A stretch of 64,000 bases of DNA from Streptomyces bikiniensis (lineage in GTDB: Bacteria > Actinomycetota > Actinomycetes > Streptomycetales > Streptomycetaceae), in the NCBI GenBank assembly GCA_000716465.1, contig JNWL01000011.1:62001-126000 (forward strand). The letters are read 5' to 3'. The number at the start of each line of letters is the position of its first letter. Within the stretch, counting starts at the first letter, position 1. The notes under the pieces are model-generated. The model did not search any database, was not told the origin of the DNA, and saw only the letters and a program-made list of their open reading frames with translations. This document shows positions 1 through 64,000 of this stretch, one piece after another. Both the position numbers and the translations under genes were made by a program.

Positions 1-1
1 C

Positions 2-652
2 CCGCTCTTCGCGGCGCTCGATGACGAGCAGGCTGCCGAGCTGCGCGCCTCGATGAGTGAGGCGACGCTCGCCCGTGGCGACGCGCTCTTCCACGAGGGC
101 GACCCCGGCGACCGCCTGTACGTGGTCACCGAGGGCAAGGTGAAGCTGCACCGCACCTCCCCCGACGGCCGCGAGAACATGCTGGCCGTTCTCGGCCCCG
201 GCGAGCTCATCGGCGAGCTGTCCCTCTTCGACCCGGGCCCGCGCACCGCCACCGCGACCGCGCTGACCGAGGTCAAGCTGCTCGGCCTGGGCCACGGCGA
301 CCTCCAGCCCTGGCTGAACGCGCGCCCCGAGGTGGCCACCGCGCTGCTGCGCGCGGTCGCCCGGCGCCTGCGCAAGACCAACGACCAGATGTCCGACCTG
401 GTCTTCTCCGACGTGCCGGGCCGGGTCGCCCGCGCGCTCCTCGACCTGTCGCGCCGCTTCGGCGTGCAGTCGGAGGAGGGCATCCACGTCGTCCACGACC
501 TCACCCAGGAGGAGCTGGCCCAGCTCGTCGGCGCCTCCCGCGAGACGGTCAACAAGGCGCTCGCGGACTTCGCCCAGCGCGGCTGGCTCCGCCTGGAGGC
601 CCGCGCCGTGATCCTCCTCGACGTGGAGCGCCTCGCGAAGCGCTCGCGATAA
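2..652 (+). CDS. crp: Crp/Fnr family transcriptional regulator (5' end outside window)
   Basis: A cyclic-nucleotide-responsive DNA-binding regulator. The frame is open from base 2, so the start lies left of the window; 216 residues are visible and only a short N-terminal piece should be missing. The first ~120 residues form the cyclic nucleotide-binding beta-roll, with the phosphate-binding-cassette-like stretch GELIGELSLFD. A dimerisation helix follows, then a winged helix-turn-helix whose recognition part reads GASRETVNKAL. In Streptomyces, Crp is known to influence germination, development and antibiotic production. An ATG at 53 is in frame, but the coding-like sequence before it (PLFAALDDEQAAELRAS) belongs to the protein. 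Family assignment is firm; the symbol rests on recalled similarity and the wblA/PBP context. Confidence 0.93.
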   Translation, partial: PLFAALDDEQAAELRASMSEATLARGDALFHEGDPGDRLYVVTEGKVKLHRTSPDGRENMLAVLGPGELIGELSLFDPGPRTATATALTEVKLLGLGHGDLQPWLNARPEVATALLRAVARRLRKTNDQMSDLVFSDVPGRVARALLDLSRRFGVQSEEGIHVVHDLTQEELAQLVGASRETVNKALADFAQRGWLRLEARAVILLDVERLAKRSR

Positions 653-682
653 GAGCACCGCACGCGTACGCGTGAAGCACGT

Positions 683-722
683 GGAGAAGGCCGCCCCCGT
701 GGACCCGGGGGCGGCCTTCTCC
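683..722. terminator. Terminator hairpin after crp
   Basis: A perfect 16-bp stem (683-698 with 707-722) with an 8-nt loop, rich in G and C and lacking a U-tract, as usual for Streptomyces. It lies between the crp stop and the convergent SPFH gene and could serve both strands. Confidence 0.8.
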
Positions 723-760
723 GTACGTACGCGCGTACTACCGGCCTTGCCGGCGGTGGA

Positions 761-1645
761 TCAGCGCTTCGTGCCGTCCACGATCACCGGGGCGGAGCCG
801 CCGTTCGCGCAGGGCACGGCGTAGACCGGGTTCGCCGCCGCGGCCTCCTTGAAGGCGTCGATGCACTGGTTCATCAGGACCTTGTCCGTCAGCGAGTCGT
901 TGAGGATCTTGTTGGCGCGGGCGATGCCCTCCGCCTCGATCCGGCGCCGGTCGGACTCGGCCTTGGCGGTGCGGGCGGCCTCCAGGGCGCGCTCGGTCGC
1001 CTGCTGCTGCTGGATCTTGCGGTCGATCTGGTCCTGCAGCGCCTTGGACGGCTTCACGTTGCGCAGGTTGACCGTGGTCACGTCGATGCCGCGCGGGGCC
1101 AGGCGCTCCTTGACCAGGGCGGCGATCTCCGCGTTGATCTTCTCGCGGGCGGAGCTGTAGCCCTCCTCGCTGGTGTGGCGGGCGAAGACGTTGCGCACGA
1201 TCTCCCGGCTGTCCGGGAAGACCAGCCGCTGCTGGATGGCGGCCTCGCTGCCGGCGAGCCGGTACAGCTCCACGGCCTTGGCCGGCGCGACCGCCCACTT
1301 CACGGTCACCTCGGCCTCCATCACCCCGCCCTGCGAGGAACGGACCTCGACCACGTCCTGGTCGGACAGGTTCAGGTCCACCGGGCGGGTGGAGAAGGAG
1401 GTGACCGTGGTGAACGGCGAGATCACGTTCACGCCGGGCGTCATGGGCGAACCCACCTTGCCGAAGGTCACCGGCACGCCGACCTCGTACGCGCCGACCA
1501 CGTGGACGACGCTGGTGACGCCCGCGAGGAGGGCGGCGATCAGCGCGCCCAGCGCGCCGAGGCGGAGGCCGGAGCGGTCCATGGAGCGCCCCACCAGGTA
1601 GAGCACCACCGCCGCTATGAGCAGAAGAACGGCCAGGACGAACAC
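761..1645 (-). CDS. SPFH/Band 7 (prohibitin-like) membrane protein
   Basis: A 294-residue stomatin/prohibitin/flotillin-type protein. It opens with two hydrophobic segments (about residues 1-18 and 25-48), followed by the SPFH domain and a charged helical tail rich in Gln, Ala and Arg (KIQQQQATERALEAA), typical of the coiled-coil part of the family. Such proteins form membrane-associated oligomers thought to organise membrane domains or modulate proteases. The GTG at 1645 was chosen because a G-rich Shine-Dalgarno stretch lies just before it and it begins at the first hydrophobic segment; the frame stays open upstream to 1873, but that part looks non-coding. It faces crp across a terminator, and no partner such as NfeD is adjacent. 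Confidence 0.85.
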   Translation of the reverse strand: MFVLAVLLLIAAVVLYLVGRSMDRSGLRLGALGALIAALLAGVTSVVHVVGAYEVGVPVTFGKVGSPMTPGVNVISPFTTVTSFSTRPVDLNLSDQDVVEVRSSQGGVMEAEVTVKWAVAPAKAVELYRLAGSEAAIQQRLVFPDSREIVRNVFARHTSEEGYSSAREKINAEIAALVKERLAPRGIDVTTVNLRNVKPSKALQDQIDRKIQQQQATERALEAARTAKAESDRRRIEAEGIARANKILNDSLTDKVLMNQCIDAFKEAAAANPVYAVPCANGGSAPVIVDGTKR

Positions 1646-1806
1646 GAGAAATCCCCCCGTGGGACGGTTGCCGGAACAACGGACGTAAAGGGACCGTAAG
1701 GCATGGCGCGCCCCCCGAGCCATGCCGCGTCCCGGCAGCCGCGCCCGGCCTCCGCTGCCGGGCCCGGACCCACACCGGAAGGCCGCCCCCGGCCCGGAGG
1801 CGCCGG

Positions 1807-2637
1807 TCAGATCAGCCCGCGCTCCCTCAGGTACTCCAGCTGCGCCCGTACCGACAGCTCGGCCGCCGGCCACAGGGAGCGGTCCACGTCCGCGTACACG
1901 TGGGCCACGACCTCGGGCGCCGTGCGAAGGCCGTTCTCGGCCGCCGTCTCGACCTGGGCGAGCCGGCTCGCCCGGTGTGCGAGGTAGAACTCCACGGCCC
2001 CCTGCGCGTCCTCCAGGACCGGCCCGTGGCCCGGCAGGACCGTGCGCACCCCGTCGTCGACGGTCAGCGAGCGCAGCCGCCGCAGCGAGTCCAGGTAGTC
2101 CCCGAGGCGCCCGTCCGGGTGCGCGACCATCGTCGTCCCGCGCCCCAGGATCGTGTCCCCGGTCAGGACCGCCCGGTCGGCGGGCAGGTGGAAGGAGAGC
2201 GAGTCCGAGGTGTGGCCGGGCGTCGGGACGATCCGCAGCTCCAGGCCGCCGACCGTCACCACGTCCCCCTCGCCGAGCCCCTCGTCGCCGAGCCGGAGCG
2301 CCGGGTCGAGGGCCCGCACGGGTGTCCGGGTCAGCTCGGCGAAGCGCCCGGCGCCCTCCGCGTGGTCCGGGTGGCCGTGGGTGAGCAGGGTGAGCGCGAC
2401 CCGCTTGCCGAGCTTCCCGGCGGTGGCGACCACGTTCCGCAGGTGCCCCTCGTCGAGGGGACCGGGGTCGACGACGACGGCCAGGTCCGAACCGGGCTCG
2501 GAGAGCAGCCAGGTGTTGGTGCCGTCGAGGGTCATCGCGGACGGGTTGGGCGCCAGGACGTTCACGGCGCGCTCGGTCGCGGGCCCGCTGACCACGAGCC
2601 CGCGCGGCTGCCCGGGCAGGGCGGCGGCGTCGCTCAT
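1807..2637 (-). CDS. MBL-fold metallo-hydrolase
   Basis: A 276-residue metallo-beta-lactamase-fold hydrolase. The zinc motif THGHPDHAEG (HxHxDH) is in the first half, the third metal histidine is in PGHTSDS, and a late PGHGP matches the last metal-binding loop. Length and layout fit glyoxalase II/LACTB2-like hydrolases rather than true beta-lactamases. Its ATG overlaps the stop of the NUDIX gene upstream (ATGA at 2634-2637), so the two are translationally coupled. This pairing suggests a hydrolytic housekeeping or detoxification role, but the substrate cannot be read from the sequence. Confidence 0.9.
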   Translation of the reverse strand: MSDAAALPGQPRGLVVSGPATERAVNVLAPNPSAMTLDGTNTWLLSEPGSDLAVVVDPGPLDEGHLRNVVATAGKLGKRVALTLLTHGHPDHAEGAGRFAELTRTPVRALDPALRLGDEGLGEGDVVTVGGLELRIVPTPGHTSDSLSFHLPADRAVLTGDTILGRGTTMVAHPDGRLGDYLDSLRRLRSLTVDDGVRTVLPGHGPVLEDAQGAVEFYLAHRASRLAQVETAAENGLRTAPEVVAHVYADVDRSLWPAAELSVRAQLEYLRERGLI

Positions 2638-3521
2638 CGCGGACCCCCGGACGGAATGATCTTGGTGAATTCCTCGTGGCCCGGCCAGCTCAGGACCAGC
2701 TCCTCGCCCTCCAGGCGCGCCTGCGCGAGCACGGGGGCCAGGTCCCGCGCCTCCGCCGCCGCGAGGGCCTCGGCTGCCGTCCCGTACGGCTCCAGGGTGC
2801 GGAGGGTGGAGATCGTCGGCGGCATCATCAGGAGTTCGCCCCGGTCGTAGCCCGCGGCGGCCTCCGCCGGACGGATCCAGACCGTGCGGTCGGCCTCGGT
2901 GGAGGCGTTGCGGGTGCGCTGCCCGGCCGGGAGGGCGGCGACGAAGAACCAGGTGTCGTACCGGCGCTGCTCGAACTCGGGCGTGATCCAGCGGGCCCAG
3001 GCGCCGAGCAGGTCGGAGCGCAGGACGAGCCCGCGCCGGTCGAGGAAGTCCGCGAAGGACAGCTCGCGGGCGACGAGCGCCCGGCGGTCCCGCTCCCAGT
3101 CCTCGCCCGTGGTGTCCCCGACGACCCCGTCCTCGGTCTCCCCGGCGAGCAGGACGCCCGCCTCCTCGTACGTCTCGCGCACGGCGGCGCAGACCACGGC
3201 CTGGGCCTGCGCGGGGTCGTCGAGGCCGAGCCGGGCCGCCCAGGTCTCCAGGGACGGGCCCGCCCAGCGCACCGGGTGCTCGTCGCGCGGGTCGACACCG
3301 CCGCCGGGGTAGGCGTACGCGCCGCCCGCGAAGGCCATCGAGGTGCGGCGGCGCAGCATGTGGACGTCGGGTCCCGCGGCCCCGTCCCGCAGGAGCAGGA
3401 CGGTGGCGGCGCGCCGGGGCACCACCGGGGTCAGCTCACCGGCGGCGAGGGCGCGGATGCGGTCGGGCCACTCGGGCGGGTACCACTGACCGTTCGACTG
3501 CTTCGACTGACCATTCGACAT
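2634..3521 (-). CDS. NUDIX hydrolase
   Basis: A 295-residue NUDIX-superfamily protein. The NUDIX box core RETYEEAGV is recognisable, preceded by YPGGGVD. The distance between the conserved glycine and the REXXEE part is larger than the classical 23-residue box, which is common in long actinobacterial members annotated as NUDIX or CoA-type hydrolases. The first gene of a two-gene operon, it overlaps the MBL hydrolase by 4 bp. The ATG at 3521 is preceded by TAGCAT (on the minus strand; 3528-3533) 6 nt away with no Shine-Dalgarno, so the mRNA may be leaderless. Exact substrate unknown. Confidence 0.88.
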   Translation of the reverse strand: MSNGQSKQSNGQWYPPEWPDRIRALAAGELTPVVPRRAATVLLLRDGAAGPDVHMLRRRTSMAFAGGAYAYPGGGVDPRDEHPVRWAGPSLETWAARLGLDDPAQAQAVVCAAVRETYEEAGVLLAGETEDGVVGDTTGEDWERDRRALVARELSFADFLDRRGLVLRSDLLGAWARWITPEFEQRRYDTWFFVAALPAGQRTRNASTEADRTVWIRPAEAAAGYDRGELLMMPPTISTLRTLEPYGTAAEALAAAEARDLAPVLAQARLEGEELVLSWPGHEEFTKIIPSGGPR

Positions 3522-3590
3522 GGCCGGATGCTATGCGCAAGCGCGGGAATGCACGAGGGCGAGCCGCCGGGCGGAACTCCGCGCGACACA

Positions 3591-3632
3591 CGTGAAGGCC
3601 GGCCGCCCGACGACGGGCGGCCGGCCTTCACG
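3591..3632. terminator. Strong hairpin between NUDIX promoter and ridA 3' end
   Basis: A perfect 19-bp stem (3591-3609 with 3614-3632) closed by an ACGA tetraloop. It should terminate ridA transcription on the minus strand before the NUDIX gene. Its distal arm (CCGGCCTTCACGCGCGCGTA, 3621-3640) recurs 60 bp later at 3681-3700, a local duplication. Confidence 0.8.
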
Positions 3633-3720
3633 CGCGCGTACTCGCGCACTACAGCGGTCGGGCCGGGCGAGGATCGCGCGCCCGGCCTTCACGCGCGCGT
3701 ACGCGCGGGTGGAGCGGCGG

Positions 3721-4191
3721 TCAGGCCTCGGTCAGCTCCACCTGGACCTCGACCTCGACCGGGGCGTCGAGCGGCAGCACGGCCACGCCGACGGCGCTGC
3801 GCGCGTGCACGCCCTTCTCGCCGAGGACGGCGCCGAGCAGCTCGCTGGCGCCGTTGATCACGCCCGGCTGCCCGGTGAAGTCGGCGGCGGAGGCGACGAA
3901 GCCGACGACCTTCACGACGCGCTTGACGCGGTCGAGGTCACCGGCGACCGACTTCACGGCCGCGAGGGCGTTGAGCGCGCACGTGGCGGCGAGCTGCTTG
4001 GCCTCCTCGGCGGTGACCTCGGCGCCGACCTTGCCGGTCACCGGGAGCTTGCCCGCCACGATCGGGAGCTGGCCCGAGGTGTAGACGTACACGCCCGACT
4101 GCACGGCCGGCTGGTAGGCGGCCAGCGGAGGGACGACCTCCGGCAGGGTCAGGCCCAGCTCGGCGAGCTTCGCCTCGACGGCCCCGCTCAC
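3721..4191 (-). CDS. RidA family protein (enamine/imine deaminase-like)
   Basis: A 156-residue member of the RidA/YjgF/UK114 family, homotrimeric proteins that hydrolyse reactive enamine/imine intermediates of PLP enzymes. Family features include the GQLP segment after the first strands and the C-terminal VEVEVQVELTEA. The sequence APLDA/VGVAVLPLDAPVEVEV in the last third corresponds to the region that usually holds the catalytic arginine in archetypal RidA. I do not see the canonical R-x-x-V-x-V-x-x-L-P form, so the subclass may be catalytically different. The GTG start at 4191 overlaps the stop of the DUF4177 gene by 4 bp (GTGA), indicating coupling. Confidence 0.9.
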   Translation of the reverse strand: MSGAVEAKLAELGLTLPEVVPPLAAYQPAVQSGVYVYTSGQLPIVAGKLPVTGKVGAEVTAEEAKQLAATCALNALAAVKSVAGDLDRVKRVVKVVGFVASAADFTGQPGVINGASELLGAVLGEKGVHARSAVGVAVLPLDAPVEVEVQVELTEA

Positions 4192-4346
4192 GACTTGGGC
4201 CGCTTCAGGTAGGCCACGAGCTGCTCGGGGTTGTTCGGCCCGGGCACGACCTGGACGAGCTCCCAGCCGTCCTCGCCCCAGGTGTCCAGAATCTGCTTGG
4301 TCGCGTGCACCAGAAGCGGCACCGTGACGTACTCCCACTTGGTCAT
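4188..4346 (-). CDS. DUF4177 small protein
   Basis: A 52-residue protein too short for many gene finders. It begins MTKWEYVTVPLLVH and contains the DUF4177 signature GEDGWELVQVVPG. The function of the family is unknown. It ends in the GTGA overlap with ridA, and the pair is a typical actinobacterial arrangement just before the divergent ArsA genes. TACAGT (minus strand; 4354-4359) lies 7 nt before the ATG with no Shine-Dalgarno in between, fitting a leaderless transcript. Confidence 0.85.
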   Translation of the reverse strand: MTKWEYVTVPLLVHATKQILDTWGEDGWELVQVVPGPNNPEQLVAYLKRPKS

Positions 4347-4353
4347 GGGCCCG

Positions 4354-4359
4354 ACTGTA
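4354..4359 (-). promoter_or_regulatory. -10 element of DUF4177-ridA, leaderless spacing
   Basis: TACAGT on the minus strand with exactly 7 nt between it and the ATG at 4346, which would place the transcript start on the start codon. Confidence 0.5.
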
Positions 4360-4496
4360 TCCGCTGCCGGGGAGCGCTTCTCCGAGGCGGCCCCCCGGAC
4401 CCCCGCCCGGCCCCCCCCGCTCCGGGCGGGTCCCCGCGGCGGCCCCTAGGGGGCGTCTCGGGGGCGGCCTCCTGATTGGGCGCGGCCGCCAGTGGT

Positions 4497-4502
4497 TAGG
4501 CT
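4497..4502 (+). promoter_or_regulatory. -10 element of the ArsA-like operon, leaderless spacing
   Basis: TAGGCT followed by 7 nt and the GTG start at 4510. A TTGGGC-like -35 candidate lies at 4476-4481 with a short 15-nt spacer. No Shine-Dalgarno separates hexamer and start. Confidence 0.55.
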
Positions 4503-4509
4503 CGACAGC

Positions 4510-5472
4510 GTGAGCAGGCTCCAGGTCGTCAGCGGCAAGGGCGGAACCGGTAAGACGACGGTCGCCGCCGCCCTCGCGCTCGCCCTCGCGACGGAGGGGA
4601 AGCGGACCCTCCTCGTCGAGGTCGAAGGCAGGCAGGGCATCGCACAGCTCTTCGAGACGGAGGCGCTTCCGTACGAGGAGCGCAAGATCGCCGTCGCGCC
4701 CGGCGGCGGGGAGGTGTTCGCGCTGGCGATCGACGCCGAGCGCGCGCTCCTCGACTACCTCCAGATGTTCTACAGACTGGGCAGCGCGGGGCGGGCCCTG
4801 AAGAAGCTCGGCGCGATCGACTTCGCGACGACGATCGCGCCGGGCGTACGGGACGTGCTGCTGACCGGCAAGGCGTGCGAGGCGGTCCGGCGGCGGGAGA
4901 AGGACGGCCGCCCGACCTACGACCACGTGGTCATGGACGCGCCGCCCACCGGCCGCATCACCCGCTTCCTCAACGTCAACGACGAGGTGGCCGGCCTGGC
5001 CAGGATCGGCCCGATACACAACCAGGCGCAGGCCGTCATGCGGGTCCTCAAGTCCCCCGAGACGGCGGTCCACCTGGTGACCCTCCTGGAGGAGATGCCG
5101 GTCCAGGAGACGGCGGACGGCATCGCGGAGCTCCGCGCGGCCGAACTCCCGGTGGGACGGGTCGTGGTGAACATGGTCCGGCCGCACGTCCTCGACGCCG
5201 CGGCGGTACGGGCCGCCTCCGGCGACCACCGGGAGGCGATCGCGAGGACCCTGGCCTCCGTCGGCGTCACGGGCTCCGCGAAGCTGGTCGAACCGCTCCT
5301 CGACCAGGCGTCCGAGCACGCCCGGCGGGTGGAGCTGGAGCGGACGCAGCGCGCCGTCCTGGACGGCATCGGCGTCCCCGCGTACGAGCTTCCGTACCTG
5401 GGGGACGGGGGGGACGTCGCGGGGCTCTACCGGCTGGCGAAGGAACTGCGGAGGCAAGGGGTGGGCACGTGA
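4510..5472 (+). CDS. ArsA/Get3-like anion-transporting ATPase, first of a pair
   Basis: A 320-residue P-loop ATPase of the ArsA/Get3 (SIMIBI) class. The deviant Walker A is VVSGKGGTGKTT near the N-terminus, and the Mg-binding MDAPPTGR segment lies near residue 140. It is about half the size of ArsA, so it must dimerise, presumably with the second ATPase that follows with a 4-bp overlap (GTGA). No arsenical-binding cysteine cluster is evident. In Streptomyces this pair sits beside wblA; a role in membrane-protein targeting or redox-linked assembly is only inference. The GTG at 4510 was preferred to the GTG at 4492 because the -10 hexamer lies between them. Confidence 0.88.
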   Translation: MSRLQVVSGKGGTGKTTVAAALALALATEGKRTLLVEVEGRQGIAQLFETEALPYEERKIAVAPGGGEVFALAIDAERALLDYLQMFYRLGSAGRALKKLGAIDFATTIAPGVRDVLLTGKACEAVRRREKDGRPTYDHVVMDAPPTGRITRFLNVNDEVAGLARIGPIHNQAQAVMRVLKSPETAVHLVTLLEEMPVQETADGIAELRAAELPVGRVVVNMVRPHVLDAAAVRAASGDHREAIARTLASVGVTGSAKLVEPLLDQASEHARRVELERTQRAVLDGIGVPAYELPYLGDGGDVAGLYRLAKELRRQGVGT

Positions 5473-7082
5473 CGGAGAAGACTGCGACCGCCGCCGCGGG
5501 CGGGCCCGCCGACGGACTCGACACGGCTCCCGCCCAGGCCGCCGGCGGACACGGCACCGCCCCCGCCCAGACCGCCGCTGAGCGCGACACCGTCGCCGCC
5601 CAGGCCGCCGACGGACACAGCACCGCCCCCGCCCAGACCGCCGCTGAGCGCGACACCGCCCCCGCCCAGGCCCCCGCCGGGCTCGACGCCGCGCCCCTTC
5701 TGGAGCTGGACCCGCTGCTCGACGATCGGGGCACGCGCATCCTCGTGTGCTGCGGCGCCGGCGGGGTCGGCAAGACGACCACCGCGGCGGCCCTCGGCGT
5801 GCGGGCGGCGGAGCGCGGGCGGCGCGTCGTCGTCCTCACCATCGACCCGGCCCGCCGCCTCGCGCAGTCGATGGGCATCGACTCCCTCGACAACACCCCG
5901 CGCAAGGTGGAGGGCATCAAGGGCTCCGACGGCGGCGAGCTGCACGCGATGATGCTCGACATGAAGCGGACCTTCGACGAGATCGTCGAGGCGCACGCGG
6001 ACCCCGCGCGGGCGCGGGCGATCCTGGAGAACCCCTTCTACCAGTCCCTGTCGGCCGGGTTCGCCGGTACGCAGGAGTACATGGCGATGGAGAAGCTGGG
6101 CCAGCTCCGGGCGCGCGACGAGTGGGACCTGATCGTCGTCGACACCCCGCCGTCCCGGTCCGCCCTGGACTTCCTGGACGCCCCGAAGCGGCTCGGGTCC
6201 TTCCTGGACGGGAAGTTCATCAAGCTGCTCATGGCCCCGGCGAAGGTGGGCGGCCGGGCCGGGATGAAGTTCCTGAACGTCGGCATGTCGATGATGACGG
6301 GGACGCTCGGGAAGCTGCTCGGGGGTCAGTTCCTCAAGGACGTGCAGACGTTCGTGGCGGCGATGGACACGATGTTCGGCGGTTTCAGGACCCGCGCCGA
6401 CGCCACGTACAAGCTGCTCCAGGCCCCTGGCACGGCCTTCCTCGTGGTGGCCACGCCGGAGCGGGACGCGCTGCGCGAGGCCGCGTACTTCGTGGAGCGG
6501 CTGGCCGCCGAGGAGATGCCGCTGGCCGGGCTCGTCCTCAACCGGGTGCACGGCAGCGGGGCCGCCGGTCTCTCGACGGAGCGGGCGCGGGCCGCGGCGG
6601 AAAATCTTGACGAGGGTCGCATTGTGGATCAGGGGGACGGGAAGACTGGTCAGCGTGGCTCCCCGGCCACCGCCCCAGAGCCGTCCGATCTCGCCACCGC
6701 CGCCACGTCTGCCGTACCTGCCGCACCTGCCGCACCCGCCGGGTCCGAGGCTGCCCCCACAGCCGCGACCGACCCGGCCGCACAGCACCCCGCCGCACAG
6801 CACGCCGACGCACCCGATGACGAAGCGCACGACGCCGAAGCACATGACGTCGGATCACACGACGCCGTGGACGTACGGCATCTCACCGCGGGACTCCTCC
6901 GCCTGCATGCCGAGCGCATGCGGGTGCTCGCGCGGGAACAGCACACGCGGGACCGCTTCACCGCGCTCCACCCCGAGGTGGCGGTGGCGGAAGTGGCCGC
7001 CCTGCCCGGCGACGTGCACGACCTCGCCGGGCTGCGGGCCATCGGCGACCGGCTCACCGGCGGGCGAACGTCCCCGGCCTGA
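5469..7082 (+). CDS. ArsA/Get3-like ATPase, second of a pair, with low-complexity insertions
   Basis: A 537-residue partner of the preceding ATPase. The P-loop CCGAGGVGKTTTAAALG appears only after an ~80-residue Ala/Pro/Gln/His-rich N-terminal extension, part of which is a 22-residue tandem duplication. The Mg site VVDTPPSRSALDFLD is near residue 225. A second low-complexity stretch (Ala, Pro, His, Asp) of ~80 residues interrupts the protein between the ATPase core and the last helices (RLHAERMRVLAREQ). Bacterial homologues usually run ~400-470 residues, so these insertions make it long. It overlaps the first ATPase by 4 bp and is almost certainly cotranscribed. Substrate unknown. Confidence 0.85.
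   Translation: MTEKTATAAAGGPADGLDTAPAQAAGGHGTAPAQTAAERDTVAAQAADGHSTAPAQTAAERDTAPAQAPAGLDAAPLLELDPLLDDRGTRILVCCGAGGVGKTTTAAALGVRAAERGRRVVVLTIDPARRLAQSMGIDSLDNTPRKVEGIKGSDGGELHAMMLDMKRTFDEIVEAHADPARARAILENPFYQSLSAGFAGTQEYMAMEKLGQLRARDEWDLIVVDTPPSRSALDFLDAPKRLGSFLDGKFIKLLMAPAKVGGRAGMKFLNVGMSMMTGTLGKLLGGQFLKDVQTFVAAMDTMFGGFRTRADATYKLLQAPGTAFLVVATPERDALREAAYFVERLAAEEMPLAGLVLNRVHGSGAAGLSTERARAAAENLDEGRIVDQGDGKTGQRGSPATAPEPSDLATAATSAVPAAPAAPAGSEAAPTAATDPAAQHPAAQHADAPDDEAHDAEAHDVGSHDAVDVRHLTAGLLRLHAERMRVLAREQHTRDRFTALHPEVAVAEVAALPGDVHDLAGLRAIGDRLTGGRTSPA
5532..5682 (+). repeat. 66-bp in-frame tandem duplication in the second ArsA-like gene
   Basis: Units 5532-5597 and 5598-5663 are nearly identical, and the start of a third copy follows. 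The period of 66 bp is a multiple of three and encodes a repeated 22-residue Ala/Pro/Gln-rich segment ahead of the P-loop. Confidence 0.8.
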
Positions 7083-7096
7083 GCCGCCTCCGCCCT

Positions 7097-7118
7097 CTCC
7101 GGACCGTCCGGAGGGTTT
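7097..7118. terminator. Terminator between the ArsA operon and wblA
   Basis: CTCCGGA/TCCGGAG stem (7097-7103 with 7107-7113), CCG loop, followed by GGTTT on the plus strand. It separates two convergent genes. Confidence 0.55.
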
Positions 7119-7149
7119 CCGCGCGTCGGGGGCGCACGCCCCGGCGCGT

Positions 7150-7494
7150 CTAGCCGACCGCCGCGTACGCCTCGTACGTCGCGTCGTCGTCCATCGCTAC
7201 GGGCAGCAGGCCCGCTCCCCGCTCGTACTCCGTGCGCGCGGTCTCCAGGAGCCGGCGCCACGAGGTGACGGTCGGTCTCCGGCGCAGCAGGGCGCGGCGC
7301 TCGCGCTCCGTCATGCCGCCCCACACGCCGAACTCCACGCGGTTGTCGAGGGCGTCGGCGAGGCACTCGGTCCGCACCGGGCATCCGGTGCACACCGCCT
7401 TCGCCCTGTTCTGCGCCGCTCCCTGCACGAAAAGTTCATCCGGATCGGTAGTGCGGCAGGCCGCCTGCGCACTCCAGTCAGCTACCCAGCCCAT
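7150..7494 (-). CDS. wblA: WhiB-like iron-sulfur regulator WblA
   Basis: A 114-residue WhiB-family protein. All four cluster-binding cysteines are present (AACRTT, VCTGCPVRTEC), followed by the GVWGGMTERERRALLRRR turn and basic DNA-contact region, so it should bind a [4Fe-4S] cluster and act with the principal sigma factor. Sequence and position (ArsA pair on one side, class A PBP on the other) match WblA, a known pleiotropic repressor of antibiotic production that is needed for normal sporulation in Streptomyces. The ATG at 7494 starts MGWVADWSAQ and is preceded by GGGAGAGGA. An in-frame ATG at 7551 would add 19 residues but lacks a visible ribosome binding site. Confidence 0.9.
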   Translation of the reverse strand: MGWVADWSAQAACRTTDPDELFVQGAAQNRAKAVCTGCPVRTECLADALDNRVEFGVWGGMTERERRALLRRRPTVTSWRRLLETARTEYERGAGLLPVAMDDDATYEAYAAVG

Positions 7495-7999
7495 ACCGGC
7501 GCCGTCCTCTCCCGAATCGAGGCTCCCCCACGGCGGCAGCGGCATATTCACCGCTGCCAGTTGGGACGTTACGGAAGGCGGGGACAGCGCAACACCCCCT
7601 TCGGGCCCAATCTTGAATGGCCCGAACGGACTATGCGTGCGCGTCAGATCACCCAGGGGAGTGATCGATGGACATGCGTGGAATAAAGGACATACCTCGC
7701 GGATATGCCCTTCCTCAGCGGTCTCACTTCGGACACCGCGTGACGCACGAGCCGGAATCGGACACGAGCTTCCCGTGTTTCGGGGTCACGGGAATTCATG
7801 CCGTCGTCACAACCGGGCCTTGTTGCCGGACCTCACTGCTGTGACAGTTGTGAGCAGCTTAGGCCAAGGCCTGGGCGCGTGTCCGGCGAATGGAAACCTG
7901 GGCCGCGCGCGTACCCGGATGTCACGGTCCGGTACCCGAACGCTCCGAGAGGCCCCCGCTCCCGCTGTTCGCTCATGTCTACGGATTAGGCTGCCCCCC
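7495..7999. other. Long intergenic region between wblA and the PBP gene
   Basis: Half a kilobase without a convincing gene, between divergent starts. It is less GC-rich in places (for example 7675-7710) and must hold the wblA promoter and leader as well as the PBP promoter at its right end. I could not identify specific operators. Confidence 0.5.
7987..7992 (+). promoter_or_regulatory. -10 element of the PBP gene, leaderless spacing
   Basis: TAGGCT with 7 nt to the ATG at 8000, identical in hexamer and spacing to the element before the ArsA operon. Confidence 0.5.
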
Positions 8000-10210
8000 A
8001 TGGCAAAGAAGCGCTCGGGCGGTGGTCTGACCGGGACCCAGCAGGCCGCCAAATTCCTCGGTGTCAGTGTGCTCGCCGGAGCCGTGCTGGCAGGCATCGC
8101 CCTGCCCGCGGCCGGGGCACTCGGACTGGCCGCGAAGGGCACGGTCGAGGGGTTCGACGAGATCCCCTCCAACCTGAAGACCCCGCCGCTGAGTCAGCGC
8201 ACCAAGATCCTCGACTCCGAGGGCGGCCTGATCGCCACGGTGTACTCGCGGGACCGGACGGTCGTCCCGCTCGACAAGATCTCCCCGTACATGCAGAAGG
8301 CGATCGTCGCGATCGAGGACGGGCGCTTCTACGAGCACGGGGCGGTCGACCTCAAGGGCGTGCTGCGCGCGATCAACCGCAACGCGCAGTCCGGCGGGGT
8401 CTCCGAGGGCGCGTCGACGCTCACCCAGCAGTACGTGAAGAACGTCTTCGTCGAGGAGGCCGGCGACGACCCCGAGAAGGTCGCGCAGGCCACCCAGCAG
8501 ACCATCGGCCGCAAGGTCCGCGAGCTGAAGTTCGCGATCCAGGTCGAGGAGGAGCTGGGCAAGAAGAAGATCCTGGAGAACTACCTCAACATCACGTTCT
8601 TCGGGCAGCAGGCGTACGGCATCGAGGCCGCCTCGCAGCGGTACTTCTCCAAGCACGCCGCCGACCTGAACCTCGGCGAGGCGGCGATGCTGGCCGGACT
8701 CGTCCAGTCGCCCAGCCGCTACGACCCGGTCAACGACATCGAGGAAGCGACCAAGCGCCGCAACGTGGTCCTCCAGCGGATGGCCGACGTGAAGGACATC
8801 AGCCAGGCCGAGGCCGACGAGGCGAAGGCCGCCCCGCTGAAGCTGAAGGTCAAGGCCCCGAAGAACGGCTGCATCACCGCCGTCAGCGGTGCCGGCTTCT
8901 TCTGCGACTACGTCCGCAAGACGATCCTCACCGACCCGGTCTTCGGCAAGACGGCCGAGGAGCGCCAGAAGCTGTGGAACCTGGGCGGCCTCACCGTCAG
9001 GACCACGCTCAGCCCGCGCGCGCAGGCCGCCGCCAACGAGGCCGCCACCGCGAAGGTCGACAAGGACGACCCGGTCGCCGCCTCGGTGGTGCAGGTCCAG
9101 CCCGGCACCGGCAAGATCCTCTCGATGGGCCAGTCCCGCCCGTACGGTCTGGACCCGAAGAAGCACGAGACGACGCTCAACCTCGGCGTCGCCAACCGGA
9201 TGGGCGGCAGCACCTACGGCTTCCAGGTCGGCTCGACCTTCAAGCCGTTCACCGCCGCCGCGGCCCTGGAGAAGGGCATCAGCCCCGCCCAGACCTACAC
9301 CACGCCGTGGAAGATCGAGCTGGAGAACAGCTCCTTCCGCACCTGCAAGGGCTCCCCCACCGGCTACGACAAGTGGCCGCTGCAGAACGAGCTGGAGGAG
9401 GAGGCCGGCACCTGGGACATGACGAGCGCGCTCGGCAAGTCCATCAACACCTACTTCGCCCTCCTGGAGCAGCAGACGGGCCTCTGCGAGACCGTGCAGA
9501 TGGCGCGGAAGCTGGGCTACGAGCGCGGTGACGGCGAGCCGGTCAAGGAGAACCCCTCGATCACCCTCGGCAGCGAGGTCAGCACCCCGCTGTCGATGGC
9601 GTCCGCCTACGCGGCCTTCGCCAACCGGGGCCTGTACTGCACCCCGGTCGCCATCGAGTCGGTCAAGGCCGCCAACGGCGACAAGCTCAACGTGCCGCAG
9701 ACGAAGTGCACGCGGGCGATGAGCGACCGGACCGCCGACACCATCAACCAGATGCTGAAGGGCGTCGTCGAGGACGGCACCGGTACGAAGGCCGGTCTGA
9801 GCGACCGCGACAACGCGGGCAAGACCGGTACGACCAACGACCGCATGGACGCCTGGTTCGTCGGCTACACCCCGAACCTGTCCACCGCGGTCTGGGTGGG
9901 CGACGACGTCGGCGAGAAGGACACGTCGATGTTCAGGATCACCATCGGCGGTGAGTACTACCCCAAGGTCTGCGGCGGCTGCCTCCCCGGTCCGATCTGG
10001 AAGATCGCGATGACCGGCGCGCTGGACGCCGGCCAGACGCCGTCCTTCAACACCGTCTCCGTACCGCGGGCCGAGAAGCCCGAGGACAAGGAGGAGGGCG
10101 ACCAGGGACCGAACAAGCCGGGGAAGCCGAACAAGCCCCGCGACGGCAAGCCCGGTGACCGCAGGCCGAACGTCCCCGGGATCACGCTCCCGCCGGGCAT
10201 CTTCGACTGA
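8000..10210 (+). CDS. Class A penicillin-binding protein (transglycosylase/transpeptidase)
   Basis: A 736-residue bifunctional peptidoglycan synthase at the outer face of the membrane. It has a short basic cytoplasmic tail, one membrane anchor (about residues 18-42), and a GT51 glycosyltransferase domain with the catalytic EDGRFYEHG motif near residue 104 and the following TLTQQYVKN. In the transpeptidase domain the active-site SxxK is GSTFKPF (about residue 412), SxN is SINTYF, and KTG is GKTGTTND (about residue 607). The tail is disordered and rich in Lys, Pro, Gly and Asp. It is divergent from wblA and monocistronic, ending in a strong terminator. In S. coelicolor a PBP occupies the same position next to wblA (recalled). 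Confidence 0.94.
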   Translation: MAKKRSGGGLTGTQQAAKFLGVSVLAGAVLAGIALPAAGALGLAAKGTVEGFDEIPSNLKTPPLSQRTKILDSEGGLIATVYSRDRTVVPLDKISPYMQKAIVAIEDGRFYEHGAVDLKGVLRAINRNAQSGGVSEGASTLTQQYVKNVFVEEAGDDPEKVAQATQQTIGRKVRELKFAIQVEEELGKKKILENYLNITFFGQQAYGIEAASQRYFSKHAADLNLGEAAMLAGLVQSPSRYDPVNDIEEATKRRNVVLQRMADVKDISQAEADEAKAAPLKLKVKAPKNGCITAVSGAGFFCDYVRKTILTDPVFGKTAEERQKLWNLGGLTVRTTLSPRAQAAANEAATAKVDKDDPVAASVVQVQPGTGKILSMGQSRPYGLDPKKHETTLNLGVANRMGGSTYGFQVGSTFKPFTAAAALEKGISPAQTYTTPWKIELENSSFRTCKGSPTGYDKWPLQNELEEEAGTWDMTSALGKSINTYFALLEQQTGLCETVQMARKLGYERGDGEPVKENPSITLGSEVSTPLSMASAYAAFANRGLYCTPVAIESVKAANGDKLNVPQTKCTRAMSDRTADTINQMLKGVVEDGTGTKAGLSDRDNAGKTGTTNDRMDAWFVGYTPNLSTAVWVGDDVGEKDTSMFRITIGGEYYPKVCGGCLPGPIWKIAMTGALDAGQTPSFNTVSVPRAEKPEDKEEGDQGPNKPGKPNKPRDGKPGDRRPNVPGITLPPGIFD

Positions 10211-10227
10211 GCCCGGCCCCACCGCGT

Positions 10228-10270
10228 ACGAGAGAGGGCGCCCCCGCACGGCGGGGGCGCCCTCTCTCGT
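10228..10270. terminator. Bidirectional terminator between PBP and YqeY genes
   Basis: A perfect 20-bp stem (10228-10247 with 10251-10270) with a 3-nt loop, placed between two convergent genes. Confidence 0.85.
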
Positions 10271-10285
10271 CGTCGTCTCCGCGGA

Positions 10286-10750
10286 TCAGCCCGCGAGCAG
10301 CTTCTTCACGGCGGCGGCGACCCGGCCGCCCTCGGCCCGGCCGGCCACCTTCGGGTTCACGATCTTCATGACGGCGCCCATGGCGCGCGGCCCCTCGGCA
10401 CCCGCGGCCCTCGCCTCCTCGACGGCCGCCGCGACGATCCCGTCGAGCTCCTCGTCGCCGAGCTGCTTCGGCAGGTACGCGTCGAGGACGAGGCCCTCGG
10501 CCCGCTCCCGCTCGGCCGACTCGGGGCGACCGCCCTGCTCGAAGGCGTCAGCGGCCTCGCGGCGCTTCTTCGCCTCCTTGGCGATCACCTTCTGCACCTC
10601 GTCGTCGGAGAGTTCGCGCTTGGTCGTGCCCGCGACCTCCTCCTTGGTGATCGCGGTGATGGTCAGCCGCAGGGTCGAGGAGCGCAGTTCGTCGCGCTCC
10701 CTGATCGCGGCGTTGAGGTCGTCCTGGAGCTTCGCCTTGAGCGTGGTCAT
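10286..10750 (-). CDS. GatB/YqeY domain protein
   Basis: A 154-residue stand-alone YqeY protein. It starts MTTLKAKLQDDLNAAIRERD and carries the conserved RRESAEAF-like segment KKRREAADAFEQGGR and the Y-LPKQL stretch, with a C-terminal GRAEGGRVAAAVKKLL. The domain resembles the tRNA-binding tail of the GatB amidotransferase subunit, but the role of the free-standing protein is not established. The start at 10750 gives the family's usual length; the frame is open further upstream only by chance. The divergent neighbour is a phosphoesterase, about 70 bp away. Confidence 0.9.
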   Translation of the reverse strand: MTTLKAKLQDDLNAAIRERDELRSSTLRLTITAITKEEVAGTTKRELSDDEVQKVIAKEAKKRREAADAFEQGGRPESAERERAEGLVLDAYLPKQLGDEELDGIVAAAVEEARAAGAEGPRAMGAVMKIVNPKVAGRAEGGRVAAAVKKLLAG

Positions 10751-10823
10751 GACCCAAGTGTGGCAGGTGCCGCACCCCGACCGCCCGCGCATTTCCCTCG
10801 CACGGGTCTGCGACGATAAGGGG

Positions 10824-11762
10824 ATGCGCGCACGGTACGGGATCCCCCTGAAGATCACGGCAGGCCTCACGGTGACGGCCGCGGCCGGACTCGTCTACGC
10901 GGCGGGCTTCGAGGCCCGCTCCTTCCGGCTCCGCCGGGTGACGGTCCCGGTGCTCCCCCGGGGCATGGGCGACCTGCGGGTTCTCCAGGTCTCCGACATC
11001 CACATGGTGAGCGGGCAGCGCAAGAAGCGGGCCTGGCTCCAGACGCTCGCCGGGCTCCGCCCGGACTTCGTCGTCAACACCGGCGACAACCTCTCCGACC
11101 CCGAGGCGGTGCCGGAGCTGCTGGACGCGCTCGGGCCGCTGATGGAGTTCCCGGGCGTGTACGTCTTCGGCTCCAACGACTACTACGGCCCCAAGTTGCG
11201 CAACCCCGCCCGCTACCTCCTGGAGAAGGCGCAGGGCCGCCACGGCCTCAACGGCAACAAGCCGGCCGTCGGCGCGGTCCACAACCCCTGGGAGGGGATG
11301 CGGGACGCCTTCGACGCGGCGGGCTGGGTGGACCTGACCAACACCCGGGGCCGGCTGAAGCTGTCGGGGGCCGAGCTGGCGTTCACCGGCCTGGACGACC
11401 CGCACATCAAGCGGGACCGGTACGAGCGGGTGGCGGGCGGCCCGGACCCGGACGCCGACTTCACGGTGGGCGTGGTGCACGCCCCGTACCTGCGCTCCCT
11501 CGACGCCTTCACGGCGGACGGGTACGAGCTGGTCCTGGCCGGGCACACCCACGGCGGGCAGCTCCGCGTCCCCCTCTACGGGGCGCTCGTCACCAACTGC
11601 GACCTGGACACGGACCGGGCGCGGGGCCTCTCCACCCACACGGCCGGGGGCCACACGTCCTACCTGCACGTCTCGGCGGGCTGCGGCACCAACCGCTACA
11701 CCCCGGTCCGCTTCGCCTGTCCCCCGGAGGCCACCCTCCTCACCCTGACGGCCCGCCCCTGA
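10824..11762 (+). CDS. Metallophosphoesterase, membrane-anchored
   Basis: A 312-residue calcineurin-like phosphoesterase. After a short hydrophobic N-terminal segment (residues 9-27), a likely membrane anchor or signal, come the metal motifs in order: SDIHMVSG (DxH), NTGDNLSD (GDxx), GSNDYYG (GNH/D), VVHAPYL and AGHTHGGQL. This set matches the YkuE/YaeI-type phosphodiesterases that act on membrane or cell-envelope substrates. The ATG at 10824 directly follows GATAAGGGG. It ends shortly before the tRNA-Pro promoter. Confidence 0.9.
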   Translation: MRARYGIPLKITAGLTVTAAAGLVYAAGFEARSFRLRRVTVPVLPRGMGDLRVLQVSDIHMVSGQRKKRAWLQTLAGLRPDFVVNTGDNLSDPEAVPELLDALGPLMEFPGVYVFGSNDYYGPKLRNPARYLLEKAQGRHGLNGNKPAVGAVHNPWEGMRDAFDAAGWVDLTNTRGRLKLSGAELAFTGLDDPHIKRDRYERVAGGPDPDADFTVGVVHAPYLRSLDAFTADGYELVLAGHTHGGQLRVPLYGALVTNCDLDTDRARGLSTHTAGGHTSYLHVSAGCGTNRYTPVRFACPPEATLLTLTARP

Positions 11763-11792
11763 CCCCGGGGCGGCGCCCCCCGAATACCGGAT

Positions 11793-11821
11793 TTCGCCTC
11801 AGCGCGCGGGTGGGCTAAAGT
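11793..11821 (+). promoter_or_regulatory. Promoter of tRNA-Pro
   Basis: TTCGCC (11793-11798), a 17-nt spacer and TAAAGT (11816-11821), ending 41 nt before the mature tRNA. Confidence 0.45.
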
Positions 11822-11862
11822 AATCGATGTCGCCGCGACGTGAACACGCAGAGCAGCGACAT

Positions 11863-11936
11863 CGGGGTGTAGCGCAGCTTGGCAGCGCGCTTCGTTCGGG
11901 ACGAAGAGGTCGTGGGTTCAAATCCCGCCACCCCGA
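11863..11936 (+). tRNA. tRNA-Pro (anticodon CGG)
   Basis: A 74-nt cloverleaf. Acceptor CGGGGTG pairs with CACCCCG plus discriminator A; D-arm GCGC/GCGC; anticodon stem CTTCG/CGAAG with loop TTCGGGA, so the anticodon is CGG, reading CCG; T-arm has the GGTTCAAATCC core. CCA is not encoded. Confidence 0.95.
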
Positions 11937-11952
11937 CAGCCGAAACACCAGG

Positions 11953-12228
11953 TCAGGGGCCTGATCCGCGAGAGCGGGTCGGGCCCCTGAGTGGTTTCGG
12001 GGGGTGGTCCGGGTGTCCCTTGGGTGCGGATTCCGGCCCCCGCCCCTCGTCGAGCACGTGGAGCTCCAGGCCTTCGTAGCGGCTGACCAGTTGTACGGCT
12101 TCCACTCCTTCGAAAAGGAGGTCCGGACGTTCCGGGTTCGAGGAGTCCGGGGCGGAACGGAGCAGCAACTGCGAGTGGCCGATTCCGTAACGCCGGAGTC
12201 TGAACGTCCGTGCGGAGGCGAACACCAC
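11953..12228 (-). CDS. Small hypothetical protein, possibly partial
   Basis: A 91-residue frame whose middle (YGIGHSQLLLRSAP, then RPDLLFEGVEAVQLVSRY) looks like a genuine compact protein, alternating hydrophobic strands and loops with normal Streptomyces codon bias. I do not recognise the family. The beginning (tandem GTG codons at 12228) has no ribosome binding site. The last ~20 residues run through the tRNA terminator, where protein-like character fades. It may be a gene whose 3' end was lost or shifted at the tRNA side, or a short real gene. Confidence 0.4.
   Translation of the reverse strand: MVFASARTFRLRRYGIGHSQLLLRSAPDSSNPERPDLLFEGVEAVQLVSRYEGLELHVLDEGRGPESAPKGHPDHPPKPLRGPTRSRGSGP
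11954..11989 (+). terminator. Terminator after tRNA-Pro
   Basis: CAGGGGC/GCCCCTG base continuing through G-U pairs to a CGAGAG loop (11954-11968 with 11975-11989). It begins 18 nt after the tRNA. Confidence 0.7.
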
Positions 12229-12308
12229 GGAGGGGCCGGCATCGTCACGTCCCGAAGGGGTGGTCGATCTTCCGTCCTCTCCCGTGCCGCGGCTTCCTCC
12301 TGGGAGCC

Positions 12309-13187
12309 CTAGATCACCGGCGGCCGTCCCAGCCGTGTCATGTGCAGGACCGTGGACCAGCGGATCGGGGTGCGGGGGCCCGCCGGGCGGCGGATGCCCT
12401 CGGCGAAGCCGGCGAACCAGGCGCCGAGGCCGGGGAGGGAGCGGGTGCGGGCCAGGGTGAGGAGGGTCCAGACGCCGAGGTAGACGGGGACCAGGAGGGC
12501 CGGGAGGTTGCGCTTGGCCAGCCAGACGCGGTTGCGGGCCGTCATGCGGTGGTAGACGGCGTGCCGGGCCGGGCTGGTCCTCGGGTGCCGGAGGAGGAGC
12601 TTCGGCTCGTAGACGACCTTCCAGCCCGCGTCCAGGGCCCGCCAGGCGAGGTCCGTCTCCTCGTGGGCGAAGAAGAAGTCCTCCGGCCAGCCGCCGATCG
12701 CGTCGAGCATCCGCATCGACAGGCCGTGGCCGCCGCCGAGGAAGGTCGTCACCTCGCCGCCGCGCAGGGGGTCCTTCGCCCCCAGGCGGGGCACGTGGCG
12801 GCGCTGGGTCTCGCCCGTCTCGTCCGCGATGCGGAACGAGACCACGCCGAGCGCCGGGTCCCCCTCGTACAGGTCCGCGAGGCGGCGGAAGACGTCACGG
12901 TCCACGAGGAGGCCGTCGTCGTCGAGGTCCACCACCACGTCCACGTCGCCGAAGGCGCGGAGCGTGTCGAGCGCGACGTTCCGGCCGCCCGTCACCCCCC
13001 GGTTCTCCGGGAGTTCGACCCCGGTCACGCCCTCGGGCAGCTCCGGGAGCGTGCCGGTGCCGTTGCCGACGACCACGATCCGGGCGGCCGGCTCGTCCTG
13101 GTCCGCCACGGCGGCGAGCAGCGCCCGCAGCTCGGCCGGGCGCGTGCCCATCGTCAGTACCGCCACACCCACGCGGGGTCGCGCCAC
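12309..13187 (-). CDS. Family 2 glycosyltransferase
   Basis: A 292-residue GT-A fold glycosyltransferase. The nucleotide-sugar region starts VGVAVLTMGTRP, with ENRGVTGGRN and the metal-binding acidic cluster DVVVDLDDDGLL (DxD-like) near residue 95. HEETDLAWRALDAGW near residue 180 matches the GT2 ED(x)-type acceptor/base motif. A C-terminal hydrophobic segment (LLVPVYLGVWTLLTLA) suggests peripheral membrane association, as in rhamnosyl- and mycofactocin-like transferases. The GTG at 13187 follows GGAGCGG and was chosen over upstream in-frame starts that add Arg/Gly-rich non-coding-like sequence. Acceptor unknown. Confidence 0.85.
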   Translation of the reverse strand: MARPRVGVAVLTMGTRPAELRALLAAVADQDEPAARIVVVGNGTGTLPELPEGVTGVELPENRGVTGGRNVALDTLRAFGDVDVVVDLDDDGLLVDRDVFRRLADLYEGDPALGVVSFRIADETGETQRRHVPRLGAKDPLRGGEVTTFLGGGHGLSMRMLDAIGGWPEDFFFAHEETDLAWRALDAGWKVVYEPKLLLRHPRTSPARHAVYHRMTARNRVWLAKRNLPALLVPVYLGVWTLLTLARTRSLPGLGAWFAGFAEGIRRPAGPRTPIRWSTVLHMTRLGRPPVI

Positions 13188-13406
13188 GGTCCGCTCCGTT
13201 CCTCGCAGGCCAAAGGTCCTCGCGGGCCCGAAGGCCCCACGGGCCGCGATGCTAGCCGGACCGCGCCACCTTCCGTTCACCCGCACCACGAATGGCGTGC
13301 ACCGGGAGGGCGTTCGGAGGGGGAGCGCGGCGAGGGACGCGTCCGCACGGCTCTACGCTGGTTCCCTTCCGTCAGGTTGATCGATCTTCGAAAGGGTGGT
13401 CTCCAG

Positions 13407-14495
13407 GTGCTGGTCGCGGACCGATATCGGCTTCACATGTGTATCGGCCGGGGCGGCATGGGCGAGGTGTGGCAGGCCACCGACGAGGTCCTCGGCCGGT
13501 CCGTGGCCGTGAAGCTGATGCTGGCGAACGCGGCCGACCCCTCCGCGGGCGACCGGTTCCGCCTGGAGGCCCAGACCGCCGCCCGGCTCAGCCACCCGCA
13601 CGTGGTGGGCGTCTTCGACTTCGGCACGTGGGACGGGAAGCTGTTCCTCGTCATGGAGCTGGTCGAGGGCGACAGCCTCGCCGGAAACCCCTCCGACCCC
13701 CTGGTCCTGCCGCCCGAGCGGGTCGCCGTGGTCGCCGCCCACGCCGCCGCCGGCCTCGCGGCCGCGCACCGGCAGGGCGTGGTGCACCGCGACATCAAGC
13801 CGGGCAACCTGCTCGTGGACGCCGAAGGGACCGTGAAGCTGGCCGACTTCGGTATCGCCCGCTTCGTGGACGACCCCTCCGCCGCGCTCACGACGACCGG
13901 TCAGATCGTGGGCACCGGCCTCTACCTGGCGCCCGAGCGGGCCCTCGGGCAGCCCGCCTCGCCCGCCTCCGACGTGTACTCCCTGGGCTGCGTGCTCTAC
14001 CAACTCCTCACCGGCAGACCCCCGTTCCGCGCGGACACCGCGACCGCCCTGCTCTACCAGCACATCGACACCCCGCCGGCGCCGCCCGCGCACCTCGGGG
14101 TGGCGCTGCCGCCCGAGTTCGAGTCGTACCTGCTCAGCCTGCTGGCGAAGCAGCCGGAGCAGCGCCCCCCGGCCCAGGCCATCGCCGACTGGTTCTCCTC
14201 CGGGGCCTGGCGCTCCCGCCCCCAGGCCCCGCACGCCCCGGGGCCGCGGCACCACGCCGGGCCCGCGCCCCTGCCCGCGCCCGCGCCCCTGCCCCGGCAC
14301 GTGAACGCCCCCACCCCGCCGCCGATGACGGCCGTCCCCGGGACCGCCGCGCCCTCCTCCCGGCGGCGCGAGCGCCCGGCCGCCACCACCGGGCTCGCGG
14401 AGCTCTCCCGGCGCCGTCCGCGCAAGACGGCGGCCGTGGCCGGGGCCATCGCCTTCGTGGTCTTCATGGTGATCGGGATGGCCTGGCTCTCCTGA
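13407..14495 (+). CDS. Membrane-anchored Ser/Thr protein kinase
   Basis: A 362-residue Hanks-type kinase. The glycine loop is GRGGMGEVW, the catalytic lysine is in VAVKLM, the catalytic loop is VHRDIKPGN, and the Mg loop is LADFGIA, followed by the APE-like LAPERALG. A Pro/Ala/His-rich linker leads to a single C-terminal membrane segment (AAVAGAIAFVVFMVIGMAW) with almost nothing outside, so sensing must occur through partners or the linker. The GTG at 13407 follows AAGGGTGG at proper distance; a TACGCT at 13353-13358 is a plausible -10. It is divergent from the glycosyltransferase gene. Confidence 0.92.
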   Translation: MLVADRYRLHMCIGRGGMGEVWQATDEVLGRSVAVKLMLANAADPSAGDRFRLEAQTAARLSHPHVVGVFDFGTWDGKLFLVMELVEGDSLAGNPSDPLVLPPERVAVVAAHAAAGLAAAHRQGVVHRDIKPGNLLVDAEGTVKLADFGIARFVDDPSAALTTTGQIVGTGLYLAPERALGQPASPASDVYSLGCVLYQLLTGRPPFRADTATALLYQHIDTPPAPPAHLGVALPPEFESYLLSLLAKQPEQRPPAQAIADWFSSGAWRSRPQAPHAPGPRHHAGPAPLPAPAPLPRHVNAPTPPPMTAVPGTAAPSSRRRERPAATTGLAELSRRRPRKTAAVAGAIAFVVFMVIGMAWLS

Positions 14496-14548
14496 GGCCC
14501 CCGGTCGGCGGGCGCGCCCGCGGCCCGCTCAGTACGCCCTCGGTGCCA

Positions 14549-14812
14549 TCACCAGCGGGTCCCCCCCCCGTCCGCCGGGACCAGCAGACAGCGCGGTACG
14601 CCGGGGCCCGCCGTCGCCCGTACGGTCACCGTCGTCGGCGGGTCGGTCGGAAGTCCGACCGGAAGGGCGACCTGGCGGTCGTGCCCGATCGTGACCCGGG
14701 CCGTCTCCTTGCCGTCGACCAGGACGTCGACGACCGCCGAGTGCCCCGTCTCCACGGTCACGGAGACCGAGTGCCCGAGGTGGTCGATGTGGAAGTGGTG
14801 CCGTCGTCTCAT
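14549..14812 (-). CDS. Small conserved-looking protein, possible homopolymer frameshift at its C-terminus
   Basis: An 87-residue protein of unknown function, MRRRHHFHIDHLGHSVSVTV onward, with beta-strand-like alternation. Near its end the minus strand carries nine consecutive G (14561-14569), after which this frame stops at once (ADGGGTRW). One additional G would continue it as GGGDPLVMAPRAY and stop at 14529, an ending that looks far more natural. It may therefore be a frameshifted gene, a sequencing error in the run, or slippage-controlled. No partner domain is evident; it lies between the kinase gene (convergent) and the divergent alkyl-sulfatase. Confidence 0.6.
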   Translation of the reverse strand: MRRRHHFHIDHLGHSVSVTVETGHSAVVDVLVDGKETARVTIGHDRQVALPVGLPTDPPTTVTVRATAGPGVPRCLLVPADGGGTRW

Positions 14813-14974
14813 GGGTCACCTCCGTACCTCCCAGGGTAGGTACGGCCCGGCCCTCCCGCCCCTCCCTGCCCGGCCCTCCCCACCCCTCCCCGGCCCGGCG
14901 TGCGGGTGCCGGGACCCGGTGTTCAGATGGACCGGTACGGCGAGCGACGCCCGCGCGGAACGGAGCACCCTCCC

Positions 14975-16846
14975 ATGGACGACACCCTCCCCCCGTTCGA
15001 GGACACGACCGACTTCGAGAACGCCGACCGGGGCTTCCTCGCCGCCCTCGTCCCCGGCACGGTCACGGACGACGGCGGGCGGACGGTCTGGGACGGCGAC
15101 GCCTACCGGTTCCTGGAGGCGGACTGCCCCGACACCGCGCACCCCAGCCTCTGGCGGCAGGCGCGGCTCTGCGCCCGGCAGGGGCTCTACCAGGTCACCG
15201 AGGGCGTCTACCAGGTGCGGGGCCTCGACCTGTCGAACATGACGCTCGTCGAGGGCGAGCGCGGGGTCGTCGTCATCGACCCCCTGATCTCCACGGAGAC
15301 CGCCGCCGCGGCCCTCGCCCTCTACCGCGAGCACCGCGGCGACCGCCCGGTCACCGGCCTGATCTACACCCACTCGCACGGCGACCACTTCGGCGGCGCC
15401 CGGGGCGTCCTGCCCCGCGGCACCGAGGAGGGCGTGCCCGTCCTCGCCCCGGCCGGCTTCCTGGAGCACGCCGTCAGCGAGAACGTGTACGCGGGCAACG
15501 CCATGACCCGCCGGGCGGTCTACATGTACGGGTCGAACCTGCCGAAGGCGCCGGACGCCCAGATCGGCGCCGGACTCGGTCCGACCGTGTCCACCGGCAC
15601 CATCAGCCTGATCCCGCCGACCGTGGACGTCACGGAGACCGGGCAGGAGGAGACGGTCGACGGCCTGCGGATCGTCTTCCAGCTCACACCCGGCACCGAG
15701 GCCCCGGCCGAGATGAACTTCCTCTTCCCCGACCTCCGCGCCCTGTGCCTGGCCGAGAACGCCACGCACAACATGCACAACGTCCTGACCCTGCGCGGCG
15801 CGGTCGTCCGGGACGCCCGGATCTGGTCCGCGTACCTCGACGAGGCGATCGAGTACTTCCACGGGCGGTACGACGTCGCCTTCGCCTCCCACCACTGGCC
15901 GACCTGGGGCCACGACGAGGTGGTGCGGTTCCTGACCGAGCAGCGCGACCTCTACGCGTACCTGCACGACCAGACGCTGCGCCTGCTCAACGAGGGCCTG
16001 ACCGCGCCGGAGATCGCCGAGACGATCGAACTGCCGCCCGCGCTCGCCCAAGCCTGGCACGCGCGCGGGTACTACGGCTCCCTGAACCACAACGCGAAGG
16101 CGGTCTACCAGCGCTACCTGGGCTGGTTCGACGGCAACGTGGCCCACCTCTGGGAGCACCCGCCGGTCGAACTCGCGAAGCGGTACGTGGCGGTGGCGGG
16201 CGGCCCCGCCGAAGCGCTCGCCAAGGCACGCGGGTACGTGGAGGAGGGCGACCTGCGGTTCGCCGCGACCCTCCTGAACCACCTGGTCTTCGCCACCGCA
16301 CCGGAGGTCCCCGTCGGCGAGGAACGGCCCGCCAGCGCGGTCCACGAGGAGGCCAAGCAGACGCTCGCCGGGGTCTACGAACGGCTGGGGCACGGCTCCG
16401 AGAACGGCCCCTGGCGCAACTTCTACCTCACCTCGGCGCAGGAACTGCGCCAGGGGATCGGCGGCGAGGCGGTCGACACGACCAATCCCGAGATGGCGGC
16501 GGCCCTCACCGTCCCCATGCTGGTCGACTCGCTCGCCGTCGCGATCGACGGGCCGCGCGCCTGGGACGACGACCTGACCGTGGACCTGGTCCTGACGGAC
16601 GACCCGGAGGGCGGGCGGCGGCGTCTCACCCTGCACAACGGCGCCCTCACCCACCGGGCGGTCACCGACCCCCGGACGCCCGCCGGGGCCACCCTGACCC
16701 TGTCCAGGCCGCAGCTCCTCGGCCTGCTCGCCGGGCGGGGGCCCGGGGAGCTCGGGGTCGGGGTGGAGGGCGACCCCGCCCTGTTCGCCCGCCTCCTCTC
16801 GTACGTGACGAAGCCCGATCCGCTGTTCCCGATCGTGACCCCGTAG
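14975..16846 (+). CDS. Alkyl/aryl-sulfatase, type III (SdsA1-like)
   Basis: A 623-residue MBL-fold alkylsulfatase. The zinc motif THSHGDHFGG lies near residue 132. Other metal ligands fall in the AENATHNMHN segment, and SHHWPTWG carries another conserved His. The middle forms the helical dimerisation domain (GSLNHNAKAVYQRYLGW is the family landmark), and the last ~120 residues form an SCP2-like sterol-carrier domain that positions the alkyl chain. Such enzymes release alcohols from alkyl sulfates such as SDS. No clear signal peptide is seen, so it is probably cytoplasmic. The ATG at 14975 follows GGAG; the frame upstream of it is open but not protein-like. Confidence 0.93.
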   Translation: MDDTLPPFEDTTDFENADRGFLAALVPGTVTDDGGRTVWDGDAYRFLEADCPDTAHPSLWRQARLCARQGLYQVTEGVYQVRGLDLSNMTLVEGERGVVVIDPLISTETAAAALALYREHRGDRPVTGLIYTHSHGDHFGGARGVLPRGTEEGVPVLAPAGFLEHAVSENVYAGNAMTRRAVYMYGSNLPKAPDAQIGAGLGPTVSTGTISLIPPTVDVTETGQEETVDGLRIVFQLTPGTEAPAEMNFLFPDLRALCLAENATHNMHNVLTLRGAVVRDARIWSAYLDEAIEYFHGRYDVAFASHHWPTWGHDEVVRFLTEQRDLYAYLHDQTLRLLNEGLTAPEIAETIELPPALAQAWHARGYYGSLNHNAKAVYQRYLGWFDGNVAHLWEHPPVELAKRYVAVAGGPAEALAKARGYVEEGDLRFAATLLNHLVFATAPEVPVGEERPASAVHEEAKQTLAGVYERLGHGSENGPWRNFYLTSAQELRQGIGGEAVDTTNPEMAAALTVPMLVDSLAVAIDGPRAWDDDLTVDLVLTDDPEGGRRRLTLHNGALTHRAVTDPRTPAGATLTLSRPQLLGLLAGRGPGELGVGVEGDPALFARLLSYVTKPDPLFPIVTP

Positions 16847-16866
16847 GGGCCCTTTCCGGGGCCCCT
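16845..16866. terminator. Terminator after the sulfatase
   Basis: AGGGGCCC/GGGCCCCT stem (16845-16852 with 16859-16866) overlapping the stop codon. Confidence 0.5.
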
Positions 16867-16923
16867 GAAACCTCCGGGGGCCGCTGGGGCTCCTCCAGGG
16901 GACTCCAGCGCTCCTCCAAGGCC

Positions 16924-16953
16924 CTCCTCTACGGCTCCTCTACGGCTCCTCGG
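16924..16953. repeat. 11-bp tandem duplication across the stop codon of the TPR regulator gene
   Basis: Two perfect copies of CTCCTCTACGG (16924-16934, 16935-16945) plus a partial third. The second contains the CTA that is the TAG stop of the minus-strand gene; the first holds a second in-register TAG. Confidence 0.8.
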
Positions 16954-18691
16954 AGAGGGTGAACAGTCCCAGGCGCGCGCCCTCTTCGTGCGCCCGGCGC
17001 AGCCGCTCCCCGCCGAGCGCCTCGCGCAGGGCCCGCTCGCTGCGCTTCCGCGCCGTCGCGGTGGAGGCCGCCGGGCGGTACGCGTCGCCGAAGACGGAGG
17101 TCCGCAGCACGTCCACGGCGCCCAGGAGGTGGGCGGCGGCCACGGGCCGCCCGGTCGCGATCCGCAGCTCCGCGAGGAGTTCGGCCGCGCAGGACGCGCC
17201 CGCCGCCGAGCCGAGCGTCAGATGGCCGCGGAGCGCCCTCCGGGCGTGGTCGACGGCTCTCCCCCGCTCACCGTCCCAGGCGAGCAGCTCGGCACGCGCG
17301 TGGTGCGCCCAGGCGTCCGCCCACAGGTCGCGCCCCGCCCAGGCCCACCGCCCGGCCCGTTCGAGCGGCAGCCGGTCCAGGGCCTCCTGCGCCGCCTCCG
17401 GGTCGGTGCGGGCGAGGGCGAGGGCGAGCCCGGCCCAGGCCGTCTCGCGGCCGGGGCCGAAGTCCGGGGGCTCCTCCGTCAGGGCCAGCGCCTCCCGGAA
17501 CTCGGCCGCCGCCGCGCGCGTGCGCCCCTGGTACAGGGCGGTGGAGCCGCGCAGCTGGGCGAGCAGGCCCAGACAGCGGTCGTCGCCGTCCCGTACGGCC
17601 GCCGCCCAGGCCCGGACGAGGAGCGGGTCGGCGTCCTCGGGGCGGCCAGCCTCCAGTTCCAGATGGGCGGCGAGCCACAGGGCGCGGGCGGGCGGCGGCC
17701 CGGGGTGCAGGGCGAGGGCGTGCCGCAGCCGGGTCCGGCCCTCGGCGGCCCGCCCGCAGACCACCCACAGGAACCACAGGGAGACCGCGATCTCGACGCT
17801 CGTGCCGGCCTCGGCGCTCGGGGACAGCGGCGCGGTCGTGGGGTCCATGGCGGCGGCCAGGTCCGGGAGTTCCCGCAGGGCGAGGTCCCGGGCGTCGAGC
17901 TGCCGGCCGCTCTGCCACCGGTCGGCGGCTCGCCGGGCGAGCCGGGCGCACCACCTGCGGTGGTGCAGGACCACGGCCCGGCGGTCGCCGCGCTCGGTGA
18001 GCCTGCGGGCGCCCACCGCGCGCATGGGGAGCGGCATCCAGTAGCGGGGCGTGTCCTCCTCGCCGTCGAACAGGTCGTCCACGGGCAGGAGCGCGAGGGG
18101 GGCGAGCCGGTCGAGGACCGCCCGGACGCGGTTCGAGGGGAGCGTGCCGGAGGCGCAGACCTCGCGGACCGCGTCCCGGCAGAAGGCGCCCTCGAAGACG
18201 GACAGCCGCTCCCACAGGAGCCGTTCCTCCGGTCCGCAGCGGGCGTACCCGCCCTCGGCGGCGGCGAGCTGACCCGCGGTCACCGGTTCGCCCCACAGCA
18301 GCTCGGTCTCCGGACGGCCGGCTCCGACGCCGCCGGTGTCCCGGCCCCGGGCCCCTCCGCCCCGGGCGCCCCCGGCGGGACCGGTCCCTTCGACACTCCA
18401 GGCGTCCCCGGCGGGACCGGTCCCTTCGACACCCCAGGCGTCCCCGGCGGGACCGGCCCCCTCGGCACCCCGGGCACCCCGGGCGCTTCCGGTGCCCCCG
18501 ATGCTCACGACTCCCCTGATGTCCCCGGCACTTCCGGCGCACCCGGCGCCCCCCGCGTCCCCGACGTGTCCGGTGTCCCCGATACGTCCGATGCGCCGGA
18601 CGCGTCCGGTCGGGCCGGTGTCCGGTTCTCCGGCCGGCCCTCCGGCCGGACGTCCGGTCAGGCGTCCGTTCCCCCGCAGATGCCCCGTCAT
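16940..18691 (-). CDS. TPR-type regulator C-terminal half with Gly-rich N-terminus
   Basis: A 583-residue protein. From about residue 150 it matches the part of large LuxR/AfsR-like ATPase regulators that follows the NB-ARC domain: the winged-helix segment EERLLWERLSVFEGAF and a long helical TPR-like array ending LRRAHEEGARLGLF. The P-loop ATPase and any DNA-binding HTH are missing. In their place are ~130 Gly/Ala/Thr-rich residues, encoded partly by 36-bp tandem repeats. The ATG at 18691 follows AGGGAAGGG at good distance, so the repetitive N-terminus is probably translated. It may be a decayed or truncated regulator, or one reshaped into a protein-interaction module. Divergent from the AsnC regulator. 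Confidence 0.65.
   Translation of the reverse strand: MTGHLRGNGRLTGRPAGGPAGEPDTGPTGRVRRIGRIGDTGHVGDAGGAGCAGSAGDIRGVVSIGGTGSARGARGAEGAGPAGDAWGVEGTGPAGDAWSVEGTGPAGGARGGGARGRDTGGVGAGRPETELLWGEPVTAGQLAAAEGGYARCGPEERLLWERLSVFEGAFCRDAVREVCASGTLPSNRVRAVLDRLAPLALLPVDDLFDGEEDTPRYWMPLPMRAVGARRLTERGDRRAVVLHHRRWCARLARRAADRWQSGRQLDARDLALRELPDLAAAMDPTTAPLSPSAEAGTSVEIAVSLWFLWVVCGRAAEGRTRLRHALALHPGPPPARALWLAAHLELEAGRPEDADPLLVRAWAAAVRDGDDRCLGLLAQLRGSTALYQGRTRAAAAEFREALALTEEPPDFGPGRETAWAGLALALARTDPEAAQEALDRLPLERAGRWAWAGRDLWADAWAHHARAELLAWDGERGRAVDHARRALRGHLTLGSAAGASCAAELLAELRIATGRPVAAAHLLGAVDVLRTSVFGDAYRPAASTATARKRSERALREALGGERLRRAHEEGARLGLFTLSEEP
18374..18481. repeat. 36-bp tandem repeats in the Gly-rich region of the TPR regulator
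   Basis: Units 18374-18409 and 18410-18445 are almost identical, and 18446-18481 is a degenerate third. On the minus strand they encode the repeated Gly-Val-Glu-Gly-Thr-Gly-Pro-Ala-Gly segment. The antisense frame reads as a collagen-like Gly-Pro repeat, which I treat as coincidental. Confidence 0.75.
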
Positions 18692-18938
18692 CCCCACCCT
18701 TCCCTGCTCATTCCCTGTTCATTTCCGCTGCTCCCCGTTCCACCCCGCCTACGCGCGCGTGGACGGGGCTCCGGGTCGTCGTGCCCACGGGCCGTGCCCG
18801 CGCGCCGTGTTCGCGCGTTGTGCCCGACGTCATGGCGAAGGCCACCGCCACGGGATTGAATGCACGTGCCCAGGTGCACATCCTGGGGCGCCTCGGAACC
18901 CGGAGGCGGGGTTTGCCGGGGATCGGCCAAGGAGGCAC

Positions 18939-19973
18939 ATGGATACCGGGGAATCCGTCCTGGGAGAGGCGGATCTGGCACTGATCCACGCACTGCAGAT
19001 GGCTCCGCGCGCCACCTGGACCCAGCTCTCGGCCGTCCTGGAGACGAGCCCCGACACCCTCGCCCGGCGCTGGGAGCACCTCAACGGCAAGGGCTACGCC
19101 TGGAGTTCCCTGCTCGCCGCCCGGCACGGCAAGGAGTCCACCCTGTACGCGTGGGTGGAGCTGGAGTGCGCCGCCGGGGCCATCGAGACCACCGCGGGCG
19201 ACCTCTCGGAGGACCCCTGCACCCTCGGCGTCCACCAGGTGACCGGCGACGCCGACCTGGTGCTGCTCGTCGCCTCCCCGGACCTCTACGCCCTCGACGC
19301 CTACCTCGCCGACCGGGTGCGGCGCCTGCCCGGGGTGCTCAGGTGCCGCGCACAGGTCGTCACGCGGCTGCACAACCGCCCGTACCGGTCGCGGATCGAC
19401 CAGCTCACCCCCGGGCAGGTCCAGCTCCTCACGGAGCTGACGGGCGGGGAGCGGCGGAACCGGACCCACGCGCGCGCGTACCCGTACGTCACCGACCTGG
19501 ACCGGCGGATCGTCGCGGAGCTGGCGGGGGACGCGCGCCGCAGCGCCGCCGAGCTCGCCCGGCAGTGCGGCACGAGCGAGTCGACGGTGCGGCGCAGGCT
19601 GGACGTCCTGGCGGCGACCGGCGCGTTCCACCACCACTGCCTGCCCGCGCCGCGCTTCTCCGGGCGCCCGGTGTGGGCGCTGGTCACGGCGGACATCCCG
19701 CCCGTCGAGGTGTCGGAGTCGGTCGCCGCGCTCGGCCGGCTGCGCCAGACCCGGCTGGTCACCTCGGTCACCGGGCCGTACAACCTGGCGCTCGCGATGT
19801 GGCTCCGTACCGTCGACGAGCTGCACGAGGTGACGGCGGTGCTCGTACGGGCCGCGCCGGCGCTGCGGATCACCGGCACCTCGCTGTCGCTGCGCACGCA
19901 CAAGATCGGGGCGCAGGTGCTCGGCCCGGACGGACGCCGGACGCACCACGTGCGCCCGGAGCAGGGGGCCTGA
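18939..19973 (+). CDS. Lrp/AsnC family regulator with two HTH-RAM units
   Basis: A 344-residue protein containing two consecutive AsnC units. The first N-terminal HTH begins LGEADLALIHALQ, followed by a RAM-like ligand domain. A second HTH with TDLDRRIVAELAGDARRSAAE and ESTVRRRLDVL lies near residues 180-225, followed by a second RAM domain. This tandem form is common in Streptomyces, about twice the length of classical Lrp. Effectors of the family are amino acids. The ATG at 18939 has a strong AAGGAGG. It is divergent from the TPR regulator, so it may control that gene, but no operator was identified. Confidence 0.88.
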   Translation: MDTGESVLGEADLALIHALQMAPRATWTQLSAVLETSPDTLARRWEHLNGKGYAWSSLLAARHGKESTLYAWVELECAAGAIETTAGDLSEDPCTLGVHQVTGDADLVLLVASPDLYALDAYLADRVRRLPGVLRCRAQVVTRLHNRPYRSRIDQLTPGQVQLLTELTGGERRNRTHARAYPYVTDLDRRIVAELAGDARRSAAELARQCGTSESTVRRRLDVLAATGAFHHHCLPAPRFSGRPVWALVTADIPPVEVSESVAALGRLRQTRLVTSVTGPYNLALAMWLRTVDELHEVTAVLVRAAPALRITGTSLSLRTHKIGAQVLGPDGRRTHHVRPEQGA

Positions 19974-19977
19974 GGGT

Positions 19978-20754
19978 TCAGGCCGGGCGGGACGCCTTCA
20001 CCGAGTACGTCAGCGGGACGCGGGGGCGGCCCGCCGGGAAGCGGTAGCAGCCGTCCTCGTGCCGCCGGAGGACGCCGTAGCGGGGCAGGAGCGCGGCGTC
20101 GTGCTCGTGCAGGAAGTCGATCCGGAGGCCCGCCCGCACGAGCGCCGTGACGACCTCGCCGACCGGATGCGCCCGTTCACCTCCGGAGTCGGGATCGGAG
20201 TCGGGGTCGGAGTCGGGGTCCGCGTCCGGCCCGGTGTCCGGCCCGGCGTCCGGCCACGGGTCGCGGACGAAGTAGTCGTGCACGACCCGGCTGCCGGTCT
20301 CGTGGTCGAGCGCGTCGGCCAGCGGATGGGGCTCGGCCAGGTAGAGGAAGCCGCCGGGGGCGACGAGCGCGGCGGCGGTCTCCGCCCAGCGCTCGACGTC
20401 GGGCAGCCGGCGCAGCGCCCCGCCGCCGGTGTGGACGATGTCGTACGCGCGGTCGGGGACGGCCTCGGCCGCGTCGTACACGCAGGCGGCGACGAAGGCG
20501 GCCCGGTCCTGGGTGAGACCCAGGTCGGCGGCGAGCGCGCGGGCGGTCTCGACCGCCTGCTCGGAGGGGTCCAGGCCGACGACGTGGGCGGCGCCCCGGC
20601 GGGCCCAGGAGAGGGCGCCCAGGCCGGTGCCGCACGGGAGGTGGAGCAGGGTCCGCCCGGTGACGTCCCCGACCTCCGCGACCTCGAAGTCCCGCAGGGC
20701 GTCCTCGTCCGCGCGGCCGGCCCCGCGCCGCTCCTCGGGGGTCGGAGAGTGCAT
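19978..20754 (-). CDS. Class I SAM-dependent methyltransferase
   Basis: A 258-residue Rossmann-fold methyltransferase. Motif I is LHLPCGTGLGALSWA, motif II has VVGLDPSEQAVE, and a motif IV-like segment is YDIVHTGGGAL. An unusual acidic repeat (Asp-Pro-Asp-Ser repeated, about residues 176-190) sits in a loop before the C-terminal part. Substrate unknown. The ATG at 20754 is preceded by TAACCT at 7-nt distance without a Shine-Dalgarno, consistent with a leaderless transcript divergent from the S9 peptidase. It converges on the AsnC regulator with only 4 bp between stops. Confidence 0.85.
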   Translation of the reverse strand: MHSPTPEERRGAGRADEDALRDFEVAEVGDVTGRTLLHLPCGTGLGALSWARRGAAHVVGLDPSEQAVETARALAADLGLTQDRAAFVAACVYDAAEAVPDRAYDIVHTGGGALRRLPDVERWAETAAALVAPGGFLYLAEPHPLADALDHETGSRVVHDYFVRDPWPDAGPDTGPDADPDSDPDSDPDSGGERAHPVGEVVTALVRAGLRIDFLHEHDAALLPRYGVLRRHEDGCYRFPAGRPRVPLTYSVKASRPA

Positions 20755-20761
20755 GTCGGCG

Positions 20762-20767
20762 AGGTTA
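20762..20767 (-). promoter_or_regulatory. -10 element of the methyltransferase gene, leaderless spacing
   Basis: TAACCT on the minus strand, 7 nt before the ATG at 20754. Confidence 0.45.
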
Positions 20768-20825
20768 TCCACAGGCTGCGGAGCACGCGACCCGAATGTC
20801 CTTCGGCCGGAGCATGATGGGTGCC

Positions 20826-22688
20826 ATGACTGAGAGCGAGAAGCCCGAGAGCCACAGGACCCCCGAGAGCCACGCGAGCCCCGGCGCGCCCGTCTGGGAG
20901 CAGCGCTTCCGCGCGCCCCGCGTCTCCCTGCCGGAGTGGGCCGAGGAGGCACCGGACCGCTCGCTGTTCGTGTCCAACGCGACGGGGACGTACGAGCTGT
21001 ACGCGTGGGACCGGGCGACCGGGGAGCAGCGGCAGGTCACGAACCGGCCGAACGGGACGACGGACGGGACGCTGTCCCCGGACGGCGCGTGGGTCTGGTG
21101 GTTCGCGGACACCGACGGGGACGAGTTCGGGGTGTGGATGCGGCAGCCGTTCGCGGGCGGCGCGGACGAGTCGGCCGTGCCGGGCCTGGCTCCCTCCTAC
21201 CCGGCGGGGCTCGCGATCGGCCGGGAGGGCACGGTCGTGGTGGGCCGCTCCACGGACGAGGAGGGCTCGACGGTCCATCTCGTACGGCCCGGGGGCGGCG
21301 CCCCGGTGGAGGTCTACCGGCACCGGGAGTCGGCCGGGGTCGGGGACCTGTCGTACGACGGCTCGCTGATCGCGGTCGAGCACACCGAGCACGGGGACGC
21401 GATGCACTCGGCGCTGCGGGTCCTTCGCGCCTCGGACGGGAGCGCGGTCGCGGAGCTCGACGACACCAAGGGCGGCACGGAGGAGCTGGGCCTCACCGTC
21501 CTCGGCTTCGCCCCGGCCGCCGGGGACACCCGGCTGCTCGTCGGCCACCAGCGGCGCGGGCGCTGGGAGCCGATGCTGTGGGACGTGGCGACGGGCGCCG
21601 AGACCGATCTGCGGCTCGACCTGCCGGGCGACGTGTCGGCGGAGTGGTACCCGGACGGCTCGGGCCTGCTGATCGTGCACGGCTACGAGGCCCGCAGCGA
21701 GCTGTGGCGGTACGAGATCGCCACCGGCGCCCTGGTGCGGGTGGAGACCCCGGCCGGCTCGGTGTCGAGCGCGACGGCCCGGCCGGACGGCTCCGTGGAG
21801 TACCTGTGGTCCTCGGCCGCCGAGCCGCCGGTGGTGCGCTCCACGGACGGCGGGGTCGTCCTGGACCCGCCGGGCCCGAAGGCGCCGCCGTCGCTGCCGG
21901 TGGAGGACGTGTGGGTGGAGGGGCCCGGCGGCAGGGTCCACGCGCTCGTGCAGCGCCCGGCGGAGGGCGAGGGCCCGTTCCCGACGGTCTTCGAGGTGCA
22001 CGGCGGTCCGGCCTGGCACGACAGCGACGCCTTCGCGTCGGGCCCGGCGGCCTGGCTGGACCACGGGTACGCGGTGGTGCGGGTCAACTACCGGGGCTCG
22101 ACGGGGTACGGCCGGGAGTGGACGGACGCGCTGAAGCACCGGGTCGGCCTGATCGAGCTGGAGGACATCGGGGCGGTCCGGGAGTGGGCGGTGGCGAGCG
22201 GGCTCGCGGACCCGGAGCGGCTGGTCCTGTCCGGCGGCTCGTGGGGCGGCTACCTGACGCTCCTCGGCCTGGGCACGCAGCCGGACGCCTGGGCGGTCGG
22301 GCTCGCGGCGGTGCCGGTCGCGGACTACGTGACGGCGTACGAGGACGAGATGGAGGCCCTGAAGGCGCTGGACCGGACGCTCCTGGGCGGTTCGCCGGAG
22401 GAGGTGCCCGAGCGGTACGCGGCCTCGTCGCCGCTGACGTACGTGGACGCGGTGAAGGCGCCGGTGCACATCTCGGCCGGGGTGAACGACCCGCGCTGCC
22501 CGATCCGCCAGATCGACAACTACGTCGACCGGCTGGCGGCCCGGGGCGCGGTCCACGAGGTGTACCGGTACGACGCGGGGCACGGCTCCCTGGTGGTGGA
22601 GGAGCGGATCAGGCAGGTCGCCCTGGATCTGGCGTTCGCCGCGAAGCACCTGGGGACCCGGCCGGTCGAGTCGGGCCCCCGGCCCTGA
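20826..22688 (+). CDS. S9 family peptidase (prolyl oligopeptidase-like)
   Basis: A 620-residue serine peptidase. The N-terminal ~370 residues form a beta-propeller (blade-like WD/DG repeats such as LSPDGAWVWW). The alpha/beta-hydrolase domain starts around VFEVHGGPAWHD, with nucleophile elbow GGSWGGYL, catalytic Asp in NDPRCP and His in DAGHGSL. This layout fits acylaminoacyl-peptidase or dipeptidyl-peptidase-like S9 enzymes acting on short peptides. No signal peptide, so probably cytoplasmic. CATGAT ends 7 nt before the ATG at 20826, again suggesting little or no leader. Its 3' end is part of a 25-bp tandem repeat array. Confidence 0.9.
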   Translation: MTESEKPESHRTPESHASPGAPVWEQRFRAPRVSLPEWAEEAPDRSLFVSNATGTYELYAWDRATGEQRQVTNRPNGTTDGTLSPDGAWVWWFADTDGDEFGVWMRQPFAGGADESAVPGLAPSYPAGLAIGREGTVVVGRSTDEEGSTVHLVRPGGGAPVEVYRHRESAGVGDLSYDGSLIAVEHTEHGDAMHSALRVLRASDGSAVAELDDTKGGTEELGLTVLGFAPAAGDTRLLVGHQRRGRWEPMLWDVATGAETDLRLDLPGDVSAEWYPDGSGLLIVHGYEARSELWRYEIATGALVRVETPAGSVSSATARPDGSVEYLWSSAAEPPVVRSTDGGVVLDPPGPKAPPSLPVEDVWVEGPGGRVHALVQRPAEGEGPFPTVFEVHGGPAWHDSDAFASGPAAWLDHGYAVVRVNYRGSTGYGREWTDALKHRVGLIELEDIGAVREWAVASGLADPERLVLSGGSWGGYLTLLGLGTQPDAWAVGLAAVPVADYVTAYEDEMEALKALDRTLLGGSPEEVPERYAASSPLTYVDAVKAPVHISAGVNDPRCPIRQIDNYVDRLAARGAVHEVYRYDAGHGSLVVEERIRQVALDLAFAAKHLGTRPVESGPRP

Positions 22689-22900
22689 CCCGCCGGACGG
22701 GCCCGCTCGGGTGCCGGCCCCGACCCGCCGACCGGGTCCCGGCCTCGGCCCCCTGATCGGGTCCCGGCCTTGCCCCCCGCTCGGGTCCCGGCCTTGGCCT
22801 GCCCCGATCGGGTCCCGGCCTCGGTCCGCCGACCGGGTCCCGACCTCGGTCCGCCGCTCGGGTCCCGGCCTCGGCCCGCCGGTCGGGCCCGGTCGGGCAC
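22672..22900. repeat. 25-bp tandem array spanning the S9 peptidase stop codon
   Basis: The motif CGGGTCCCGGCCTCGG recurs with starts at 22708, 22733, 22758, 22782, 22809, 22834, 22859 and 22884 (spacing 24-27, mostly 25). A diverged first copy begins at 22672, inside the last codons of the peptidase gene, and contains its TGA (22686-22688). There are no unique spacers, so it is not CRISPR. It fills nearly all the space up to the SURF1 promoter. Confidence 0.85.
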
Positions 22901-22930
22901 CCGGGCGACGGGGAGTCGAGCGGACTTGCG

Positions 22931-22936
22931 TACCGT
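22931..22936 (+). promoter_or_regulatory. -10 element of the SURF1 gene, leaderless spacing
   Basis: TACCGT with 7 nt to the GTG at 22944. The G-run between them is too close to the start to act as a ribosome binding site. Confidence 0.5.
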
Positions 22937-22943
22937 GGGGGGC

Positions 22944-23684
22944 GTGTACCGGTTCCTGAACACTCCCCGCTGGTGGGGGATCAACCTCTTCGTCCTCCTC
23001 GCGATCCCGTTCTGCGTCTTCATGGGGACCTGGCAGCTGGGCAAGTTCGAGGACCGCGTCGACTCCCACCAGGAGGCGGAGGAGCGGCCCGCCGCGAGCG
23101 CGGCGAAGGCCGAGCCGCTGGAGTCGCTGCTCCCGGTGGACAAGGAGACCTCGGGCCGCGCGGCCGAGGCGCGCGGCCGGTTCGGGGACCAGTTCCTCGT
23201 GCCGGGCCGCGAGCTGGACGGCCGGGCCGGGTCGTACGTCCTGACGCTGCTGCGGACGGACGGCGGCCGGTCCCTGCCGGTGGTCCGGGGCTGGCTCCCG
23301 GAGGGCGGGCGGGCGCCCGCCCCGCCGTCCGGCGAGGTCACGGTGGTGGGCGCGCTCCAGGCCTCGGAGAACCAGGGTTCGAAGGGCGTGAACGCGGCGG
23401 GCGGGCTGCCCGAGGGGCAGCTCGGCATGATCAGCGCGGCGTCCCTGGTGAACGTGGTGACGGACGACGTCTACGACGCCTGGATCACCCTCGCGGACTC
23501 CCCCGCCGGTCTCACGCCGGTCCCGGCGGCGGCCGCGGCGGGTACGGGTCTGGACGCGAAGGCGTTCCAGAACCTCGGCTACACGGCGGAGTGGTTCGTC
23601 TTCGCCGGCTTCGTGCTCTTCATGTGGTTCCGGCTCGTCCGCCGCGAGGCGGAGGCGTCCCGGGACGCGGCGCTGGGACTGTAG
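22944..23684 (+). CDS. SURF1 family protein (cytochrome oxidase assembly)
   Basis: A 246-residue membrane protein with the SURF1 layout. An N-terminal transmembrane helix (NLFVLLAIPFCVFMGTWQLG, with the family GTWQL motif), a soluble extracytoplasmic domain of ~170 residues, and a C-terminal helix (WFVFAGFVLFMWFRL). SURF1 proteins help insert heme a into the aa3-type oxidase. The GTG at 22944 puts the first helix close to the N-terminus as expected. It stands alone here, between a tandem repeat array and the convergent sigma-factor operon. Confidence 0.9.
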   Translation: MYRFLNTPRWWGINLFVLLAIPFCVFMGTWQLGKFEDRVDSHQEAEERPAASAAKAEPLESLLPVDKETSGRAAEARGRFGDQFLVPGRELDGRAGSYVLTLLRTDGGRSLPVVRGWLPEGGRAPAPPSGEVTVVGALQASENQGSKGVNAAGGLPEGQLGMISAASLVNVVTDDVYDAWITLADSPAGLTPVPAAAAAGTGLDAKAFQNLGYTAEWFVFAGFVLFMWFRLVRREAEASRDAALGL

Positions 23685-23724
23685 GTCCCGAAGTCCCGAG
23701 GTTCCGAGGTCCCGAGGTCCCGGG
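23685..23724. repeat. 8-bp tandem repeats directly after the SURF1 stop codon
   Basis: Five copies of GTCCCGAG-like octamers (23685, 23693, 23701, 23709, 23717) start at the first base after TAG. Confidence 0.75.
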
Positions 23725-23765
23725 CGGCCCCGGCGCCCCGGCCTCGAAAGGCCTGGCCCCGCCCC

Positions 23766-25124
23766 TCAGGACGTGCCCAGGAGCCCCGTGCGGTAGACCG
23801 TGCCGGAGCAGGCGTCGGGGACGACAGCCGACTGGGAGGGGCCGCCGGGCTCCGCGGTGTGGCTGACGACGACGCTGCCGTCCGCCGGGCCGTCCGTCAG
23901 GACGAGCTGGGCCGCCGGGCCGCCGTCGGCCGGGCCCGGCTCCGGGCTGCCGCCAGAGCCGCCGGGGCCCGTGCCCCCGCTGGGCTCGGGGTTGCCGGTG
24001 GGCTCGGTCGGGGCGGGCGTCGGGGGCGGTGTGGTCGGCGGGTCCACGGGGGTGGTCGGCGTCGGGGTGGGGGTGGTCCCGGTCGTCGGACAGGTCTCGC
24101 TCGGCACCCAGACGAACTTCACCTCGTAGGAGCCCTTCGGCTCCAGGAGGAGCCGGGAGGCCTCCCGCGCGGCGCCGGGCAGTGCGCCGCCCGCGCCGCC
24201 GGAGGCGTGCCGGACCACCGTGATGCGCCCGGGGTCGGCCGCCCCCCGGGCCTCGAAGCCGACGGTCCCGGCGCCGTCCACGACACAGGGGGTGCCGGAG
24301 ACGTTGACGACGCGGAAGCTGCCGTACACCCTGCCCTCGGCGTCGGGTCCGCCGGCCTGCGCGCCGCCGGCGCCGAGCTGGCCGGAGGCGCAGCGGTCGG
24401 TCCCGGGGGCGATCTCCTGCGCGTTCCCGGAGGCCTCGCCGGGCGCCCCGGCGTCGGCCTCCGGCTTGCCGGAGGAGCCGTCGGCGGCGCCCTCCCCGCC
24501 GGTCGGGCTCGGGGAGGCGCTGCTCGCGGGGGTCTGGGCGCTCCGGCCGCCCTCGACGCCGGTCTCGGTGCCGGTGCCGCCCTGGGCCTCCTCGCCGTGC
24601 CCGGCGTTGACGGGGCTGGCGGTGGTGGTCCCCTCCGAGGAGGCGACGTGCACGAAGGCGGGCACGGCCGTTCCGATGAGGACCGCGGCGGCCGCGGCGC
24701 CCACGACGGCCTGCCGCTTGCGGGCGCGGCGGGCGGGCACGGCGCGGCGCAGGTGCTCCAGCGACCCGAGGGAGGGTTCGAGGCCGTCCACGGCACCGTG
24801 GAGCATCCGCCGCAGCGCCAGTTCCTCGTTCCCGCCGTCGCCGCCGTCCTCGCCGGCACCGGGCTCGGTGTTCACCATGCGCTGTCCACTCAGATCGTCA
24901 CGTTCGTCTCGGGCACGGGCTCCGGAGCCCCCGGTGACCTTACGGCCCCCGGCGCCCGTCCCGCGTTCCTCGGGCTCCCCGTGGTCCTCGGTGTGGTCCC
25001 CGGCTCCCGCCCCGGGGCCCTCGGCGGCCCCGGGACCCCGGTCGCGGCCCTCCGGCGCCACGCCGTCCTCCGGGGCGGTCCCCTCCTCGGGAGTCCTGCC
25101 CCGCTCTCCGGGCGTCCCGCTCAC
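23766..25124 (-). CDS. Sigma-factor-coupled membrane-anchored secreted protein
   Basis: A 452-residue protein of unknown function. The ATG-proximal ~80 residues are acidic and Gly/Glu-rich; ELALRRMLHGAVDGLEP then resembles the short cytoplasmic part of membrane partners of sigma factors. A basic stretch and one transmembrane segment (AVVGAAAAAVLIGTAVPAF) follow, then a long Ser/Pro/Gly/Ala-rich extracellular part with a compact domain (SFRVVNVSGTPCVV, YEVKFVWVP) and Thr/Pro repeats. The GTG at 25124 overlaps the sigma factor's stop (GTGA), implying coupling; an ATG at 24878 would remove 82 residues. Context suggests an anti-sigma-like or signal-receiving role, unproven. Confidence 0.65.
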   Translation of the reverse strand: MSGTPGERGRTPEEGTAPEDGVAPEGRDRGPGAAEGPGAGAGDHTEDHGEPEERGTGAGGRKVTGGSGARARDERDDLSGQRMVNTEPGAGEDGGDGGNEELALRRMLHGAVDGLEPSLGSLEHLRRAVPARRARKRQAVVGAAAAAVLIGTAVPAFVHVASSEGTTTASPVNAGHGEEAQGGTGTETGVEGGRSAQTPASSASPSPTGGEGAADGSSGKPEADAGAPGEASGNAQEIAPGTDRCASGQLGAGGAQAGGPDAEGRVYGSFRVVNVSGTPCVVDGAGTVGFEARGAADPGRITVVRHASGGAGGALPGAAREASRLLLEPKGSYEVKFVWVPSETCPTTGTTPTPTPTTPVDPPTTPPPTPAPTEPTGNPEPSGGTGPGGSGGSPEPGPADGGPAAQLVLTDGPADGSVVVSHTAEPGGPSQSAVVPDACSGTVYRTGLLGTS

Positions 25125-25849
25125 GACGCCGCCCCCATCGCGACGCGCAGCGCCGCGATGCCCCGCGAGCCGTAGGCCTTCACCGAGCCCAGGGATATCC
25201 CCAGCGTCTCGGCGACCTGGACCTCGGTCATGTCCGCGAAGTACCGCAGGACGAGGACCTCGCGCTGGCGCCGCTGGAGCCCCCGCATCGCCTTGATCAG
25301 GTCGTCGCGCTCCAGGCGGTCGTACGCCCCCTCCTCCGCGCTGGCCATGTCCGGCATCGGCTTCGTGAGCAGCTTGAGGCCGAGGATGCGGCGGCGCAGC
25401 GTGGACCGGGAGAGGTTCACGACGGTCTGGCGCAGGTAGGCGAGGGTCTTCTCCGGTTCGCGGACCCGCTTGCGGGCCGAGTGGACGCGGATGAACGCCT
25501 CCTGGACCACGTCCTCGCAGGAGGCCGTGTCGTCGAGGAGCAGCGCGGCGAGTCCGAGGAGCGACCGGTAGTGGGCGCGGTAGGTCTCGGTGAGGTGGTC
25601 GACGGTGGTGCCGACGGCCGGGGCGTCCTCGTCGCCGGTGCGGGGCGACGGGATGCCGTCCACCCGGTGGGACCGGGAACCGGTGGGCACGGGGGCGATC
25701 ACCGGCATTCCGCCGAGGGCCCGCGGACGCCGGAACGGGGCGACGACGGGTCCGCGGACGGGGCCGGCGACGCCGCTCCGTACGGGGAGCAACGCCGTGC
25801 CCGCGCCGCGCAGCGGGGCGATGGTCGCGATGTCGAGTACCTCTGCCAC
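25121..25849 (-). CDS. Sigma-70 family (ECF-like) RNA polymerase sigma factor
   Basis: A 242-residue sigma factor containing only regions 2 and 4. Region 2 includes YRSLLGLAALLLDD, ASCEDVVQEAFIRVH and the -10-recognising TLAYLRQTVVNLSRS. Region 4 includes RRQREVLVLRYFADMTEVQVAETLGISLGSVKAYGSRG, whose HTH reads ISLGSVKAY. About 80 extra N-terminal residues, rich in Pro, Arg and Val, precede region 2, longer than a typical ECF sigma. The next gene overlaps by 4 bp and encodes a membrane protein, the usual place for a regulator of the sigma factor. Confidence 0.88.
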   Translation of the reverse strand: MAEVLDIATIAPLRGAGTALLPVRSGVAGPVRGPVVAPFRRPRALGGMPVIAPVPTGSRSHRVDGIPSPRTGDEDAPAVGTTVDHLTETYRAHYRSLLGLAALLLDDTASCEDVVQEAFIRVHSARKRVREPEKTLAYLRQTVVNLSRSTLRRRILGLKLLTKPMPDMASAEEGAYDRLERDDLIKAMRGLQRRQREVLVLRYFADMTEVQVAETLGISLGSVKAYGSRGIAALRVAMGAAS

Positions 25850-26131
25850 GCCTGTTGGACACGCCTACCCCCGACAGGGTTGTACGCGCTCGCCGCCCTT
25901 TTCGACGGCGGGTTGTTCGTCCTCATGCGTAACCGTTCTCCCCCGATGCCCCGCTTTCACAGCGCGCCCGGCGCCACGCGCCCTTGGGTGCCCGCAGAGA
26001 CGCGCCCCGCCCAACTACTGGTTGCAGCAAGGGGGAAGTGCATCGTCGTCCAGGACATCGCCGCAGTTCAAGGGATATCTGATGCCTTTTTGCTCACAGG
26101 TCGTTCACAGATCACACAAATCCGTGACACA
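25850..26131. other. Intergenic region between aspartokinase and the sigma factor gene
   Basis: No credible gene. It includes a relatively AT-rich stretch around 26060-26130 with three TCACA pentamers (26094, 26105, 26112) near the expected promoter of the sigma factor gene. In many actinobacteria asd follows the aspartokinase gene; nothing resembling it is present here. Confidence 0.5.
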
Positions 26132-26182
26132 CGACTCCCCCCGGACGGACGGCCGGGGGGAGGCGCCGTACGGGGGGAGTCG
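26132..26182 (-). terminator. Two alternative hairpins after aspartokinase
   Basis: CTCCCCCCGG (26135-26144) can pair with CCGGGGGGAG (26153-26162). The overlapping CGACTCCCCCC (26132-26142) can instead pair with GGGGGGAGTCG (26172-26182). The two structures exclude each other. Confidence 0.6.
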
Positions 26183-26208
26183 CGAAAGGAACCGGGGGCC
26201 GGGCGGGG

Positions 26209-27480
26209 TCAGCGCCCGGTGCCCCCGTAGACCACGGCCTCGTCCGAGTCGCTGTCCAGGCCGAAGGCGGTGTGGACGGCGCGCACGGCCTCGTTGACGT
26301 CGTCGGCGCGGGTGACGACCGAGATGCGGATCTCGGAGGTCGAGATCAGCTCGATGTTCACGCCCGCGTCGGAGAGCGCGCGGAAGAAGTCCGCGGTGAC
26401 GCCCGGGTTGGTCTTCATGCCGGCGCCGACCAGGGAGATCTTGCCGATCTGGTCGTCGTAGCGCAGCGAGTCGAAACCGATCGCGCCCTTCGCCTTCTCC
26501 AGGGCGTCGATGGCCTTGCGGCCCTCGGCCTTGGGGAGGGTGAAGGAGATGTCCGTGAGCCCGGTGGAGGCGGCGGACACGTTCTGGACGATCATGTCGA
26601 TGTTGATCTCGGCGTCCGCGACGGCGCGGAAGATGGCCGCGGCCTCGCCCGGCTTGTCCGGCACGCCGACGACGGTGATCTTCGCCTCGGAGGTGTCGTG
26701 GGCGACACCCGAGATGATGGCCTGCTCCACCTTGGAGTCCCCTGTCGGTTCGTTGCTGACCCACGTGCCCTGGAGTCCGGAGAAGGACGACCGGACGTGG
26801 ATCGGGATGTTGTAACGGCGCGCGTACTCGACGCAGCGGTGCAGCAGCACCTTGGAGCCGGAGGCGGCGAGCTCCAGCATGTCCTCGAAGGAGATCCACT
26901 CGATCTTCTTCGCCTTCTTCACCACGCGCGGGTCGGCGGTGAACACGCCGTCGACGTCGGTGTAGATCTCGCAGACCTCGGCGTCGAGCGCGGCGGCGAG
27001 CGCCACGGCCGTGGTGTCCGAGCCGCCGCGGCCCAGGGTGGTGATGTCCTTCTTGTCCTGGGACACGCCCTGGAAGCCGGCGACGATGGCGATGTTGCCC
27101 TCGTCGAGGGCGGTGCGGATCCGGCCCGGCGTGACATCGATGATGCGCGCCTTGTTGTGGACCGAGTCGGTGATGACACCGGCCTGGCTGCCGGTGAACG
27201 ACTGGGCCTCGTGGCCCAGGTTTTTGATCGCCATGGCCAGCAGGGCCATGGAGATCCGCTCCCCGGCGGTCAGCAGCATGTCGAACTCTCGCCCGGAAGG
27301 AATCGGGGATACCTGTCCGGCGAGATCGATCAGCTCGTCCGTCGTGTCGCCCATCGCGGAAACCACGACGACCACCTGGTGGCCGTTCTTCTTGGCGTCC
27401 ACGATCCGCTTGGCGACGCGCTTGATGCCTTCGGCATCGGCAACGGAGGAGCCTCCGTACTTCTGCACGACAAGGCCCAC
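26209..27480 (-). CDS. ask: Aspartokinase
   Basis: A 423-residue aspartate kinase, first enzyme of the pathway to lysine, threonine, methionine and diaminopimelate. The catalytic domain begins [11 protein letters not shown], with the GGSDTTA nucleotide/substrate motif ([16 protein letters not shown]) near residue 160 and [13 protein letters not shown]. Two ACT domains follow (from ~residues 265 and 345) for feedback inhibition. Such genes often carry an internal start for a separate beta subunit made of the ACT domains; I did not identify one with confidence. The start codon is GTG at 27480. It is preceded by DUF5063, recR and ybaB on the same strand. An asd gene is not adjacent. Confidence 0.95.
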
Positions 27481-27649
27481 GTGCGCTCCTCGCTCAGTCT
27501 GTGCCGCAGCCGGCGCTGCGATCGGCTCAGTCTAACGAGGGAGTCGAAAACGCCTACGAGGTATCGCATGCTGAGACGACCCGCTCAGTACGTGATCACC
27601 GGGACGAAAACCCCCGGTCACCCGTCGGGGGCGGAGCGGCCCCGCGGCC

Positions 27650-28312
27650 TCAGGACTTCAGCGAGCGCAGCCCCAGCGGCCCCGCGATCTCCCGGATCAT
27701 CACCCGGCCCGCCTCCTCCGCCAGGTCGTCGTCGCCCAGGTCCTCGTCCGTGTCGAGGCCGTCCAGGGCCGCGAGCGGCTGGTCGAGGCGGACGTGGGCG
27801 ACGAGGGACTGGAGGGCGCGGAGGGTGGCCGAGGCGGTCGGGCCCCAGTTGGAGAAGTACGAGAACTGCCACCACCACAGGGCCTCGGTGGTCCGGCCCG
27901 CCCGGTAGTGGGCCAGGCCGTGGCTGAGGTCGGCGACGATGTCGGCCAGGTTGTCGGAGATCCGGGCCGGGACCGGGGCCTTGCGGGGCTCGTACGGGTC
28001 GAAGACCTCGGAGAAGACGTCGACCGGCTCCAGGAGGGCGGCGAACCGCTCGCGCAGGTCGTCCGCGTCCGGCTCCGGACCCGTGTCCGTCTCGTACCGC
28101 TCGTCCGGGACGATGTCCTCGTGGGCCCCGAGCCGCCCGCCCGCCAGGAGCAGCTGGGAGACCTCCAGGAGCAGGAAGGGCACCGTGCTGCCCGGCTCGT
28201 CGCCCTTGGCCACCTCGGTGGTCGCGACGATGAAGCTCTCGATGGAGTCGGCGATCTGGACCGCGAAGTCGTCGGGGTCCTGCGTGACGGAGTGCAAGGT
28301 GGGGTCAGACAT
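27650..28312 (-). CDS. DUF5063 domain protein
   Basis: A 220-residue protein of a conserved actinobacterial family of unknown function, usually found next to recR as here. It is mostly helical and acidic; ALWWWQFSYFSNWGPTASATLRALQSL and HGLAHYRAGR are recognisable landmarks. The ATG at 28312 (MSDPTLHSVTQ) follows GGAAGG; an upstream in-frame start at 28357 would fall inside the tandem repeats and is less likely. It is downstream of recR in the same direction, separated by about 130 bp that hold a repeat array. Confidence 0.85.
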   Translation of the reverse strand: MSDPTLHSVTQDPDDFAVQIADSIESFIVATTEVAKGDEPGSTVPFLLLEVSQLLLAGGRLGAHEDIVPDERYETDTGPEPDADDLRERFAALLEPVDVFSEVFDPYEPRKAPVPARISDNLADIVADLSHGLAHYRAGRTTEALWWWQFSYFSNWGPTASATLRALQSLVAHVRLDQPLAALDGLDTDEDLGDDDLAEEAGRVMIREIAGPLGLRSLKS

Positions 28313-28348
28313 GGGACTGCCTTCCTCGGAGCACCCACGCGTGGGCTG

Positions 28349-28453
28349 GGTCGTCATACATCCAGGTCGTCATACATCCAGGTCGTCGTACGTCCGGATC
28401 ATGGCCACACGTCCGCGTCGTCGCCGTACGTCCGGGTCGTCGTCACACATCCA
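28349..28453. repeat. 16/19-bp tandem array spanning the recR stop codon
   Basis: Three 16-bp copies of GGTCGTCATACATCCA-like sequence (28349, 28365, 28381), then three 19-bp variants (28397, 28416, 28435). The last overlaps the final recR codons and contains its stop (TCA at 28443-28445); a TCA occurs at the same place in the first units. Confidence 0.85.
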
Positions 28454-29042
28454 GCAGCCTCCTGCCCTCGAAGGCGCGGCCCAGGGTCACCTCGTCCGCG
28501 TACTCCAGGTCGCCGCCGACCGGGAGTCCGCTCGCGAGCCGGGTGACCCGCAGGCCCATGGGCTTGATCATCCGCGCCAGGTACGTCGCGGTGGCCTCGC
28601 CCTCCAGGTTCGGGTCGGTCGCGAGGATCAGCTCGGTGACCGTGCCGTCCGCGAGCCGCGCCAGCAGCTCGCGGATGCGCAGGTCGTCCGGGCCGACGCC
28701 CTCGATGGGGCTGATCGCGCCGCCCAGGACGTGGTAGCGGCCGCGGAACTCGCGCGTCCGCTCGATCGCCACGACGTCCTTGGGCTCCTCGACCACGCAG
28801 ATGACGGTCACGTCCCGGCGGGGGTCCCGGCAGATGTTGCACTGCTCCTGCTGTGCCACGTTGCCGCAGACCGCGCAGAACCTGACCTTCTCCTTGACCT
28901 CCAGGAGGGCGTGCGCGAGCCGGCGGACGTCCGTCGGCTCGGCCTGGAGGACGTGGAAGGCGATCCGCTGCGCGCTCTTGGGACCGACGCCCGGCAGCCT
29001 GCCCAGCTCGTCGATGAGGTCCTGAACCACGCCTTCGTACAA
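28443..29042 (-). CDS. recR: Recombination mediator RecR
   Basis: A 199-residue RecR, which loads RecA at gaps together with RecF/RecO. It has an N-terminal helix-hairpin-helix ([18 protein letters not shown]), a four-cysteine zinc finger (CAVCGN then CNIC) and a Toprim domain with VVEEPKDV and [11 protein letters not shown], ending with a Walker-B-like C-terminal stretch. Length is standard. The start at 29042 lies about 100 bp after ybaB, the classical ybaB-recR order, and the two are probably cotranscribed. Confidence 0.96.
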
Positions 29043-29145
29043 CGGAACGCCCTTCTCGGGTGTGCTTGATTCTTACGGTAGTGGCTGGGGCCGGGCCTTA
29101 GAAGTCCAACGGGAGCGGTGCCGTGGACGACCCCGCGTACGGGTC

Positions 29146-29481
29146 TCAGAAGCCGAGGCCCGGCAGGCCGCCCATGCCCTGCGCCAGCGGGCCCAGCTTG
29201 GCCTGCTGGAGCTGCTGCGCGTTGTCGTTGGCGGCCTGCACGGCGGCGACGATCAGGTCGGCCAGGGTCTCGGTGTCCTCCGGGTCCACCGCCTTGGGGT
29301 CGATCACCAGGCCGCGCAGCTCGCCGGAGCCGGTCACGGTGGCCCTGACCAGGCCTCCGCCCGCCTGTCCGTCGACCTCCGTGGCCGCGAGCTCCTGCTG
29401 CGCCCGGGCGAGGTCCTGCTGCATCTTCTGGGCCTGCTGGAGGAGCTGCTGCATGTTGGGCTGGCCGCCACCGGGAATCAC
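29146..29481 (-). CDS. YbaB/EbfC family nucleoid-associated protein
   Basis: A 111-residue DNA-binding protein. It has a Gln-rich N-terminal helix ([20 protein letters not shown]) followed by the central beta-sheet ([17 protein letters not shown]), an acidic loop and the helix [15 protein letters not shown]. It forms a tweezer-like dimer in the family and sits upstream of recR, as in most bacteria. The GTG at 29481 follows AGGAG at 6 nt and gives the usual size; an earlier in-frame start would read through a 14-bp tandem repeat. Confidence 0.93.
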
Positions 29482-29493
29482 GGTCACTCCTGA

Positions 29494-29535
29494 GGGTCGA
29501 TGTGCACGGGTCGATGTGCACGGGTCGATATGTCT
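29494..29535. repeat. 14-bp tandem repeat in the ybaB leader
   Basis: Two identical copies of GGGTCGATGTGCAC (29494, 29508) and a third diverged one (29522), just upstream of the ybaB ribosome binding site. Further upstream, TCACTC-TTTC-GAGTGA (29582-29597) is a small palindrome that could be an operator. Confidence 0.75.
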
Positions 29536-29784
29536 GGCTCGGTACGCCGAGCCTACGTGGTCCCCGCCCACCCTGCCTCCATCACTCTTTCGAGTGAGAA
29601 ACTGCGGGCTCCTCTACCTGATCAACACCCCCTTGTGGGCGGAAATCCCGGGATTCCGGGCCCACCGCCCTCCATTCGGCGGTAGGAAGAGCAGGCACCA
29701 CGTGCACCGCACGACACAGAAGGACACGAGCGACACGAGCGCCGAGCCGAGCAGAGGCGCTGGGCCGAACAGAGGAGTCCCCCG

Positions 29785-30558
29785 GTGAGCCAGCAGCCGG
29801 AGATGCAGCCGCCGGGGCACCCCGGGGAAGACGTCCGTCCCGAACCGACCGGCCGTCCCGGTCCCGGCGGCCGCGACCCGGGCGGCCGCGACCTGACCGG
29901 GCGGCCCTTCCCCCTGGGGGACTGGGGCGAGCCGGCGGAGCGGCTCGACGAGCTGTACCGCTGGGTGGAGGCCAACGCCCTGCGCACCGCCGAGTGGTAC
30001 CTCTCCGACCGGGTCTGGAAGCGCCGCGCCGCCCGCCTCCTGCGGATCGGCACCACCGTCGGGGTGATCGCGGGCGCCGCGCTGCCGCTGCTCGACCTGA
30101 CCGGGGTCGCGGCGGGCACGGCCGGCTGGGGCTACCTGTCGCTGCTGCTGGGCGCCGCCTGCATGGCCTGCGACCGGTACTTCGGGGTGACGTCGGGCTG
30201 GATAAGGGACGTGGCGACGGCGCAGGCGGTGCAGCGGCGCCTCCAGGCGCTCCAGTTCGACTGGGCCTCGGAGAGCGTCCGGGAGGTCCTGGGGCCCACG
30301 GAGGGCACGGCCAGCGAGGCGGCCGAGCGCTGTCTCGGCGTGCTGCGCCGCTTCTCGGAGGACGTGACGGAGCTGGTACGGGCGGAGACCGCCGACTGGA
30401 TGGTCGAGTTCCGCTCGGGCCCGGCGCCGCTGGCGCTCCAGTCGGTCGGCGTGGTGCCGTCCCGGCCCGAGAGCGCCCCGCCGGCGGGCGGCCGTTTCCC
30501 GCTGCCGCCGGGGACCCGCCCGAACATGCCGCGCCAGCGTCCCCCGGAGGCCCGCTGA
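29785..30558 (+). CDS. SLATT domain membrane protein
   Basis: A 257-residue protein. The Pro/Gly/Arg-rich N-terminal ~50 residues look disordered. Two adjacent transmembrane helices follow (IGTTVGVIAGAALPLLDL and WGYLSLLLGAACMAC), with a conserved DRYFGVTSGW loop, then a helical cytoplasmic region. This layout matches SLATT proteins, which are predicted pore-forming partners of nucleotide-signalling defence systems in some contexts. Here there is no nearby nucleotide cyclase or TIR protein, so a defence role is not supported. The GTG at 29785 follows GAGGAG. Confidence 0.8.
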   Translation: MSQQPEMQPPGHPGEDVRPEPTGRPGPGGRDPGGRDLTGRPFPLGDWGEPAERLDELYRWVEANALRTAEWYLSDRVWKRRAARLLRIGTTVGVIAGAALPLLDLTGVAAGTAGWGYLSLLLGAACMACDRYFGVTSGWIRDVATAQAVQRRLQALQFDWASESVREVLGPTEGTASEAAERCLGVLRRFSEDVTELVRAETADWMVEFRSGPAPLALQSVGVVPSRPESAPPAGGRFPLPPGTRPNMPRQRPPEAR

Positions 30559-30591
30559 GGCCCCTCCGGGGGACGCCGACCTTCCGGAGGA

Positions 30592-31245
30592 TCAGCTCAG
30601 GATGATCATCGAGCCCTGGGCCAGGCTCCGGGTCGCCGCCGCGTGCAGCCCCAGCCACACGTGCCGCTCCCGGGCGAAGGGCCCCTGGTCGTACGGGGAG
30701 GGGCCGACGGCCGGCTCCTCCAGGGCGGTCGGCCGCTCCGGCGGCAGCGGGGCGGCCGGCGGGTTCGCCGGGTCGATGCCGATCGAGGGCGCCACGAACT
30801 GGAGCTCGCGCAGCAAGCCGTGCGAGGAGCCGAGCGGCCCGCCGCCCTGCAGCAGCTCGTCGCTGGCGAGCGGCGCGGGGAAGTCGACCGGGACGTAGGC
30901 GCCCGCGTGGTCGTAGTGCCAGACCAGGTGCGACTGCTGGGCGGTCGACTCGAACATCTCCAGGAGCTGTTCGTAGTCCCCGCCGAGCTCGCCGACCGGC
31001 TCGACCGGCAGGCCGTGCACCTGGAGCAGGTAGGCGCGGCGCAGGAAGTGCAGGGCCTCGTAGTCGAAGCCGGCGACCGGGGCGACGTCGCCGGAGAGCC
31101 CCGGCATGTACGCGTAGACGGGCACGGTCGGCAGGCCCGAGGCGCTGAGGACGGCGTCGTAGGCGGCGATCTCTTCGGCGAAGGGGTTGTCGGGGCTGTG
31201 GCACAGCACGTCGACGAGGGGGACCAGCCACAGGTCACAGGCCAA
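30592..31245 (-). CDS. Conserved hypothetical protein
   Basis: A 217-residue soluble protein of unknown function. It has many aromatic residues and a highly ordered-looking core (LCHSPDNPFAEEIAAYD, PVYAYMPGLSGDVAP, HLVWHYDHAGAYVPVDFP), with normal codon bias. The pattern suggests a conserved Streptomyces family rather than a chance frame. The start is a TTG at 31245 preceded by GGAGAG ten bases away; no ATG or GTG is available before the conserved core. It is convergent with the SLATT gene. Confidence 0.7.
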   Translation of the reverse strand: MACDLWLVPLVDVLCHSPDNPFAEEIAAYDAVLSASGLPTVPVYAYMPGLSGDVAPVAGFDYEALHFLRRAYLLQVHGLPVEPVGELGGDYEQLLEMFESTAQQSHLVWHYDHAGAYVPVDFPAPLASDELLQGGGPLGSSHGLLRELQFVAPSIGIDPANPPAAPLPPERPTALEEPAVGPSPYDQGPFARERHVWLGLHAAATRSLAQGSMIILS

Positions 31246-31381
31246 GGGAGGCTCGCTCTCCGTCAGTTGCAGGGACGGCCAGGGTAGTCGGATCGTCCGA
31301 CGACGCCCACCCGCTGAGGACCTGCCCCCGGAGCCGCCCCCTCAACCCGCCGGGCCCCGCCCGGGACGACGGCCGGACCCC

Positions 31382-31550
31382 GCCGCCCGGGAACCGCCCC
31401 GCCGGCTCAGGCCCTGTCCCGCCACCCGGGAACCGCCCCGCCGGCTCGGGCCCCGCCCCGCCGCCCGGAACCGCCCCGGCGCTCAGGCCCCGCCCCGCCG
31501 CTCGGGCCCCGCCCCGCCGCTCGGGCTCCGCCCCGGTGCTCAGGCCCGCC
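31382..31550. repeat. 39/19-bp tandem array spanning the GntR gene stop codon
   Basis: Units of about 39 bp at 31382, 31421 and 31460, then 19-bp units at 31497 and 31516, and a partial unit reaching the gene. GCTCAGGCCC occurs in several units and in the last contains the stop codon (TCA at 31540-31542). All GC-rich; no gene in it. Confidence 0.75.
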
Positions 31551-32247
31551 GCTCCAGGTCCTCCAGCCGGTCCGCCCACTCCAGCGCGTGCGCGTTGTAG
31601 GCCCGTACGACCGCCACGGCCGCCTCCGCGTCGCCGCGGGTGACCGCGTCGACCAGGTCCACGTGCCCGCTCCACAGCCACCCCAGGAGGTCCCGTTCGG
31701 AGCGCAGGTGGGGGACGGAGAAGACCCAGGCCTGGACGCGGAGCCGGTGCAGGAAGTCCGCGAGGTGGTCGTTGGCGGCGATCAGGCGCCCCAGCTCGTG
31801 CCAGTAGCGGATGTCGTACCCGATGAGGACGTCCAGGTCCCCGGCGCGGGCCGCGCGCGCGGCGGCCTCGCCCCGGCGGCGCAAGGAGACGAGCGCGACC
31901 CCCATGCCGGGCTCGGGGCCCCGGGGCGGGCACGGGAGGGCGGTGGCGCGGCGCCGGAAGATGCCGTCCACGACGAGCATCCGGGCCTCGACCATGCGCC
32001 GGTAGTCGTCCACGGAGTACTGGTGGACGCGGAAGCCGCGGTGCTGGTCGGAGTCGAGGAGGCCCTGCGCGCAGAGGTCCACGAGGGCTTCGCGCACGGG
32101 CGTGGCCGAGACGCCGTACTGCTCCGCGATCTGCTTGACGGTGAACTCCCGCCCGGCCTTGAGACGGCCCGCGAGCACCTCGTCACGGAGCGCGTCCGCG
32201 ATCTGCCGACTGAGGGTGCTGCGGGTGACGGCTCCGCTCGCGGGCAT
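31540..32247 (-). CDS. GntR family regulator, FadR/FCD subfamily
   Basis: A 235-residue regulator. The winged HTH near the N-terminus reads IADALRDEVLAGRLKAG and QIAEQYGVSATPVREAL, followed by the wing HRGFRVHQYS. The C-terminal ~150 residues are the all-helical FCD ligand domain, with metal-binding histidines plausible in YDIRYWHELGRLI and GHVDLVDAVTRGD. Ligands of FCD regulators are small carboxylates. It lies just downstream of the class III aminotransferase on the same strand and may control it. Confidence 0.9.
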   Translation of the reverse strand: MPASGAVTRSTLSRQIADALRDEVLAGRLKAGREFTVKQIAEQYGVSATPVREALVDLCAQGLLDSDQHRGFRVHQYSVDDYRRMVEARMLVVDGIFRRRATALPCPPRGPEPGMGVALVSLRRRGEAAARAARAGDLDVLIGYDIRYWHELGRLIAANDHLADFLHRLRVQAWVFSVPHLRSERDLLGWLWSGHVDLVDAVTRGDAEAAVAVVRAYNAHALEWADRLEDLERRA

Positions 32248-32327
32248 GGTGGTGGGTCCCCTCCGTCCGGTTCCGGACACCCTAGTCCAGACGGAGGGAA
32301 CCTCTCCGGTACGCGTGCGGGCCGTGG

Positions 32328-33689
32328 TCAGACGGTGTGCTCGTCGGCCACCGAGAGGGCCGCGTCCAGGGCCGCCAGGCCCTCCTTGGCCTCCGCCTCG
32401 GAGACGTTGCAGGCGGGGACGGCGTGGGTGCGGTTCATGTTCACGAAGGGCCACAGGCCGTGCTTCTTCGCGGCGGCGGCGAAGGCGGCCATGGGGGCGT
32501 TGGCCTCGCCGGACGCGTTGTACGGGACGAGCGGTTCGCGCGTCTCCCTGTTCCTGACCAGGTCGAGGGCCCAGAAGACGCCGAGGCCGCGGACCTCGCC
32601 GACCGACGGGTGGCGCTCGGCCAGCTCGCGCAGGCCGGGGCCGAGGACGGTCTCGCCGATGTGCGCGGCGTGCTCGACCACCTTCTCGTCCTCCATCACC
32701 CGGATCGTGGCGACGGCGGCGGCGCAGGCCAGCGGGTGCCCGGAGTAGGTCAGGCCGCCGGGGTAGGGGCGCTCGTCGAAGGTGGCGGCGATCTCGGCGC
32801 TGATGGCGACGCCGCCGAGCGGCACGTAGCCGGAGTTCACGCCCTTGGCGAAGGTCATCAGGTCGGGCACGACGTCGAAGTGCTCGGCGGCGAACCACTT
32901 TCCGGTGCGGCCGAAACCGGCCATGACCTCGTCCAGGACGAAGACGATGCCGTACCTGTCGCAGATCTCGCGGACGCCGGCGAGGTAGCCGGGCGGCGGG
33001 GTCATGATGCCGGCGGTGCCGGGCACGGTCTCCAGGATGATCGCGGCGATGGTCGCCGGACCCTCGAAGGCGATCGTGTCCTCCAGGTGCTGGAGGGCCC
33101 GCGCGCACTCCTCCGCCTCGGTGGTGGCGTGGAAGGGCGAGCGGTAGAGGAACGGCGCCCAGAAGCGCACGACGCCCGCGGAGCCGGTGTCGGAGGCCCA
33201 GCGGCGCGGGTCGCCGGTCAGGTTGATGGCGGTGGAGGTGGCGCCGTGGTACGAGCGGTAGGCGGAGAGCACCTTGGTGCGGCCCGTGTGCAGCCGGGCC
33301 ATGCGGACGGCGTTCTCGACGGCCTCGGCGCCGCCGTTGGTGAAGAAGATCTTGTCCAGGTCGCCCGGGGTGCGCTCGGCGATGAGGCGTGCGGCCTCGG
33401 AGCGCACGTCCACGGCGAAGGCGGGCGCGAAGGTGGCGAGCCTCCCGGCCTGCTCCTGGATCGCGGCGACGACCTCGGGGTGCTGGTAGCCGATGTTGGT
33501 GTAGACGAGACCGCTGGTGAAGTCGAGGTAGCGGTTGCCGTCGTAGTCCCAGAAGTACGAACCCTCGGCGCCGGCGACGGCGAGCGGGTCGATCAGGCCC
33601 TGGGCGGACCAGGAGTGGAACACGTGGGCGCGGTCGGCGGCCTTGACGGCGGCTCCGGCCCGCGGGTCGGGTGCGGCGTGAGGGGTCAT
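32328..33689 (-). CDS. Class III (omega) aminotransferase, PLP-dependent
   Basis: A 453-residue fold-type I aminotransferase. Landmarks are the substrate/PLP region TNGGAEAVENAVRMAR, YRSYHGATSTAINLTG, the PLP-Asp motif VLDEVMAGFGRTGKW and the Schiff-base lysine in MTFAKGVNSGYVPLGG. These fit the beta-alanine/taurine/putrescine:pyruvate-type group, sometimes annotated as aspartate aminotransferase family. The amino donor cannot be assigned. It is followed by the GntR regulator and is divergent from the DJ-1/MarR operon, sharing a 130-bp promoter region with palindromic sites. Confidence 0.9.
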   Translation of the reverse strand: MTPHAAPDPRAGAAVKAADRAHVFHSWSAQGLIDPLAVAGAEGSYFWDYDGNRYLDFTSGLVYTNIGYQHPEVVAAIQEQAGRLATFAPAFAVDVRSEAARLIAERTPGDLDKIFFTNGGAEAVENAVRMARLHTGRTKVLSAYRSYHGATSTAINLTGDPRRWASDTGSAGVVRFWAPFLYRSPFHATTEAEECARALQHLEDTIAFEGPATIAAIILETVPGTAGIMTPPPGYLAGVREICDRYGIVFVLDEVMAGFGRTGKWFAAEHFDVVPDLMTFAKGVNSGYVPLGGVAISAEIAATFDERPYPGGLTYSGHPLACAAAVATIRVMEDEKVVEHAAHIGETVLGPGLRELAERHPSVGEVRGLGVFWALDLVRNRETREPLVPYNASGEANAPMAAFAAAAKKHGLWPFVNMNRTHAVPACNVSEAEAKEGLAALDAALSVADEHTV

Positions 33690-33786
33690 GCGGCCGAGGG
33701 TAGGGAACCGCAGGTGGGAAGGGCCATGGCCATCTTGTCCACCGAGACCGGGAGGGACGCGACACGTTGCCCCCTGGCCGTCTCTA

Positions 33787-33823
33787 TTGACAGCATCCTG
33801 TCGAGATGACAGTCTTCTGTCAT
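33787..33823 (+). promoter_or_regulatory. Two palindromic operators overlapping the DJ-1/MarR promoter and start codon
   Basis: GACAG-CATC-CTGTC (33789-33802) and ATGACAGTCTTCTGTCAT (33806-33823) share the ACAG/CTGT half-site with centres 19 bp apart, about two helical turns. TTGACA (33787-33792), a consensus -35, overlaps the first; the second ends on the start codon of the DJ-1 gene. MarR proteins bind palindromes of this size, and the operon's second gene encodes one. Confidence 0.7.
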
Positions 33824-34427
33824 GACATCCGAGAGCGGCACCACCACCGTCCACCTCGCCGTCTACGACACCCTCGCGGACTGGGAGACCGGCCACGCCA
33901 CGGCCTGGCTCGCCCGCGCGGGCCACACGATCAGGACCGTCGGCCCGGTCGCCGGCGAGCCCGTCACCACCCTCGCCGGAATCCGGATCGTCCCCGACCT
34001 GGCGCTGGACGACCTGCGCCCCGAGGACAGCGCCCTGCTGATCCTGCCGGGGGCCGAGAAGTACGACGAGGGCGACGAGCTGGCCCCGTTCGCCGCCAAG
34101 GCCCGCGCCTTCCTCGACGCCGGGGTCCCGGTCGCCGCGATCTGCGGCGCGACGGCGGGCCTGGCCCGCGAGGGCCTCCTCGACGACCGCCGCCACACCA
34201 GCGCGGTCTCCTTCTACCTGGCCGCCACCGGCTACCGGGGCGGCGAGCACTACGTCGAGGCGGACGCGGTGCGGGACGGCGACCTCATCACGGCGGGCCC
34301 GACCGAGCCCGTCGCCTTCGCCCGTGAGATCTTCGCCCGGCTCGGGGCGTACGAGGGGAAGCGGGACGCCTGGTTCCGCCTCTTCCACGACTCGGACCCG
34401 GCGGCCTTCGCCGAGCTGAACGGATGA
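33822..34427 (+). CDS. DJ-1/PfpI (type 1 glutamine amidotransferase-like) protein
   Basis: A 201-residue DJ-1/ThiJ/PfpI-superfamily protein. The nucleophile elbow AICGATAGLA carries the reactive cysteine, and the strand before it reads VPVAAICG. An oxyanion-region glycine-rich LPGAEKYDEGDEL and a late histidine-containing VSFYLAATG segment are present. Members act as glyoxalases, amidotransferases or redox sensors. It overlaps the MarR gene by 4 bp (ATGA), so the operon probably responds to a reactive small molecule. The palindrome ends on the start codon, leaving no room for a Shine-Dalgarno. Confidence 0.88.
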   Translation: MTSESGTTTVHLAVYDTLADWETGHATAWLARAGHTIRTVGPVAGEPVTTLAGIRIVPDLALDDLRPEDSALLILPGAEKYDEGDELAPFAAKARAFLDAGVPVAAICGATAGLAREGLLDDRRHTSAVSFYLAATGYRGGEHYVEADAVRDGDLITAGPTEPVAFAREIFARLGAYEGKRDAWFRLFHDSDPAAFAELNG

Positions 34428-34888
34428 GCCACGAGCCGCAGGACGCCCTGTCCCGCACGGCCCTGGGCGTCTTCCGCCTGAACGGCCAGTTCCTCGCCGT
34501 CTCGGAGAAGCTGGCCGAGCCGGCGGGCCTGACCGCCGCCTGGTGGCAGGTCCTCGGCGCCGTGCTCCCCGAACCCCTGCCGGTCGCCGGGATCGCCCGC
34601 GTCATGGGCATCACCCGCCAGAGCGTCCAGCGGGTGGCCGACCTCCTCGTACGGGAGGGCCTGGCGTCCTACGAGCCGAACCCGGCCCACCGCCGCGCCA
34701 AGCTCCTCGCCCCCACCGACGCGGGCCGGGCGGCGGTCCGCCGCATCGACCCGGGCCACGCGGAGCTGGCCGCCCTGCTCCAGCGGGAGCTGGGCGGCCC
34801 GGAGGCGTTCGAGGAGACGGTGCGGGTCCTGGAACGCCTCTCGAAGGCGGTGGAGGCGGTGGAGGAGGCCGGGCCCGGTCACCAGTAG
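34424..34888 (+). CDS. MarR family transcriptional regulator
   Basis: A 154-residue winged-helix regulator. The recognition region is IARVMGITRQSVQRVADLL, followed by the wing PNPAHRRAKLLAPTDAG with the family D-x-R-like turn (HRRAK). The long C-terminal dimerisation helix is rich in Glu and Leu. No redox cysteine is visible, so ligand binding is more likely than thiol switching. Coupled to the DJ-1 gene by ATGA, it probably represses its own operon at the two palindromes. Its last 10 bases overlap the convergent gene at 34879. Confidence 0.9.
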   Translation: MSHEPQDALSRTALGVFRLNGQFLAVSEKLAEPAGLTAAWWQVLGAVLPEPLPVAGIARVMGITRQSVQRVADLLVREGLASYEPNPAHRRAKLLAPTDAGRAAVRRIDPGHAELAALLQRELGGPEAFEETVRVLERLSKAVEAVEEAGPGHQ

Positions 34889-35130
34889 GTGACCTGCCGG
34901 AGGTAGACGCACTCGTGCCGAGGCAGCACCAGATAGGTGAACATGCCGCCGGGCACGAAGGCGTCGTTCCCTCTGGGCCCCTCGCCCCGGTAAACGGATC
35001 CGTCCAGGTAGAACGCCTCGGCGGCCCTCACCAACTCGTCGGCCCGCTTCTCCACCTCGGCCACGAAGGCGGGCGGCGCACCACCGACGACATGTTCCTC
35101 GTCGGGGTCGTACTCCCAGCGCCAGCTCAC
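34879..35130 (-). CDS. Small RelE/ParE-like protein, candidate toxin
   Basis: An 83-residue protein starting MSWRWEYDPDEEHVVGG, with a predicted beta-alpha-alpha-beta layout (PPAFVAEVEKRADELVRAAEAF, then GGMFTYLVLPRHECVYLRQV). This order resembles RelE/ParE-fold toxins, whose terminal strands carry basic and aromatic residues such as the RHE here. The assignment is inferred from pattern, not from a strong motif. It overlaps the upstream gene (DUF6247-like) by 4 bp, in the toxin-after-antitoxin order. Confidence 0.6.
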   Translation of the reverse strand: MSWRWEYDPDEEHVVGGAPPAFVAEVEKRADELVRAAEAFYLDGSVYRGEGPRGNDAFVPGGMFTYLVLPRHECVYLRQVTYW

Positions 35131-35483
35131 TCGGACACCGCCCGCGCGGCCTCGTCCTCGACCGCACGGAGTTCGTCCATCGCGGCACGGAAAGCGGGAT
35201 CGGCCTTGCCACCCGTGCGGTGGAGTGCGTCCAGTGCCGAACGGCGACGCGTGGAGAGGTCGTGCCTCCGCTCGATCTCCACCTCACGGGCCCAGACGTT
35301 CAGCCAGCCGTGCAGGGGGCCGAGCGTGTCGTGCTCGGCCGCCAGGGAGAAGGCCTCGTTCTTCTGCTGTTCCATCTCCGCCAGCCGGTGGGGGGCGATA
35401 CGGGCGAGAGCGACGCGCAGCGCGTCGGGGGTGCGCTCAGGGCGCGGGATCAGCTCTCCGCCGTGCTCGGGCTCCGTGCTCAC
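35127..35483 (-). CDS. DUF6247-like protein, candidate antitoxin
   Basis: A 118-residue, highly charged, mostly helical protein. RTPDALRVALARIAPHRLAEMEQ and the later LNVWAREVEIERR match what I recall of the DUF6247 family of short Streptomyces proteins that often precede a RelE-like gene. Its stop overlaps the next start (ATGA at 35127-35130). Together they look like a two-gene toxin-antitoxin-type unit. The C-terminal tail RAVEDEAARAVSE is acidic, as in many antitoxins that cap a toxin. No clear DNA-binding HTH is visible. Confidence 0.6.
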   Translation of the reverse strand: MSTEPEHGGELIPRPERTPDALRVALARIAPHRLAEMEQQKNEAFSLAAEHDTLGPLHGWLNVWAREVEIERRHDLSTRRRSALDALHRTGGKADPAFRAAMDELRAVEDEAARAVSE

Positions 35484-35511
35484 AGTGTCCTCCCAGGGGT
35501 CCCCCGCCAGC

Positions 35512-35901
35512 CTAGCCAGCGAAGAACTCCGTGACGGCGCTCCGCAGGAGCAGCGGGTGTACGAACCTGTCCGGGCCCGACGGCGGACACCGCCACGCGA
35601 GCGGCCAGGTCCGGCCGGTGAGGGCGGGCACGGGTACGTAGCTCACGTGCGCCGGTCCCGCGTTGAAACGGGTCACCCCGCGCGGCCACGCCTTGTGGGA
35701 CGTCGTCCCCGGCGGGACCAGGAAGTAGACCCCGCGCCGCCCGTTCGCCTCGATGACGACCGGCCCCGGGTCGCCGCCGGTGAGCGCCTCCATCCAGTCG
35801 GCCAGCCGACGCCCGTCGTCGCCGTCCACTCGAACGGCGTCGAATTGTACGCCTGCCTTACGCAGTTGGAATCCGGAAACTGGAATCCAGTCCACGTTCA
35901 C
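35512..35901 (-). CDS. Hypothetical protein of a Streptomyces accessory family
   Basis: About 129 residues beginning VNVDWIPVSGFQLRKAGV. The conserved-looking blocks are DAVRVDGDDGRRLADWM, GVYFLVPPGTTSHKAWP and TWPLAWRCPPSGPDRF. I recall similar proteins beside XRE-DUF397 gene pairs in Streptomyces; some resemble the primase-polymerase AEP fold loosely, but no catalytic residues are clear. GTG codons at 35901 and 35895 are both possible starts. The upstream DNA is less GC-rich than its surroundings. It is divergent from the XRE regulator and followed by the DUF6247-RelE-like pair. Confidence 0.6.
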   Translation of the reverse strand: MNVDWIPVSGFQLRKAGVQFDAVRVDGDDGRRLADWMEALTGGDPGPVVIEANGRRGVYFLVPPGTTSHKAWPRGVTRFNAGPAHVSYVPVPALTGRTWPLAWRCPPSGPDRFVHPLLLRSAVTEFFAG

Positions 35902-36035
35902 TTCCCGATTCTCTTCAATCACGGGGACATGTTCCCGCGCCGACGCTAGCGTTTTCCACGACTGCTGACGGTGCGTCGGCAGCCCGTCGACCTGCGCCAA
36001 CCCAGCTTGAATGCAGTCGAATTGGGCGGAGAGCA

Positions 36036-36065
36036 GTTGAGACCGGTTGAGACCGGTTGAGTTCG
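36036..36065 (+). promoter_or_regulatory. 10-bp direct repeats upstream of the XRE regulator
   Basis: GTTGAGACCG occurs at 36036 and 36046, and GTTGAGTTCG follows at 36056. The helical-turn spacing and the ACCGGT palindromes created at the junctions make it a candidate operator between divergent genes. Confidence 0.45.
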
Positions 36066-36078
36066 AATGGGGAGCGCG

Positions 36079-36915
36079 ATGACGCGAGCGGAGAACAGGG
36101 AACCGGTGGGTCCGGCGGCGCGGATGGCGGCTTCGCTGGCCAAGAGAATGCGTATGAAGAAAGGAATGACGCAGGAACAACTCGGGGCGGAGATGGGTTA
36201 CACCGGAGCGGCGATCAGCGCGATGGAGCGGATGATCCAACCGGTGAGCGACGAAATGCTGGCGCAGCTCGAACAGGCGCTGAGCAGCGGGACGGGCATC
36301 TTCGAGGAGCTGCGGGAACTCGTACGGCTGGAGAAACTGCCGGAGCAGTTCCGCGGGTACGCGCCGATCGAACAGAAGGCGGTGGCGCTGTGGCTGTACG
36401 CGAACCATGTCGTCCACGGCCTCTTCCAGACGGAGGCGTACGCGCGGGCGCTGATCGCGGGCGGGTACCCGGAGCCGATGCCGGAGCGGACCGAGGAGCT
36501 GGTGATCGGCCGTATGGCTCGGAAGGCGCTGTTCGACAGGAAGCCCGTGTGCGAGATCGAGCTCGTCCTCGACGAGTCGGTGCTGAAGCGCCCGATCGGG
36601 AGCAAGGAGGTCATGCGGGAGCAACTGGAGTACTTGGCGGAGTGCGCCCGGAGGAGGAACGTGAACCTTCAGGTGCTGCCGCTAGACGCGGGGCTGAGCG
36701 GAGAGTACGCCGGTGACCGGGGAGAGTTGAACATCGTGGAGAGCCCTGCCCATGACCACGTGACCTTCCTGGAGATCCAGGGGGAGAGCCTGCTGATCAC
36801 CGACCGGACGAAGGTGAGTACGCACCGGCAGCGGTATGCGAAGATCCGGGCACAAGCCCTGGATCCGCGCAGGTCGCTGGGCGTCATCGAGGAGTTGGCG
36901 GGAGTACGGAGATGA
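36079..36915 (+). CDS. XRE family regulator with DUF5753 domain
   Basis: A 278-residue helix-turn-helix protein. The HTH is GMTQEQLGAEMGYTGAAISAMER near residues 25-50, and the C-terminal ~180 residues are the DUF5753 sensor domain (GLFQTEAYARALI is its landmark, with EYLAECARRRNVNLQVLPLDAG later). These regulators act with a small DUF397 protein encoded next to them, as here; the family includes developmental regulators such as BldB/WhiJ-type partners. The ATG at 36079 follows GGGGAG; an ATG at 36067 would add four residues but lacks a ribosome binding site. Confidence 0.92.
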   Translation: MTRAENREPVGPAARMAASLAKRMRMKKGMTQEQLGAEMGYTGAAISAMERMIQPVSDEMLAQLEQALSSGTGIFEELRELVRLEKLPEQFRGYAPIEQKAVALWLYANHVVHGLFQTEAYARALIAGGYPEPMPERTEELVIGRMARKALFDRKPVCEIELVLDESVLKRPIGSKEVMREQLEYLAECARRRNVNLQVLPLDAGLSGEYAGDRGELNIVESPAHDHVTFLEIQGESLLITDRTKVSTHRQRYAKIRAQALDPRRSLGVIEELAGVRR

Positions 36916-37091
36916 ACGACACCCTGCAGTGGTTCAAGTCCAGCTACAGCGACAGCGGCGGCGGCAACTGCGTCGAGGTCGCCGCCTGCCCGCACGCCGT
37001 GCACCTGCGCGACTCCAAGCAGCAGGACGGCGGGCCCACGTTCGCCGTGGAGCCCGCCGCCTGGTCCGCGTTCGTCGCGTGGCAGAGCTGA
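36912..37091 (+). CDS. DUF397 small protein (WhiJ-partner type)
   Basis: A 59-residue DUF397 protein overlapping the XRE stop by 4 bp (ATGA). The signature WFKSSYSDSGGGNCVEVA is followed by VHLRDSKQ and ends in SAFVAWQS. DUF397 proteins work as antitoxin-like or cofactor partners of the adjoining XRE-DUF5753 regulator. It is too short to be found by length-filtered prediction but unmistakable by sequence. Confidence 0.93.
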   Translation: MNDTLQWFKSSYSDSGGGNCVEVAACPHAVHLRDSKQQDGGPTFAVEPAAWSAFVAWQS

Positions 37092-37094
37092 CCG

Positions 37095-37988
37095 TCAGCA
37101 GTACAGGTTCGCGCCGGTCGGGACGCCCAGGATCTGGGTGAACTGCTGGTACCTGGTGACCCGGCTCTGCACCTGGGCCGGGTTCTTCCCGTCGCACTCC
37201 AGCGCGCCGTTGATGGAGCGGATGGTCTGGCCGAAGCCCGCGCCGTTCACCATGGCGTTGTGGCCGGTCATCGTGCCGGGGCCGTTCTGGGTGTTCCAGT
37301 ACCAGAGACCGGTGGACATGGCGACGGCCGGGTCCTGCTCGACCCGCCAGGGGTTGTTCAGGAGGTCGATGCCGAGGGCGTCACCGGCCGCCTTGTAGTT
37401 GAAGTTCCAGGAGAGCTGGATCGGGCCGCGGCCGTAGTACGCGGCCTGGCCGGCCGGGCAGCCGTAGGGCTGGTTCCGGTCGCAGTAGTGCGGGTAGTTG
37501 GCCGTGTTCTGCTCCACGATGTAGTAGAGCCCGGCGGTCTCGTGGGAGACGTTGGCGAGGAAGGCCGCGGCCTCCTGCTTCTTCACCGTGTCGCTGCCGG
37601 TGGTGGCGAAGGCCGGGTACGACTTGAGGGCGTTGACCAGGCCCGCGTACGTGTAGAACGGGTTCCGGTTCGGGAACATCTGGTTGAACTGGGCCTCGGA
37701 GACGACGAAGCCGTTGTTCTGGCCGCCGTCGTCACCGCCGCCGCCGGTGCCGCAGGCGCCCTCGTCGCGCCAGACGTCCGAGGAGCCGGGGCGCTCGTTC
37801 TGCGTCCACCACTTCGCGTACCAGTTGTGGCCGTTGTACGAGGCGGTCTTGCCGCCGGTGTAGACCGTGGAGGAGTTCCACGCCGTCACACAGGCGGGGG
37901 CCGCCCCTGCCGAGGCCGCGGGGAGCATGACGGCCACGCCTACGGCCGTACAGAGCGCGGCGAACAGCGTGAGCAACTTGCGGAGCAT
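37095..37988 (-). CDS. Secreted GH19 chitinase with CBM5/12 domain
   Basis: A 297-residue exported chitinase. A signal peptide ends around PAASAGAAPA. A CBM5/12 chitin-binding module follows, with aromatic contacts in GHNWYAKWWTQNERPG. After a Gly-rich linker comes the GH19 catalytic domain, with the catalytic acid in NVSHETAGLYYI and the family signature GRGPIQLSWNFNY. It hydrolyses chitin with inversion. Promoter repeats upstream match those of Streptomyces chitinase genes, so N-acetylglucosamine-responsive control through DasR is likely. It is convergent with the DUF397 gene, with 3 bp between stops. Confidence 0.95.
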   Translation of the reverse strand: MLRKLLTLFAALCTAVGVAVMLPAASAGAAPACVTAWNSSTVYTGGKTASYNGHNWYAKWWTQNERPGSSDVWRDEGACGTGGGGDDGGQNNGFVVSEAQFNQMFPNRNPFYTYAGLVNALKSYPAFATTGSDTVKKQEAAAFLANVSHETAGLYYIVEQNTANYPHYCDRNQPYGCPAGQAAYYGRGPIQLSWNFNYKAAGDALGIDLLNNPWRVEQDPAVAMSTGLWYWNTQNGPGTMTGHNAMVNGAGFGQTIRSINGALECDGKNPAQVQSRVTRYQQFTQILGVPTGANLYC

Positions 37989-38048
37989 CGCTCGTCCTTC
38001 CGGGTGGGGGGGTCCGGGATCGGATGGGAAGGGCCAGCGAAGCGTGAT

Positions 38049-38076
38049 TGGTCTGGACCTGTCAAGGTCTAGACCA
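38049..38076 (-). promoter_or_regulatory. Chitinase promoter: paired 12-bp repeats around a TTGACA -35
   Basis: On the minus strand TGGTCTAGACCT (38065-38076) and AGGTCCAGACCA (38049-38060) flank TTGACA (38060-38065). The same 12-bp repeats at the -35 are known from Streptomyces chitinase genes and correspond to DasR-type sites. Confidence 0.8.
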
Positions 38077-38127
38077 GAAATCGTGACAGTGGTCCGGAGA
38101 GAGAACACCCCTCCCCGATATGCGAGT

Positions 38128-38760
38128 TCAGTCGAAGCGGATGTGCCGGGCCCCGACCGCCGCCCGGCGCAGGCGGGCGCGGAGGGCGCCGTCGGTGTCG
38201 GGGGCGAGGACGAGGCCGGCCGAGGCGGCGATGCGGTCCGCCACCTGCGGGACCGTCAGGCGGTCGGTGCGGACGTGCTCCGCGAACTCCTCGCCGCGCA
38301 ACCGGTCCAGGCACAGGTCGAGCCTCGACACGGCGAAGCCCTCCCGGCGCAGCGGGGCGTCCTTCCCGCCCAGGGCCCGCACCGCGTGCCCGAAGCCGCG
38401 CTCGCGCAGCCGGCGCAGGACCGTCGCGCGCTCGGCGAGGAGCGCGAAGTGCCGCACGTCGTGGCCGGCCGCGCGCAGCCGCCCGACGGTCTCCTCGAAG
38501 TACCGGGGCTCCACGACCGTCATCGGCGCGATCACCACGCCCGGGTGCCTCCGCAGGGCCAGGTCCAGGACCTCGTACACGCCCTGCCGCCAGGCCGGGA
38601 GGTCCTGGAAGTCACCCCGGAGGCCCGGCGGCGCCATGCGGTGCAGGCCGAAGCCGACGTGCTCGGGGTCGCAGACGACGCTCCCCGGCAGCCGCCTGCG
38701 CAGCTCGTACGCGGTCTGCGTCTTGCCCCCGCCGAACGGCCCGTTGATCCAGATCAGCAT
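38128..38760 (-). CDS. TmrB-like P-loop NTPase
   Basis: A 210-residue AAA-type nucleotide-binding protein. Walker A is INGPFGGGKTQTAYEL at the very start, and the rest is a small kinase-like fold with RLRERGFGHAVRALGGKDA in the middle. The N-terminus strongly resembles TmrB, the Bacillus tunicamycin-resistance protein, which binds the drug at the membrane. TmrB's C-terminal amphipathic helix is not obvious here, so resistance is only a possibility. TAGGGT (minus strand; 38767-38772) precedes the ATG at 38760 by 6 nt, suggesting its own leaderless promoter. Confidence 0.8.
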   Translation of the reverse strand: MLIWINGPFGGGKTQTAYELRRRLPGSVVCDPEHVGFGLHRMAPPGLRGDFQDLPAWRQGVYEVLDLALRRHPGVVIAPMTVVEPRYFEETVGRLRAAGHDVRHFALLAERATVLRRLRERGFGHAVRALGGKDAPLRREGFAVSRLDLCLDRLRGEEFAEHVRTDRLTVPQVADRIAASAGLVLAPDTDGALRARLRRAAVGARHIRFD

Positions 38761-38772
38761 CCCCCGACCCTA

Positions 38773-38806
38773 GGGCCCGTCCGACCCTGATCCGTCGGAC
38801 AGGCCC
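38773..38806 (-). terminator. Hairpin after the oxidoreductase, resembling a dispersed repeat
   Basis: GGGCCCGTCCGAC (38773-38785) pairs with GTCGGACAGGCCC (38794-38806), 12 of 13 bases. The TCGGACAGGCC core recurs within the element at 48109-48276. Confidence 0.6.
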
Positions 38807-38818
38807 CGGGGTGGGCGG

Positions 38819-39760
38819 TCAGATCAGGAGCACGATCCGGCCGGGGCGGTGGCCGGCCTCCGCGCGGCGGTGGGCCTCGGCGGCCGAGGCCAGGGGGACG
38901 ATGTCCGCCGTCCGGGTCATCAGCTCGCGGGCGGCGACGCCGTCCAGGATCGTCTTCAGGCGGGCGGCGTCCGGGCGGGGGCGGATCGCGGTGACGTCGA
39001 TGTCCCGGACCCGGTCCGGCAGCCGCTCGCCGGAGGCCGAGACGAAGGTCCCGCCGTCCCGCAGGGCGGGCAGCAGCGGGGCGCCGATGAGCGCGGCGTC
39101 CAGGACGGCCGCGACCCCCTCGGGGACGTGGGCGCGCACCTTGGCGACGACGTCCGCGGGGTCGCCGCGCGGGACCAGCTCCTCGGCCCCGAGCCGGAGC
39201 AGCTCGTGCCGGACGTCCTCGTCGGCGAGGGCGACCACCCTGTACCCCGCCGCGGCGGCGTGCTGGACGGCGAAGCGGCCCACCACCCCGCCGGCTCCGC
39301 TGATCAGGACCGGGGAGCCCTCGGGCAGGTCCAGGAGGTCGACGGCCTGGTCGGCCACGAGCGCGGAGAGCGGCACCGAGGCGGCCGTCGTGAAGTCCAT
39401 GTCGTCCGGGATCGGCGCCAGCCACTCGGGAGCGGCGCGGATCACCTCCGCGTACGAGCCCTCGCCCGTCCCCTCCGACACCCAGGGGATGAAACCGGCC
39501 ACCCGGGTCCCCTCGGGGAGGCCGGGCGCGGCGTCCAGGAGCACGCCCGCGAAGTCGAAGCCCAGGACGAAGGGCGGGGCCAGCTCGCCCAGGAAGGCGG
39601 CCCACTGCCCCGAGCGGATCCGCAGGTCCGCCTGGTGCACGGCGGCGGCCTTGAGCCGTACCCTGACCCGGCCCGGGACGTCGCCGGCCTCCGGTTCGGG
39701 GCGGTTGGCGATCCTGAGGACCTCGGGTCCGCCGTAGGAGATCACTTCGACGACGCGCAT
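38819..39760 (-). CDS. NADPH:quinone-type (MDR superfamily) oxidoreductase
   Basis: A 313-residue zinc-independent medium-chain dehydrogenase. The GroES-like N-terminal half includes ADLRIRSGQWAAFLG and FVLGFDFAG. The Rossmann half has the nucleotide motif ISGAGGVVGRFAVQHAAAAG and ends RRAEAGHRPGRIVLLI, a typical quinone-reductase tail. No zinc ligands are seen. Its ATG at 39760 follows AGGAG. The leader upstream is an 84-bp tetranucleotide microsatellite, and the frame stays open through it, so a longer product starting farther upstream cannot be excluded. Confidence 0.9.
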   Translation of the reverse strand: MRVVEVISYGGPEVLRIANRPEPEAGDVPGRVRVRLKAAAVHQADLRIRSGQWAAFLGELAPPFVLGFDFAGVLLDAAPGLPEGTRVAGFIPWVSEGTGEGSYAEVIRAAPEWLAPIPDDMDFTTAASVPLSALVADQAVDLLDLPEGSPVLISGAGGVVGRFAVQHAAAAGYRVVALADEDVRHELLRLGAEELVPRGDPADVVAKVRAHVPEGVAAVLDAALIGAPLLPALRDGGTFVSASGERLPDRVRDIDVTAIRPRPDAARLKTILDGVAARELMTRTADIVPLASAAEAHRRAEAGHRPGRIVLLI

Positions 39761-39787
39761 GGGGCACTCCTGTACCGCTCGTGTACT

Positions 39788-39871
39788 GCTCGCTCGCTCG
39801 CTCGCTTGCCTGCTTGCTTGCCTGCTCGCTCGCTTGCCTGCTCGCTTGCCTGCCTGCTCGCCTGCTCGCTC
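39788..39871. repeat. Tetranucleotide microsatellite, 21 units of GCYY
   Basis: Uninterrupted GCTC/GCTT/GCCT units from 39788 to 39871, directly upstream of the oxidoreductase ribosome binding site. Unit length four means that a change in copy number would shift any frame crossing it. Confidence 0.9.
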
Positions 39872-40048
39872 GCGGACTGCTCGTACGGAAGCCCCCTCGT
39901 GGCCATTACACAGAGGCTCCCCACCCCCGGCAACTGCTGATGACCCGCCCGCGCGACACCCCGGGAACGCGGCCGGAATCCGGCTTGCGGAAGGGAGAAC
40001 TCCAGGTGACGGGTGGCGAAGCCCCCCACGGAACCGCACACACGTCCG

Positions 40049-40054
40049 TACCGT
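40049..40054 (+). promoter_or_regulatory. -10 element before the phosphate-binding-like gene, leaderless spacing
   Basis: TACCGT with 7 nt to the ATG at 40062, matching the element before SURF1. Confidence 0.5.
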
Positions 40055-40061
40055 CGCGCGC

Positions 40062-41618
40062 ATGGACTGGCTCACCTCCGAGAACCTCGTCGCCGTCGTC
40101 ACCGCACTCATCGGCGTCCTGGTCTCGATCGGCGTCGCCTGGTACCAGTGGTGGGTGCTGCGCCAGCGGCGGATCGGCTACCGCATCCAGCTGGACACGG
40201 CCGTCGGCGGCGGGACGAACGGTGCCGATGCCGGCACCGGCACCGGCACCGGCGCGGCCGTGCGGCGCGGTTACTTCAACGCCAGCCCCGGCCTGGAGGA
40301 CGCCACCCTCGTCCTGCTCAGGATCGAGAACGACGGGGCCCTGTCCGTCACCCGCGAGCACTACACGGACGGGGACGACCACGGGCTGACGGTGGAGTTC
40401 GAGGGGCGGCACGTGAAGGCGGTCGTCGTCACCGCCCCCGACCACCCCCGCCTCCTCAGCCACTTCCCCGAGTCCTGGACGGGCCCCGCGGAGGGCGCCA
40501 CCAGCATCGCCCTGCCGAAGGTCCCGCTCAACCGGGGCGCCTACTACAAGCTGCTCGTCCTGCTCGCCGGCGGCCCGATCGGCGGCGCGGTCACGGTCGA
40601 CGGCAGCATCACCGAGGGCCGCGTCCACCCCACCCGCAGCCTCACCCCCGACGACAAGCCGCCCGTCTTCAGCCGGGCCGCGCTGTCCGTCACGGTCCTC
40701 CTCACCGCGTGCGTCGTCGCCCTCGCCGCGATCATCGTCCGGGAGGAGGCCCCGCCGCCGATCGGCTGCGCCCGGGGCACCCTCACGGTCAGCGGCTCGA
40801 CGGCCTTCGCGCCCGTCGCACGGCAGCTCGCGAAGGAGTACGAGAAGGACTGCGCGGGTGCGAAGGTGACCGTGGACGCGCACGGCTCGGCCACCGGCGT
40901 CCGGGAACTGGACGCCGCCGGGAGGAAGGCCGCCGCGGCGAAGGAGGCACCGCCCGCCGTCGTCGCGCTCTCCGACGGGCGCAAGCCGAACGGCCACCCG
41001 GAGCTGCGGGAGACCCCGGTCGCCGTCTCCCTCTTCACCCTCGTCGTGCACGACGGGGTACCCGTCGCCAACCTGAGCCGGGCGCAGATCCGGGGCGTCT
41101 ACCGGGGCGACATCACCAACTGGAGCGCGCTCGGCGGCCCGAACCTGCCGATCCGGCTGGTGAGCCGGAACGCCGGCTCCGGCACCCGGGAGGTCTTCCA
41201 GCGCCGGGTCCTCGGGGAGAACGAACCGGCCCACTCCTCCCTCGACTGCGAGCACCGCGACGACCCCCGGGCGAAGGTGACCCGCTGCGAACTCGACTCC
41301 ACCGAACAGGTCCTGGACACCGTCGCCCGGCTCCCCGGGGCCGTCGGCTACGGCGAACTGCGCGCGAGCGGCACCGTGAAGGGCCTGCACCGGGTGGCGA
41401 TCGACGGCCGCGACGCCGACGTCGACGAGCTGGGCGCGTCCGACTACCCGTACCGGGAGATCGAGTACGCCTACACCTGGGGCGAGCCGCCGACCGGCTC
41501 CCTGACGGCCGGCTTCCTCGCCTACCTCACCCGGGGCGCCGGCCAGGACCTCGTCCGCCTCCACGGCCACCTGCCCTGCGCCACCCCGAAGGGGCTGCGG
41601 GTCTGCGGGGACGGGTGA
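40062..41618 (+). CDS. Membrane-tethered phosphate-binding-like (PstS-type) protein
   Basis: A 518-residue protein with an unusual layout. An N-terminal helix (LVAVVTALIGVLVSIGVAWY) is followed by a ~170-residue soluble domain (NASPGLEDATLVLLRIEN, a beta-rich module) and a second helix (ALSVTVLLTACVVALAAII). A periplasmic-binding-protein domain follows, with TVSGSTAFAPVARQLAKEY, RGDITNWSALGG and SRNAGSGTREVFQRRV, the hallmarks of PstS-like phosphate binding. Unlike real PstS it is not a lipoprotein and has no pst transport genes beside it. It is followed, 95 bp later, by a receptor-type Ser/Thr kinase, suggesting a sensing pair. Confidence 0.82.
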   Translation: MDWLTSENLVAVVTALIGVLVSIGVAWYQWWVLRQRRIGYRIQLDTAVGGGTNGADAGTGTGTGAAVRRGYFNASPGLEDATLVLLRIENDGALSVTREHYTDGDDHGLTVEFEGRHVKAVVVTAPDHPRLLSHFPESWTGPAEGATSIALPKVPLNRGAYYKLLVLLAGGPIGGAVTVDGSITEGRVHPTRSLTPDDKPPVFSRAALSVTVLLTACVVALAAIIVREEAPPPIGCARGTLTVSGSTAFAPVARQLAKEYEKDCAGAKVTVDAHGSATGVRELDAAGRKAAAAKEAPPAVVALSDGRKPNGHPELRETPVAVSLFTLVVHDGVPVANLSRAQIRGVYRGDITNWSALGGPNLPIRLVSRNAGSGTREVFQRRVLGENEPAHSSLDCEHRDDPRAKVTRCELDSTEQVLDTVARLPGAVGYGELRASGTVKGLHRVAIDGRDADVDELGASDYPYREIEYAYTWGEPPTGSLTAGFLAYLTRGAGQDLVRLHGHLPCATPKGLRVCGDG

Positions 41619-41713
41619 GGCCCTCCCCCGGGGCGCCCGGGGCTGCCGAGGCCCCCGGGGCGCTCGAAGGGACACGGGGACGGGCCCCGGCCGGTCTGGC
41701 ATGCTCTGACGAC

Positions 41714-43738
41714 GTGGAGCCATTGAACGCGGAGGACCCGGAGCGCATCGGCCCGTTCCGACTGATCGGCCGCCTCGGGGTCGGGGGGATGGGCCGGGTC
41801 TTCCTGGCGCGCTCGGCCGGGGGCCGGACGGTCGCCGTGAAGGTGGTGCACGCGGAACTGGCCTCCCAGGACGAGTTCCGGCGCCGGTTCGCCCGCGAGG
41901 TCGCCGCCCTGGAGCGGGTCGGCGGCACGGGCACGGCCCCCGTCCTCGGCTCGGACACCGGCGCCGAGGCCCCCTGGGTCGCCGTCGGGTACGTGCCGGG
42001 GCCCTCGCTGCGGGCGGTGGTGGGCGACGCGCACGGGCCGCTGCCGACGGAGACCGTACGGACCCTGGCGGCCGGGCTCGCCCGCGCCCTCGGCCATATC
42101 CACGCCGCCGGGCTCGTCCACCGCGACCTCAAGCCCTCGAACGTCCTGCTGACCGTCGACGAGCCGCAGCTCATCGACTTCGGCATCGCCCGCGCCCTCG
42201 ACACGGTCGCCGAGGGCGGCAACCTCACCACCACCGGGGCCGTCGTCGGCTCCCCCGGCTTCATGTCGCCCGAGCAGGTGCGCGGCGAGCGCCTGACGCC
42301 CGCGTCGGACGTCTTCTGCCTGGGCTCGGTCCTGGTGTACGCGGCGACCGGGCGCGCGCCCTTCGGCACGGCGGACAGCGGCGTCCACGCCACGATGTTC
42401 CGCATCGCCCACGACGAGCCCGACCTGACGGGCCTGCCGCCCGAGCTCACCGGCCTGATCCGGGCCTGCCTCGCCAAGGACCCGGCGGCCCGCCCCGCGA
42501 CGGACGAGCTGGTCGGGACGCTCCCGGTCGCCGACCCCTGGCTCCCGGCGGACGTCCTGGCCCGCCTGGGCCGACACGCGGCGCGACTGCTGGAGGCGGA
42601 GGCGGGGACGGGGACGGGGGTGGCCCCCGGGGCCGAGGGCACTGGCCATACGGTCTCCGGGGGCTCCGGTCGTACGGCCTCCGGGGGCTCCGGCCGTACG
42701 GTCTCCGGGGGCTCCGGCCGTACGGTCTCCGGGGGCACCGGTCGTACGGCCTCCGGGGACACCGGCCGTACGGCCTCCGGGGAGCCGACCGGCGCCCCCG
42801 CCCCCGCTCCCGCCCACCCGACCGGGTCCACCGTCGCCCCGTCCCGCCCCCGGCGCCGCCGGGCCCTGCTCGCCGGCCTCACGACCCTCGCGGTGGCGGC
42901 CGCGGCCACCGCCGCGTACACCTTCTGGCCGGGCCCGGCCACCGGTACCGACGGGAAGGGCGAGCGGGGAACGGGCGGGACGGCCGCCCCCGCCCCCGCC
43001 GGGATCGTCCCGGCCGCCTTCCTCGGCGCCTGGGAGGGCGTGCTCCAGGGCGGCGAGGACCACCCCAGGGAGACCGTCCGCATCGAGATCACGCAGGGCC
43101 CGGCCGGCGCCAAGAACGCCGTCTACACCCAGGTGTCCGAGAACCGCCTGTGCATGGGACGCTCGCGGCTCGTCTCGGCCGACGAGGACGAGGTCGTGTA
43201 CGGCGAGTCCGACGTGACGACCAGCGTGCCCGCCGCCCGCTGCACCCCGGCCGCCCACCAGACCCTCGCCCTGCGCTCCCCCGACGTCCTGGAGTGGACC
43301 TCGGGCGCCGCGAGGGCCACCTTCCGCAAGGCCCCCACCGGCACGTCCGTCGTCCCCGCCCGCTTCCTCGGGGAGTGGCAGAACGTCCCCCGGCCGGAGG
43401 TCTACGGCGACCAGGACGGGCGGTACGGCACGTGGGTGACGGTCACGCAGGGGCCGGTCGGGACGCGGGTCGTCCGGTTCCGGGACGTCTTCCCGCGCCT
43501 GGACGAGGAGGGCGCGCCCACCCCCGAGACGGTCTCCTGCGGCTCCACCGCCGTCCTCGGCGGCTCCGGGAACCTGCTGGTCGTCGGCCCGCAGGTGCGG
43601 GACCAGGGCGCCTGGGACCCCGAGTGCGCGGAGAACGGCTCCAGCTACCTCCAGGTCGTGCGGGGGAAGGGCGAGGACCGGCTCCTGGTGTACCCGATGG
43701 TCGACGCGGAGCCGGGCGAGTACCGGCGGCGTTCCTAG
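41714..43738 (+). CDS. Receptor-type Ser/Thr protein kinase with repeat linker
   Basis: A 674-residue kinase. The kinase domain (about residues 13-270) has GRLGVGGMGRVF, VAVKVVHA, LVHRDLKPSN and LIDFGIARA, and an activation segment with LTTTGAVVGSPGFMSPEQ. A Ser/Gly/Arg-Thr linker made of an 8-residue tandem repeat leads to one membrane helix (ALLAGLTTLAVAAAATAAYTF). Outside are two similar beta-rich domains (PAAFLGAWEGVLQ and PARFLGEWQNVP) that look like an internal duplication of a lipocalin-like fold. The GTG at 41714 lies 8 nt after CATGCT. Likely a signalling partner of the preceding phosphate-binding-like protein. Confidence 0.92.
   Translation: MEPLNAEDPERIGPFRLIGRLGVGGMGRVFLARSAGGRTVAVKVVHAELASQDEFRRRFAREVAALERVGGTGTAPVLGSDTGAEAPWVAVGYVPGPSLRAVVGDAHGPLPTETVRTLAAGLARALGHIHAAGLVHRDLKPSNVLLTVDEPQLIDFGIARALDTVAEGGNLTTTGAVVGSPGFMSPEQVRGERLTPASDVFCLGSVLVYAATGRAPFGTADSGVHATMFRIAHDEPDLTGLPPELTGLIRACLAKDPAARPATDELVGTLPVADPWLPADVLARLGRHAARLLEAEAGTGTGVAPGAEGTGHTVSGGSGRTASGGSGRTVSGGSGRTVSGGTGRTASGDTGRTASGEPTGAPAPAPAHPTGSTVAPSRPRRRRALLAGLTTLAVAAAATAAYTFWPGPATGTDGKGERGTGGTAAPAPAGIVPAAFLGAWEGVLQGGEDHPRETVRIEITQGPAGAKNAVYTQVSENRLCMGRSRLVSADEDEVVYGESDVTTSVPAARCTPAAHQTLALRSPDVLEWTSGAARATFRKAPTGTSVVPARFLGEWQNVPRPEVYGDQDGRYGTWVTVTQGPVGTRVVRFRDVFPRLDEEGAPTPETVSCGSTAVLGGSGNLLVVGPQVRDQGAWDPECAENGSSYLQVVRGKGEDRLLVYPMVDAEPGEYRRRS
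42651..42782 (+). repeat. 24-bp in-frame tandem repeat in the kinase linker
   Basis: Units at 42651, 42675, 42699, 42723 and 42747 plus a half unit to 42782. They encode repeated T-V/A-S-G-G-S-G-R octapeptides between the kinase domain and the membrane helix. Confidence 0.85.
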
Positions 43739-43768
43739 TCCTTCCGGAAAGCCGGAAAGCCGGAGCGC

Positions 43769-43812
43769 GCGAGGGCCCGCGCCCCGGTCGGTGACCGGGG
43801 GCGGGCCCTCGC
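43769..43812. terminator. Terminator between the kinase gene and purA
   Basis: A 12-bp outer stem (43769-43780 with 43801-43812) continues after a single bulged G into seven further pairs. It separates convergent genes. Confidence 0.75.
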
Positions 43813-43838
43813 ACGTACTCCTTCTCCTTCCGGACGTC

Positions 43839-45122
43839 CTACAGGAAGGAGTTGATCTCGATCGTCTCGGTGCGGCCGGGGCCGACGCCGATGGCGGAGA
43901 TCGGGGCGCCCGACATCTCCTCCAGGGCCTTCACGTAGGCCTGCGCGTTCTTCGGCAGGTCGGCGAAGGTCTTGGCCTTGGTGATGTCCTCGGACCAGCC
44001 CGGCAGCATCTCGTAGACCGGCTTCGCGTGGTGGAAGTCGGTCTGCGAGTAGGGCAGCTCCTCGACGCGCCTGCCGTCGATCTCGTACGCGACGCAGACC
44101 GGGATCTGCTCCCAGCCGGTGAGCACGTCGAGCTTGGTGAGGAAGAAGTCGGTCAGGCCGTTGACGCGGGTGGCGTAGCGGGCGATGACCGCGTCGAACC
44201 AGCCGCAGCGCCGGTCGCGGCCGGTGGTGACGCCGCGCTCGCCGCCGATGCGGCGCAGGTCCTCGCCGTCCTGGTCGAACAGCTCGGTCGGGAACGGGCC
44301 GGCGCCGACGCGGGTCGTGTACGCCTTGAGGATGCCGATGACGCGGCTGATCTTCGTCGGGCCGACGCCGGTGCCGGTGCAGGCGCCGCCGGCGGTCGGG
44401 TTCGAGGAGGTGACGAAGGGGTACGTGCCGTGGTCGACGTCGAGCAGGGTGCCCTGGCCGCCCTCGAAGAGCACGACCTTGTCCTCGTCCAGCGCGTTGT
44501 TGAGGATCAGGGTCGTGTCGGCGACGAACGGCTTGATCTGCTCCGCGTACTGGAGCATCTCCTCGACGATCTGCCCGGCCTCGATGGCCCGCCGGTTGTA
44601 CAGCTTGGCGAGGAGCTGGTTCTTCCCCTCCAGGGCCGCTTCGACCTTCTGGGTGAGGATCGACTCGTCGTACAGGTCCTGGACCCGGATGCCGACGCGG
44701 TTGATCTTGTCGGCGTAGGTCGGGCCGATGCCCCGGCCCGTGGTGCCGATCTTGCGCTTGCCGAGGAACCGTTCCGTCACCTTGTCGAGGGTGACGTTGT
44801 ACGGGGTGATCAGATGGGCGTTGCCGCTGATCAGGAGCTTCGACGTGTCGACGCCGCGTTCGTTCAGTCCGCTCAGCTCGGAGAGCAGGACCGCCGGGTC
44901 GACGACGACACCGTTTCCGATCACCGGGGTGCACCCCGGCGAGAGGATTCCGGAAGGGAGAAGATGCAGCGCGTACTTCTGGTCGCCCACGACGACCGTG
45001 TGGCCGGCGTTGTTGCCGCCCTGGTAGCGCACCACATAGTCAACGGATCCACCGAGCAGGTCGGTGGCCTTTCCCTTGCCCTCGTCACCCCACTGAGCAC
45101 CGAGCAGCACAAGTGCGGGCAC
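43839..45122 (-). CDS. purA: Adenylosuccinate synthase
   Basis: A 427-residue enzyme that joins IMP and aspartate with GTP hydrolysis in AMP synthesis. It begins [18 protein letters not shown], the GTP/IMP-binding P-loop, followed by [21 protein letters not shown] and the C-terminal [16 protein letters not shown] are family-specific. Length is standard. The ATG at 45122 lies ~80 bp downstream (in transcript direction) of a stable hairpin in the leader. It is monocistronic and divergent from the DAG-kinase-like gene. Confidence 0.97.
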
Positions 45123-45203
45123 AGGCGTACACCCCTTCCGGGTGGGGCATGTCCAAGGTCAGGGGGCGTACGCCGCCTCACCGGTGTGCCCCGGAATAGA
45201 CGA

Positions 45204-45231
45204 AGCCCCTGGCGCAATAGCGCAAGGGGCT
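45204..45231. other. Stable hairpin in the purA/DAG-kinase divergent region
   Basis: AGCCCCT/AGGGGCT and GCGC/GCGC stems separated by one mismatch, with an AATA loop (45204-45231). It is upstream of both divergent genes, so it may be part of the purA leader or a promoter-proximal structure; no known riboswitch class is recognised. Confidence 0.5.
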
Positions 45232-45265
45232 CTTGCACAAAGATGCTACCCGAGGAAGGACCGAG

Positions 45266-46048
45266 GTGTCGGATCACGACCAGCTGCTGGTCATCGTCGA
45301 CCCGGTCGCCCGCCGAAGCGACGGCGAGTCCGTACGGATCGCGAAGGATGTCCTGTCCGCCGGCGCGAAGGCGAAGATCTGCCTGCCGGACGGCCCGGAG
45401 GAATTCTCCCGGGCCCTGGCCCGGCGCGGCTCCCGGCGCCCCGTGCTGCTCGGGGACGACCGGGCCCTGCTGCGCGCGGTGACCCTGCTGCACCGCGAGC
45501 GGGACCTCGCGGAGGGGGCCCTCGCCCTGGTTCCGATCGGCGCGCCGGAGGCCCTGGAGGTCGCGCACGCGCTCGGCGTGCCGTCCTCCACCCCGGCGGC
45601 GGCGCGGGCGGCCCTGGAGGGGGCGGTGCGCCGCCTGGACCTCCTGGTGGACGACAGCGACGGCGTCGTCCTCGGGGACCTGCTGGTCCCGGCCGTCCCG
45701 GTCCCGGCCCCGGCGGCCCCGTCGGTCTGGGGCACCTGCCGTTCCCTGGTCCGCACCCTGGTCCCCCCGGCGGTCCGCACGCACCCCCTGCGGGTGGAGG
45801 CGGACGGCGTCCTGCTCGCGGACGTGGACGCCCCGCTGGAGGCCCTGACGGCCCGCTCGGTCGCCGGCGCGGCCGAGGTGACCGTCCGTCCCCCCGCCGC
45901 CCCGCCCCGCCGCACCACCGCCCGCACCCTCACCGTCTCGGGCCCGGACTTCCGCTACCGCGCGGACGGCCGCCTGACGGGCCCGGTGCGGAGACGGACG
46001 TGGACGGTGCGGGAGGGGGCGTGGGGGTTGCGGCTGCCGAGGGGGTGA
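45266..46048 (+). CDS. Diacylglycerol kinase-like catalytic domain protein
   Basis: A 260-residue protein resembling the DAGK/sphingosine-kinase fold: an N-terminal LLVIVDPVARRSDGESVR, an ALVPIGAPEALEVAHALG stretch in the position of the GGGDGT/NDFAR-type region, and a beta-rich C-terminal half. The strict GGDGT motif is not visible, so catalytic activity is uncertain. The GTG at 45266 follows GGAAGGA; an upstream in-frame ATG at 45233 lies in the hairpin region. Its stop codon sits in the first unit of a 42-bp tandem duplication. Confidence 0.75.
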   Translation: MSDHDQLLVIVDPVARRSDGESVRIAKDVLSAGAKAKICLPDGPEEFSRALARRGSRRPVLLGDDRALLRAVTLLHRERDLAEGALALVPIGAPEALEVAHALGVPSSTPAAARAALEGAVRRLDLLVDDSDGVVLGDLLVPAVPVPAPAAPSVWGTCRSLVRTLVPPAVRTHPLRVEADGVLLADVDAPLEALTARSVAGAAEVTVRPPAAPPRRTTARTLTVSGPDFRYRADGRLTGPVRRRTWTVREGAWGLRLPRG

Positions 46049-46104
46049 CGTCGGGGAGGGGTGTGGGGGCGCGGCTGCCGGAGGTGTGACGTCGGGGAGG
46101 AGGT
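46021..46104. repeat. 42-bp tandem duplication spanning the stop codon of the DAG-kinase-like gene
   Basis: Units 46021-46062 and 46063-46104 share GTGGGGG, CGGCTGCCG and TGACGTCGGGGAGG. The TGA stop (46046-46048) is in the first unit and a TGA recurs at the same place in the second. Confidence 0.8.
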
Positions 46105-46181
46105 GACGTTGCCGGGGGCGCGCAGGGAATCCCGTACGGGGAGCGGATAGCGTCCTGGAAGGGGACACCACGGGGGCCGTG

Positions 46182-46868
46182 ATGACGTATGCGCTGGACG
46201 GGGCGGAGACCGCCGAGGCACTGGAGCGGTACCGGCGGCGGGCCGAGGGGTCGCTGGCCGGGGGCCTCCTCCTGCTCCTCGCGGGCGCGCTCTTCGCGTT
46301 CCGGCCCGGCTCCGCCGGGATCGCCGCCGTGCTCGCGTGGCCCGTCACCTTGGGCGTCATGTTCGCCCTCGTCGGGGCCGGGTCCCTGGTGATCGCCCGC
46401 AGGATGCGGGCCGTCCTGGTCGCCGGGGAGTGGTCGGCGCACACCGCCGTACCGGTCGCCCGCCGCCTGCACTCCCCGGCGGTCGTCCTGGGCTCTCCGG
46501 CGACCGGCGAACTGTGGCCGCTCACCGTCGTGGCCGTGCGGTGGCGGCAGGACGCGGCCGAGCCCGGCCCCGACGGCGTACTGCGCTGGTGCGGCGACCC
46601 GCGCACGGGCGGGGTCCTCGCCCATCCGGACAGCGGGAAGCTGTTCTGGGCGAAGCCGGTACGGGGCGGGGCCGCGCGGCGCCGGGTCGTACGGCGGGCG
46701 GAGGCGCGAGGGCTGCCGGCCCTGGCGGCCCCGACCGGTCCACGGCCGGCCGGAGACGGCACCGCGCCCCTGCCGAGGCCCCGGACACGCCCTCCGCCCG
46801 CTGCTGCGCCCCGGTCTAGCGCGGGAGCCCCGGGAAGACCGGCGCGTCCTACGGGCGCGATGGGGTGA
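46182..46868 (+). CDS. Hypothetical membrane protein
   Basis: A 228-residue protein of unknown function. A charged N-terminal helix (TAEALERYRRRAEG) is followed by two transmembrane segments (AGGLLLLLAGALFAF and LAWPVTLGVMFALVGAGSLVIA), a soluble beta-rich domain (TGELWPLTVVAVRWRQ and SGKLFWAKPVRGG) and a Pro/Arg/Ala-rich tail that is probably disordered. The ATG at 46182 is better spaced from the GGGGG ribosome binding site than the GTG at 46179. It converges on the P450 gene. Confidence 0.75.
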   Translation: MTYALDGAETAEALERYRRRAEGSLAGGLLLLLAGALFAFRPGSAGIAAVLAWPVTLGVMFALVGAGSLVIARRMRAVLVAGEWSAHTAVPVARRLHSPAVVLGSPATGELWPLTVVAVRWRQDAAEPGPDGVLRWCGDPRTGGVLAHPDSGKLFWAKPVRGGAARRRVVRRAEARGLPALAAPTGPRPAGDGTAPLPRPRTRPPPAAAPRSSAGAPGRPARPTGAMG

Positions 46869-46907
46869 AACGGGACAGCCGGAAGGCCTCGCCGGGCGAG
46901 CCGGCCC

Positions 46908-48098
46908 TCACACCTCCACCACCAGCTCCTCGAACCCCCTGATCACGTACCCCGGCTTCCGCACCGGCTCCGAGACCAGGCGCAGCCCCGGTGCCCGCCG
47001 CAGGAGCTCCGCGAAGAGGGTCGTCAGTTCCAGGCGGGCCAGGGGGGCGCCCAGGCAGTAGTGGATGCCCGCGCCGAAGGCGAGGTGGGGGTTGTCGGGG
47101 CGGGTGAGGTCGAGGGTGTCGGCCGTGGGGCCGAAGCGGGACGGGTCGCGGTTGGCCGAGCCGAGGAGGAGGGCGACCTCCGAGCCCCGGGGGATCAGCA
47201 GGCCGTCGAGTTCGACGTCGTCCAGGACCCAGCGCTCGAACATCTGGAGCGGGGTGTCGTAGCGCAGGAGTTCTTCCACAGCTGTGGACAAGTTTTCGAG
47301 ACGTGGACGGACGCCCTCCTGGAGGAGGATCCGCCAGCCGTTGACCGTGGTGTTCACCGTCGCCTCGTGGCCCGCGTTCAGGAGGAGCACGCAGGTCGAG
47401 ATCATCTCCTGCTTCGTCAGCTCCCGGACCCCGAGGAGGGCTGTGATCAGGTCCTCTCCCGGATCCTTGCGGCGCCTCGCGATCAGTTCGCGGAGGTAGG
47501 CCGAGAACGCGAGCGACGCCTCCACCGCCCGCCCCGCCGTCTCCTCCGACGGGTTCGGCTCGAACATCCCGCAGATCGCCGCCGACCAGGGCCGCAGCCG
47601 GCCCCGCTCCTCGTCCTCCTCCGGGATCCCCAGCATCTCCGCGATCACCGCGACCGGCAGCGGTTCCGCCACCAGCGCCTGGAGGTCGCCGCCGCCCGCC
47701 GCCAGCAGGTCCCCGACCAGACCGGCGGCGAGGCGCCGTACCGTCGGGGCCAGGTTCTCCACCGTCCTCGGCGTGAACGCCTTCGAAACCAGGCGGCGGA
47801 TGCGGGTGTGGTCCGCGCCCTCCAGGTCCAGGAGCCCGTGGTCGTTCAGGGTGTGGAAGGGCTCGTGCGCCGGGTCCGGCGCCTCCCGGCCGAACTCCTC
47901 GTGCGTGAAGCGGTGCGTGTACGTGCGGCCCAGGCGCCGGTCCCGCAGGAGCGCCGAGACGTCCTCGTGGTGCGGGACCAGCCACTGGCGGGTCGGCTCG
48001 TGCCAGTGGGCGCGGCCCGCCGCCCGCAGCTCGGCGTAGGCGGGGTAGGGATCGGCGACGAACTGCGGGGACCAGGGGTCGTACGCGGGGGTGTCCAT
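46908..48098 (-). CDS. Cytochrome P450
   Basis: A 396-residue bacterial class I P450. The heme-thiolate signature is FGAGIHYCLGAPLAR near residue 345, the I-helix is VLLLNAGHEATVNTTV, and the E-x-x-R of the K-helix falls in AVEELLRYD. The I-helix position normally held by the O2-activating threonine (GHET) is alanine here, as in P450eryF, with a Thr one residue later. Substrate unknown; redox partners are not adjacent. TAGCGT (minus strand; 48105-48110) ends 6 nt before the ATG and overlaps the left end of the inverted-repeat element, so that element may contribute to its promoter. Confidence 0.94.
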   Translation of the reverse strand: MDTPAYDPWSPQFVADPYPAYAELRAAGRAHWHEPTRQWLVPHHEDVSALLRDRRLGRTYTHRFTHEEFGREAPDPAHEPFHTLNDHGLLDLEGADHTRIRRLVSKAFTPRTVENLAPTVRRLAAGLVGDLLAAGGGDLQALVAEPLPVAVIAEMLGIPEEDEERGRLRPWSAAICGMFEPNPSEETAGRAVEASLAFSAYLRELIARRRKDPGEDLITALLGVRELTKQEMISTCVLLLNAGHEATVNTTVNGWRILLQEGVRPRLENLSTAVEELLRYDTPLQMFERWVLDDVELDGLLIPRGSEVALLLGSANRDPSRFGPTADTLDLTRPDNPHLAFGAGIHYCLGAPLARLELTTLFAELLRRAPGLRLVSEPVRKPGYVIRGFEELVVEV

Positions 48099-48108
48099 GG
48101 ACCGACGC

Positions 48109-48276
48109 TAGGGCCTGCCCGGCGGAACAGGGTCGGACAGGCCGCGGCCGTCTGGTGCGGTGGCCCGCAAGGCGCCGGAGCGGGTCGACAGCGGAGCTGT
48201 CGGGGCGTTTCGGCAACGCGGCGAGGTGCCGTGCCGGGCGTCGCGGCCCCGGCCGCGGTCCGCCGGACAGGCCCTA
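48109..48276. mobile_element. MITE-like element with 18-bp terminal inverted repeats
   Basis: The left end TAGGGCCTGCCCGGCGGA (48109-48126) is the inverse complement of 48259-48276 with one mismatch. Both termini are TA-like, as expected for TA-targeting transposons, and the 168-bp interior has no gene. Inner CCGCGGCC/GGCCGCGG sequences extend the symmetry. The right end provides the TAG stop of the response regulator, and the left end overlaps the P450 promoter. The family (IS5/IS630-related) is an inference. Confidence 0.6.
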
Positions 48277-48936
48277 CCCGCCGACCCGTACCAGCCCCGC
48301 CTCGTACGCGAACACCGCCGCCTGCGTCCGGTCCCGCAGGCCCAGTTTCACCAGGATCCGGCTCACGTGCGTCTTGATCGTGGACTCCGCCACGACCAGG
48401 TGGTCCGCGATCTCCGCGTTCGACAGGCCCTGCGCGATCAGCACCAGGACCTCCGTCTCGCGCTCGGTCAGCTCCCCGATCTGCGCCGTCGCCGGCAGAC
48501 GCGGCGATGCCCCCGGCGCCTTCGCGAACTCGGTGATCAGGCGCTTCGTGACGGTCGGCGCGAGCAGCGCCTCGCCCGCCGCGACGACCCGGACCCCGTC
48601 CGCGAGCTGCCGGGCCGAGGCGTCCTTGAGCAGGAAGCCGGAGGCCCCGGCGCGCAGCGCCTGGTACACGTACTCGTCCAGGTCGAACGTGGTCAGGACC
48701 AGCACCTTCGCGTCCGCGTCGGCCGCCACGATCTCCCGCGTGGCCTCGATGCCGTTCAGCTCCGGCATCCGGATGTCCATCAGGACCACGTCCGGGCGCA
48801 GGGCCGCCACCTGGGCGATCGCCTCCCGGCCGTTGACCGCCTCACCGACGACCTCGATGTCCGGCATCGCGCCCAGCAGGACCGAGAAGCCCTCCCGGAC
48901 CATCATCTGGTCGTCGACGATCAGCACCCGGATCAC
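48274..48936 (-). CDS. LuxR-type (NarL/FixJ) response regulator
   Basis: A 220-residue response regulator. The receiver domain has VLIVDDQMMVREGF, phosphoacceptor Asp in DVVLMDIRMPELNG, Thr in VLVLTTFD and Lys in GFLLKDASA. The C-terminal HTH is LTERETEVLVLIAQGLSNAEIAD and VAESTIKTHVSRILVKL. The gene overlaps its histidine kinase by 4 bp (ATGA at 48933-48936), forming a two-component operon. The stop codon TAG is part of the terminal inverted repeat of the adjacent element, so its natural C-terminus may have been altered slightly. Confidence 0.95.
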   Translation of the reverse strand: MIRVLIVDDQMMVREGFSVLLGAMPDIEVVGEAVNGREAIAQVAALRPDVVLMDIRMPELNGIEATREIVAADADAKVLVLTTFDLDEYVYQALRAGASGFLLKDASARQLADGVRVVAAGEALLAPTVTKRLITEFAKAPGASPRLPATAQIGELTERETEVLVLIAQGLSNAEIADHLVVAESTIKTHVSRILVKLGLRDRTQAAVFAYEAGLVRVGG

Positions 48937-50246
48937 GACACGGCCTCCTCACGGCTCACGGGGACGAAGGCCGCCACCTCGTAGCCACCGTCCTCGGTCG
49001 CCCCGGCCGTCATCTCACCGCCCAGCATCGTCACACGCTCCCGCATCCCGGTGATGCCGTGGCCCGCCCCCGGCGACGGCTTCACCAGGCCGCGCGCCGG
49101 ACCGTTGGCGATGCGCAGGCCCAGACCTCCGAGGACGTACGACACCTCGACCTTCGCCGCCGCGCCCGGCGCGTGCCGCAGCACGTTCGACAGGGCCTCC
49201 TGGACGATCCGGTACGCGGACAGCTCCACGCCCTGCGGCAGCTCGCGCACCGCGCCGGTCACCGTCTTCTCGATGTCGAGTCCGGCCTCGCGGACGTTCG
49301 CGACCAGCGCGTCCAGGTCGGCCAGGGTCGGCTGCGGGGCGTCGGGCGCCTCGTAGTCCTCGGCCCGGACGACCCCCAGGATGCGGCGCAGCTCGGTCAG
49401 GGCCGCGACCGCGTTCTCCCGGATGGTGAGGAAGGCCTGCTCCAGCTCCGGCGGCGGGTTCTCGACCCGGTACGGCGCGGCCTCCGCCTGGATGGCGACC
49501 ACCGACATGTGGTGGGCGACGACGTCGTGCAGCTCCCGGGCGATCGTGGTCCGCTCCTCCAGGAGCGTCCGCTTCGACCGCTCCTGCGCGGTGACCGTCT
49601 GCTGCGCGGTGACCTCGCGGTCGGCCTGGCGGCGGATCTGGAAGACGGCGACGGTGAGCAGGACGAGCGCCGAGACGAAGAGCATCGGCACGGAATCGGA
49701 GCCGCGCCCCGCCCCCAGGAACATCTCCGTGAAGAGGCAGAAGCCCGCCGTCACGAGCCACATCCACACCCCCGTGCGGGGGCGGGTGCGGGCGGCCACC
49801 ACGGCGAGGACCACCAGGTGGGAGAAGAACGTCGTGTGCGACCAGGGCCAGCCGCCGTCGTAGTCGCTGAGGTAGCCGATGAAGGGTGCCGAACCGAGCG
49901 AGGCCCAGAAGGCGAGGACCGGCCGGACCAGGGTGAGCAGCACGATCGCGGGCGGCGCGCAGGCGACCACGAGTGTCAGCGGAGCGAAGTGGGTGTCGAC
50001 GCTCTCGTACCCTGCGGCGAAGGCGATGAAGGCCGCGAACGCGACGACCGCGTGCGGGAAGAACCCCGCGCGGGCCCGTATCCGCTTCGGCAGGAGGCGT
50101 GCCAACCGGCTGGTCGCCTCCACGGGTGCCAGCGGCCGGTAGGCCAGGGCGTCGTCGAAGAGCTCCTGGCGCAGCCCGCCGAGGACGGCCTGGACCAGGT
50201 GGAACTCGGGGGCCCGGCTCGTCCCGGGGGTCTGTGTCTGAGTCAC
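48933..50246 (-). CDS. Sensor histidine kinase (NarL-type, HisKA_3)
   Basis: A 437-residue membrane kinase. After a cytoplasmic N-terminal region of ~55 residues come several transmembrane helices (about residues 65-205: VVAFAAFIAFAAGY, LTLVVACAPPAIVLLTL, LFVSALVLLTVAVF). The dimerisation/phosphoacceptor motif is ARELHDVVAHHMSVVAI. The ATPase domain has GLRIANGPARGL and GHGITGMRERVTMLGG. There is no large extracellular domain, so it probably senses a membrane signal. The GTG at 50246 is preceded by TACCGT with 7-nt spacing and no ribosome binding site. Confidence 0.94.
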   Translation of the reverse strand: MTQTQTPGTSRAPEFHLVQAVLGGLRQELFDDALAYRPLAPVEATSRLARLLPKRIRARAGFFPHAVVAFAAFIAFAAGYESVDTHFAPLTLVVACAPPAIVLLTLVRPVLAFWASLGSAPFIGYLSDYDGGWPWSHTTFFSHLVVLAVVAARTRPRTGVWMWLVTAGFCLFTEMFLGAGRGSDSVPMLFVSALVLLTVAVFQIRRQADREVTAQQTVTAQERSKRTLLEERTTIARELHDVVAHHMSVVAIQAEAAPYRVENPPPELEQAFLTIRENAVAALTELRRILGVVRAEDYEAPDAPQPTLADLDALVANVREAGLDIEKTVTGAVRELPQGVELSAYRIVQEALSNVLRHAPGAAAKVEVSYVLGGLGLRIANGPARGLVKPSPGAGHGITGMRERVTMLGGEMTAGATEDGGYEVAAFVPVSREEAVS

Positions 50247-50253
50247 GCCGATT

Positions 50254-50259
50254 ACGGTA
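50254..50259 (-). promoter_or_regulatory. -10 element of the two-component operon, leaderless spacing
   Basis: TACCGT on the minus strand, 7 nt before the GTG at 50246. Confidence 0.5.
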
Positions 50260-50351
50260 CGGGGACCGCCGGAGCGGGTCGTCCCGCTCCGTACGGATCC
50301 TTCCCCGTCCGCCCTGAGTACTACGAAGGGCCCCGGGACCCCCCATGGGGG

Positions 50352-51218
50352 TCACCAGGCCAGCTGGGCGATCTCCTCCGCCACCACCGCGCACGCGTCC
50401 GTCGCCGGGTCGATCGGCGGGAAGTGGCCGGTCTCCTCCAGGAGCGTCAGGCCGACCGTCTCCCCCGCCTTCGCCGCCGCCTCCGCGTACGCGTCGGCCA
50501 CCGCGTACGGCACGACCACGTCCTCGCGGCCCTGCACGACGGTGGTCGCGATGCCGGTCGGGAGGAGGAGGGCCGGGTCGGCGGAGGCAGCGCGCTCCCC
50601 GTACGCCTCCGGCCCGCCGAGGAGCTCGGTGACCGCGCCGCCGCACACCCCCAGCTCGACCGCCCGCGCGAAGTGGGCGATCGGGGCGAGGGCGACGACC
50701 CCGCGCAGCGGCGGCGGCTCGGGCAGCCGCCACGGGGAGCCCGCGGGCAGGACGTGCCGGGCGGCGGCCCACAGGGCCAGGTGTCCGCCGGCCGAGTGCC
50801 CGGTGAGCACGATCCGGCCCGTGTCGGCCTGCGGCAGGTGCACGGCGGCCAGCTCCGGTACGGCGTCCAGGGCGGCGGCCACGTCGTCGAAGGTCTCGGG
50901 CCAGCGCCCGGCGACCGGGGACGTGCCGCCCTGGCGGGGCAGGCCGCCGCCGCGCCGGTACTCGACGCTGGCGACGGCGAAGCCGCGCCGGGCCAGGAAG
51001 TCCGCGAACGGCGACAGGTGCGCCCGGTCGTACGGCGCCCGCCAGGCGCCGCCGTGCAGGGCGACGACCAGCGGGGCCCGGACGCGCCCGTCGCGCGGGG
51101 CGTAGAAGTCCACCACCTGGTCCGGGTGGTCGCCGTACGCGGCGGTGGCGTCCGGGGCGACGACCGGGTGCGAGAAGGCCGACGCCTCTTCGGCGGCGTC
51201 GCGCGCGGCGGGATCCAT
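50352..51218 (-). CDS. Alpha/beta hydrolase, likely kynurenine formamidase
   Basis: A 288-residue alpha/beta hydrolase. LVVALHGGAWRAPYDR carries the HGGxW motif typical of the eukaryotic-type (AFMID-like) kynurenine formamidase. The nucleophile elbow is TGHSAGGHLALWA, the catalytic Asp is likely in GREDVVVP and His in EETGHFPPIDP. Its position downstream of kynureninase and tryptophan 2,3-dioxygenase, on the same strand and only ~105 bp away, strongly supports hydrolysis of N-formylkynurenine to kynurenine. It is unrelated to the bacterial KynB metalloenzyme; activity is inferred from motif and context. Confidence 0.82.
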   Translation of the reverse strand: MDPAARDAAEEASAFSHPVVAPDATAAYGDHPDQVVDFYAPRDGRVRAPLVVALHGGAWRAPYDRAHLSPFADFLARRGFAVASVEYRRGGGLPRQGGTSPVAGRWPETFDDVAAALDAVPELAAVHLPQADTGRIVLTGHSAGGHLALWAAARHVLPAGSPWRLPEPPPLRGVVALAPIAHFARAVELGVCGGAVTELLGGPEAYGERAASADPALLLPTGIATTVVQGREDVVVPYAVADAYAEAAAKAGETVGLTLLEETGHFPPIDPATDACAVVAEEIAQLAW

Positions 51219-51323
51219 GGCTGTTCCAACCTCTCGGGTACGGGGCCGAATTGGCCTGACCTGCGGGGACGGTACCAGGACCGGAGCCCCGCGGATCAGG
51301 TGATCATCGGACCCTCGTACCCG

Positions 51324-52565
51324 TTACGCGGCCGGCACGTCCGCCAGGACCTCCGCCAGGACCCGCGCCGCGCGCTCCGCGTCCGCGAACCCGACGTACA
51401 GCGGTGTGAAGCCGAACCGCAGGACGTCCGGGCGGCGCAGGTCGCCCACGACCCCGCGCCGGATCAGTTCGGCCATCACGGCCGGGGCCCCGGCACAGCG
51501 CAGCGCGACCTGGCTGCCGCGCTCGCCGTGCGCCTCGGGCGTGATCGACGCGACTCGGCCCTCGGGGACGTACGCCCAGACGCACTCCAGGAAGAAGTCC
51601 GTGAGGGCGAGGGACTTGGTCCGCACGTCCTCGACCGCGACCCCGTCCCACACGTCCAGCGCCGCTTCGAGCGCCAGCATGGAGAGGATGTCGGGGGTGC
51701 CGACCCGGCCCCGCACGGCGCCCGCCGCCGCCTCGTAGCCGGGGGTCATGGCGAACGGGTCGGCGTGCGAGTTCCAGCCGGGCAGCGGCGAGTCGAAGGC
51801 GGCCTGGTGGCGCTCGGCGACGTACAGGTAGGCGGGCGAACCGGGGCCGCCGTTCAGGTACTTGTACGTGCAGCCGACCGCCAGGTCCACCCCGTGGGCG
51901 TCCAGGCCGACGGGCAGGGCGCCCGCGCTGTGGCACAGGTCCCAGACGGCGAGCGCGCCCGCCGCGTGCAGGGCGGCGGTGACGCCCGGCAGGTCGTGGA
52001 GCCGGCCGCTGCGGTAGTCGACGTGGTTGACGAGCGCGGCGGCCGTGCGCGGGCCCGCCGCCTCCGCCATCGCGGCCGGGTCGAGGGGCACGATCCGGTG
52101 ACCCGTCATCCGCGCGGCCGACTCCGCGATGTACCCGTCCGTGGGAAAGGTCGAGGCGTCCACCAGGATCTCGTCGCGTCCGTCGCCCGCCAGACGGGCG
52201 GCGGCGACGACCGCCTTGAAGACGTTCACGCTGGTCGAGTCGCCGACCACGACCTGCCCGGGGCCGGCGCCGACGATCGGCGCGATGCGCTCGCCGATCC
52301 GCTCGGGCGCGGTCCACCAGCCGGACTCGTCCCAGGAGCGGATGCGCAGCTCGCCCCACTCGCGGGTGAGGACGTCGGCCATGCGGGCGGGGACGTGGGC
52401 GGGCAGCGCGCCGAGCGAGTTGCCGTCGAGGTAGACGGTGTCCGCGTCGAGGGCGAACTTCTCGCGGTGCTTGGCCAGGTCGTCGGCCGTGTCGAGGTCC
52501 CGCGCGCGGGTCATGAGGTCGTTCTTGAGATCGCTCTTGAGATCGTTCTTGAGGGCGTCAGACAT
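51324..52565 (-). CDS. kynU: Kynureninase
   Basis: A 413-residue PLP enzyme cleaving kynurenine to anthranilate and alanine. YLDGNSLGALPAHVP at the N-terminus, WDLCHSAGALPVGLDAHGVD and the Schiff-base lysine in GCTYKYLNGGPGSPAYLYV are family hallmarks; length is normal. The gene overlaps the dioxygenase gene by 8 bp, so coupling is tight. Its product can feed anthranilate into tryptophan catabolism, siderophore-like or antibiotic pathways. N-terminal in-frame repeats of Leu-Lys-Asn-Asp (KNDLKSDLKNDL) are a small peculiarity. Confidence 0.95.
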   Translation of the reverse strand: MSDALKNDLKSDLKNDLMTRARDLDTADDLAKHREKFALDADTVYLDGNSLGALPAHVPARMADVLTREWGELRIRSWDESGWWTAPERIGERIAPIVGAGPGQVVVGDSTSVNVFKAVVAAARLAGDGRDEILVDASTFPTDGYIAESAARMTGHRIVPLDPAAMAEAAGPRTAAALVNHVDYRSGRLHDLPGVTAALHAAGALAVWDLCHSAGALPVGLDAHGVDLAVGCTYKYLNGGPGSPAYLYVAERHQAAFDSPLPGWNSHADPFAMTPGYEAAAGAVRGRVGTPDILSMLALEAALDVWDGVAVEDVRTKSLALTDFFLECVWAYVPEGRVASITPEAHGERGSQVALRCAGAPAVMAELIRRGVVGDLRRPDVLRFGFTPLYVGFADAERAARVLAEVLADVPAA

Positions 52566-53532
52566 GGCTGCGGGCCGTCCAGAGCTCGGGGAACACGTTC
52601 TTCTGGGCCCGCTTCTCCAGCCAGGCCACGCCGGCCGAACCGCCGGTGCCGGTCTTGGCGCCCATCGCGCGCCGGGTCGCCACCAGGTGGTCGTTGCGCC
52701 ATCGCCAGACCAGCTCGGCCACGTCGCTCAGGGCCTCGCCGAGCCGGACCAGCTCGCCGTTCTGGTCGGGGTCGGCGTAGATCCCGGCCCAGACCGCCTC
52801 GACCTCGGGCGAGGGCTCGTACCGCTTCGCCAGGTCGCGGCCCAGGACGGCGGCCGGGACGGGCAGGCCGCGCCGGGCGAGCAGGCCGAGGACCTCGTCG
52901 TACAGGCTCGGCTCGTGGAGCGCCTTCTCCAGCTCGGCGTGGACGCGGGGCGCGCCCCGGTGCGGGACGAGCATGGACGCGGACTTCTCGCCGAGCAGGA
53001 ACTCCATCCGCCGGTACATCGCGGACTGGAAGCCGGAGCCCTCGCCGAGCGCGCCCCGGTAGGAGTTGAACTGGGCGGGGGTGAGCTGGGCGAGCGGGTG
53101 CCAGGAGTGGTTCAGGGCCTCCAGCTCGCGCACGGAGCGCTTGAGCGCGTCCATGGCGACGGGGACGCGGTCCTCGCGCAGGGCGCGGCTCGCGGTCTCC
53201 CACTCGTGGACGATCACCGTGAACCACAGCTCCATGACCTGGGTGGTGACCAGGAAGACCATCTCGCCGGGGTCGTCCGAGCGGAGGTGCTGGAGGTGGG
53301 TGAGGACGTCCGCCTGGACGTAGTCCTCGTACGGCGTCGTGCCCGCGAAGTCGAGGTTCGGGGCGTCGACGGCCGCGTCGGCGCCGGAGGCACCGGAGGC
53401 GCCGGAAGAGGCTCCGGAGGCGCCGGAAGAGGCTCCGGAGGCACCGGAGGTCTCGGGCTCGGGAGAGGCCCCGGAGGCGCCGGGGTCGGGGGAGGCCCCG
53501 GGGGTGTCGGGAGAACCCGGGAAGGTGGACAT
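52558..53532 (-). CDS. kynA: Tryptophan 2,3-dioxygenase
   Basis: A 324-residue heme dioxygenase that opens the indole ring of L-tryptophan, the first step of the kynurenine route. TPYEDYVQADVLTHLQ, FLVTTQVMELWFTVIVHEWE, SWHPLAQLTPAQFNSYR and the substrate loop GAKTGTGGSAGVAWL are characteristic. About 50 extra N-terminal residues consist of Gly-Ala-Ser and Pro repeats, encoded partly by 21-bp tandem repeats; they precede the first conserved strand and are probably disordered. The ATG at 53532 follows GAGGAG. First gene of the kynA-kynU-formamidase operon. Confidence 0.95.
   Translation of the reverse strand: MSTFPGSPDTPGASPDPGASGASPEPETSGASGASSGASGASSGASGASGADAAVDAPNLDFAGTTPYEDYVQADVLTHLQHLRSDDPGEMVFLVTTQVMELWFTVIVHEWETASRALREDRVPVAMDALKRSVRELEALNHSWHPLAQLTPAQFNSYRGALGEGSGFQSAMYRRMEFLLGEKSASMLVPHRGAPRVHAELEKALHEPSLYDEVLGLLARRGLPVPAAVLGRDLAKRYEPSPEVEAVWAGIYADPDQNGELVRLGEALSDVAELVWRWRNDHLVATRRAMGAKTGTGGSAGVAWLEKRAQKNVFPELWTARSHV
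53401..53442. repeat. 21-bp in-frame tandem repeat in the kynA N-terminus
   Basis: Two perfect 21-bp copies (53401-53421, 53422-53442) with partial copies on both sides, encoding the repeated Gly-Ala-Ser-Ser segment. Confidence 0.8.
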
Positions 53533-53653
53533 CTCTGTCTCCTCGGTACGTTCTACCGGGTAGCGGTCCGCTCGCACCGTGCGGCACCTCGTGCGGCACG
53601 GGAGCTCCGGTCCCCTCGGGAGGCGCGCTCCGTCGCGCGCCGTCCCAACCGCA

Positions 53654-54634
53654 TCATGGCACGATCGGCCCCGTGATGTAGCTCCCGTCTTCGTCATACG
53701 GATAAGCGTTCGAAACGCAGCCGTCCAGGCCCTTGATCTGCTGCATCATCGCGGGCGCGGGCTTCCCCGGCCCCGAGCAGGCCATGTGCTGCCGGATGCC
53801 GATCTCGTGCCCGACCTCGTGGTTGATGATCAGGTGCCGGTACTCGGCGGGCTCGCCCGCGAAGGTCGGGGAGCCGAGCATCCACCGCCGGAGGTTCACG
53901 ACCACGCCCTCGGTGGTCTCGCAGTTCAGCTCGCCGCCGGTGTCCAGGCCCTCGCGCAGGCAGAGCGCGTCCGCCGTGTCGGGAGTGGCGATCCGGATGA
54001 CGAAGTCGGCCTCCTCGCCCTCGGAGACCAGCTGGAACCGGCCCCGGCCGTGCGCGGCCCAGCCGCGCGGATGGGCCAGGATCCCCTGGATCTCCGCGGC
54101 CGTCTCCGCCGCCCGCAGGCCGGTGCCGTCCTCGACCTCGACCCGGTAGCGGCGCAGCTCGCCGCTCTCTCCGGTGGGGGCGCCGGAGGCCCGGGCGGTG
54201 GTGAAGGTCCCGGGGCCGGTCTTCGGCACGCCGGGCTTCTTCGCGGTGCCCCCGAACGTCGGCTTCGGCTTCGGCGCCGGCTGCGGTGTCGCGGTGGGGG
54301 CCGGCACCGGTTTCACGGTGGCCCCGGGCGTCCGGTCCGGCCGGGGCGGCGGGACCGGCCGCGCCGTGGCGGGCCGGGAGGCGGGCGGGGCGGGCGCCGG
54401 GCCCGCGCCCCGGTCCGCCACGGCCTCGGGGCCGGGCGCGGGAAGGGCCGGAGCGGCGGTCGTGTCGTCGGTCGCCCCGCCGTTGAAGTGGGCGAGGGCC
54501 GCGCCGCCGCCGAGTGCGAGGGGCGCCAGGAGCAGGGCGGGGAGGACGAGCCGGCGTACGGGACCGCGCCCGCCCCCGCCCCGTCGGCGGCTCTGCGCCC
54601 GTCGCCGTCCTGCGGGTGCGGCACGTTTGCCCAC
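53654..54634 (-). CDS. DUF3152 protein, putative zinc metalloprotease fold
   Basis: A 326-residue protein, probably anchored or secreted. An Arg-rich N-terminus is followed by one hydrophobic segment (LVLPALLLAPLALGGGAALA) and a long Pro/Ala/Lys-rich linker. The C-terminal DUF3152 domain contains HEVGHEIGIRQH, a full HExxHxxGxxxH zinc motif of metzincin-like peptidases. FQLVSEGEEADFVIRIATP and the cysteines in REGLDTGGELNCETTEG and HMACSGPG suggest an extracytoplasmic disulfide. Peptidase activity is inferred from the motif. The GTG at 54634 follows GGGGAGAAG. Confidence 0.88.
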   Translation of the reverse strand: MGKRAAPAGRRRAQSRRRGGGGRGPVRRLVLPALLLAPLALGGGAALAHFNGGATDDTTAAPALPAPGPEAVADRGAGPAPAPPASRPATARPVPPPRPDRTPGATVKPVPAPTATPQPAPKPKPTFGGTAKKPGVPKTGPGTFTTARASGAPTGESGELRRYRVEVEDGTGLRAAETAAEIQGILAHPRGWAAHGRGRFQLVSEGEEADFVIRIATPDTADALCLREGLDTGGELNCETTEGVVVNLRRWMLGSPTFAGEPAEYRHLIINHEVGHEIGIRQHMACSGPGKPAPAMMQQIKGLDGCVSNAYPYDEDGSYITGPIVP

Positions 54635-54864
54635 GACAGACTTCTCCCCTGCTTCGGCCGGTGTGGGGGAAGAGGGAGTGGGGCCTCGGTACCGGCGTTC
54701 GTCGGTGCTGCGGTTCCGGGGATCGTACCGATCCCTTTCGAACAGACCCGAAAATCGCGGGGGCGGTTCCGAAAAGGCGCAGGGATTCGAAAGGCGTCGG
54801 GTTCGAAAAGGCGTCGGGGCGGCGGCCGTTCGAAGACCACCGCCCCGGGGATCCGCCGGTGCGA
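54635..54864. other. Non-coding stretch upstream of the DUF3152 gene
   Basis: No gene seen. It contains repeated TTCGAAAAGGCG-like sequences (around 54765-54835), several of which carry the TTCGAA palindrome, and then passes into the 16-bp repeat array. It probably includes the DUF3152 promoter. Confidence 0.5.
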
Positions 54865-54944
54865 GGGACCGCCCCTGCCAGGGACCGCCTGTGTCAGGGA
54901 CCGCCCATGTCAGGGACCGCCCCTGCCAGGGACCGCGCGTGTCA
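54865..54944. repeat. 16-bp tandem array ending in the DUF3151 stop codon
   Basis: Five units starting at 54865, 54881, 54897, 54913 and 54929 (consensus GGGACCGCCCCTGYCA). The last three bases of the fifth unit are the stop codon (TCA, 54942-54944), and a TCA or CCA ends the other units. Confidence 0.88.
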
Positions 54945-55355
54945 GCCGAGCGTCTCCGCCGCCGTCTCCGAGGAGTCGCGCAGGAAGGCCGTGCAGCGCT
55001 CGTACTCCTCCTTCTCCCCGATCTCGCCGGCCGCGCGGGCCAGGGCGTGCAGCGCGCGCAGGAAGCCGCGGTTCGGCTCGTGCTCCCACGGGACCGGGCC
55101 GTGGCCCTTCCAGCCGTTGCGGCGCAGGGCGTCCAGACCCCGGTGGTAGCCGGTGCGGGCGTAGGCGTACGACTCGACGACCCGGCCGCCCTCGAAGGCG
55201 TCGTCGGCGAGACGCGCCCAGGCGAGCGAGGAGGTCGGGTACTTCGCGGCGACCTCCGCCGGAGCCGTGCCGCTCGCGAGCAGTTCGCGCGGACCCGGTT
55301 CGTCGGGCAGGTGGGTGGGGGCGGGTCCCCCAAGCAGGTTCTCGTGGATGGCCAT
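54942..55355 (-). CDS. DUF3151 protein
   Basis: A 137-residue conserved actinobacterial protein of unknown function. It starts MAIHENLLGGPAPTHLP and has the helical core VAAKYPTSSLAWARLADDAFEGGRVVESYAYARTGYHRGLDALRR, which resembles a TPR-like hairpin, and HEPNRGFLRALHALARAAG. It is usually found close to fba, as here. Its stop is the last triplet of a 16-bp tandem array. Confidence 0.88.
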   Translation of the reverse strand: MAIHENLLGGPAPTHLPDEPGPRELLASGTAPAEVAAKYPTSSLAWARLADDAFEGGRVVESYAYARTGYHRGLDALRRNGWKGHGPVPWEHEPNRGFLRALHALARAAGEIGEKEEYERCTAFLRDSSETAAETLG

Positions 55356-55479
55356 GGGCCCAGTCTGCCTCAGCGGCACGGCCCCGGTCCGCCCCGCCCG
55401 GGGCACGACGAGGCCCCGCCCGCCGAATCCGAGGAGACGGGGGACGGGGCCGCGGTGCGACGGGGCCGGCGGAGCCGAC

Positions 55480-55547
55480 GGGTCAACGGGTCAACGGGTC
55501 AACGGGTCAACGGGTCAACGGGTCAACGGGTCAACGGGTCAACGGGT
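55480..55547. repeat. Octanucleotide array GGGTCAAC x8 spanning a stop codon
   Basis: Eight perfect copies from 55480 to 55543 plus a partial GGGT. The stop (TCA at 55539-55541) of the beta-propeller gene is inside the last full copy, and the last codons read into the array. Confidence 0.9.
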
Positions 55548-57557
55548 GATGTTGAAGTACTTCCATCCGCCGTAGACCGTGGTGTTCACGTTGTCGCCGG
55601 ACAGTCCGTCCACGTACGCCGTACGGACCCGGGCGCGGACGCCCTCCGCTCCGGCGCCGTCGAACAGGATGTACGCCATGCCGTTGTTGTTCAGCCGGAC
55701 GTAGCCCTCGGAGCCCGCGTACCAGGCGCCCGCGTACCAGACCTGGAGCTCGTACTTGGTCTGGCGGCCCGGGAACGAGTTGTGCCACGCGGAGACCAGC
55801 ACGTCGGCGCTCTGGTGGTACGTCTGGTACGAGGTGGAGCCGATCTTCGTCCACTTGTAGTGCCGGGACAGCGTGGTGCTGACGCCGGCCCGGGTGTACA
55901 CGGTGGACCCGGTGTGGGCGCTGCCGGAACGGGTGTCACCCGCGAAGGACGCGGTCACCCGGGTGTCGCGGGTCATGTTGAGCGTCACCGACAGCTTGCC
56001 CGCCGAGTTGACCGTGCCGCGCTTGAGCAGCCGCTTCGGGTCGGGGCCGTACGGGTCGGCCCAGATCTCCACCACGCGGTTGCGGTGCGTCCAGCCGAGG
56101 TACGCCGTGTACGTCACCGTGGTGTTGTGGTTGACGGTGCGGTTGTGCTGGTCGAGGAGCAGCGTGGACTTGAACGGGGTCACATTGACGACCGCCGAGC
56201 CGCTCGCGCCCGAGTGCGTGGCGTCGCCCGCGTACGCGACCTTGTACGTGACGTTGCCCGCCGCGTACGGGGTCTCGGTGAAGGAGAACGTGCCGTTCGC
56301 CCCGAGCGCCCTCGTCCCGAGCACCGTGCCCTTGGGGTACTCGGCGTCGTACCGCGTCACGGTGAGCGGCGTGCCGGCCGGCAGCGGCAGGGTCGACGCG
56401 ACCGTGCCGGAGACGGTGATCGGCTTGAGGACCGCCACGGTGGCCGGGACCTTCACGGTGACCACCGGCGCGGACAGGGTGGGCGTGTCCAGGACCTGCA
56501 GGCGGGCGTTGCCGCCGCTGGCCGTGGTCACCGCGAACAGGCGCTTGCCGCCCGGCTCCCAGCCGAGGGCGCTGTGGCCGAGGCCGTCCCCGCCGCTGCT
56601 GTTGCCGGTGCTCGGGAAGTCGTACTGGCGCACGGCCTTCGTCTCGCCCGGCCGGTAGACGAACACGTCCGGGGCGTACGCGGCGTCGGACCCCGCCGCC
56701 ACGGTGCCGTCGGCGGCGACGGCCACGGCGGCGCCGTGGTAATCGCTGGCGTAGGAGGGCAGTTCGGCCATGTCGGAGGCCCGCCACACCCGGTGGCGGT
56801 TGCCGGCGGTGGCCGTGATGATCTTGTCGCCGTCCGGGGTGAAGGCGAGGTCGTTGGCCATGCCCACCGAACCGACGCTCGCGGGGACGCGCGCGGTACG
56901 GGTCGCGGTGCCCGTGGACGCGTCGTACGTGCCGAGTTCGAACCGGTGGTAGTACGAGGACATCGCCGCGAAGACGTTCGGGTCCGCCGGCGAGGCGACG
57001 AGCCTCGGGGCGCCCGAGTAGTTCGCCTCGGCGTCCTGGGCCAGGGTCACCACGGGCTCGGCGCCGGAGGTGTCGACCGACCCGATGTCGCCGTGGTGCC
57101 CGTCGCCGTAGCCGAACCAGATCCTGCCGCCCGCGTGGGCGACGTACTGCGGGTCGGTGCCCTCGCCGGTGGCGTACCGGGCCTGCTCGGTCACGGTCCC
57201 CGCGTCGAGGACGACGACGGCGTCGGCGCCCGGGACGGCGGCGTAGAGGCTCCCCGAGTCGGGGGAGAGCGCGAGCCCGGTGACCCCGGGCAGGCCGGTG
57301 ACGGTGCTCAGCACCGTGCCGGCGTAGTCGGTCGCGACGACCTTCCCGAGGTAGGGGTCGCTGATGAAGATCTTCCGGTGGACACCGTCCACCACCATGT
57401 CGCCCACGGACGACATCGGAAGGACCCGGCTGCTGTCGGCAGCCGCCGGGCCCGCCGTCACCGCGACCAGCGCCGCGGAACCGACGAGAACCGCGAACGA
57501 GGTCGCGGCGGAGAGAGCGCGCTTGCGCACGATGAAGAGACCCCCCAAAAAAACCAT
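55539..57557 (-). CDS. Secreted beta-propeller and Ig-like domain protein
   Basis: A 672-residue exported protein. A signal peptide (FAVLVGSAALVAVTAGPAAA) is followed by a YVTN-type beta-propeller of about 330 residues (blades such as VTGLALSPDSGSLYAA and ANDLAFTPDGDKIITAT), then Ig-like beta-sandwich repeats (VTVKVPATVAVLKPITVSGT, FSFTETPYAAGNVTYKVAYAG) and a C-terminal aromatic beta domain ending YGGWKYFNITR. No catalytic motif is seen; it is probably an adhesive or binding wall protein. The start is unusual: ATG is followed at once by T7 and G6 runs. A GTG nine codons downstream, after the G run, is an alternative start. Confidence 0.82.
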   Translation of the reverse strand: MVFLGGLFIVRKRALSAATSFAVLVGSAALVAVTAGPAAADSSRVLPMSSVGDMVVDGVHRKIFISDPYLGKVVATDYAGTVLSTVTGLPGVTGLALSPDSGSLYAAVPGADAVVVLDAGTVTEQARYATGEGTDPQYVAHAGGRIWFGYGDGHHGDIGSVDTSGAEPVVTLAQDAEANYSGAPRLVASPADPNVFAAMSSYYHRFELGTYDASTGTATRTARVPASVGSVGMANDLAFTPDGDKIITATAGNRHRVWRASDMAELPSYASDYHGAAVAVAADGTVAAGSDAAYAPDVFVYRPGETKAVRQYDFPSTGNSSGGDGLGHSALGWEPGGKRLFAVTTASGGNARLQVLDTPTLSAPVVTVKVPATVAVLKPITVSGTVASTLPLPAGTPLTVTRYDAEYPKGTVLGTRALGANGTFSFTETPYAAGNVTYKVAYAGDATHSGASGSAVVNVTPFKSTLLLDQHNRTVNHNTTVTYTAYLGWTHRNRVVEIWADPYGPDPKRLLKRGTVNSAGKLSVTLNMTRDTRVTASFAGDTRSGSAHTGSTVYTRAGVSTTLSRHYKWTKIGSTSYQTYHQSADVLVSAWHNSFPGRQTKYELQVWYAGAWYAGSEGYVRLNNNGMAYILFDGAGAEGVRARVRTAYVDGLSGDNVNTTVYGGWKYFNITR

Positions 57558-57734
57558 GGTCTCCGGCCCTCAGAGCGGGGCACGGTGCACGAAGACTAGA
57601 GCACGCGTGCGACACGCCACCTCCCGGTATCCCCCCGCCCCGTGCACGGGACCGGAGCCGGGGCCGGGTGCCCCTCCGCGTACGGGACCGGGGCCGCCCC
57701 CGTCCACCGGCGGAGGGCCTCCACACGCGCCCGG

Positions 57735-58895
57735 TCAGGCCGTCCGCAGCCGGGTCGCCGTCCTGACCAGGGCGTCCACGCCCCGTTCCGCCTTCTTCCG
57801 GGGGCAGCCCACGTTCAGCCGGACGAAGCCCGGCGTGCCGTACGTGCCGCCCGGCATGATCGCGACCTTCTCCGCCGTGACCAGCTCCTCCTGGAGCCGG
57901 GACTCCTCGATCCCGAGGGGCCGCAGGTCGATCCAGGCCAGGTAACCGGCCTGCGGGGGCTCCCAGACCACCCCGGGCAGGCCCTCGGCGAGGCGCTCCC
58001 GGACCAGCTCCATCGTGCCCGCGACATAGCCGCGCAGCTCGTCCAGCCAGGCCGCGCCGTGCCGGTACGCGGCGATGTGGGCGGTCAGCGAGAGCACCGC
58101 GGGCGAGGCGAGCCCCTCGCCGGTCTCCATGCGCCGCACGAACGCCTCGCGCTCGTCGGGGTCGCCGACGATCCCGTACGAGCCGGAGAGCGCGGGGAAG
58201 TTGAAGGCCTTGGTGCCCGAGGTGACCAGCGCCCAGCGGCGCCCCCGGCCGCGCTCCGCGATCCGGCTCCACGGCACGTGCCGGTGCCCCTCGGCGGTCA
58301 GGTCCGCGTGGATCTCGTCGCTGACGACGCTCACGCCGTGCCGCTCGGCCAGCTCCGCGAAGGCGGTCAGCTCCGCCTCCGTCCACACCCGGCCGGTCGG
58401 GTTGTGGGGGGAGCAGAGCAGCAGCATCCGGCTGTCCGGCCGGGCCAGCTCGCGCTCCAGGGCCTCCGCGTCCCCGACCGGGACCCCGCGCAGCTCGCGC
58501 CCGAGCCCGGTCACGGCCTTGCGGAAGCCGTCGTACGTGGGGGTGTGGACGACCACGCCGTCACCGGGCTCGGTCCACATCCGCAGGAGCTGCGAGAGCT
58601 GGTTGAGCACGGAGGGCGCGTACACCAGGGAGGCGGGGTCGATCGCGGTGTCGTAACGGCTCGCGTACCAGTGGCGTATCGCCTCGCGGAAGTCCCCGAG
58701 CCGCCAGTCCGTGTAGCCGAAGACCCCGTGGCCGACGCGCTCGCGGAGGGCGGCGAGGACCTCCGGCGGGGAGGCGAAGTCCATGTCGGAGATGGTGAAG
58801 GGCAGCAGGTCGGAGACGCCGAAGCGGTCCGCGATCCCGTCCCACTGGACGGACCAGGTGCCGCGCCGGTCGATCTCCCGGTCGAAGTCGTACAT
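57735..58895 (-). CDS. MalY/PatB family PLP-dependent aminotransferase or C-S lyase
   Basis: A 386-residue fold-type I PLP enzyme. FTISDMDFASPPEVLAAL and FGYTDW in the N-terminal part are the MalY/PatB landmarks. LLLCSPHNPTGRVW contains the conserved Asn, VVSDEIHADLT the Asp/His pair, and TSGTKAFNFPAL the Schiff-base lysine. GFVRLNVGCPRKKAERG near the end carries the carboxylate-binding Arg. Members are cystathionine beta-lyases or related C-S lyases. It lies just after a strong terminator and is transcribed away from fba's stop. Confidence 0.92.
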   Translation of the reverse strand: MYDFDREIDRRGTWSVQWDGIADRFGVSDLLPFTISDMDFASPPEVLAALRERVGHGVFGYTDWRLGDFREAIRHWYASRYDTAIDPASLVYAPSVLNQLSQLLRMWTEPGDGVVVHTPTYDGFRKAVTGLGRELRGVPVGDAEALERELARPDSRMLLLCSPHNPTGRVWTEAELTAFAELAERHGVSVVSDEIHADLTAEGHRHVPWSRIAERGRGRRWALVTSGTKAFNFPALSGSYGIVGDPDEREAFVRRMETGEGLASPAVLSLTAHIAAYRHGAAWLDELRGYVAGTMELVRERLAEGLPGVVWEPPQAGYLAWIDLRPLGIEESRLQEELVTAEKVAIMPGGTYGTPGFVRLNVGCPRKKAERGVDALVRTATRLRTA

Positions 58896-58923
58896 CAGGC
58901 CCTCTCGCCCTTCCCGTCGGCAC

Positions 58924-58968
58924 GCGAAGGGCCCGCCACCCCGGGAAGCGGGGTGCCGGGCCCTTCGC
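58924..58968 (-). terminator. Terminator after fba
   Basis: A 20-position stem with one C-C mismatch (58924-58943 with 58949-58968) and a GGAAG loop, 12 bp past the fba stop. Confidence 0.85.
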
Positions 58969-58979
58969 CCTGCACGTGC

Positions 58980-60002
58980 TTACTTCAGCTTGGTGCCGGT
59001 CGAGCGCAGCGCGGCGCACGCCTCGGTCACACGGACGGCCATGCCGGCCTCGGCCAGCTTGCCCCAGGTGCGCGGGTCGTAGGTGGACTTCTTGCCGACC
59101 TCGCCGTCGACCTTCAGGACGCCGTCGTAGTTGCGGAACATGTGGTCCACGACCGGACGGGTGAAGGCGTACTGGGTGTCGGTGTCGAGGTTCATCTTCA
59201 CGACGCCGTTCTCCAGGGCGGTGGCGATCTCCTCGGCCGTGGAGCCCGAGCCGCCGTGGAAGACGAAGTCGAACGGGTCGGCCTTGCCGAACTTCGCGGC
59301 GACGCCGGCCTGGAGGTCCTTGAGCAGCTCGGGACGGAGCACGACGTTGCCCGGCTTGTAGACGCCGTGCACGTTGCCGAAGGACGCGGCGAGCAGGTAG
59401 CGGCCCTTCTCGCCCAGGCCCAGGGCCTCGGCGGTGCGGATGGCGTCGTCCACCGTGGTGTACAGCTCGTCGTTGATCTCGTGGCTGACGCCGTCCTCCT
59501 CGCCGCCGGTCGGGGTGATCTCGACCTCAAGGATGATCTTGGCGGCGGCGGCCTTCGCGAGCAGTTCCTGGCCGATGGCCAGGTTGTCCGCGAGGGTCTC
59601 GGCGGAGCCGTCCCACATGTGCGACTGGAACAGCGGGTTCTCGCCCCGGGCGACGCGCTCGGCGGAGATGTCGAGCAGCGGACGGACGTAGCCGTCCAGC
59701 TTGTCCTTGGGGCAGTGGTCGGTGTGGAGGGCGACCGTGATGTCGTACTTCGCGGCGACGATGTGCGCGAACTCGGCCAGGGCGACGGCGCCCGTGACCA
59801 TGTCCTTGTTGTACTGACCGCCCAGGAACTCGGCACCGCCGGTCGAGATCTGGATGATGCCGTCGCTCTCGGCCTCCGCGAAGCCGCGCAGAGCAGCGTG
59901 CAGGGTCTGGGACGAGGTCACGTTGATGGCCGGGTAGGCGAACTTGCCTGCCTTCGCCCGGTCGAGCATCTCGTTGTAGACCTCGGGGGTTGCGATGGGC
60001 AT
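58980..60002 (-). CDS. fba: Class II fructose-bisphosphate aldolase
   Basis: A 340-residue zinc aldolase of glycolysis and gluconeogenesis. It begins MPIATPEVYNEMLDRAKAG. The zinc ligands fall in VALHTDHCPKDKLD, ASFGNVHGVYKPG and FVFHGGSGS, and KMNLDTDTQYAFTRPV is family-specific. Length and start (ATG at 60002) are standard; the frame is open upstream, but that sequence contains hairpins, not protein. A perfect 11-bp hairpin lies 51 bp before the start. The pyrE gene precedes it, the usual Streptomyces order. Confidence 0.97.
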   Translation of the reverse strand: MPIATPEVYNEMLDRAKAGKFAYPAINVTSSQTLHAALRGFAEAESDGIIQISTGGAEFLGGQYNKDMVTGAVALAEFAHIVAAKYDITVALHTDHCPKDKLDGYVRPLLDISAERVARGENPLFQSHMWDGSAETLADNLAIGQELLAKAAAAKIILEVEITPTGGEEDGVSHEINDELYTTVDDAIRTAEALGLGEKGRYLLAASFGNVHGVYKPGNVVLRPELLKDLQAGVAAKFGKADPFDFVFHGGSGSTAEEIATALENGVVKMNLDTDTQYAFTRPVVDHMFRNYDGVLKVDGEVGKKSTYDPRTWGKLAEAGMAVRVTEACAALRSTGTKLK

Positions 60003-60643
60003 TCGTCCGCTCCTTGTGATGTGCGGGGTGTGTGCTGTTGCTGTCCCTGACCTGGGGGCGACGTCATCGTCGCCCCCATCCTTCCAGACTCTTGTCCGGG
60101 CTCCCATGGGCCCGGCACGCCGAGGGGCGGGGGGGGTTTCTCTTGAAAAACCCCCCCCCCCACGATGGCACCGGCGGCGCCCCGGTCCACGATCGTCGCC
60201 ACGGCGACGACCTCGCCGCCCGCCTCGCGGACGGCCTCGACGGCGGTCAGCGGCGAGCCGCCGGTGGTCGAGGTGTCCTCGACGACGAGGCAGCGACGGC
60301 CCTTGACGTCCGTCCCCTCGATGCGGCGCTGCATGCCGTGCGCCTTCTGCGCCTTCCGTACGACGAAGGCGTCCAGGCGCTGCCCGCGCGCGGCGGAGGC
60401 GTGCAGCATCGAGGTGGCGACCGGGTCGGCGCCCAGGGTGAGACCGCCGACGCAGTCGAAGTCCAGATCGGCCGTGAGGTCGAGCATGACCCGACCGACC
60501 ATCGGCGCGGCCTCGCCGTCCAGCGTGATCCGGCGCAGGTCGATGTAGTAGTCGGCTTCCCGACCCGAGGAGAGGGTCACCTTGCCGTGCACCACGGCCT
60601 TGTCCTTGATCTGCTGGAGCAGCTCAGCGCGTACGTCAGTCAT
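59918..60643 (-). CDS. pyrE: Orotate phosphoribosyltransferase with altered C-terminus
   Basis: PyrE converts orotate and PRPP to OMP in pyrimidine synthesis. Residues 1-155 are normal: MTDVRAELLQQIKDKAVV, the PRPP loop VVEDTSTTGGSPLTAVEA near residue 120, and VVAVATIVDR. From about residue 158 the protein departs at an 11-G run into VGGGVFQEKPPPPLG and then non-homologous sequence, running to a stop at 59918 inside fba (241 residues against ~182 expected). The conserved tail resembling VPYLFAYSKDELG is absent from all frames. Assembly error, frameshift or genuine 3' replacement are all possible. TAAGCT precedes the ATG at 60643 by 7 nt. Confidence 0.75.
   Translation of the reverse strand: MTDVRAELLQQIKDKAVVHGKVTLSSGREADYYIDLRRITLDGEAAPMVGRVMLDLTADLDFDCVGGLTLGADPVATSMLHASAARGQRLDAFVVRKAQKAHGMQRRIEGTDVKGRRCLVVEDTSTTGGSPLTAVEAVREAGGEVVAVATIVDRGAAGAIVGGGVFQEKPPPPLGVPGPWEPGQESGRMGATMTSPPGQGQQQHTPRTSQGADECPSQPPRSTTRCSTGRRQASSPTRPST
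60053..60078 (-). terminator. Hairpin between pyrE and fba
   Basis: TGGGGGCGACG pairs perfectly with CGTCGCCCCCA (60053-60063 with 60068-60078), loop TCAT. It could terminate pyrE transcription or attenuate fba. Confidence 0.75.
60129..60161. other. Poly-G / poly-C hairpin at the broken end of pyrE
   Basis: G8TTT (60129-60139) can pair with AAAC8 from the A5C11 run (60146-60161), making a stem of at least 11 bp. The C11 tract lies inside the pyrE frame and marks the point where similarity to PyrE ends. Runs of this length are rare in Streptomyces. Confidence 0.7.
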
Positions 60644-60650
60644 GGTCACG

Positions 60651-60656
60651 AGCTTA
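60651..60656 (-). promoter_or_regulatory. -10 element of pyrE, leaderless spacing
   Basis: TAAGCT on the minus strand, 7 nt before the ATG at 60643. Confidence 0.45.
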
Positions 60657-60657
60657 A

Positions 60658-60688
60658 GGGGCCCGCCGGCTCAGGGGCCCGCCGGTCA
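60658..60688. repeat. 15/16-bp tandem duplication at the epimerase stop codon
   Basis: GGGGCCCGCCGGCTCA (60658-60673) and GGGGCCCGCCGGTCA (60674-60688). The second ends in the stop codon of the epimerase gene (TCA, 60686-60688). Confidence 0.75.
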
Positions 60689-61477
60689 GAGGCGGCGCCA
60701 GCTCCAGGTGCTCTCGATCTCCAGGGGGTCGATCGGGGTGACCAGGCGCGGGTGGGTGTTGAGGCCGTTCGGGGGGCCGGACTGCGGCTCGACGCAGACC
60801 GCCTCCGCCTGCTCGTCGTAGATCACGACCCACTCGGCGCGGCTGGTGACCTTCAGTTCCAGCTCCTCCGGCCAGGTGAGGGTGACGTCGACGCCGTCGG
60901 GCATGCCGAAGCAGTCGTCCCAGGGGCCGGGGAGGGGGTCGATCCGACGGCCGGTGGGGAGGTGGTCCGCGCCGCGCTCCTCCTGCCAGGCGGGCGCGAA
61001 GTCGACCCGTACGTCCTGGCCGCCCCGTCCGAGGTTGCGCAGGAACCAGGGGTGCCAGCCGGCCTGGGCCGGGAACGAGTCGTCGTAGGCCTCGACGCCG
61101 AAGCGGAGGGTGAGGGAGTCCTCGGCCAGCTCGAAGACCTGGGTGACCCGGCCCCCGTACGGCCAGGGGTCGCCCAGCTCGCAGACGAACACGGCCTCGG
61201 TCGCGGAGGTGCGGGCGGTCTTCCAGGCGAGGTCGCGGACGGTGCCGTGGATGGCGTGCGGGGGCGCGTTGACCGGGAGCCGGTGGACGGTGGCGCCGTT
61301 GCGGAAGCGCCCATTCTCGGTCCGCCCGCACCAGGGCACCATCGGGAAGCTCCCGTACCGCTCGCCCTGGCGCAGCAGCTCGGTGCCGCCGATGCGCAGG
61401 CCCTCGATCCGGCAGCCGTTGTCGGGGTTGATGGTCAACTCGGCGTCGCCCGCCGTCAGTCGCGTCTGCATGCTCAC
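60686..61477 (-). CDS. Aldose 1-epimerase family protein
   Basis: A 263-residue galactose-mutarotase-like protein. GSFPMVPWCGRTENGRF near residue 43 is a family landmark, followed by PPHAIHGTVRDLAW with the catalytic His, PAQAGWHPWFLRNLG with the second His, and QSGPPNGLNTHP with the end-of-family motif; the acid/base Glu is likely VCVEPQSG. It interconverts anomers of a hexose or hexose-phosphate. TAGGGT (minus strand; 61484-61489) lies 6 nt before the GTG at 61477, and an ATG two codons later is an alternative start. It is upstream of pyrE on the same strand but has its own promoter-like element and stop-codon repeat. Confidence 0.9.
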   Translation of the reverse strand: MSMQTRLTAGDAELTINPDNGCRIEGLRIGGTELLRQGERYGSFPMVPWCGRTENGRFRNGATVHRLPVNAPPHAIHGTVRDLAWKTARTSATEAVFVCELGDPWPYGGRVTQVFELAEDSLTLRFGVEAYDDSFPAQAGWHPWFLRNLGRGGQDVRVDFAPAWQEERGADHLPTGRRIDPLPGPWDDCFGMPDGVDVTLTWPEELELKVTSRAEWVVIYDEQAEAVCVEPQSGPPNGLNTHPRLVTPIDPLEIESTWSWRRL

Positions 61478-61569
61478 GCTTCGACCCTAAGCCCGCGGAG
61501 CACGGAACGGGGCCGACCGGTTCGGCGGCGTCGCCGGGGGTGTGTCGGGCCCCGGCGCCGGGCGGTTCC

Positions 61570-62520
61570 TCAGCGGCGGCGGCGCAGGGCCCGGCCCACG
61601 ACGACGGCGGAGGCGAGCGCGAGGGCCGCGGCCGGGGCGATCCAGCGCAGGGTGGCCCCGGCGCTGGTCGTCTCCGGTGCGGGGACGGGGGCGTACCGGC
61701 CGCGCGGCGGGGCGTGGTCGACCTCCTCGGCGCTCCTGCCGATCATGGTCCGGCGGGCATGGGCGGCCTCGGCGGCGGGCTGCGGGGCGGGGAACTCGAT
61801 CGGCGCGTCCTCGAAGCCCTCGTCGGAGAGGGGGCCGAGGGCGGGGGGCGGCGCCGGGGCGTCGGGGCCGGCGCCGAGGCCGGAGGGCTCCTCCACGCCT
61901 TCGTCCACCCCGTCGTCGTCGGCGCCTTCAGCACCTTCGGCACCTTCGGCGCCGAGGGCGTCGGGCACGTCGAGCACGTCAGGCGCGTCGAGGGCGTCGG
62001 GCGCGTCGAGCACGCCGGGCGCATCAAGGGCTTCGGGCGCGTCGAGCACGGGATCGGCACCGACACCGGCGCCTCCGACCGAGGTCTCCCCCAGCCCCTC
62101 CCCCGCGACCCCCGTCAACGCCTCCACGAACCGGTCGAGCAGGCGGGCGCCCGTCGCGGCCCTGGTCGCGTCCGTCTCGTCGGCGAGCCGGCCGGTCGCC
62201 GTCAGGGCGCCCGTGAAGCTCAGGTTCGTGCCCCCGGCCACCGGGGTGAGGACCACGGTGAGGGACAGCTCCGCCCCGCCCTTGCCCCGGACCTCGGCAC
62301 CCTCGCCCTCGTAGGTGATGGCGCCGTCGCGCTCGACGATCCGCGCCGCCCCCCGGTAGGTGATGGTGTGGCCGCCGACCCGGACCTTGAGCCGCCCCGT
62401 GAGGGGCTCCGCGTCGGCGTCGCGCTGGAGACCGGGCACGCAGCGCACCACGCGGGCCGGGTCCGTGAGCGTCGCGCGCAGGGCCTCGGCCGGTACCGGG
62501 ACGAACACCTCATGCTCCAT
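61570..62520 (-). CDS. CoxG/SRPBCC family protein with acidic repeat linker and membrane tail
   Basis: A 316-residue protein. The first ~150 residues are an SRPBCC domain of the CoxG type (MEHEVFVPVPAEALRATLTDPARVVRCVPG and ITYRGAARIVERDGAI). A long linker follows, with repeated Leu-Asp-Ala-Pro-Asp and Gly-Ala-Glu units. The C-terminus has one transmembrane helix (WIAPAAALALASAVVVGRAL) and a basic end. CoxG proteins assist carbon-monoxide-dehydrogenase maturation at the membrane, but no cox genes are nearby, so the role here is open. TAGGCT (minus strand; 62529-62534) lies 8 nt before the ATG. Confidence 0.85.
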   Translation of the reverse strand: MEHEVFVPVPAEALRATLTDPARVVRCVPGLQRDADAEPLTGRLKVRVGGHTITYRGAARIVERDGAITYEGEGAEVRGKGGAELSLTVVLTPVAGGTNLSFTGALTATGRLADETDATRAATGARLLDRFVEALTGVAGEGLGETSVGGAGVGADPVLDAPEALDAPGVLDAPDALDAPDVLDVPDALGAEGAEGAEGADDDGVDEGVEEPSGLGAGPDAPAPPPALGPLSDEGFEDAPIEFPAPQPAAEAAHARRTMIGRSAEEVDHAPPRGRYAPVPAPETTSAGATLRWIAPAAALALASAVVVGRALRRRR

Positions 62521-62593
62521 GGGAGCCGAGCCTACTCAGACCGGGGCGCCGCGTCGCCCGTTCGCCCCGCGTCGGGGGCGCCGGATCCGCTCC

Positions 62594-64000
62594 TCAGTCG
62601 CCGTACCGCGGGTGCACCAGCGTCGAGGAGGGCGGGGCCCCGTCGCCCCGGGTCCGTTCGGCGCGGTCGGCGGCAGCCGCCAGGGCGTCCGCGTCGAGCG
62701 AGCGCGGCCGGGGCCCGCCGGGGGCGAGGCCGAGGACGGGCGGCCGGTCGCCCGGGACCGCCAGGAGGAAGCCCCAGTCGCAGGGCCCCGGGCCCGTGCC
62801 GGCGGAACGGTCGGCGCGGTCGGGGCCCGCGGCGAAGCCGGGGGTGCGGCCGCTCGCGCTGTAGGGGCGGGTCGCGAAGCCGGCGGCGCGCAGGGTGGCG
62901 TCGACCGTCCAGTAGGTGCGGGGCCGGTCGGTGACCGAGCCGGCGTGGACGGCGAACCGCCCGGACGGGCCGAGGACCCGGGCCACGAGCCCGTAGAACT
63001 CCTCCGAGTACAGCTTGGTGCTGGAGGTGATCCCGGGGTCGGGCAGGTCGGAGAGCACCACGTCGTAACGTTCCCGCACCCGGTCGGCGGCGCCCCGCAG
63101 CCAGTGGAAGGCGTCCTCGTGGACGACCCGGACGCGCGGGTCCCGGAACGCCTGACCGTTGAGCCGGGTGAGCGCCGGGTCGGTGCGGGCGAGGCGGACG
63201 ACCCCGGGGTCGAGCTCCACGACGGTCACGGACCGGACGCCGGGGTGGCGCAGCACCTCGCGGACGGCCATCCCGTCCCCGCCGCCGACGACGAGGACGC
63301 GCGCGTGCGGGCCGTTCATCGCGGGGTGGACGAGCGCCTCGTGGTAGCGGTACTCGTCCTGGCCGGAGACCCGGAGCCGGCCGTCGAGGAACAGGTCGGG
63401 CGGTCCCTCCGGGCCCCCGGTCACCACCACCTCCTGGAGGTCGGTGTGGACGGCGACCCGCACGTGCTCCCCGTACACGGCCCGGCGCGCGGCCTGCTCG
63501 AAGTCGTCGACGAGGACGGTCGCGGTGGCGAGGACGGCCAGGACGCCCAGGTTCGCGGCGAGGAGCAGGGCCCGGGAGCGGGCGGTCAGGTCGCGGCGGA
63601 ACACCCAGAGGACGAGCCCGCCCCCCGCGACGGCGTTGACCGCGCCGGTGACGAGCGCGCCGGTGAGCTGGCCGAGCCAGGGGAGCAGCAGGAACGGGAA
63701 GGCGAGGCCGCCGACCAGCGCGCCGACGTAGTCGGCGGCGAAGAGGTCGGCGACCGTCCCGGCCGCGTCGTCCGGCTCCCCGCCGCCCGCCTTCCGCCCG
63801 GTGCGCTGCATCAGCGACATCAGGAGGGGGATCTCCGCGCCGATGAGCACTCCGATCGCGAGCGAGAACGCCACGACCACGTACCGCGACTCGCCGAGCC
63901 AGGCGAAGGCCGCGTACAGCATCATCGCCGAGCAGCCGCCGACGAGCGCGAGCGCGGCCTCGACCAGGCCGAAGCCGACGGCGGCGCGGCAGCGCAGCCG
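62594..64000 (-). CDS. Membrane spermidine-synthase-like protein (5' end outside window)
   Basis: The frame is open to the right edge, so the start lies beyond 64000; 468 residues are visible. The left (N-terminal) part has several transmembrane helices ([54 protein letters not shown]). The C-terminal half is a polyamine aminopropyltransferase domain with [36 protein letters not shown] and [11 protein letters not shown]. Such fused membrane forms transfer aminopropyl groups or act in methyltransferase-like reactions; the substrate is not known. Upstream context is missing. Confidence 0.9.

What the first reader, a model, noticed from the sequence alone, without database searches (positions are those of the whole stretch)
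16924..60688. Recurrent tandem repeats anchored on stop codons
At least nine unrelated genes carry a short tandem array at their 3' end. In eight the stop codon lies within a repeat unit: TPR regulator (11 bp), S9 peptidase (25 bp), recR (16/19 bp), GntR gene (39/19 bp), DAG-kinase-like gene (42 bp), DUF3151 (16 bp), beta-propeller (8 bp) and epimerase (15/16 bp). SURF1 has 8-bp repeats starting right after TAG. Unit sequences differ, so this is not one spreading element. Repeated position at the stop suggests a process acting there, such as slippage during repair or replication conflicts, or 3'-UTR function such as transcript end formation.
Basis: partly seen in the sequence, partly recalled or inferred. 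Interest (0 to 1): 0.75.

Follow-up and report, generated by a model that had tools for sequence, protein, structure and literature searches.

The report
Silent repeat arrays at gene ends
In Streptomyces, about one in six gene ends that are followed by a gap carries a small home-grown stack of repeated DNA starting at or just after the stop codon, most likely because duplications there leave the protein untouched and so survive and pile up.

Summary
In 1.26 Mb of this genome, 107 of 602 stops followed by at least 60 bp of intergenic DNA carry an array, against 35 of 750 starts. Two sets of loci from Streptomyces and near kin agree: 38/246 and 140/868 stops, 9/290 and 41/970 starts. Array edges concentrate from -15 to +45 of the stop (about 4-6/kb, against about 1/kb beyond 90 nt). 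Complete genomes show it too.

The stop triplet is not an anchor. Its place within the unit is uniform, units are unrelated, and arrays are lineage-specific, with array-free relatives.

Best explanation: short tandem duplications arise widely. Those that include or follow the stop leave the protein unchanged and lie in the indel-tolerant stretch before the terminator or next promoter, so they persist and expand. Coding arrays keep units divisible by three (678/739); stop-spanning ones do not (39/106).

A stop-linked mutational hotspot is not excluded: arrays rise about 4-fold toward the stop, other indels about 2-fold. A terminator role, fail-safe stops and a mobile family are not supported.

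The parts
16924..16951 (-). 11-bp array (x2.5) across the TAG stop (16940-16942) of the TPR-like gene 16940-18283(-)
   Evidence: TRF; sequence
22703..22892 (+). 25-bp array (x7.6) beginning 14 nt after the TGA stop (22686-22688) of the S9 peptidase gene 20817-22688(+); a degenerate first copy reaches over the stop by eye
   Evidence: TRF; sequence; 2 of 19 recR-region orthologs have another array
23683..23722 (+). 8-bp array (x5) starting inside the TAG stop (23682-23684) of the SURF1 gene 22944-23684(+)
   Evidence: TRF; 4 of 19 orthologs have another array
28349..28442 (-). 16/19-bp arrays between the recR stop (28443-28445) and the next gene (start 28312)
   Evidence: TRF; 0 of 20 orthologs have an array; G014 shows the array-free state
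31378..31547 (-). 19/39-bp array across the TGA stop (31540-31542) of the GntR-type gene 31540-32247(-)
   Evidence: TRF; 3 of 19 orthologs have another array
46011..46105 (+). 41-42-bp array (x2.2) across the TGA stop (46046-46048) of the lipid-kinase-like gene 45266-46048(+)
   Evidence: TRF; 2 of 11 orthologs have another array
54848..54936 (-). 16-bp array (x5.5) between the DUF3151 stop (54942-54944) and a downstream hairpin; imperfect first copy contains the stop by eye
   Evidence: TRF; 7 of 80 orthologs have another array; L089 and L093 array-free
55478..55547 (-). 8-bp array (x8.8, 100% match) across the TGA stop (55539-55541) of gene 55539-57557(-)
   Evidence: TRF; L107 shows the array-free state, 3 of 6 orthologs have another array
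60657..60693 (-). 16-bp duplication (x2.4) across the TGA stop (60686-60688) of the aldose-epimerase gene 60686-61471(-)
   Evidence: TRF; L093 has a single copy; 4 of 72 orthologs have another array

Best explanation
The arrays are ordinary minisatellites born by local tandem duplication (slippage or template switching between short chance repeats) and filtered by selection. A duplication whose first copy contains the stop, or that lies after it, leaves the protein unchanged: the ribosome stops at the original stop in copy 1 and later copies are untranslated, some of them with fossil stops. The DNA between the stop and the terminator hairpin or next promoter also tolerates indels best. Duplications persist and expand there; inside genes they are removed unless divisible by three, and beside starts they are removed. 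Shown: position bias, first-copy placement, mod-3 contrast, array-free relatives, lineage specificity, raised indel rate beside stops. Inferred: slippage as the molecular step, and neutrality of the arrays.
For: Stops 107/602 against starts 35/750, repeated in two relative sets. Edge density 4-6/kb from -15 to +45, about 1/kb beyond 90 nt (strict TRF 3.69 against 0.64/kb). Stop in the first copy in 102 of 106 stop-spanning arrays within 3 nt and in 65 of 67 with periods not divisible by three, 29.2 expected from random phase. Periods divisible by three: 678/739 coding, 39/106 stop-spanning. Stop position within the unit uniform (KS p=0.33, n=82). Array-free relatives for recR, DUF3151, epimerase, beta-propeller, SURF1 and lipid-kinase genes with nearly unchanged C-termini. 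Indels of 3-120 bp outside arrays 26, 19, 15, 11 per kb at 0-15, 15-30, 30-60, 60-90 nt after stops, 3-11 within 60 nt of starts.
Against: Array density rises about 4-fold toward the stop but other indels only about 2-fold and substitutions about 1.2-fold; a nonlinear response of repeated events was not modelled. Intergenic arrays also have an excess of periods divisible by three (266/484) and start-overlapping ones 25/30, which points to missed genes or wrong starts in my calls. In convergent regions stop contact is as expected by random placement. For periods divisible by three the first-copy rule is automatic. Only 44 of 106 second copies keep the same stop triplet. C-termini of S9, GntR and TPR differ between relatives.
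Confidence: 0.68

Rival explanations
1. Mutational hotspot: past the stop, transcribed but ribosome-free DNA (R-loops, paused polymerase, terminator hairpins, conflicts with replication) duplicates more often.
For: Peak within about 50 bp of the stop in own genome and relatives; array excess about twice that of other indels.
Against: No strand skew (mean -0.006, n=212, against -0.012, n=873); stop position uniform in the unit; other indels and substitutions are raised too, as relaxed constraint predicts.
Confidence: 0.2
2. 3'-UTR function: arrays shape transcript ends, termination or mRNA stability and are kept by selection.
For: Position between stop and hairpin in DUF3151 and beta-propeller genes; a VNTR between rnc and fpg1 in M. 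tuberculosis correlates with fpg1 expression (PMC2734929, passages).
Against: Units and presence are not conserved among orthologs; stems of >=8 bp follow arrays in 15/155 and array-free stops in 105/707 tandem regions, 4/24 and 31/166 in convergent ones; in a fixed 200-nt window 27/212 against 231/873, a comparison shortened by the array itself.
Confidence: 0.07
3. Fail-safe stops: arrays are kept because they repeat the stop codon.
For: 44 of 106 second copies repeat the same stop triplet, 49 any stop.
Against: In-frame extra stop within 15 codons in 11.2% of 107 array stops and 10.3% of 495 others, p=0.73; most stop-spanning periods are not divisible by three (67/106).
Confidence: 0.02
4. 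Artefact of assembly, gene calling or the repeat finder.
For: Draft of 163 contigs; home-made gene calls.
Against: Few-contig genomes 20/187, drafts 24/185; annotated complete Streptomyces plasmid 7/43 stops, caller recovers 41/43 annotated stops; strict TRF 84/602 against 28/750.
Confidence: 0.03

Closest known systems
Bacterial VNTR minisatellites, e.g. ETR-F/VNTR3239 between rnc and fpg1 of M. tuberculosis (PMC2734929, passages seen)
   Same: Short intergenic tandem arrays after an upstream gene, lineage-variable
   Different: Here many unrelated arrays, placed by a genome-wide stop-side bias
TAACTGA direct repeats of marine Beggiatoaceae (PMC4679880, passages seen)
   Same: Tandem repeats, some overlapping stops, limited by the stops in them
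   Different: One shared 7-bp unit, mostly facing start codons; here units are unrelated and stop-side
Tandem repeats of Borg elements (PMC9879509, passages seen)
   Same: Fast-evolving; units in ORFs divisible by three; about half intergenic or with the first unit in gene ends
   Different: Archaeal elements, perfect A-enriched units; no stop-side statistic in the passages seen
Constant-size tandem repeats of Bacillus and others (PMC8161180, passages seen)
   Same: Constant mechanism with variable sequence
   Different: Units of 20-21 or 52 nt there; broad 6-98 nt here

Membership tests
Minisatellite (VNTR-like) tandem array | Head-to-tail copies of a 6-100 bp unit | tested here: met
   TRF; periods 8-42 at the nine sites
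Minisatellite (VNTR-like) tandem array | Copy number varies between strains of one species | not tested
   Only one genome per species was held; between species arrays come and go
Dispersed element (MIRU, REP/BIME, MITE type) | Shared sequence between copies at different sites | tested here: not met
   3 of 107 stop arrays share sequence with another, 5 of 107 after shuffling
Constant-size bacterial tandem repeats | Unit of 20-21 or 52 nt | tested here: not met
   Non-coding periods spread from 6 to 98 nt
Intrinsic terminator | Stem-loop inside the feature | tested here: not met
   Perfect stem of >=8 bp inside 11 of 212 stop arrays
Intrinsic terminator | Transcript 3' ends map to it | not testable with these tools
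   No Term-seq of this strain

The most novel reading that the evidence does not exclude
The first ~50 bp after stop codons is a true duplication hotspot in Streptomyces and some other Actinomycetes: ribosome release exposes nascent RNA and template while polymerase slows toward the terminator, provoking template-switch duplications, so translation termination leaves a mutational footprint in the genome.
Probability: 0.2. Interest if true: 0.75.

Novelty: new variant of a known kind. Interest (0 to 1): 0.48.

Why it matters
If right, a simple rule predicts where bacterial minisatellites can live: a duplication that includes the stop is invisible to the protein. It explains how 3' UTRs of high-GC bacteria lengthen and turn over, offers strain markers at gene ends, and warns against reading such arrays as regulatory. 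The roughly 2-fold excess over other indels makes a stop-linked mutation bias directly testable.

Tried and rejected
Rejected: one dispersed family; fail-safe stops; terminator replacement; R-loop or Rho-like composition (no skew); assembly artefact; 'arrays lie only where intergenic space is'. Led nowhere: scoring tandem-duplication indels directly in pairwise alignments (almost none recognised because alignments split them); convergent pairs for the constraint test (7 usable regions). G113 and G189 (about 67% GC, poor gene calls) were left out but are. Counts include arrays lying in neighbouring genes; one search is cleaner. NucS loss did not considerably change the indel rate in a Streptomyces (PMC11109965, passages), so mismatch repair was not pursued.

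Full report
WHERE. The window is contig 11, 62001-126000, of a 7.39-Mb draft genome, 73% GC. The best DUF3151 matches among named records are Streptomyces (e.g. Streptomyces sp. NRRL F-6492, 98%). I fetched 1.264 Mb of the same genome including the window and called 1059 genes with a home-made Markov gene caller. On 50 kb of an annotated, complete Streptomyces plasmid it recovers 41 of 43 annotated stops.

THE NINE ARRAYS. Five run across the whole stop, SURF1 begins inside its TAG, recR is flush, DUF3151 and S9 begin 5 and 14 nt after it with imperfect first copies that reach over the stop by eye. A mechanical scan gives 11 of 57 window genes, of which two are repeats inside a neighbouring gene.

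GENOME-WIDE. At TRF score >=50, 47 arrays overlap a stop, 7 a start and 2 both; three shuffles average 0.7, 1.7 and 0.7. Among gene ends with at least 60 bp of adjoining intergenic DNA, 107/602 stops and 35/750 starts carry an array (odds ratio 4.4, p=5e-15); for 20 same-genus recR loci 38/246 and 9/290; for 80 named DUF3151 loci (mostly Streptomyces, a few Actinacidiphila, one Kitasatospora) 140/868 and 41/970. Stricter TRF settings give 84/602 and 28/750, laxer ones 196/602 and 138/750. In tandem intergenics 33 of 109 arrays touch the stop end (14.9 expected by random placement, reached in none of 500 placements) and 3 the start end (15.2 expected); in convergent regions contacts equal expectation (17 of 42 arrays, 16.5 expected); in divergent ones starts are avoided (1 of 39, 5.9 expected).

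SHAPE OF THE PEAK. In 340 tandem intergenics of at least 250 bp (pooled 3.17 Mb, 2853 genes) the density of stop-proximal array edges is 4.0, 6.0, 4.5 and 3.8 per kb in the bins -15..0, 0..15, 15..30 and 30..45, then 2.0 and 1.6, and 0.9-1.1 beyond 90 nt; upstream of divergent starts it is 0.4-1.4. Own genome and relatives show the peak separately; in 102 convergent regions of at least 120 bp it is 4.6 and 5.3 in the first two bins and falls more slowly. So the excess is more than available space, and it is a zone, not a point: within stop-spanning arrays the place of the stop in the unit is uniform (KS p=0.33, n=82 with a place between 0 and 1; 17 lay below, 7 at or above 1).

HOW THEY ARISE. 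Relatives show the array-free state. In G014 recR ends at a TGA followed by 35 nt to the next gene's ATG; the distal copies in the window still read like that ancestral end, and the gap is 130 nt here. L093 has one copy of the 16-bp unit at the epimerase stop where the window has two; L107 has a single CCCGC-TGA-CCCGT where the window has about eight copies of TGACCCGT; L089 and L093 pass almost straight from the DUF3151 stop to the hairpin. C-termini are nearly unchanged for recR, DUF3151, epimerase, beta-propeller, SURF1 and lipid-kinase genes, but differ for S9, GntR and TPR. Arrays are lineage-specific: at score >=45, 0/20 recR, 2/19 S9, 4/19 SURF1, 3/19 GntR and 1/1 TPR orthologs, and 7/80 DUF3151, 4/72 epimerase, 2/11 lipid-kinase and 3/6 beta-propeller orthologs carry arrays, mostly with other periods.

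WHY THERE. Two filters are visible. Reading frame: 678 of 739 coding arrays have periods divisible by three against 39 of 106 stop-spanning ones; the stop lies in copy 1 in 102 of 106 within 3 nt, and in 65 of 67 with periods not divisible by three, 29.2 expected from random phase. For periods divisible by three the rule is automatic and proves nothing. Against a clean picture, intergenic arrays also favour multiples of three (266/484) and start-overlapping ones strongly so (25/30), which suggests missed genes and wrong starts in my calls. Tolerance: between close species (82 pairs of 69 loci, not independent) indels of 3-120 bp outside arrays run at 26, 19, 15 and 11 per kb at 0-15, 15-30, 30-60 and 60-90 nt after stops and at 10.6 and 14.3 farther out; upstream of starts at 3-11 within 60 nt. 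Substitutions are 0.134-0.140 in the first 30 nt after stops and 0.108-0.119 from 60 to 250 nt. In S. clavuligerus the commonest 3' UTR length is 70-79 nt (PMC8269248, passages), so the zone lies within the usual 3' UTR.

WHAT REMAINS. Array density rises about 4-fold toward the stop, other indels about 2-fold. Arrays need repeated events, so a nonlinear response is plausible, but I did not model it. A mutational contribution tied to ribosome release or polymerase pausing is open. It has no composition signature: sense-strand GC skew averages -0.006 in arrays (n=212) and -0.012 in array-free ends (n=873).

OTHER READINGS TESTED. Fail-safe stops: 11.2% of 107 against 10.3% of 495 with an in-frame extra stop, p=0.73. 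Terminator role: stems of at least 8 bp follow arrays in 15/155 and array-free stops in 105/707 tandem regions, 4/24 and 31/166 in convergent ones. Spreading element: 3/107 arrays share sequence with another, 5/107 after shuffling, 8/107 array-free flanks. Assembly: few-contig genomes 20/187, drafts 24/185; complete annotated plasmid 7/43 stops and 2/43 starts.

TAXONOMIC REACH. In 18 other Actinomycetes genomes (38 stretches) 25/306 stops and 14/400 starts carry arrays (p=0.008), fewer than in the Streptomyces-type relatives (178/1114, p=0.0004); families f41 (10/53) and f49 (6/38) come close to the Streptomyces rate, f46 (1/44) and f45 (1/36) do not. The first 20 genomes alone gave 13/173 and 9/215, not significant. 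In 150 kb of E. coli K-12, 1 of 126 gene ends has one.

LITERATURE. Eight searches aimed at this pattern (listings of 10-30 papers each, lists capped) showed no paper on stop-side clustering of unrelated arrays in Streptomyces; subscription papers are not held. Related work seen as passages: PMC2734929, PMC4679880, PMC9879509, PMC8161180.

Noticed in passing
window 29494-29529: A perfect 14-bp array (x2.6) 12 nt upstream of the start of gene 29146-29481(-), an exception to the avoidance of starts.
   Followed up: no
window 39786-39873: A GCTC-rich 16/28-bp array in the divergent region between genes 38819-39760(-) and 40062-41618(+).
   Followed up: no
window 18360-18482: A 36-bp array (x3.4) just upstream of the called start of the TPR gene; it may belong to a longer N-terminus.
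   Followed up: no
window 5506-5697, 42633-42782, 61949-62050: Long arrays inside genes with periods divisible by three (33, 24 and 36 bp), as coding repeats.
   Followed up: partly
L192, 27609 (fadA, E. coli K-12): A 98-bp x2.9 array touching the stop, the only one in 126 E. coli genes; perhaps a REP/BIME cluster (recalled, not tested).
   Followed up: no
families f41 and f49: Two unnamed Actinomycetes families show array rates at stops near the Streptomyces level (10/53, 6/38) while others are low.
   Followed up: partly
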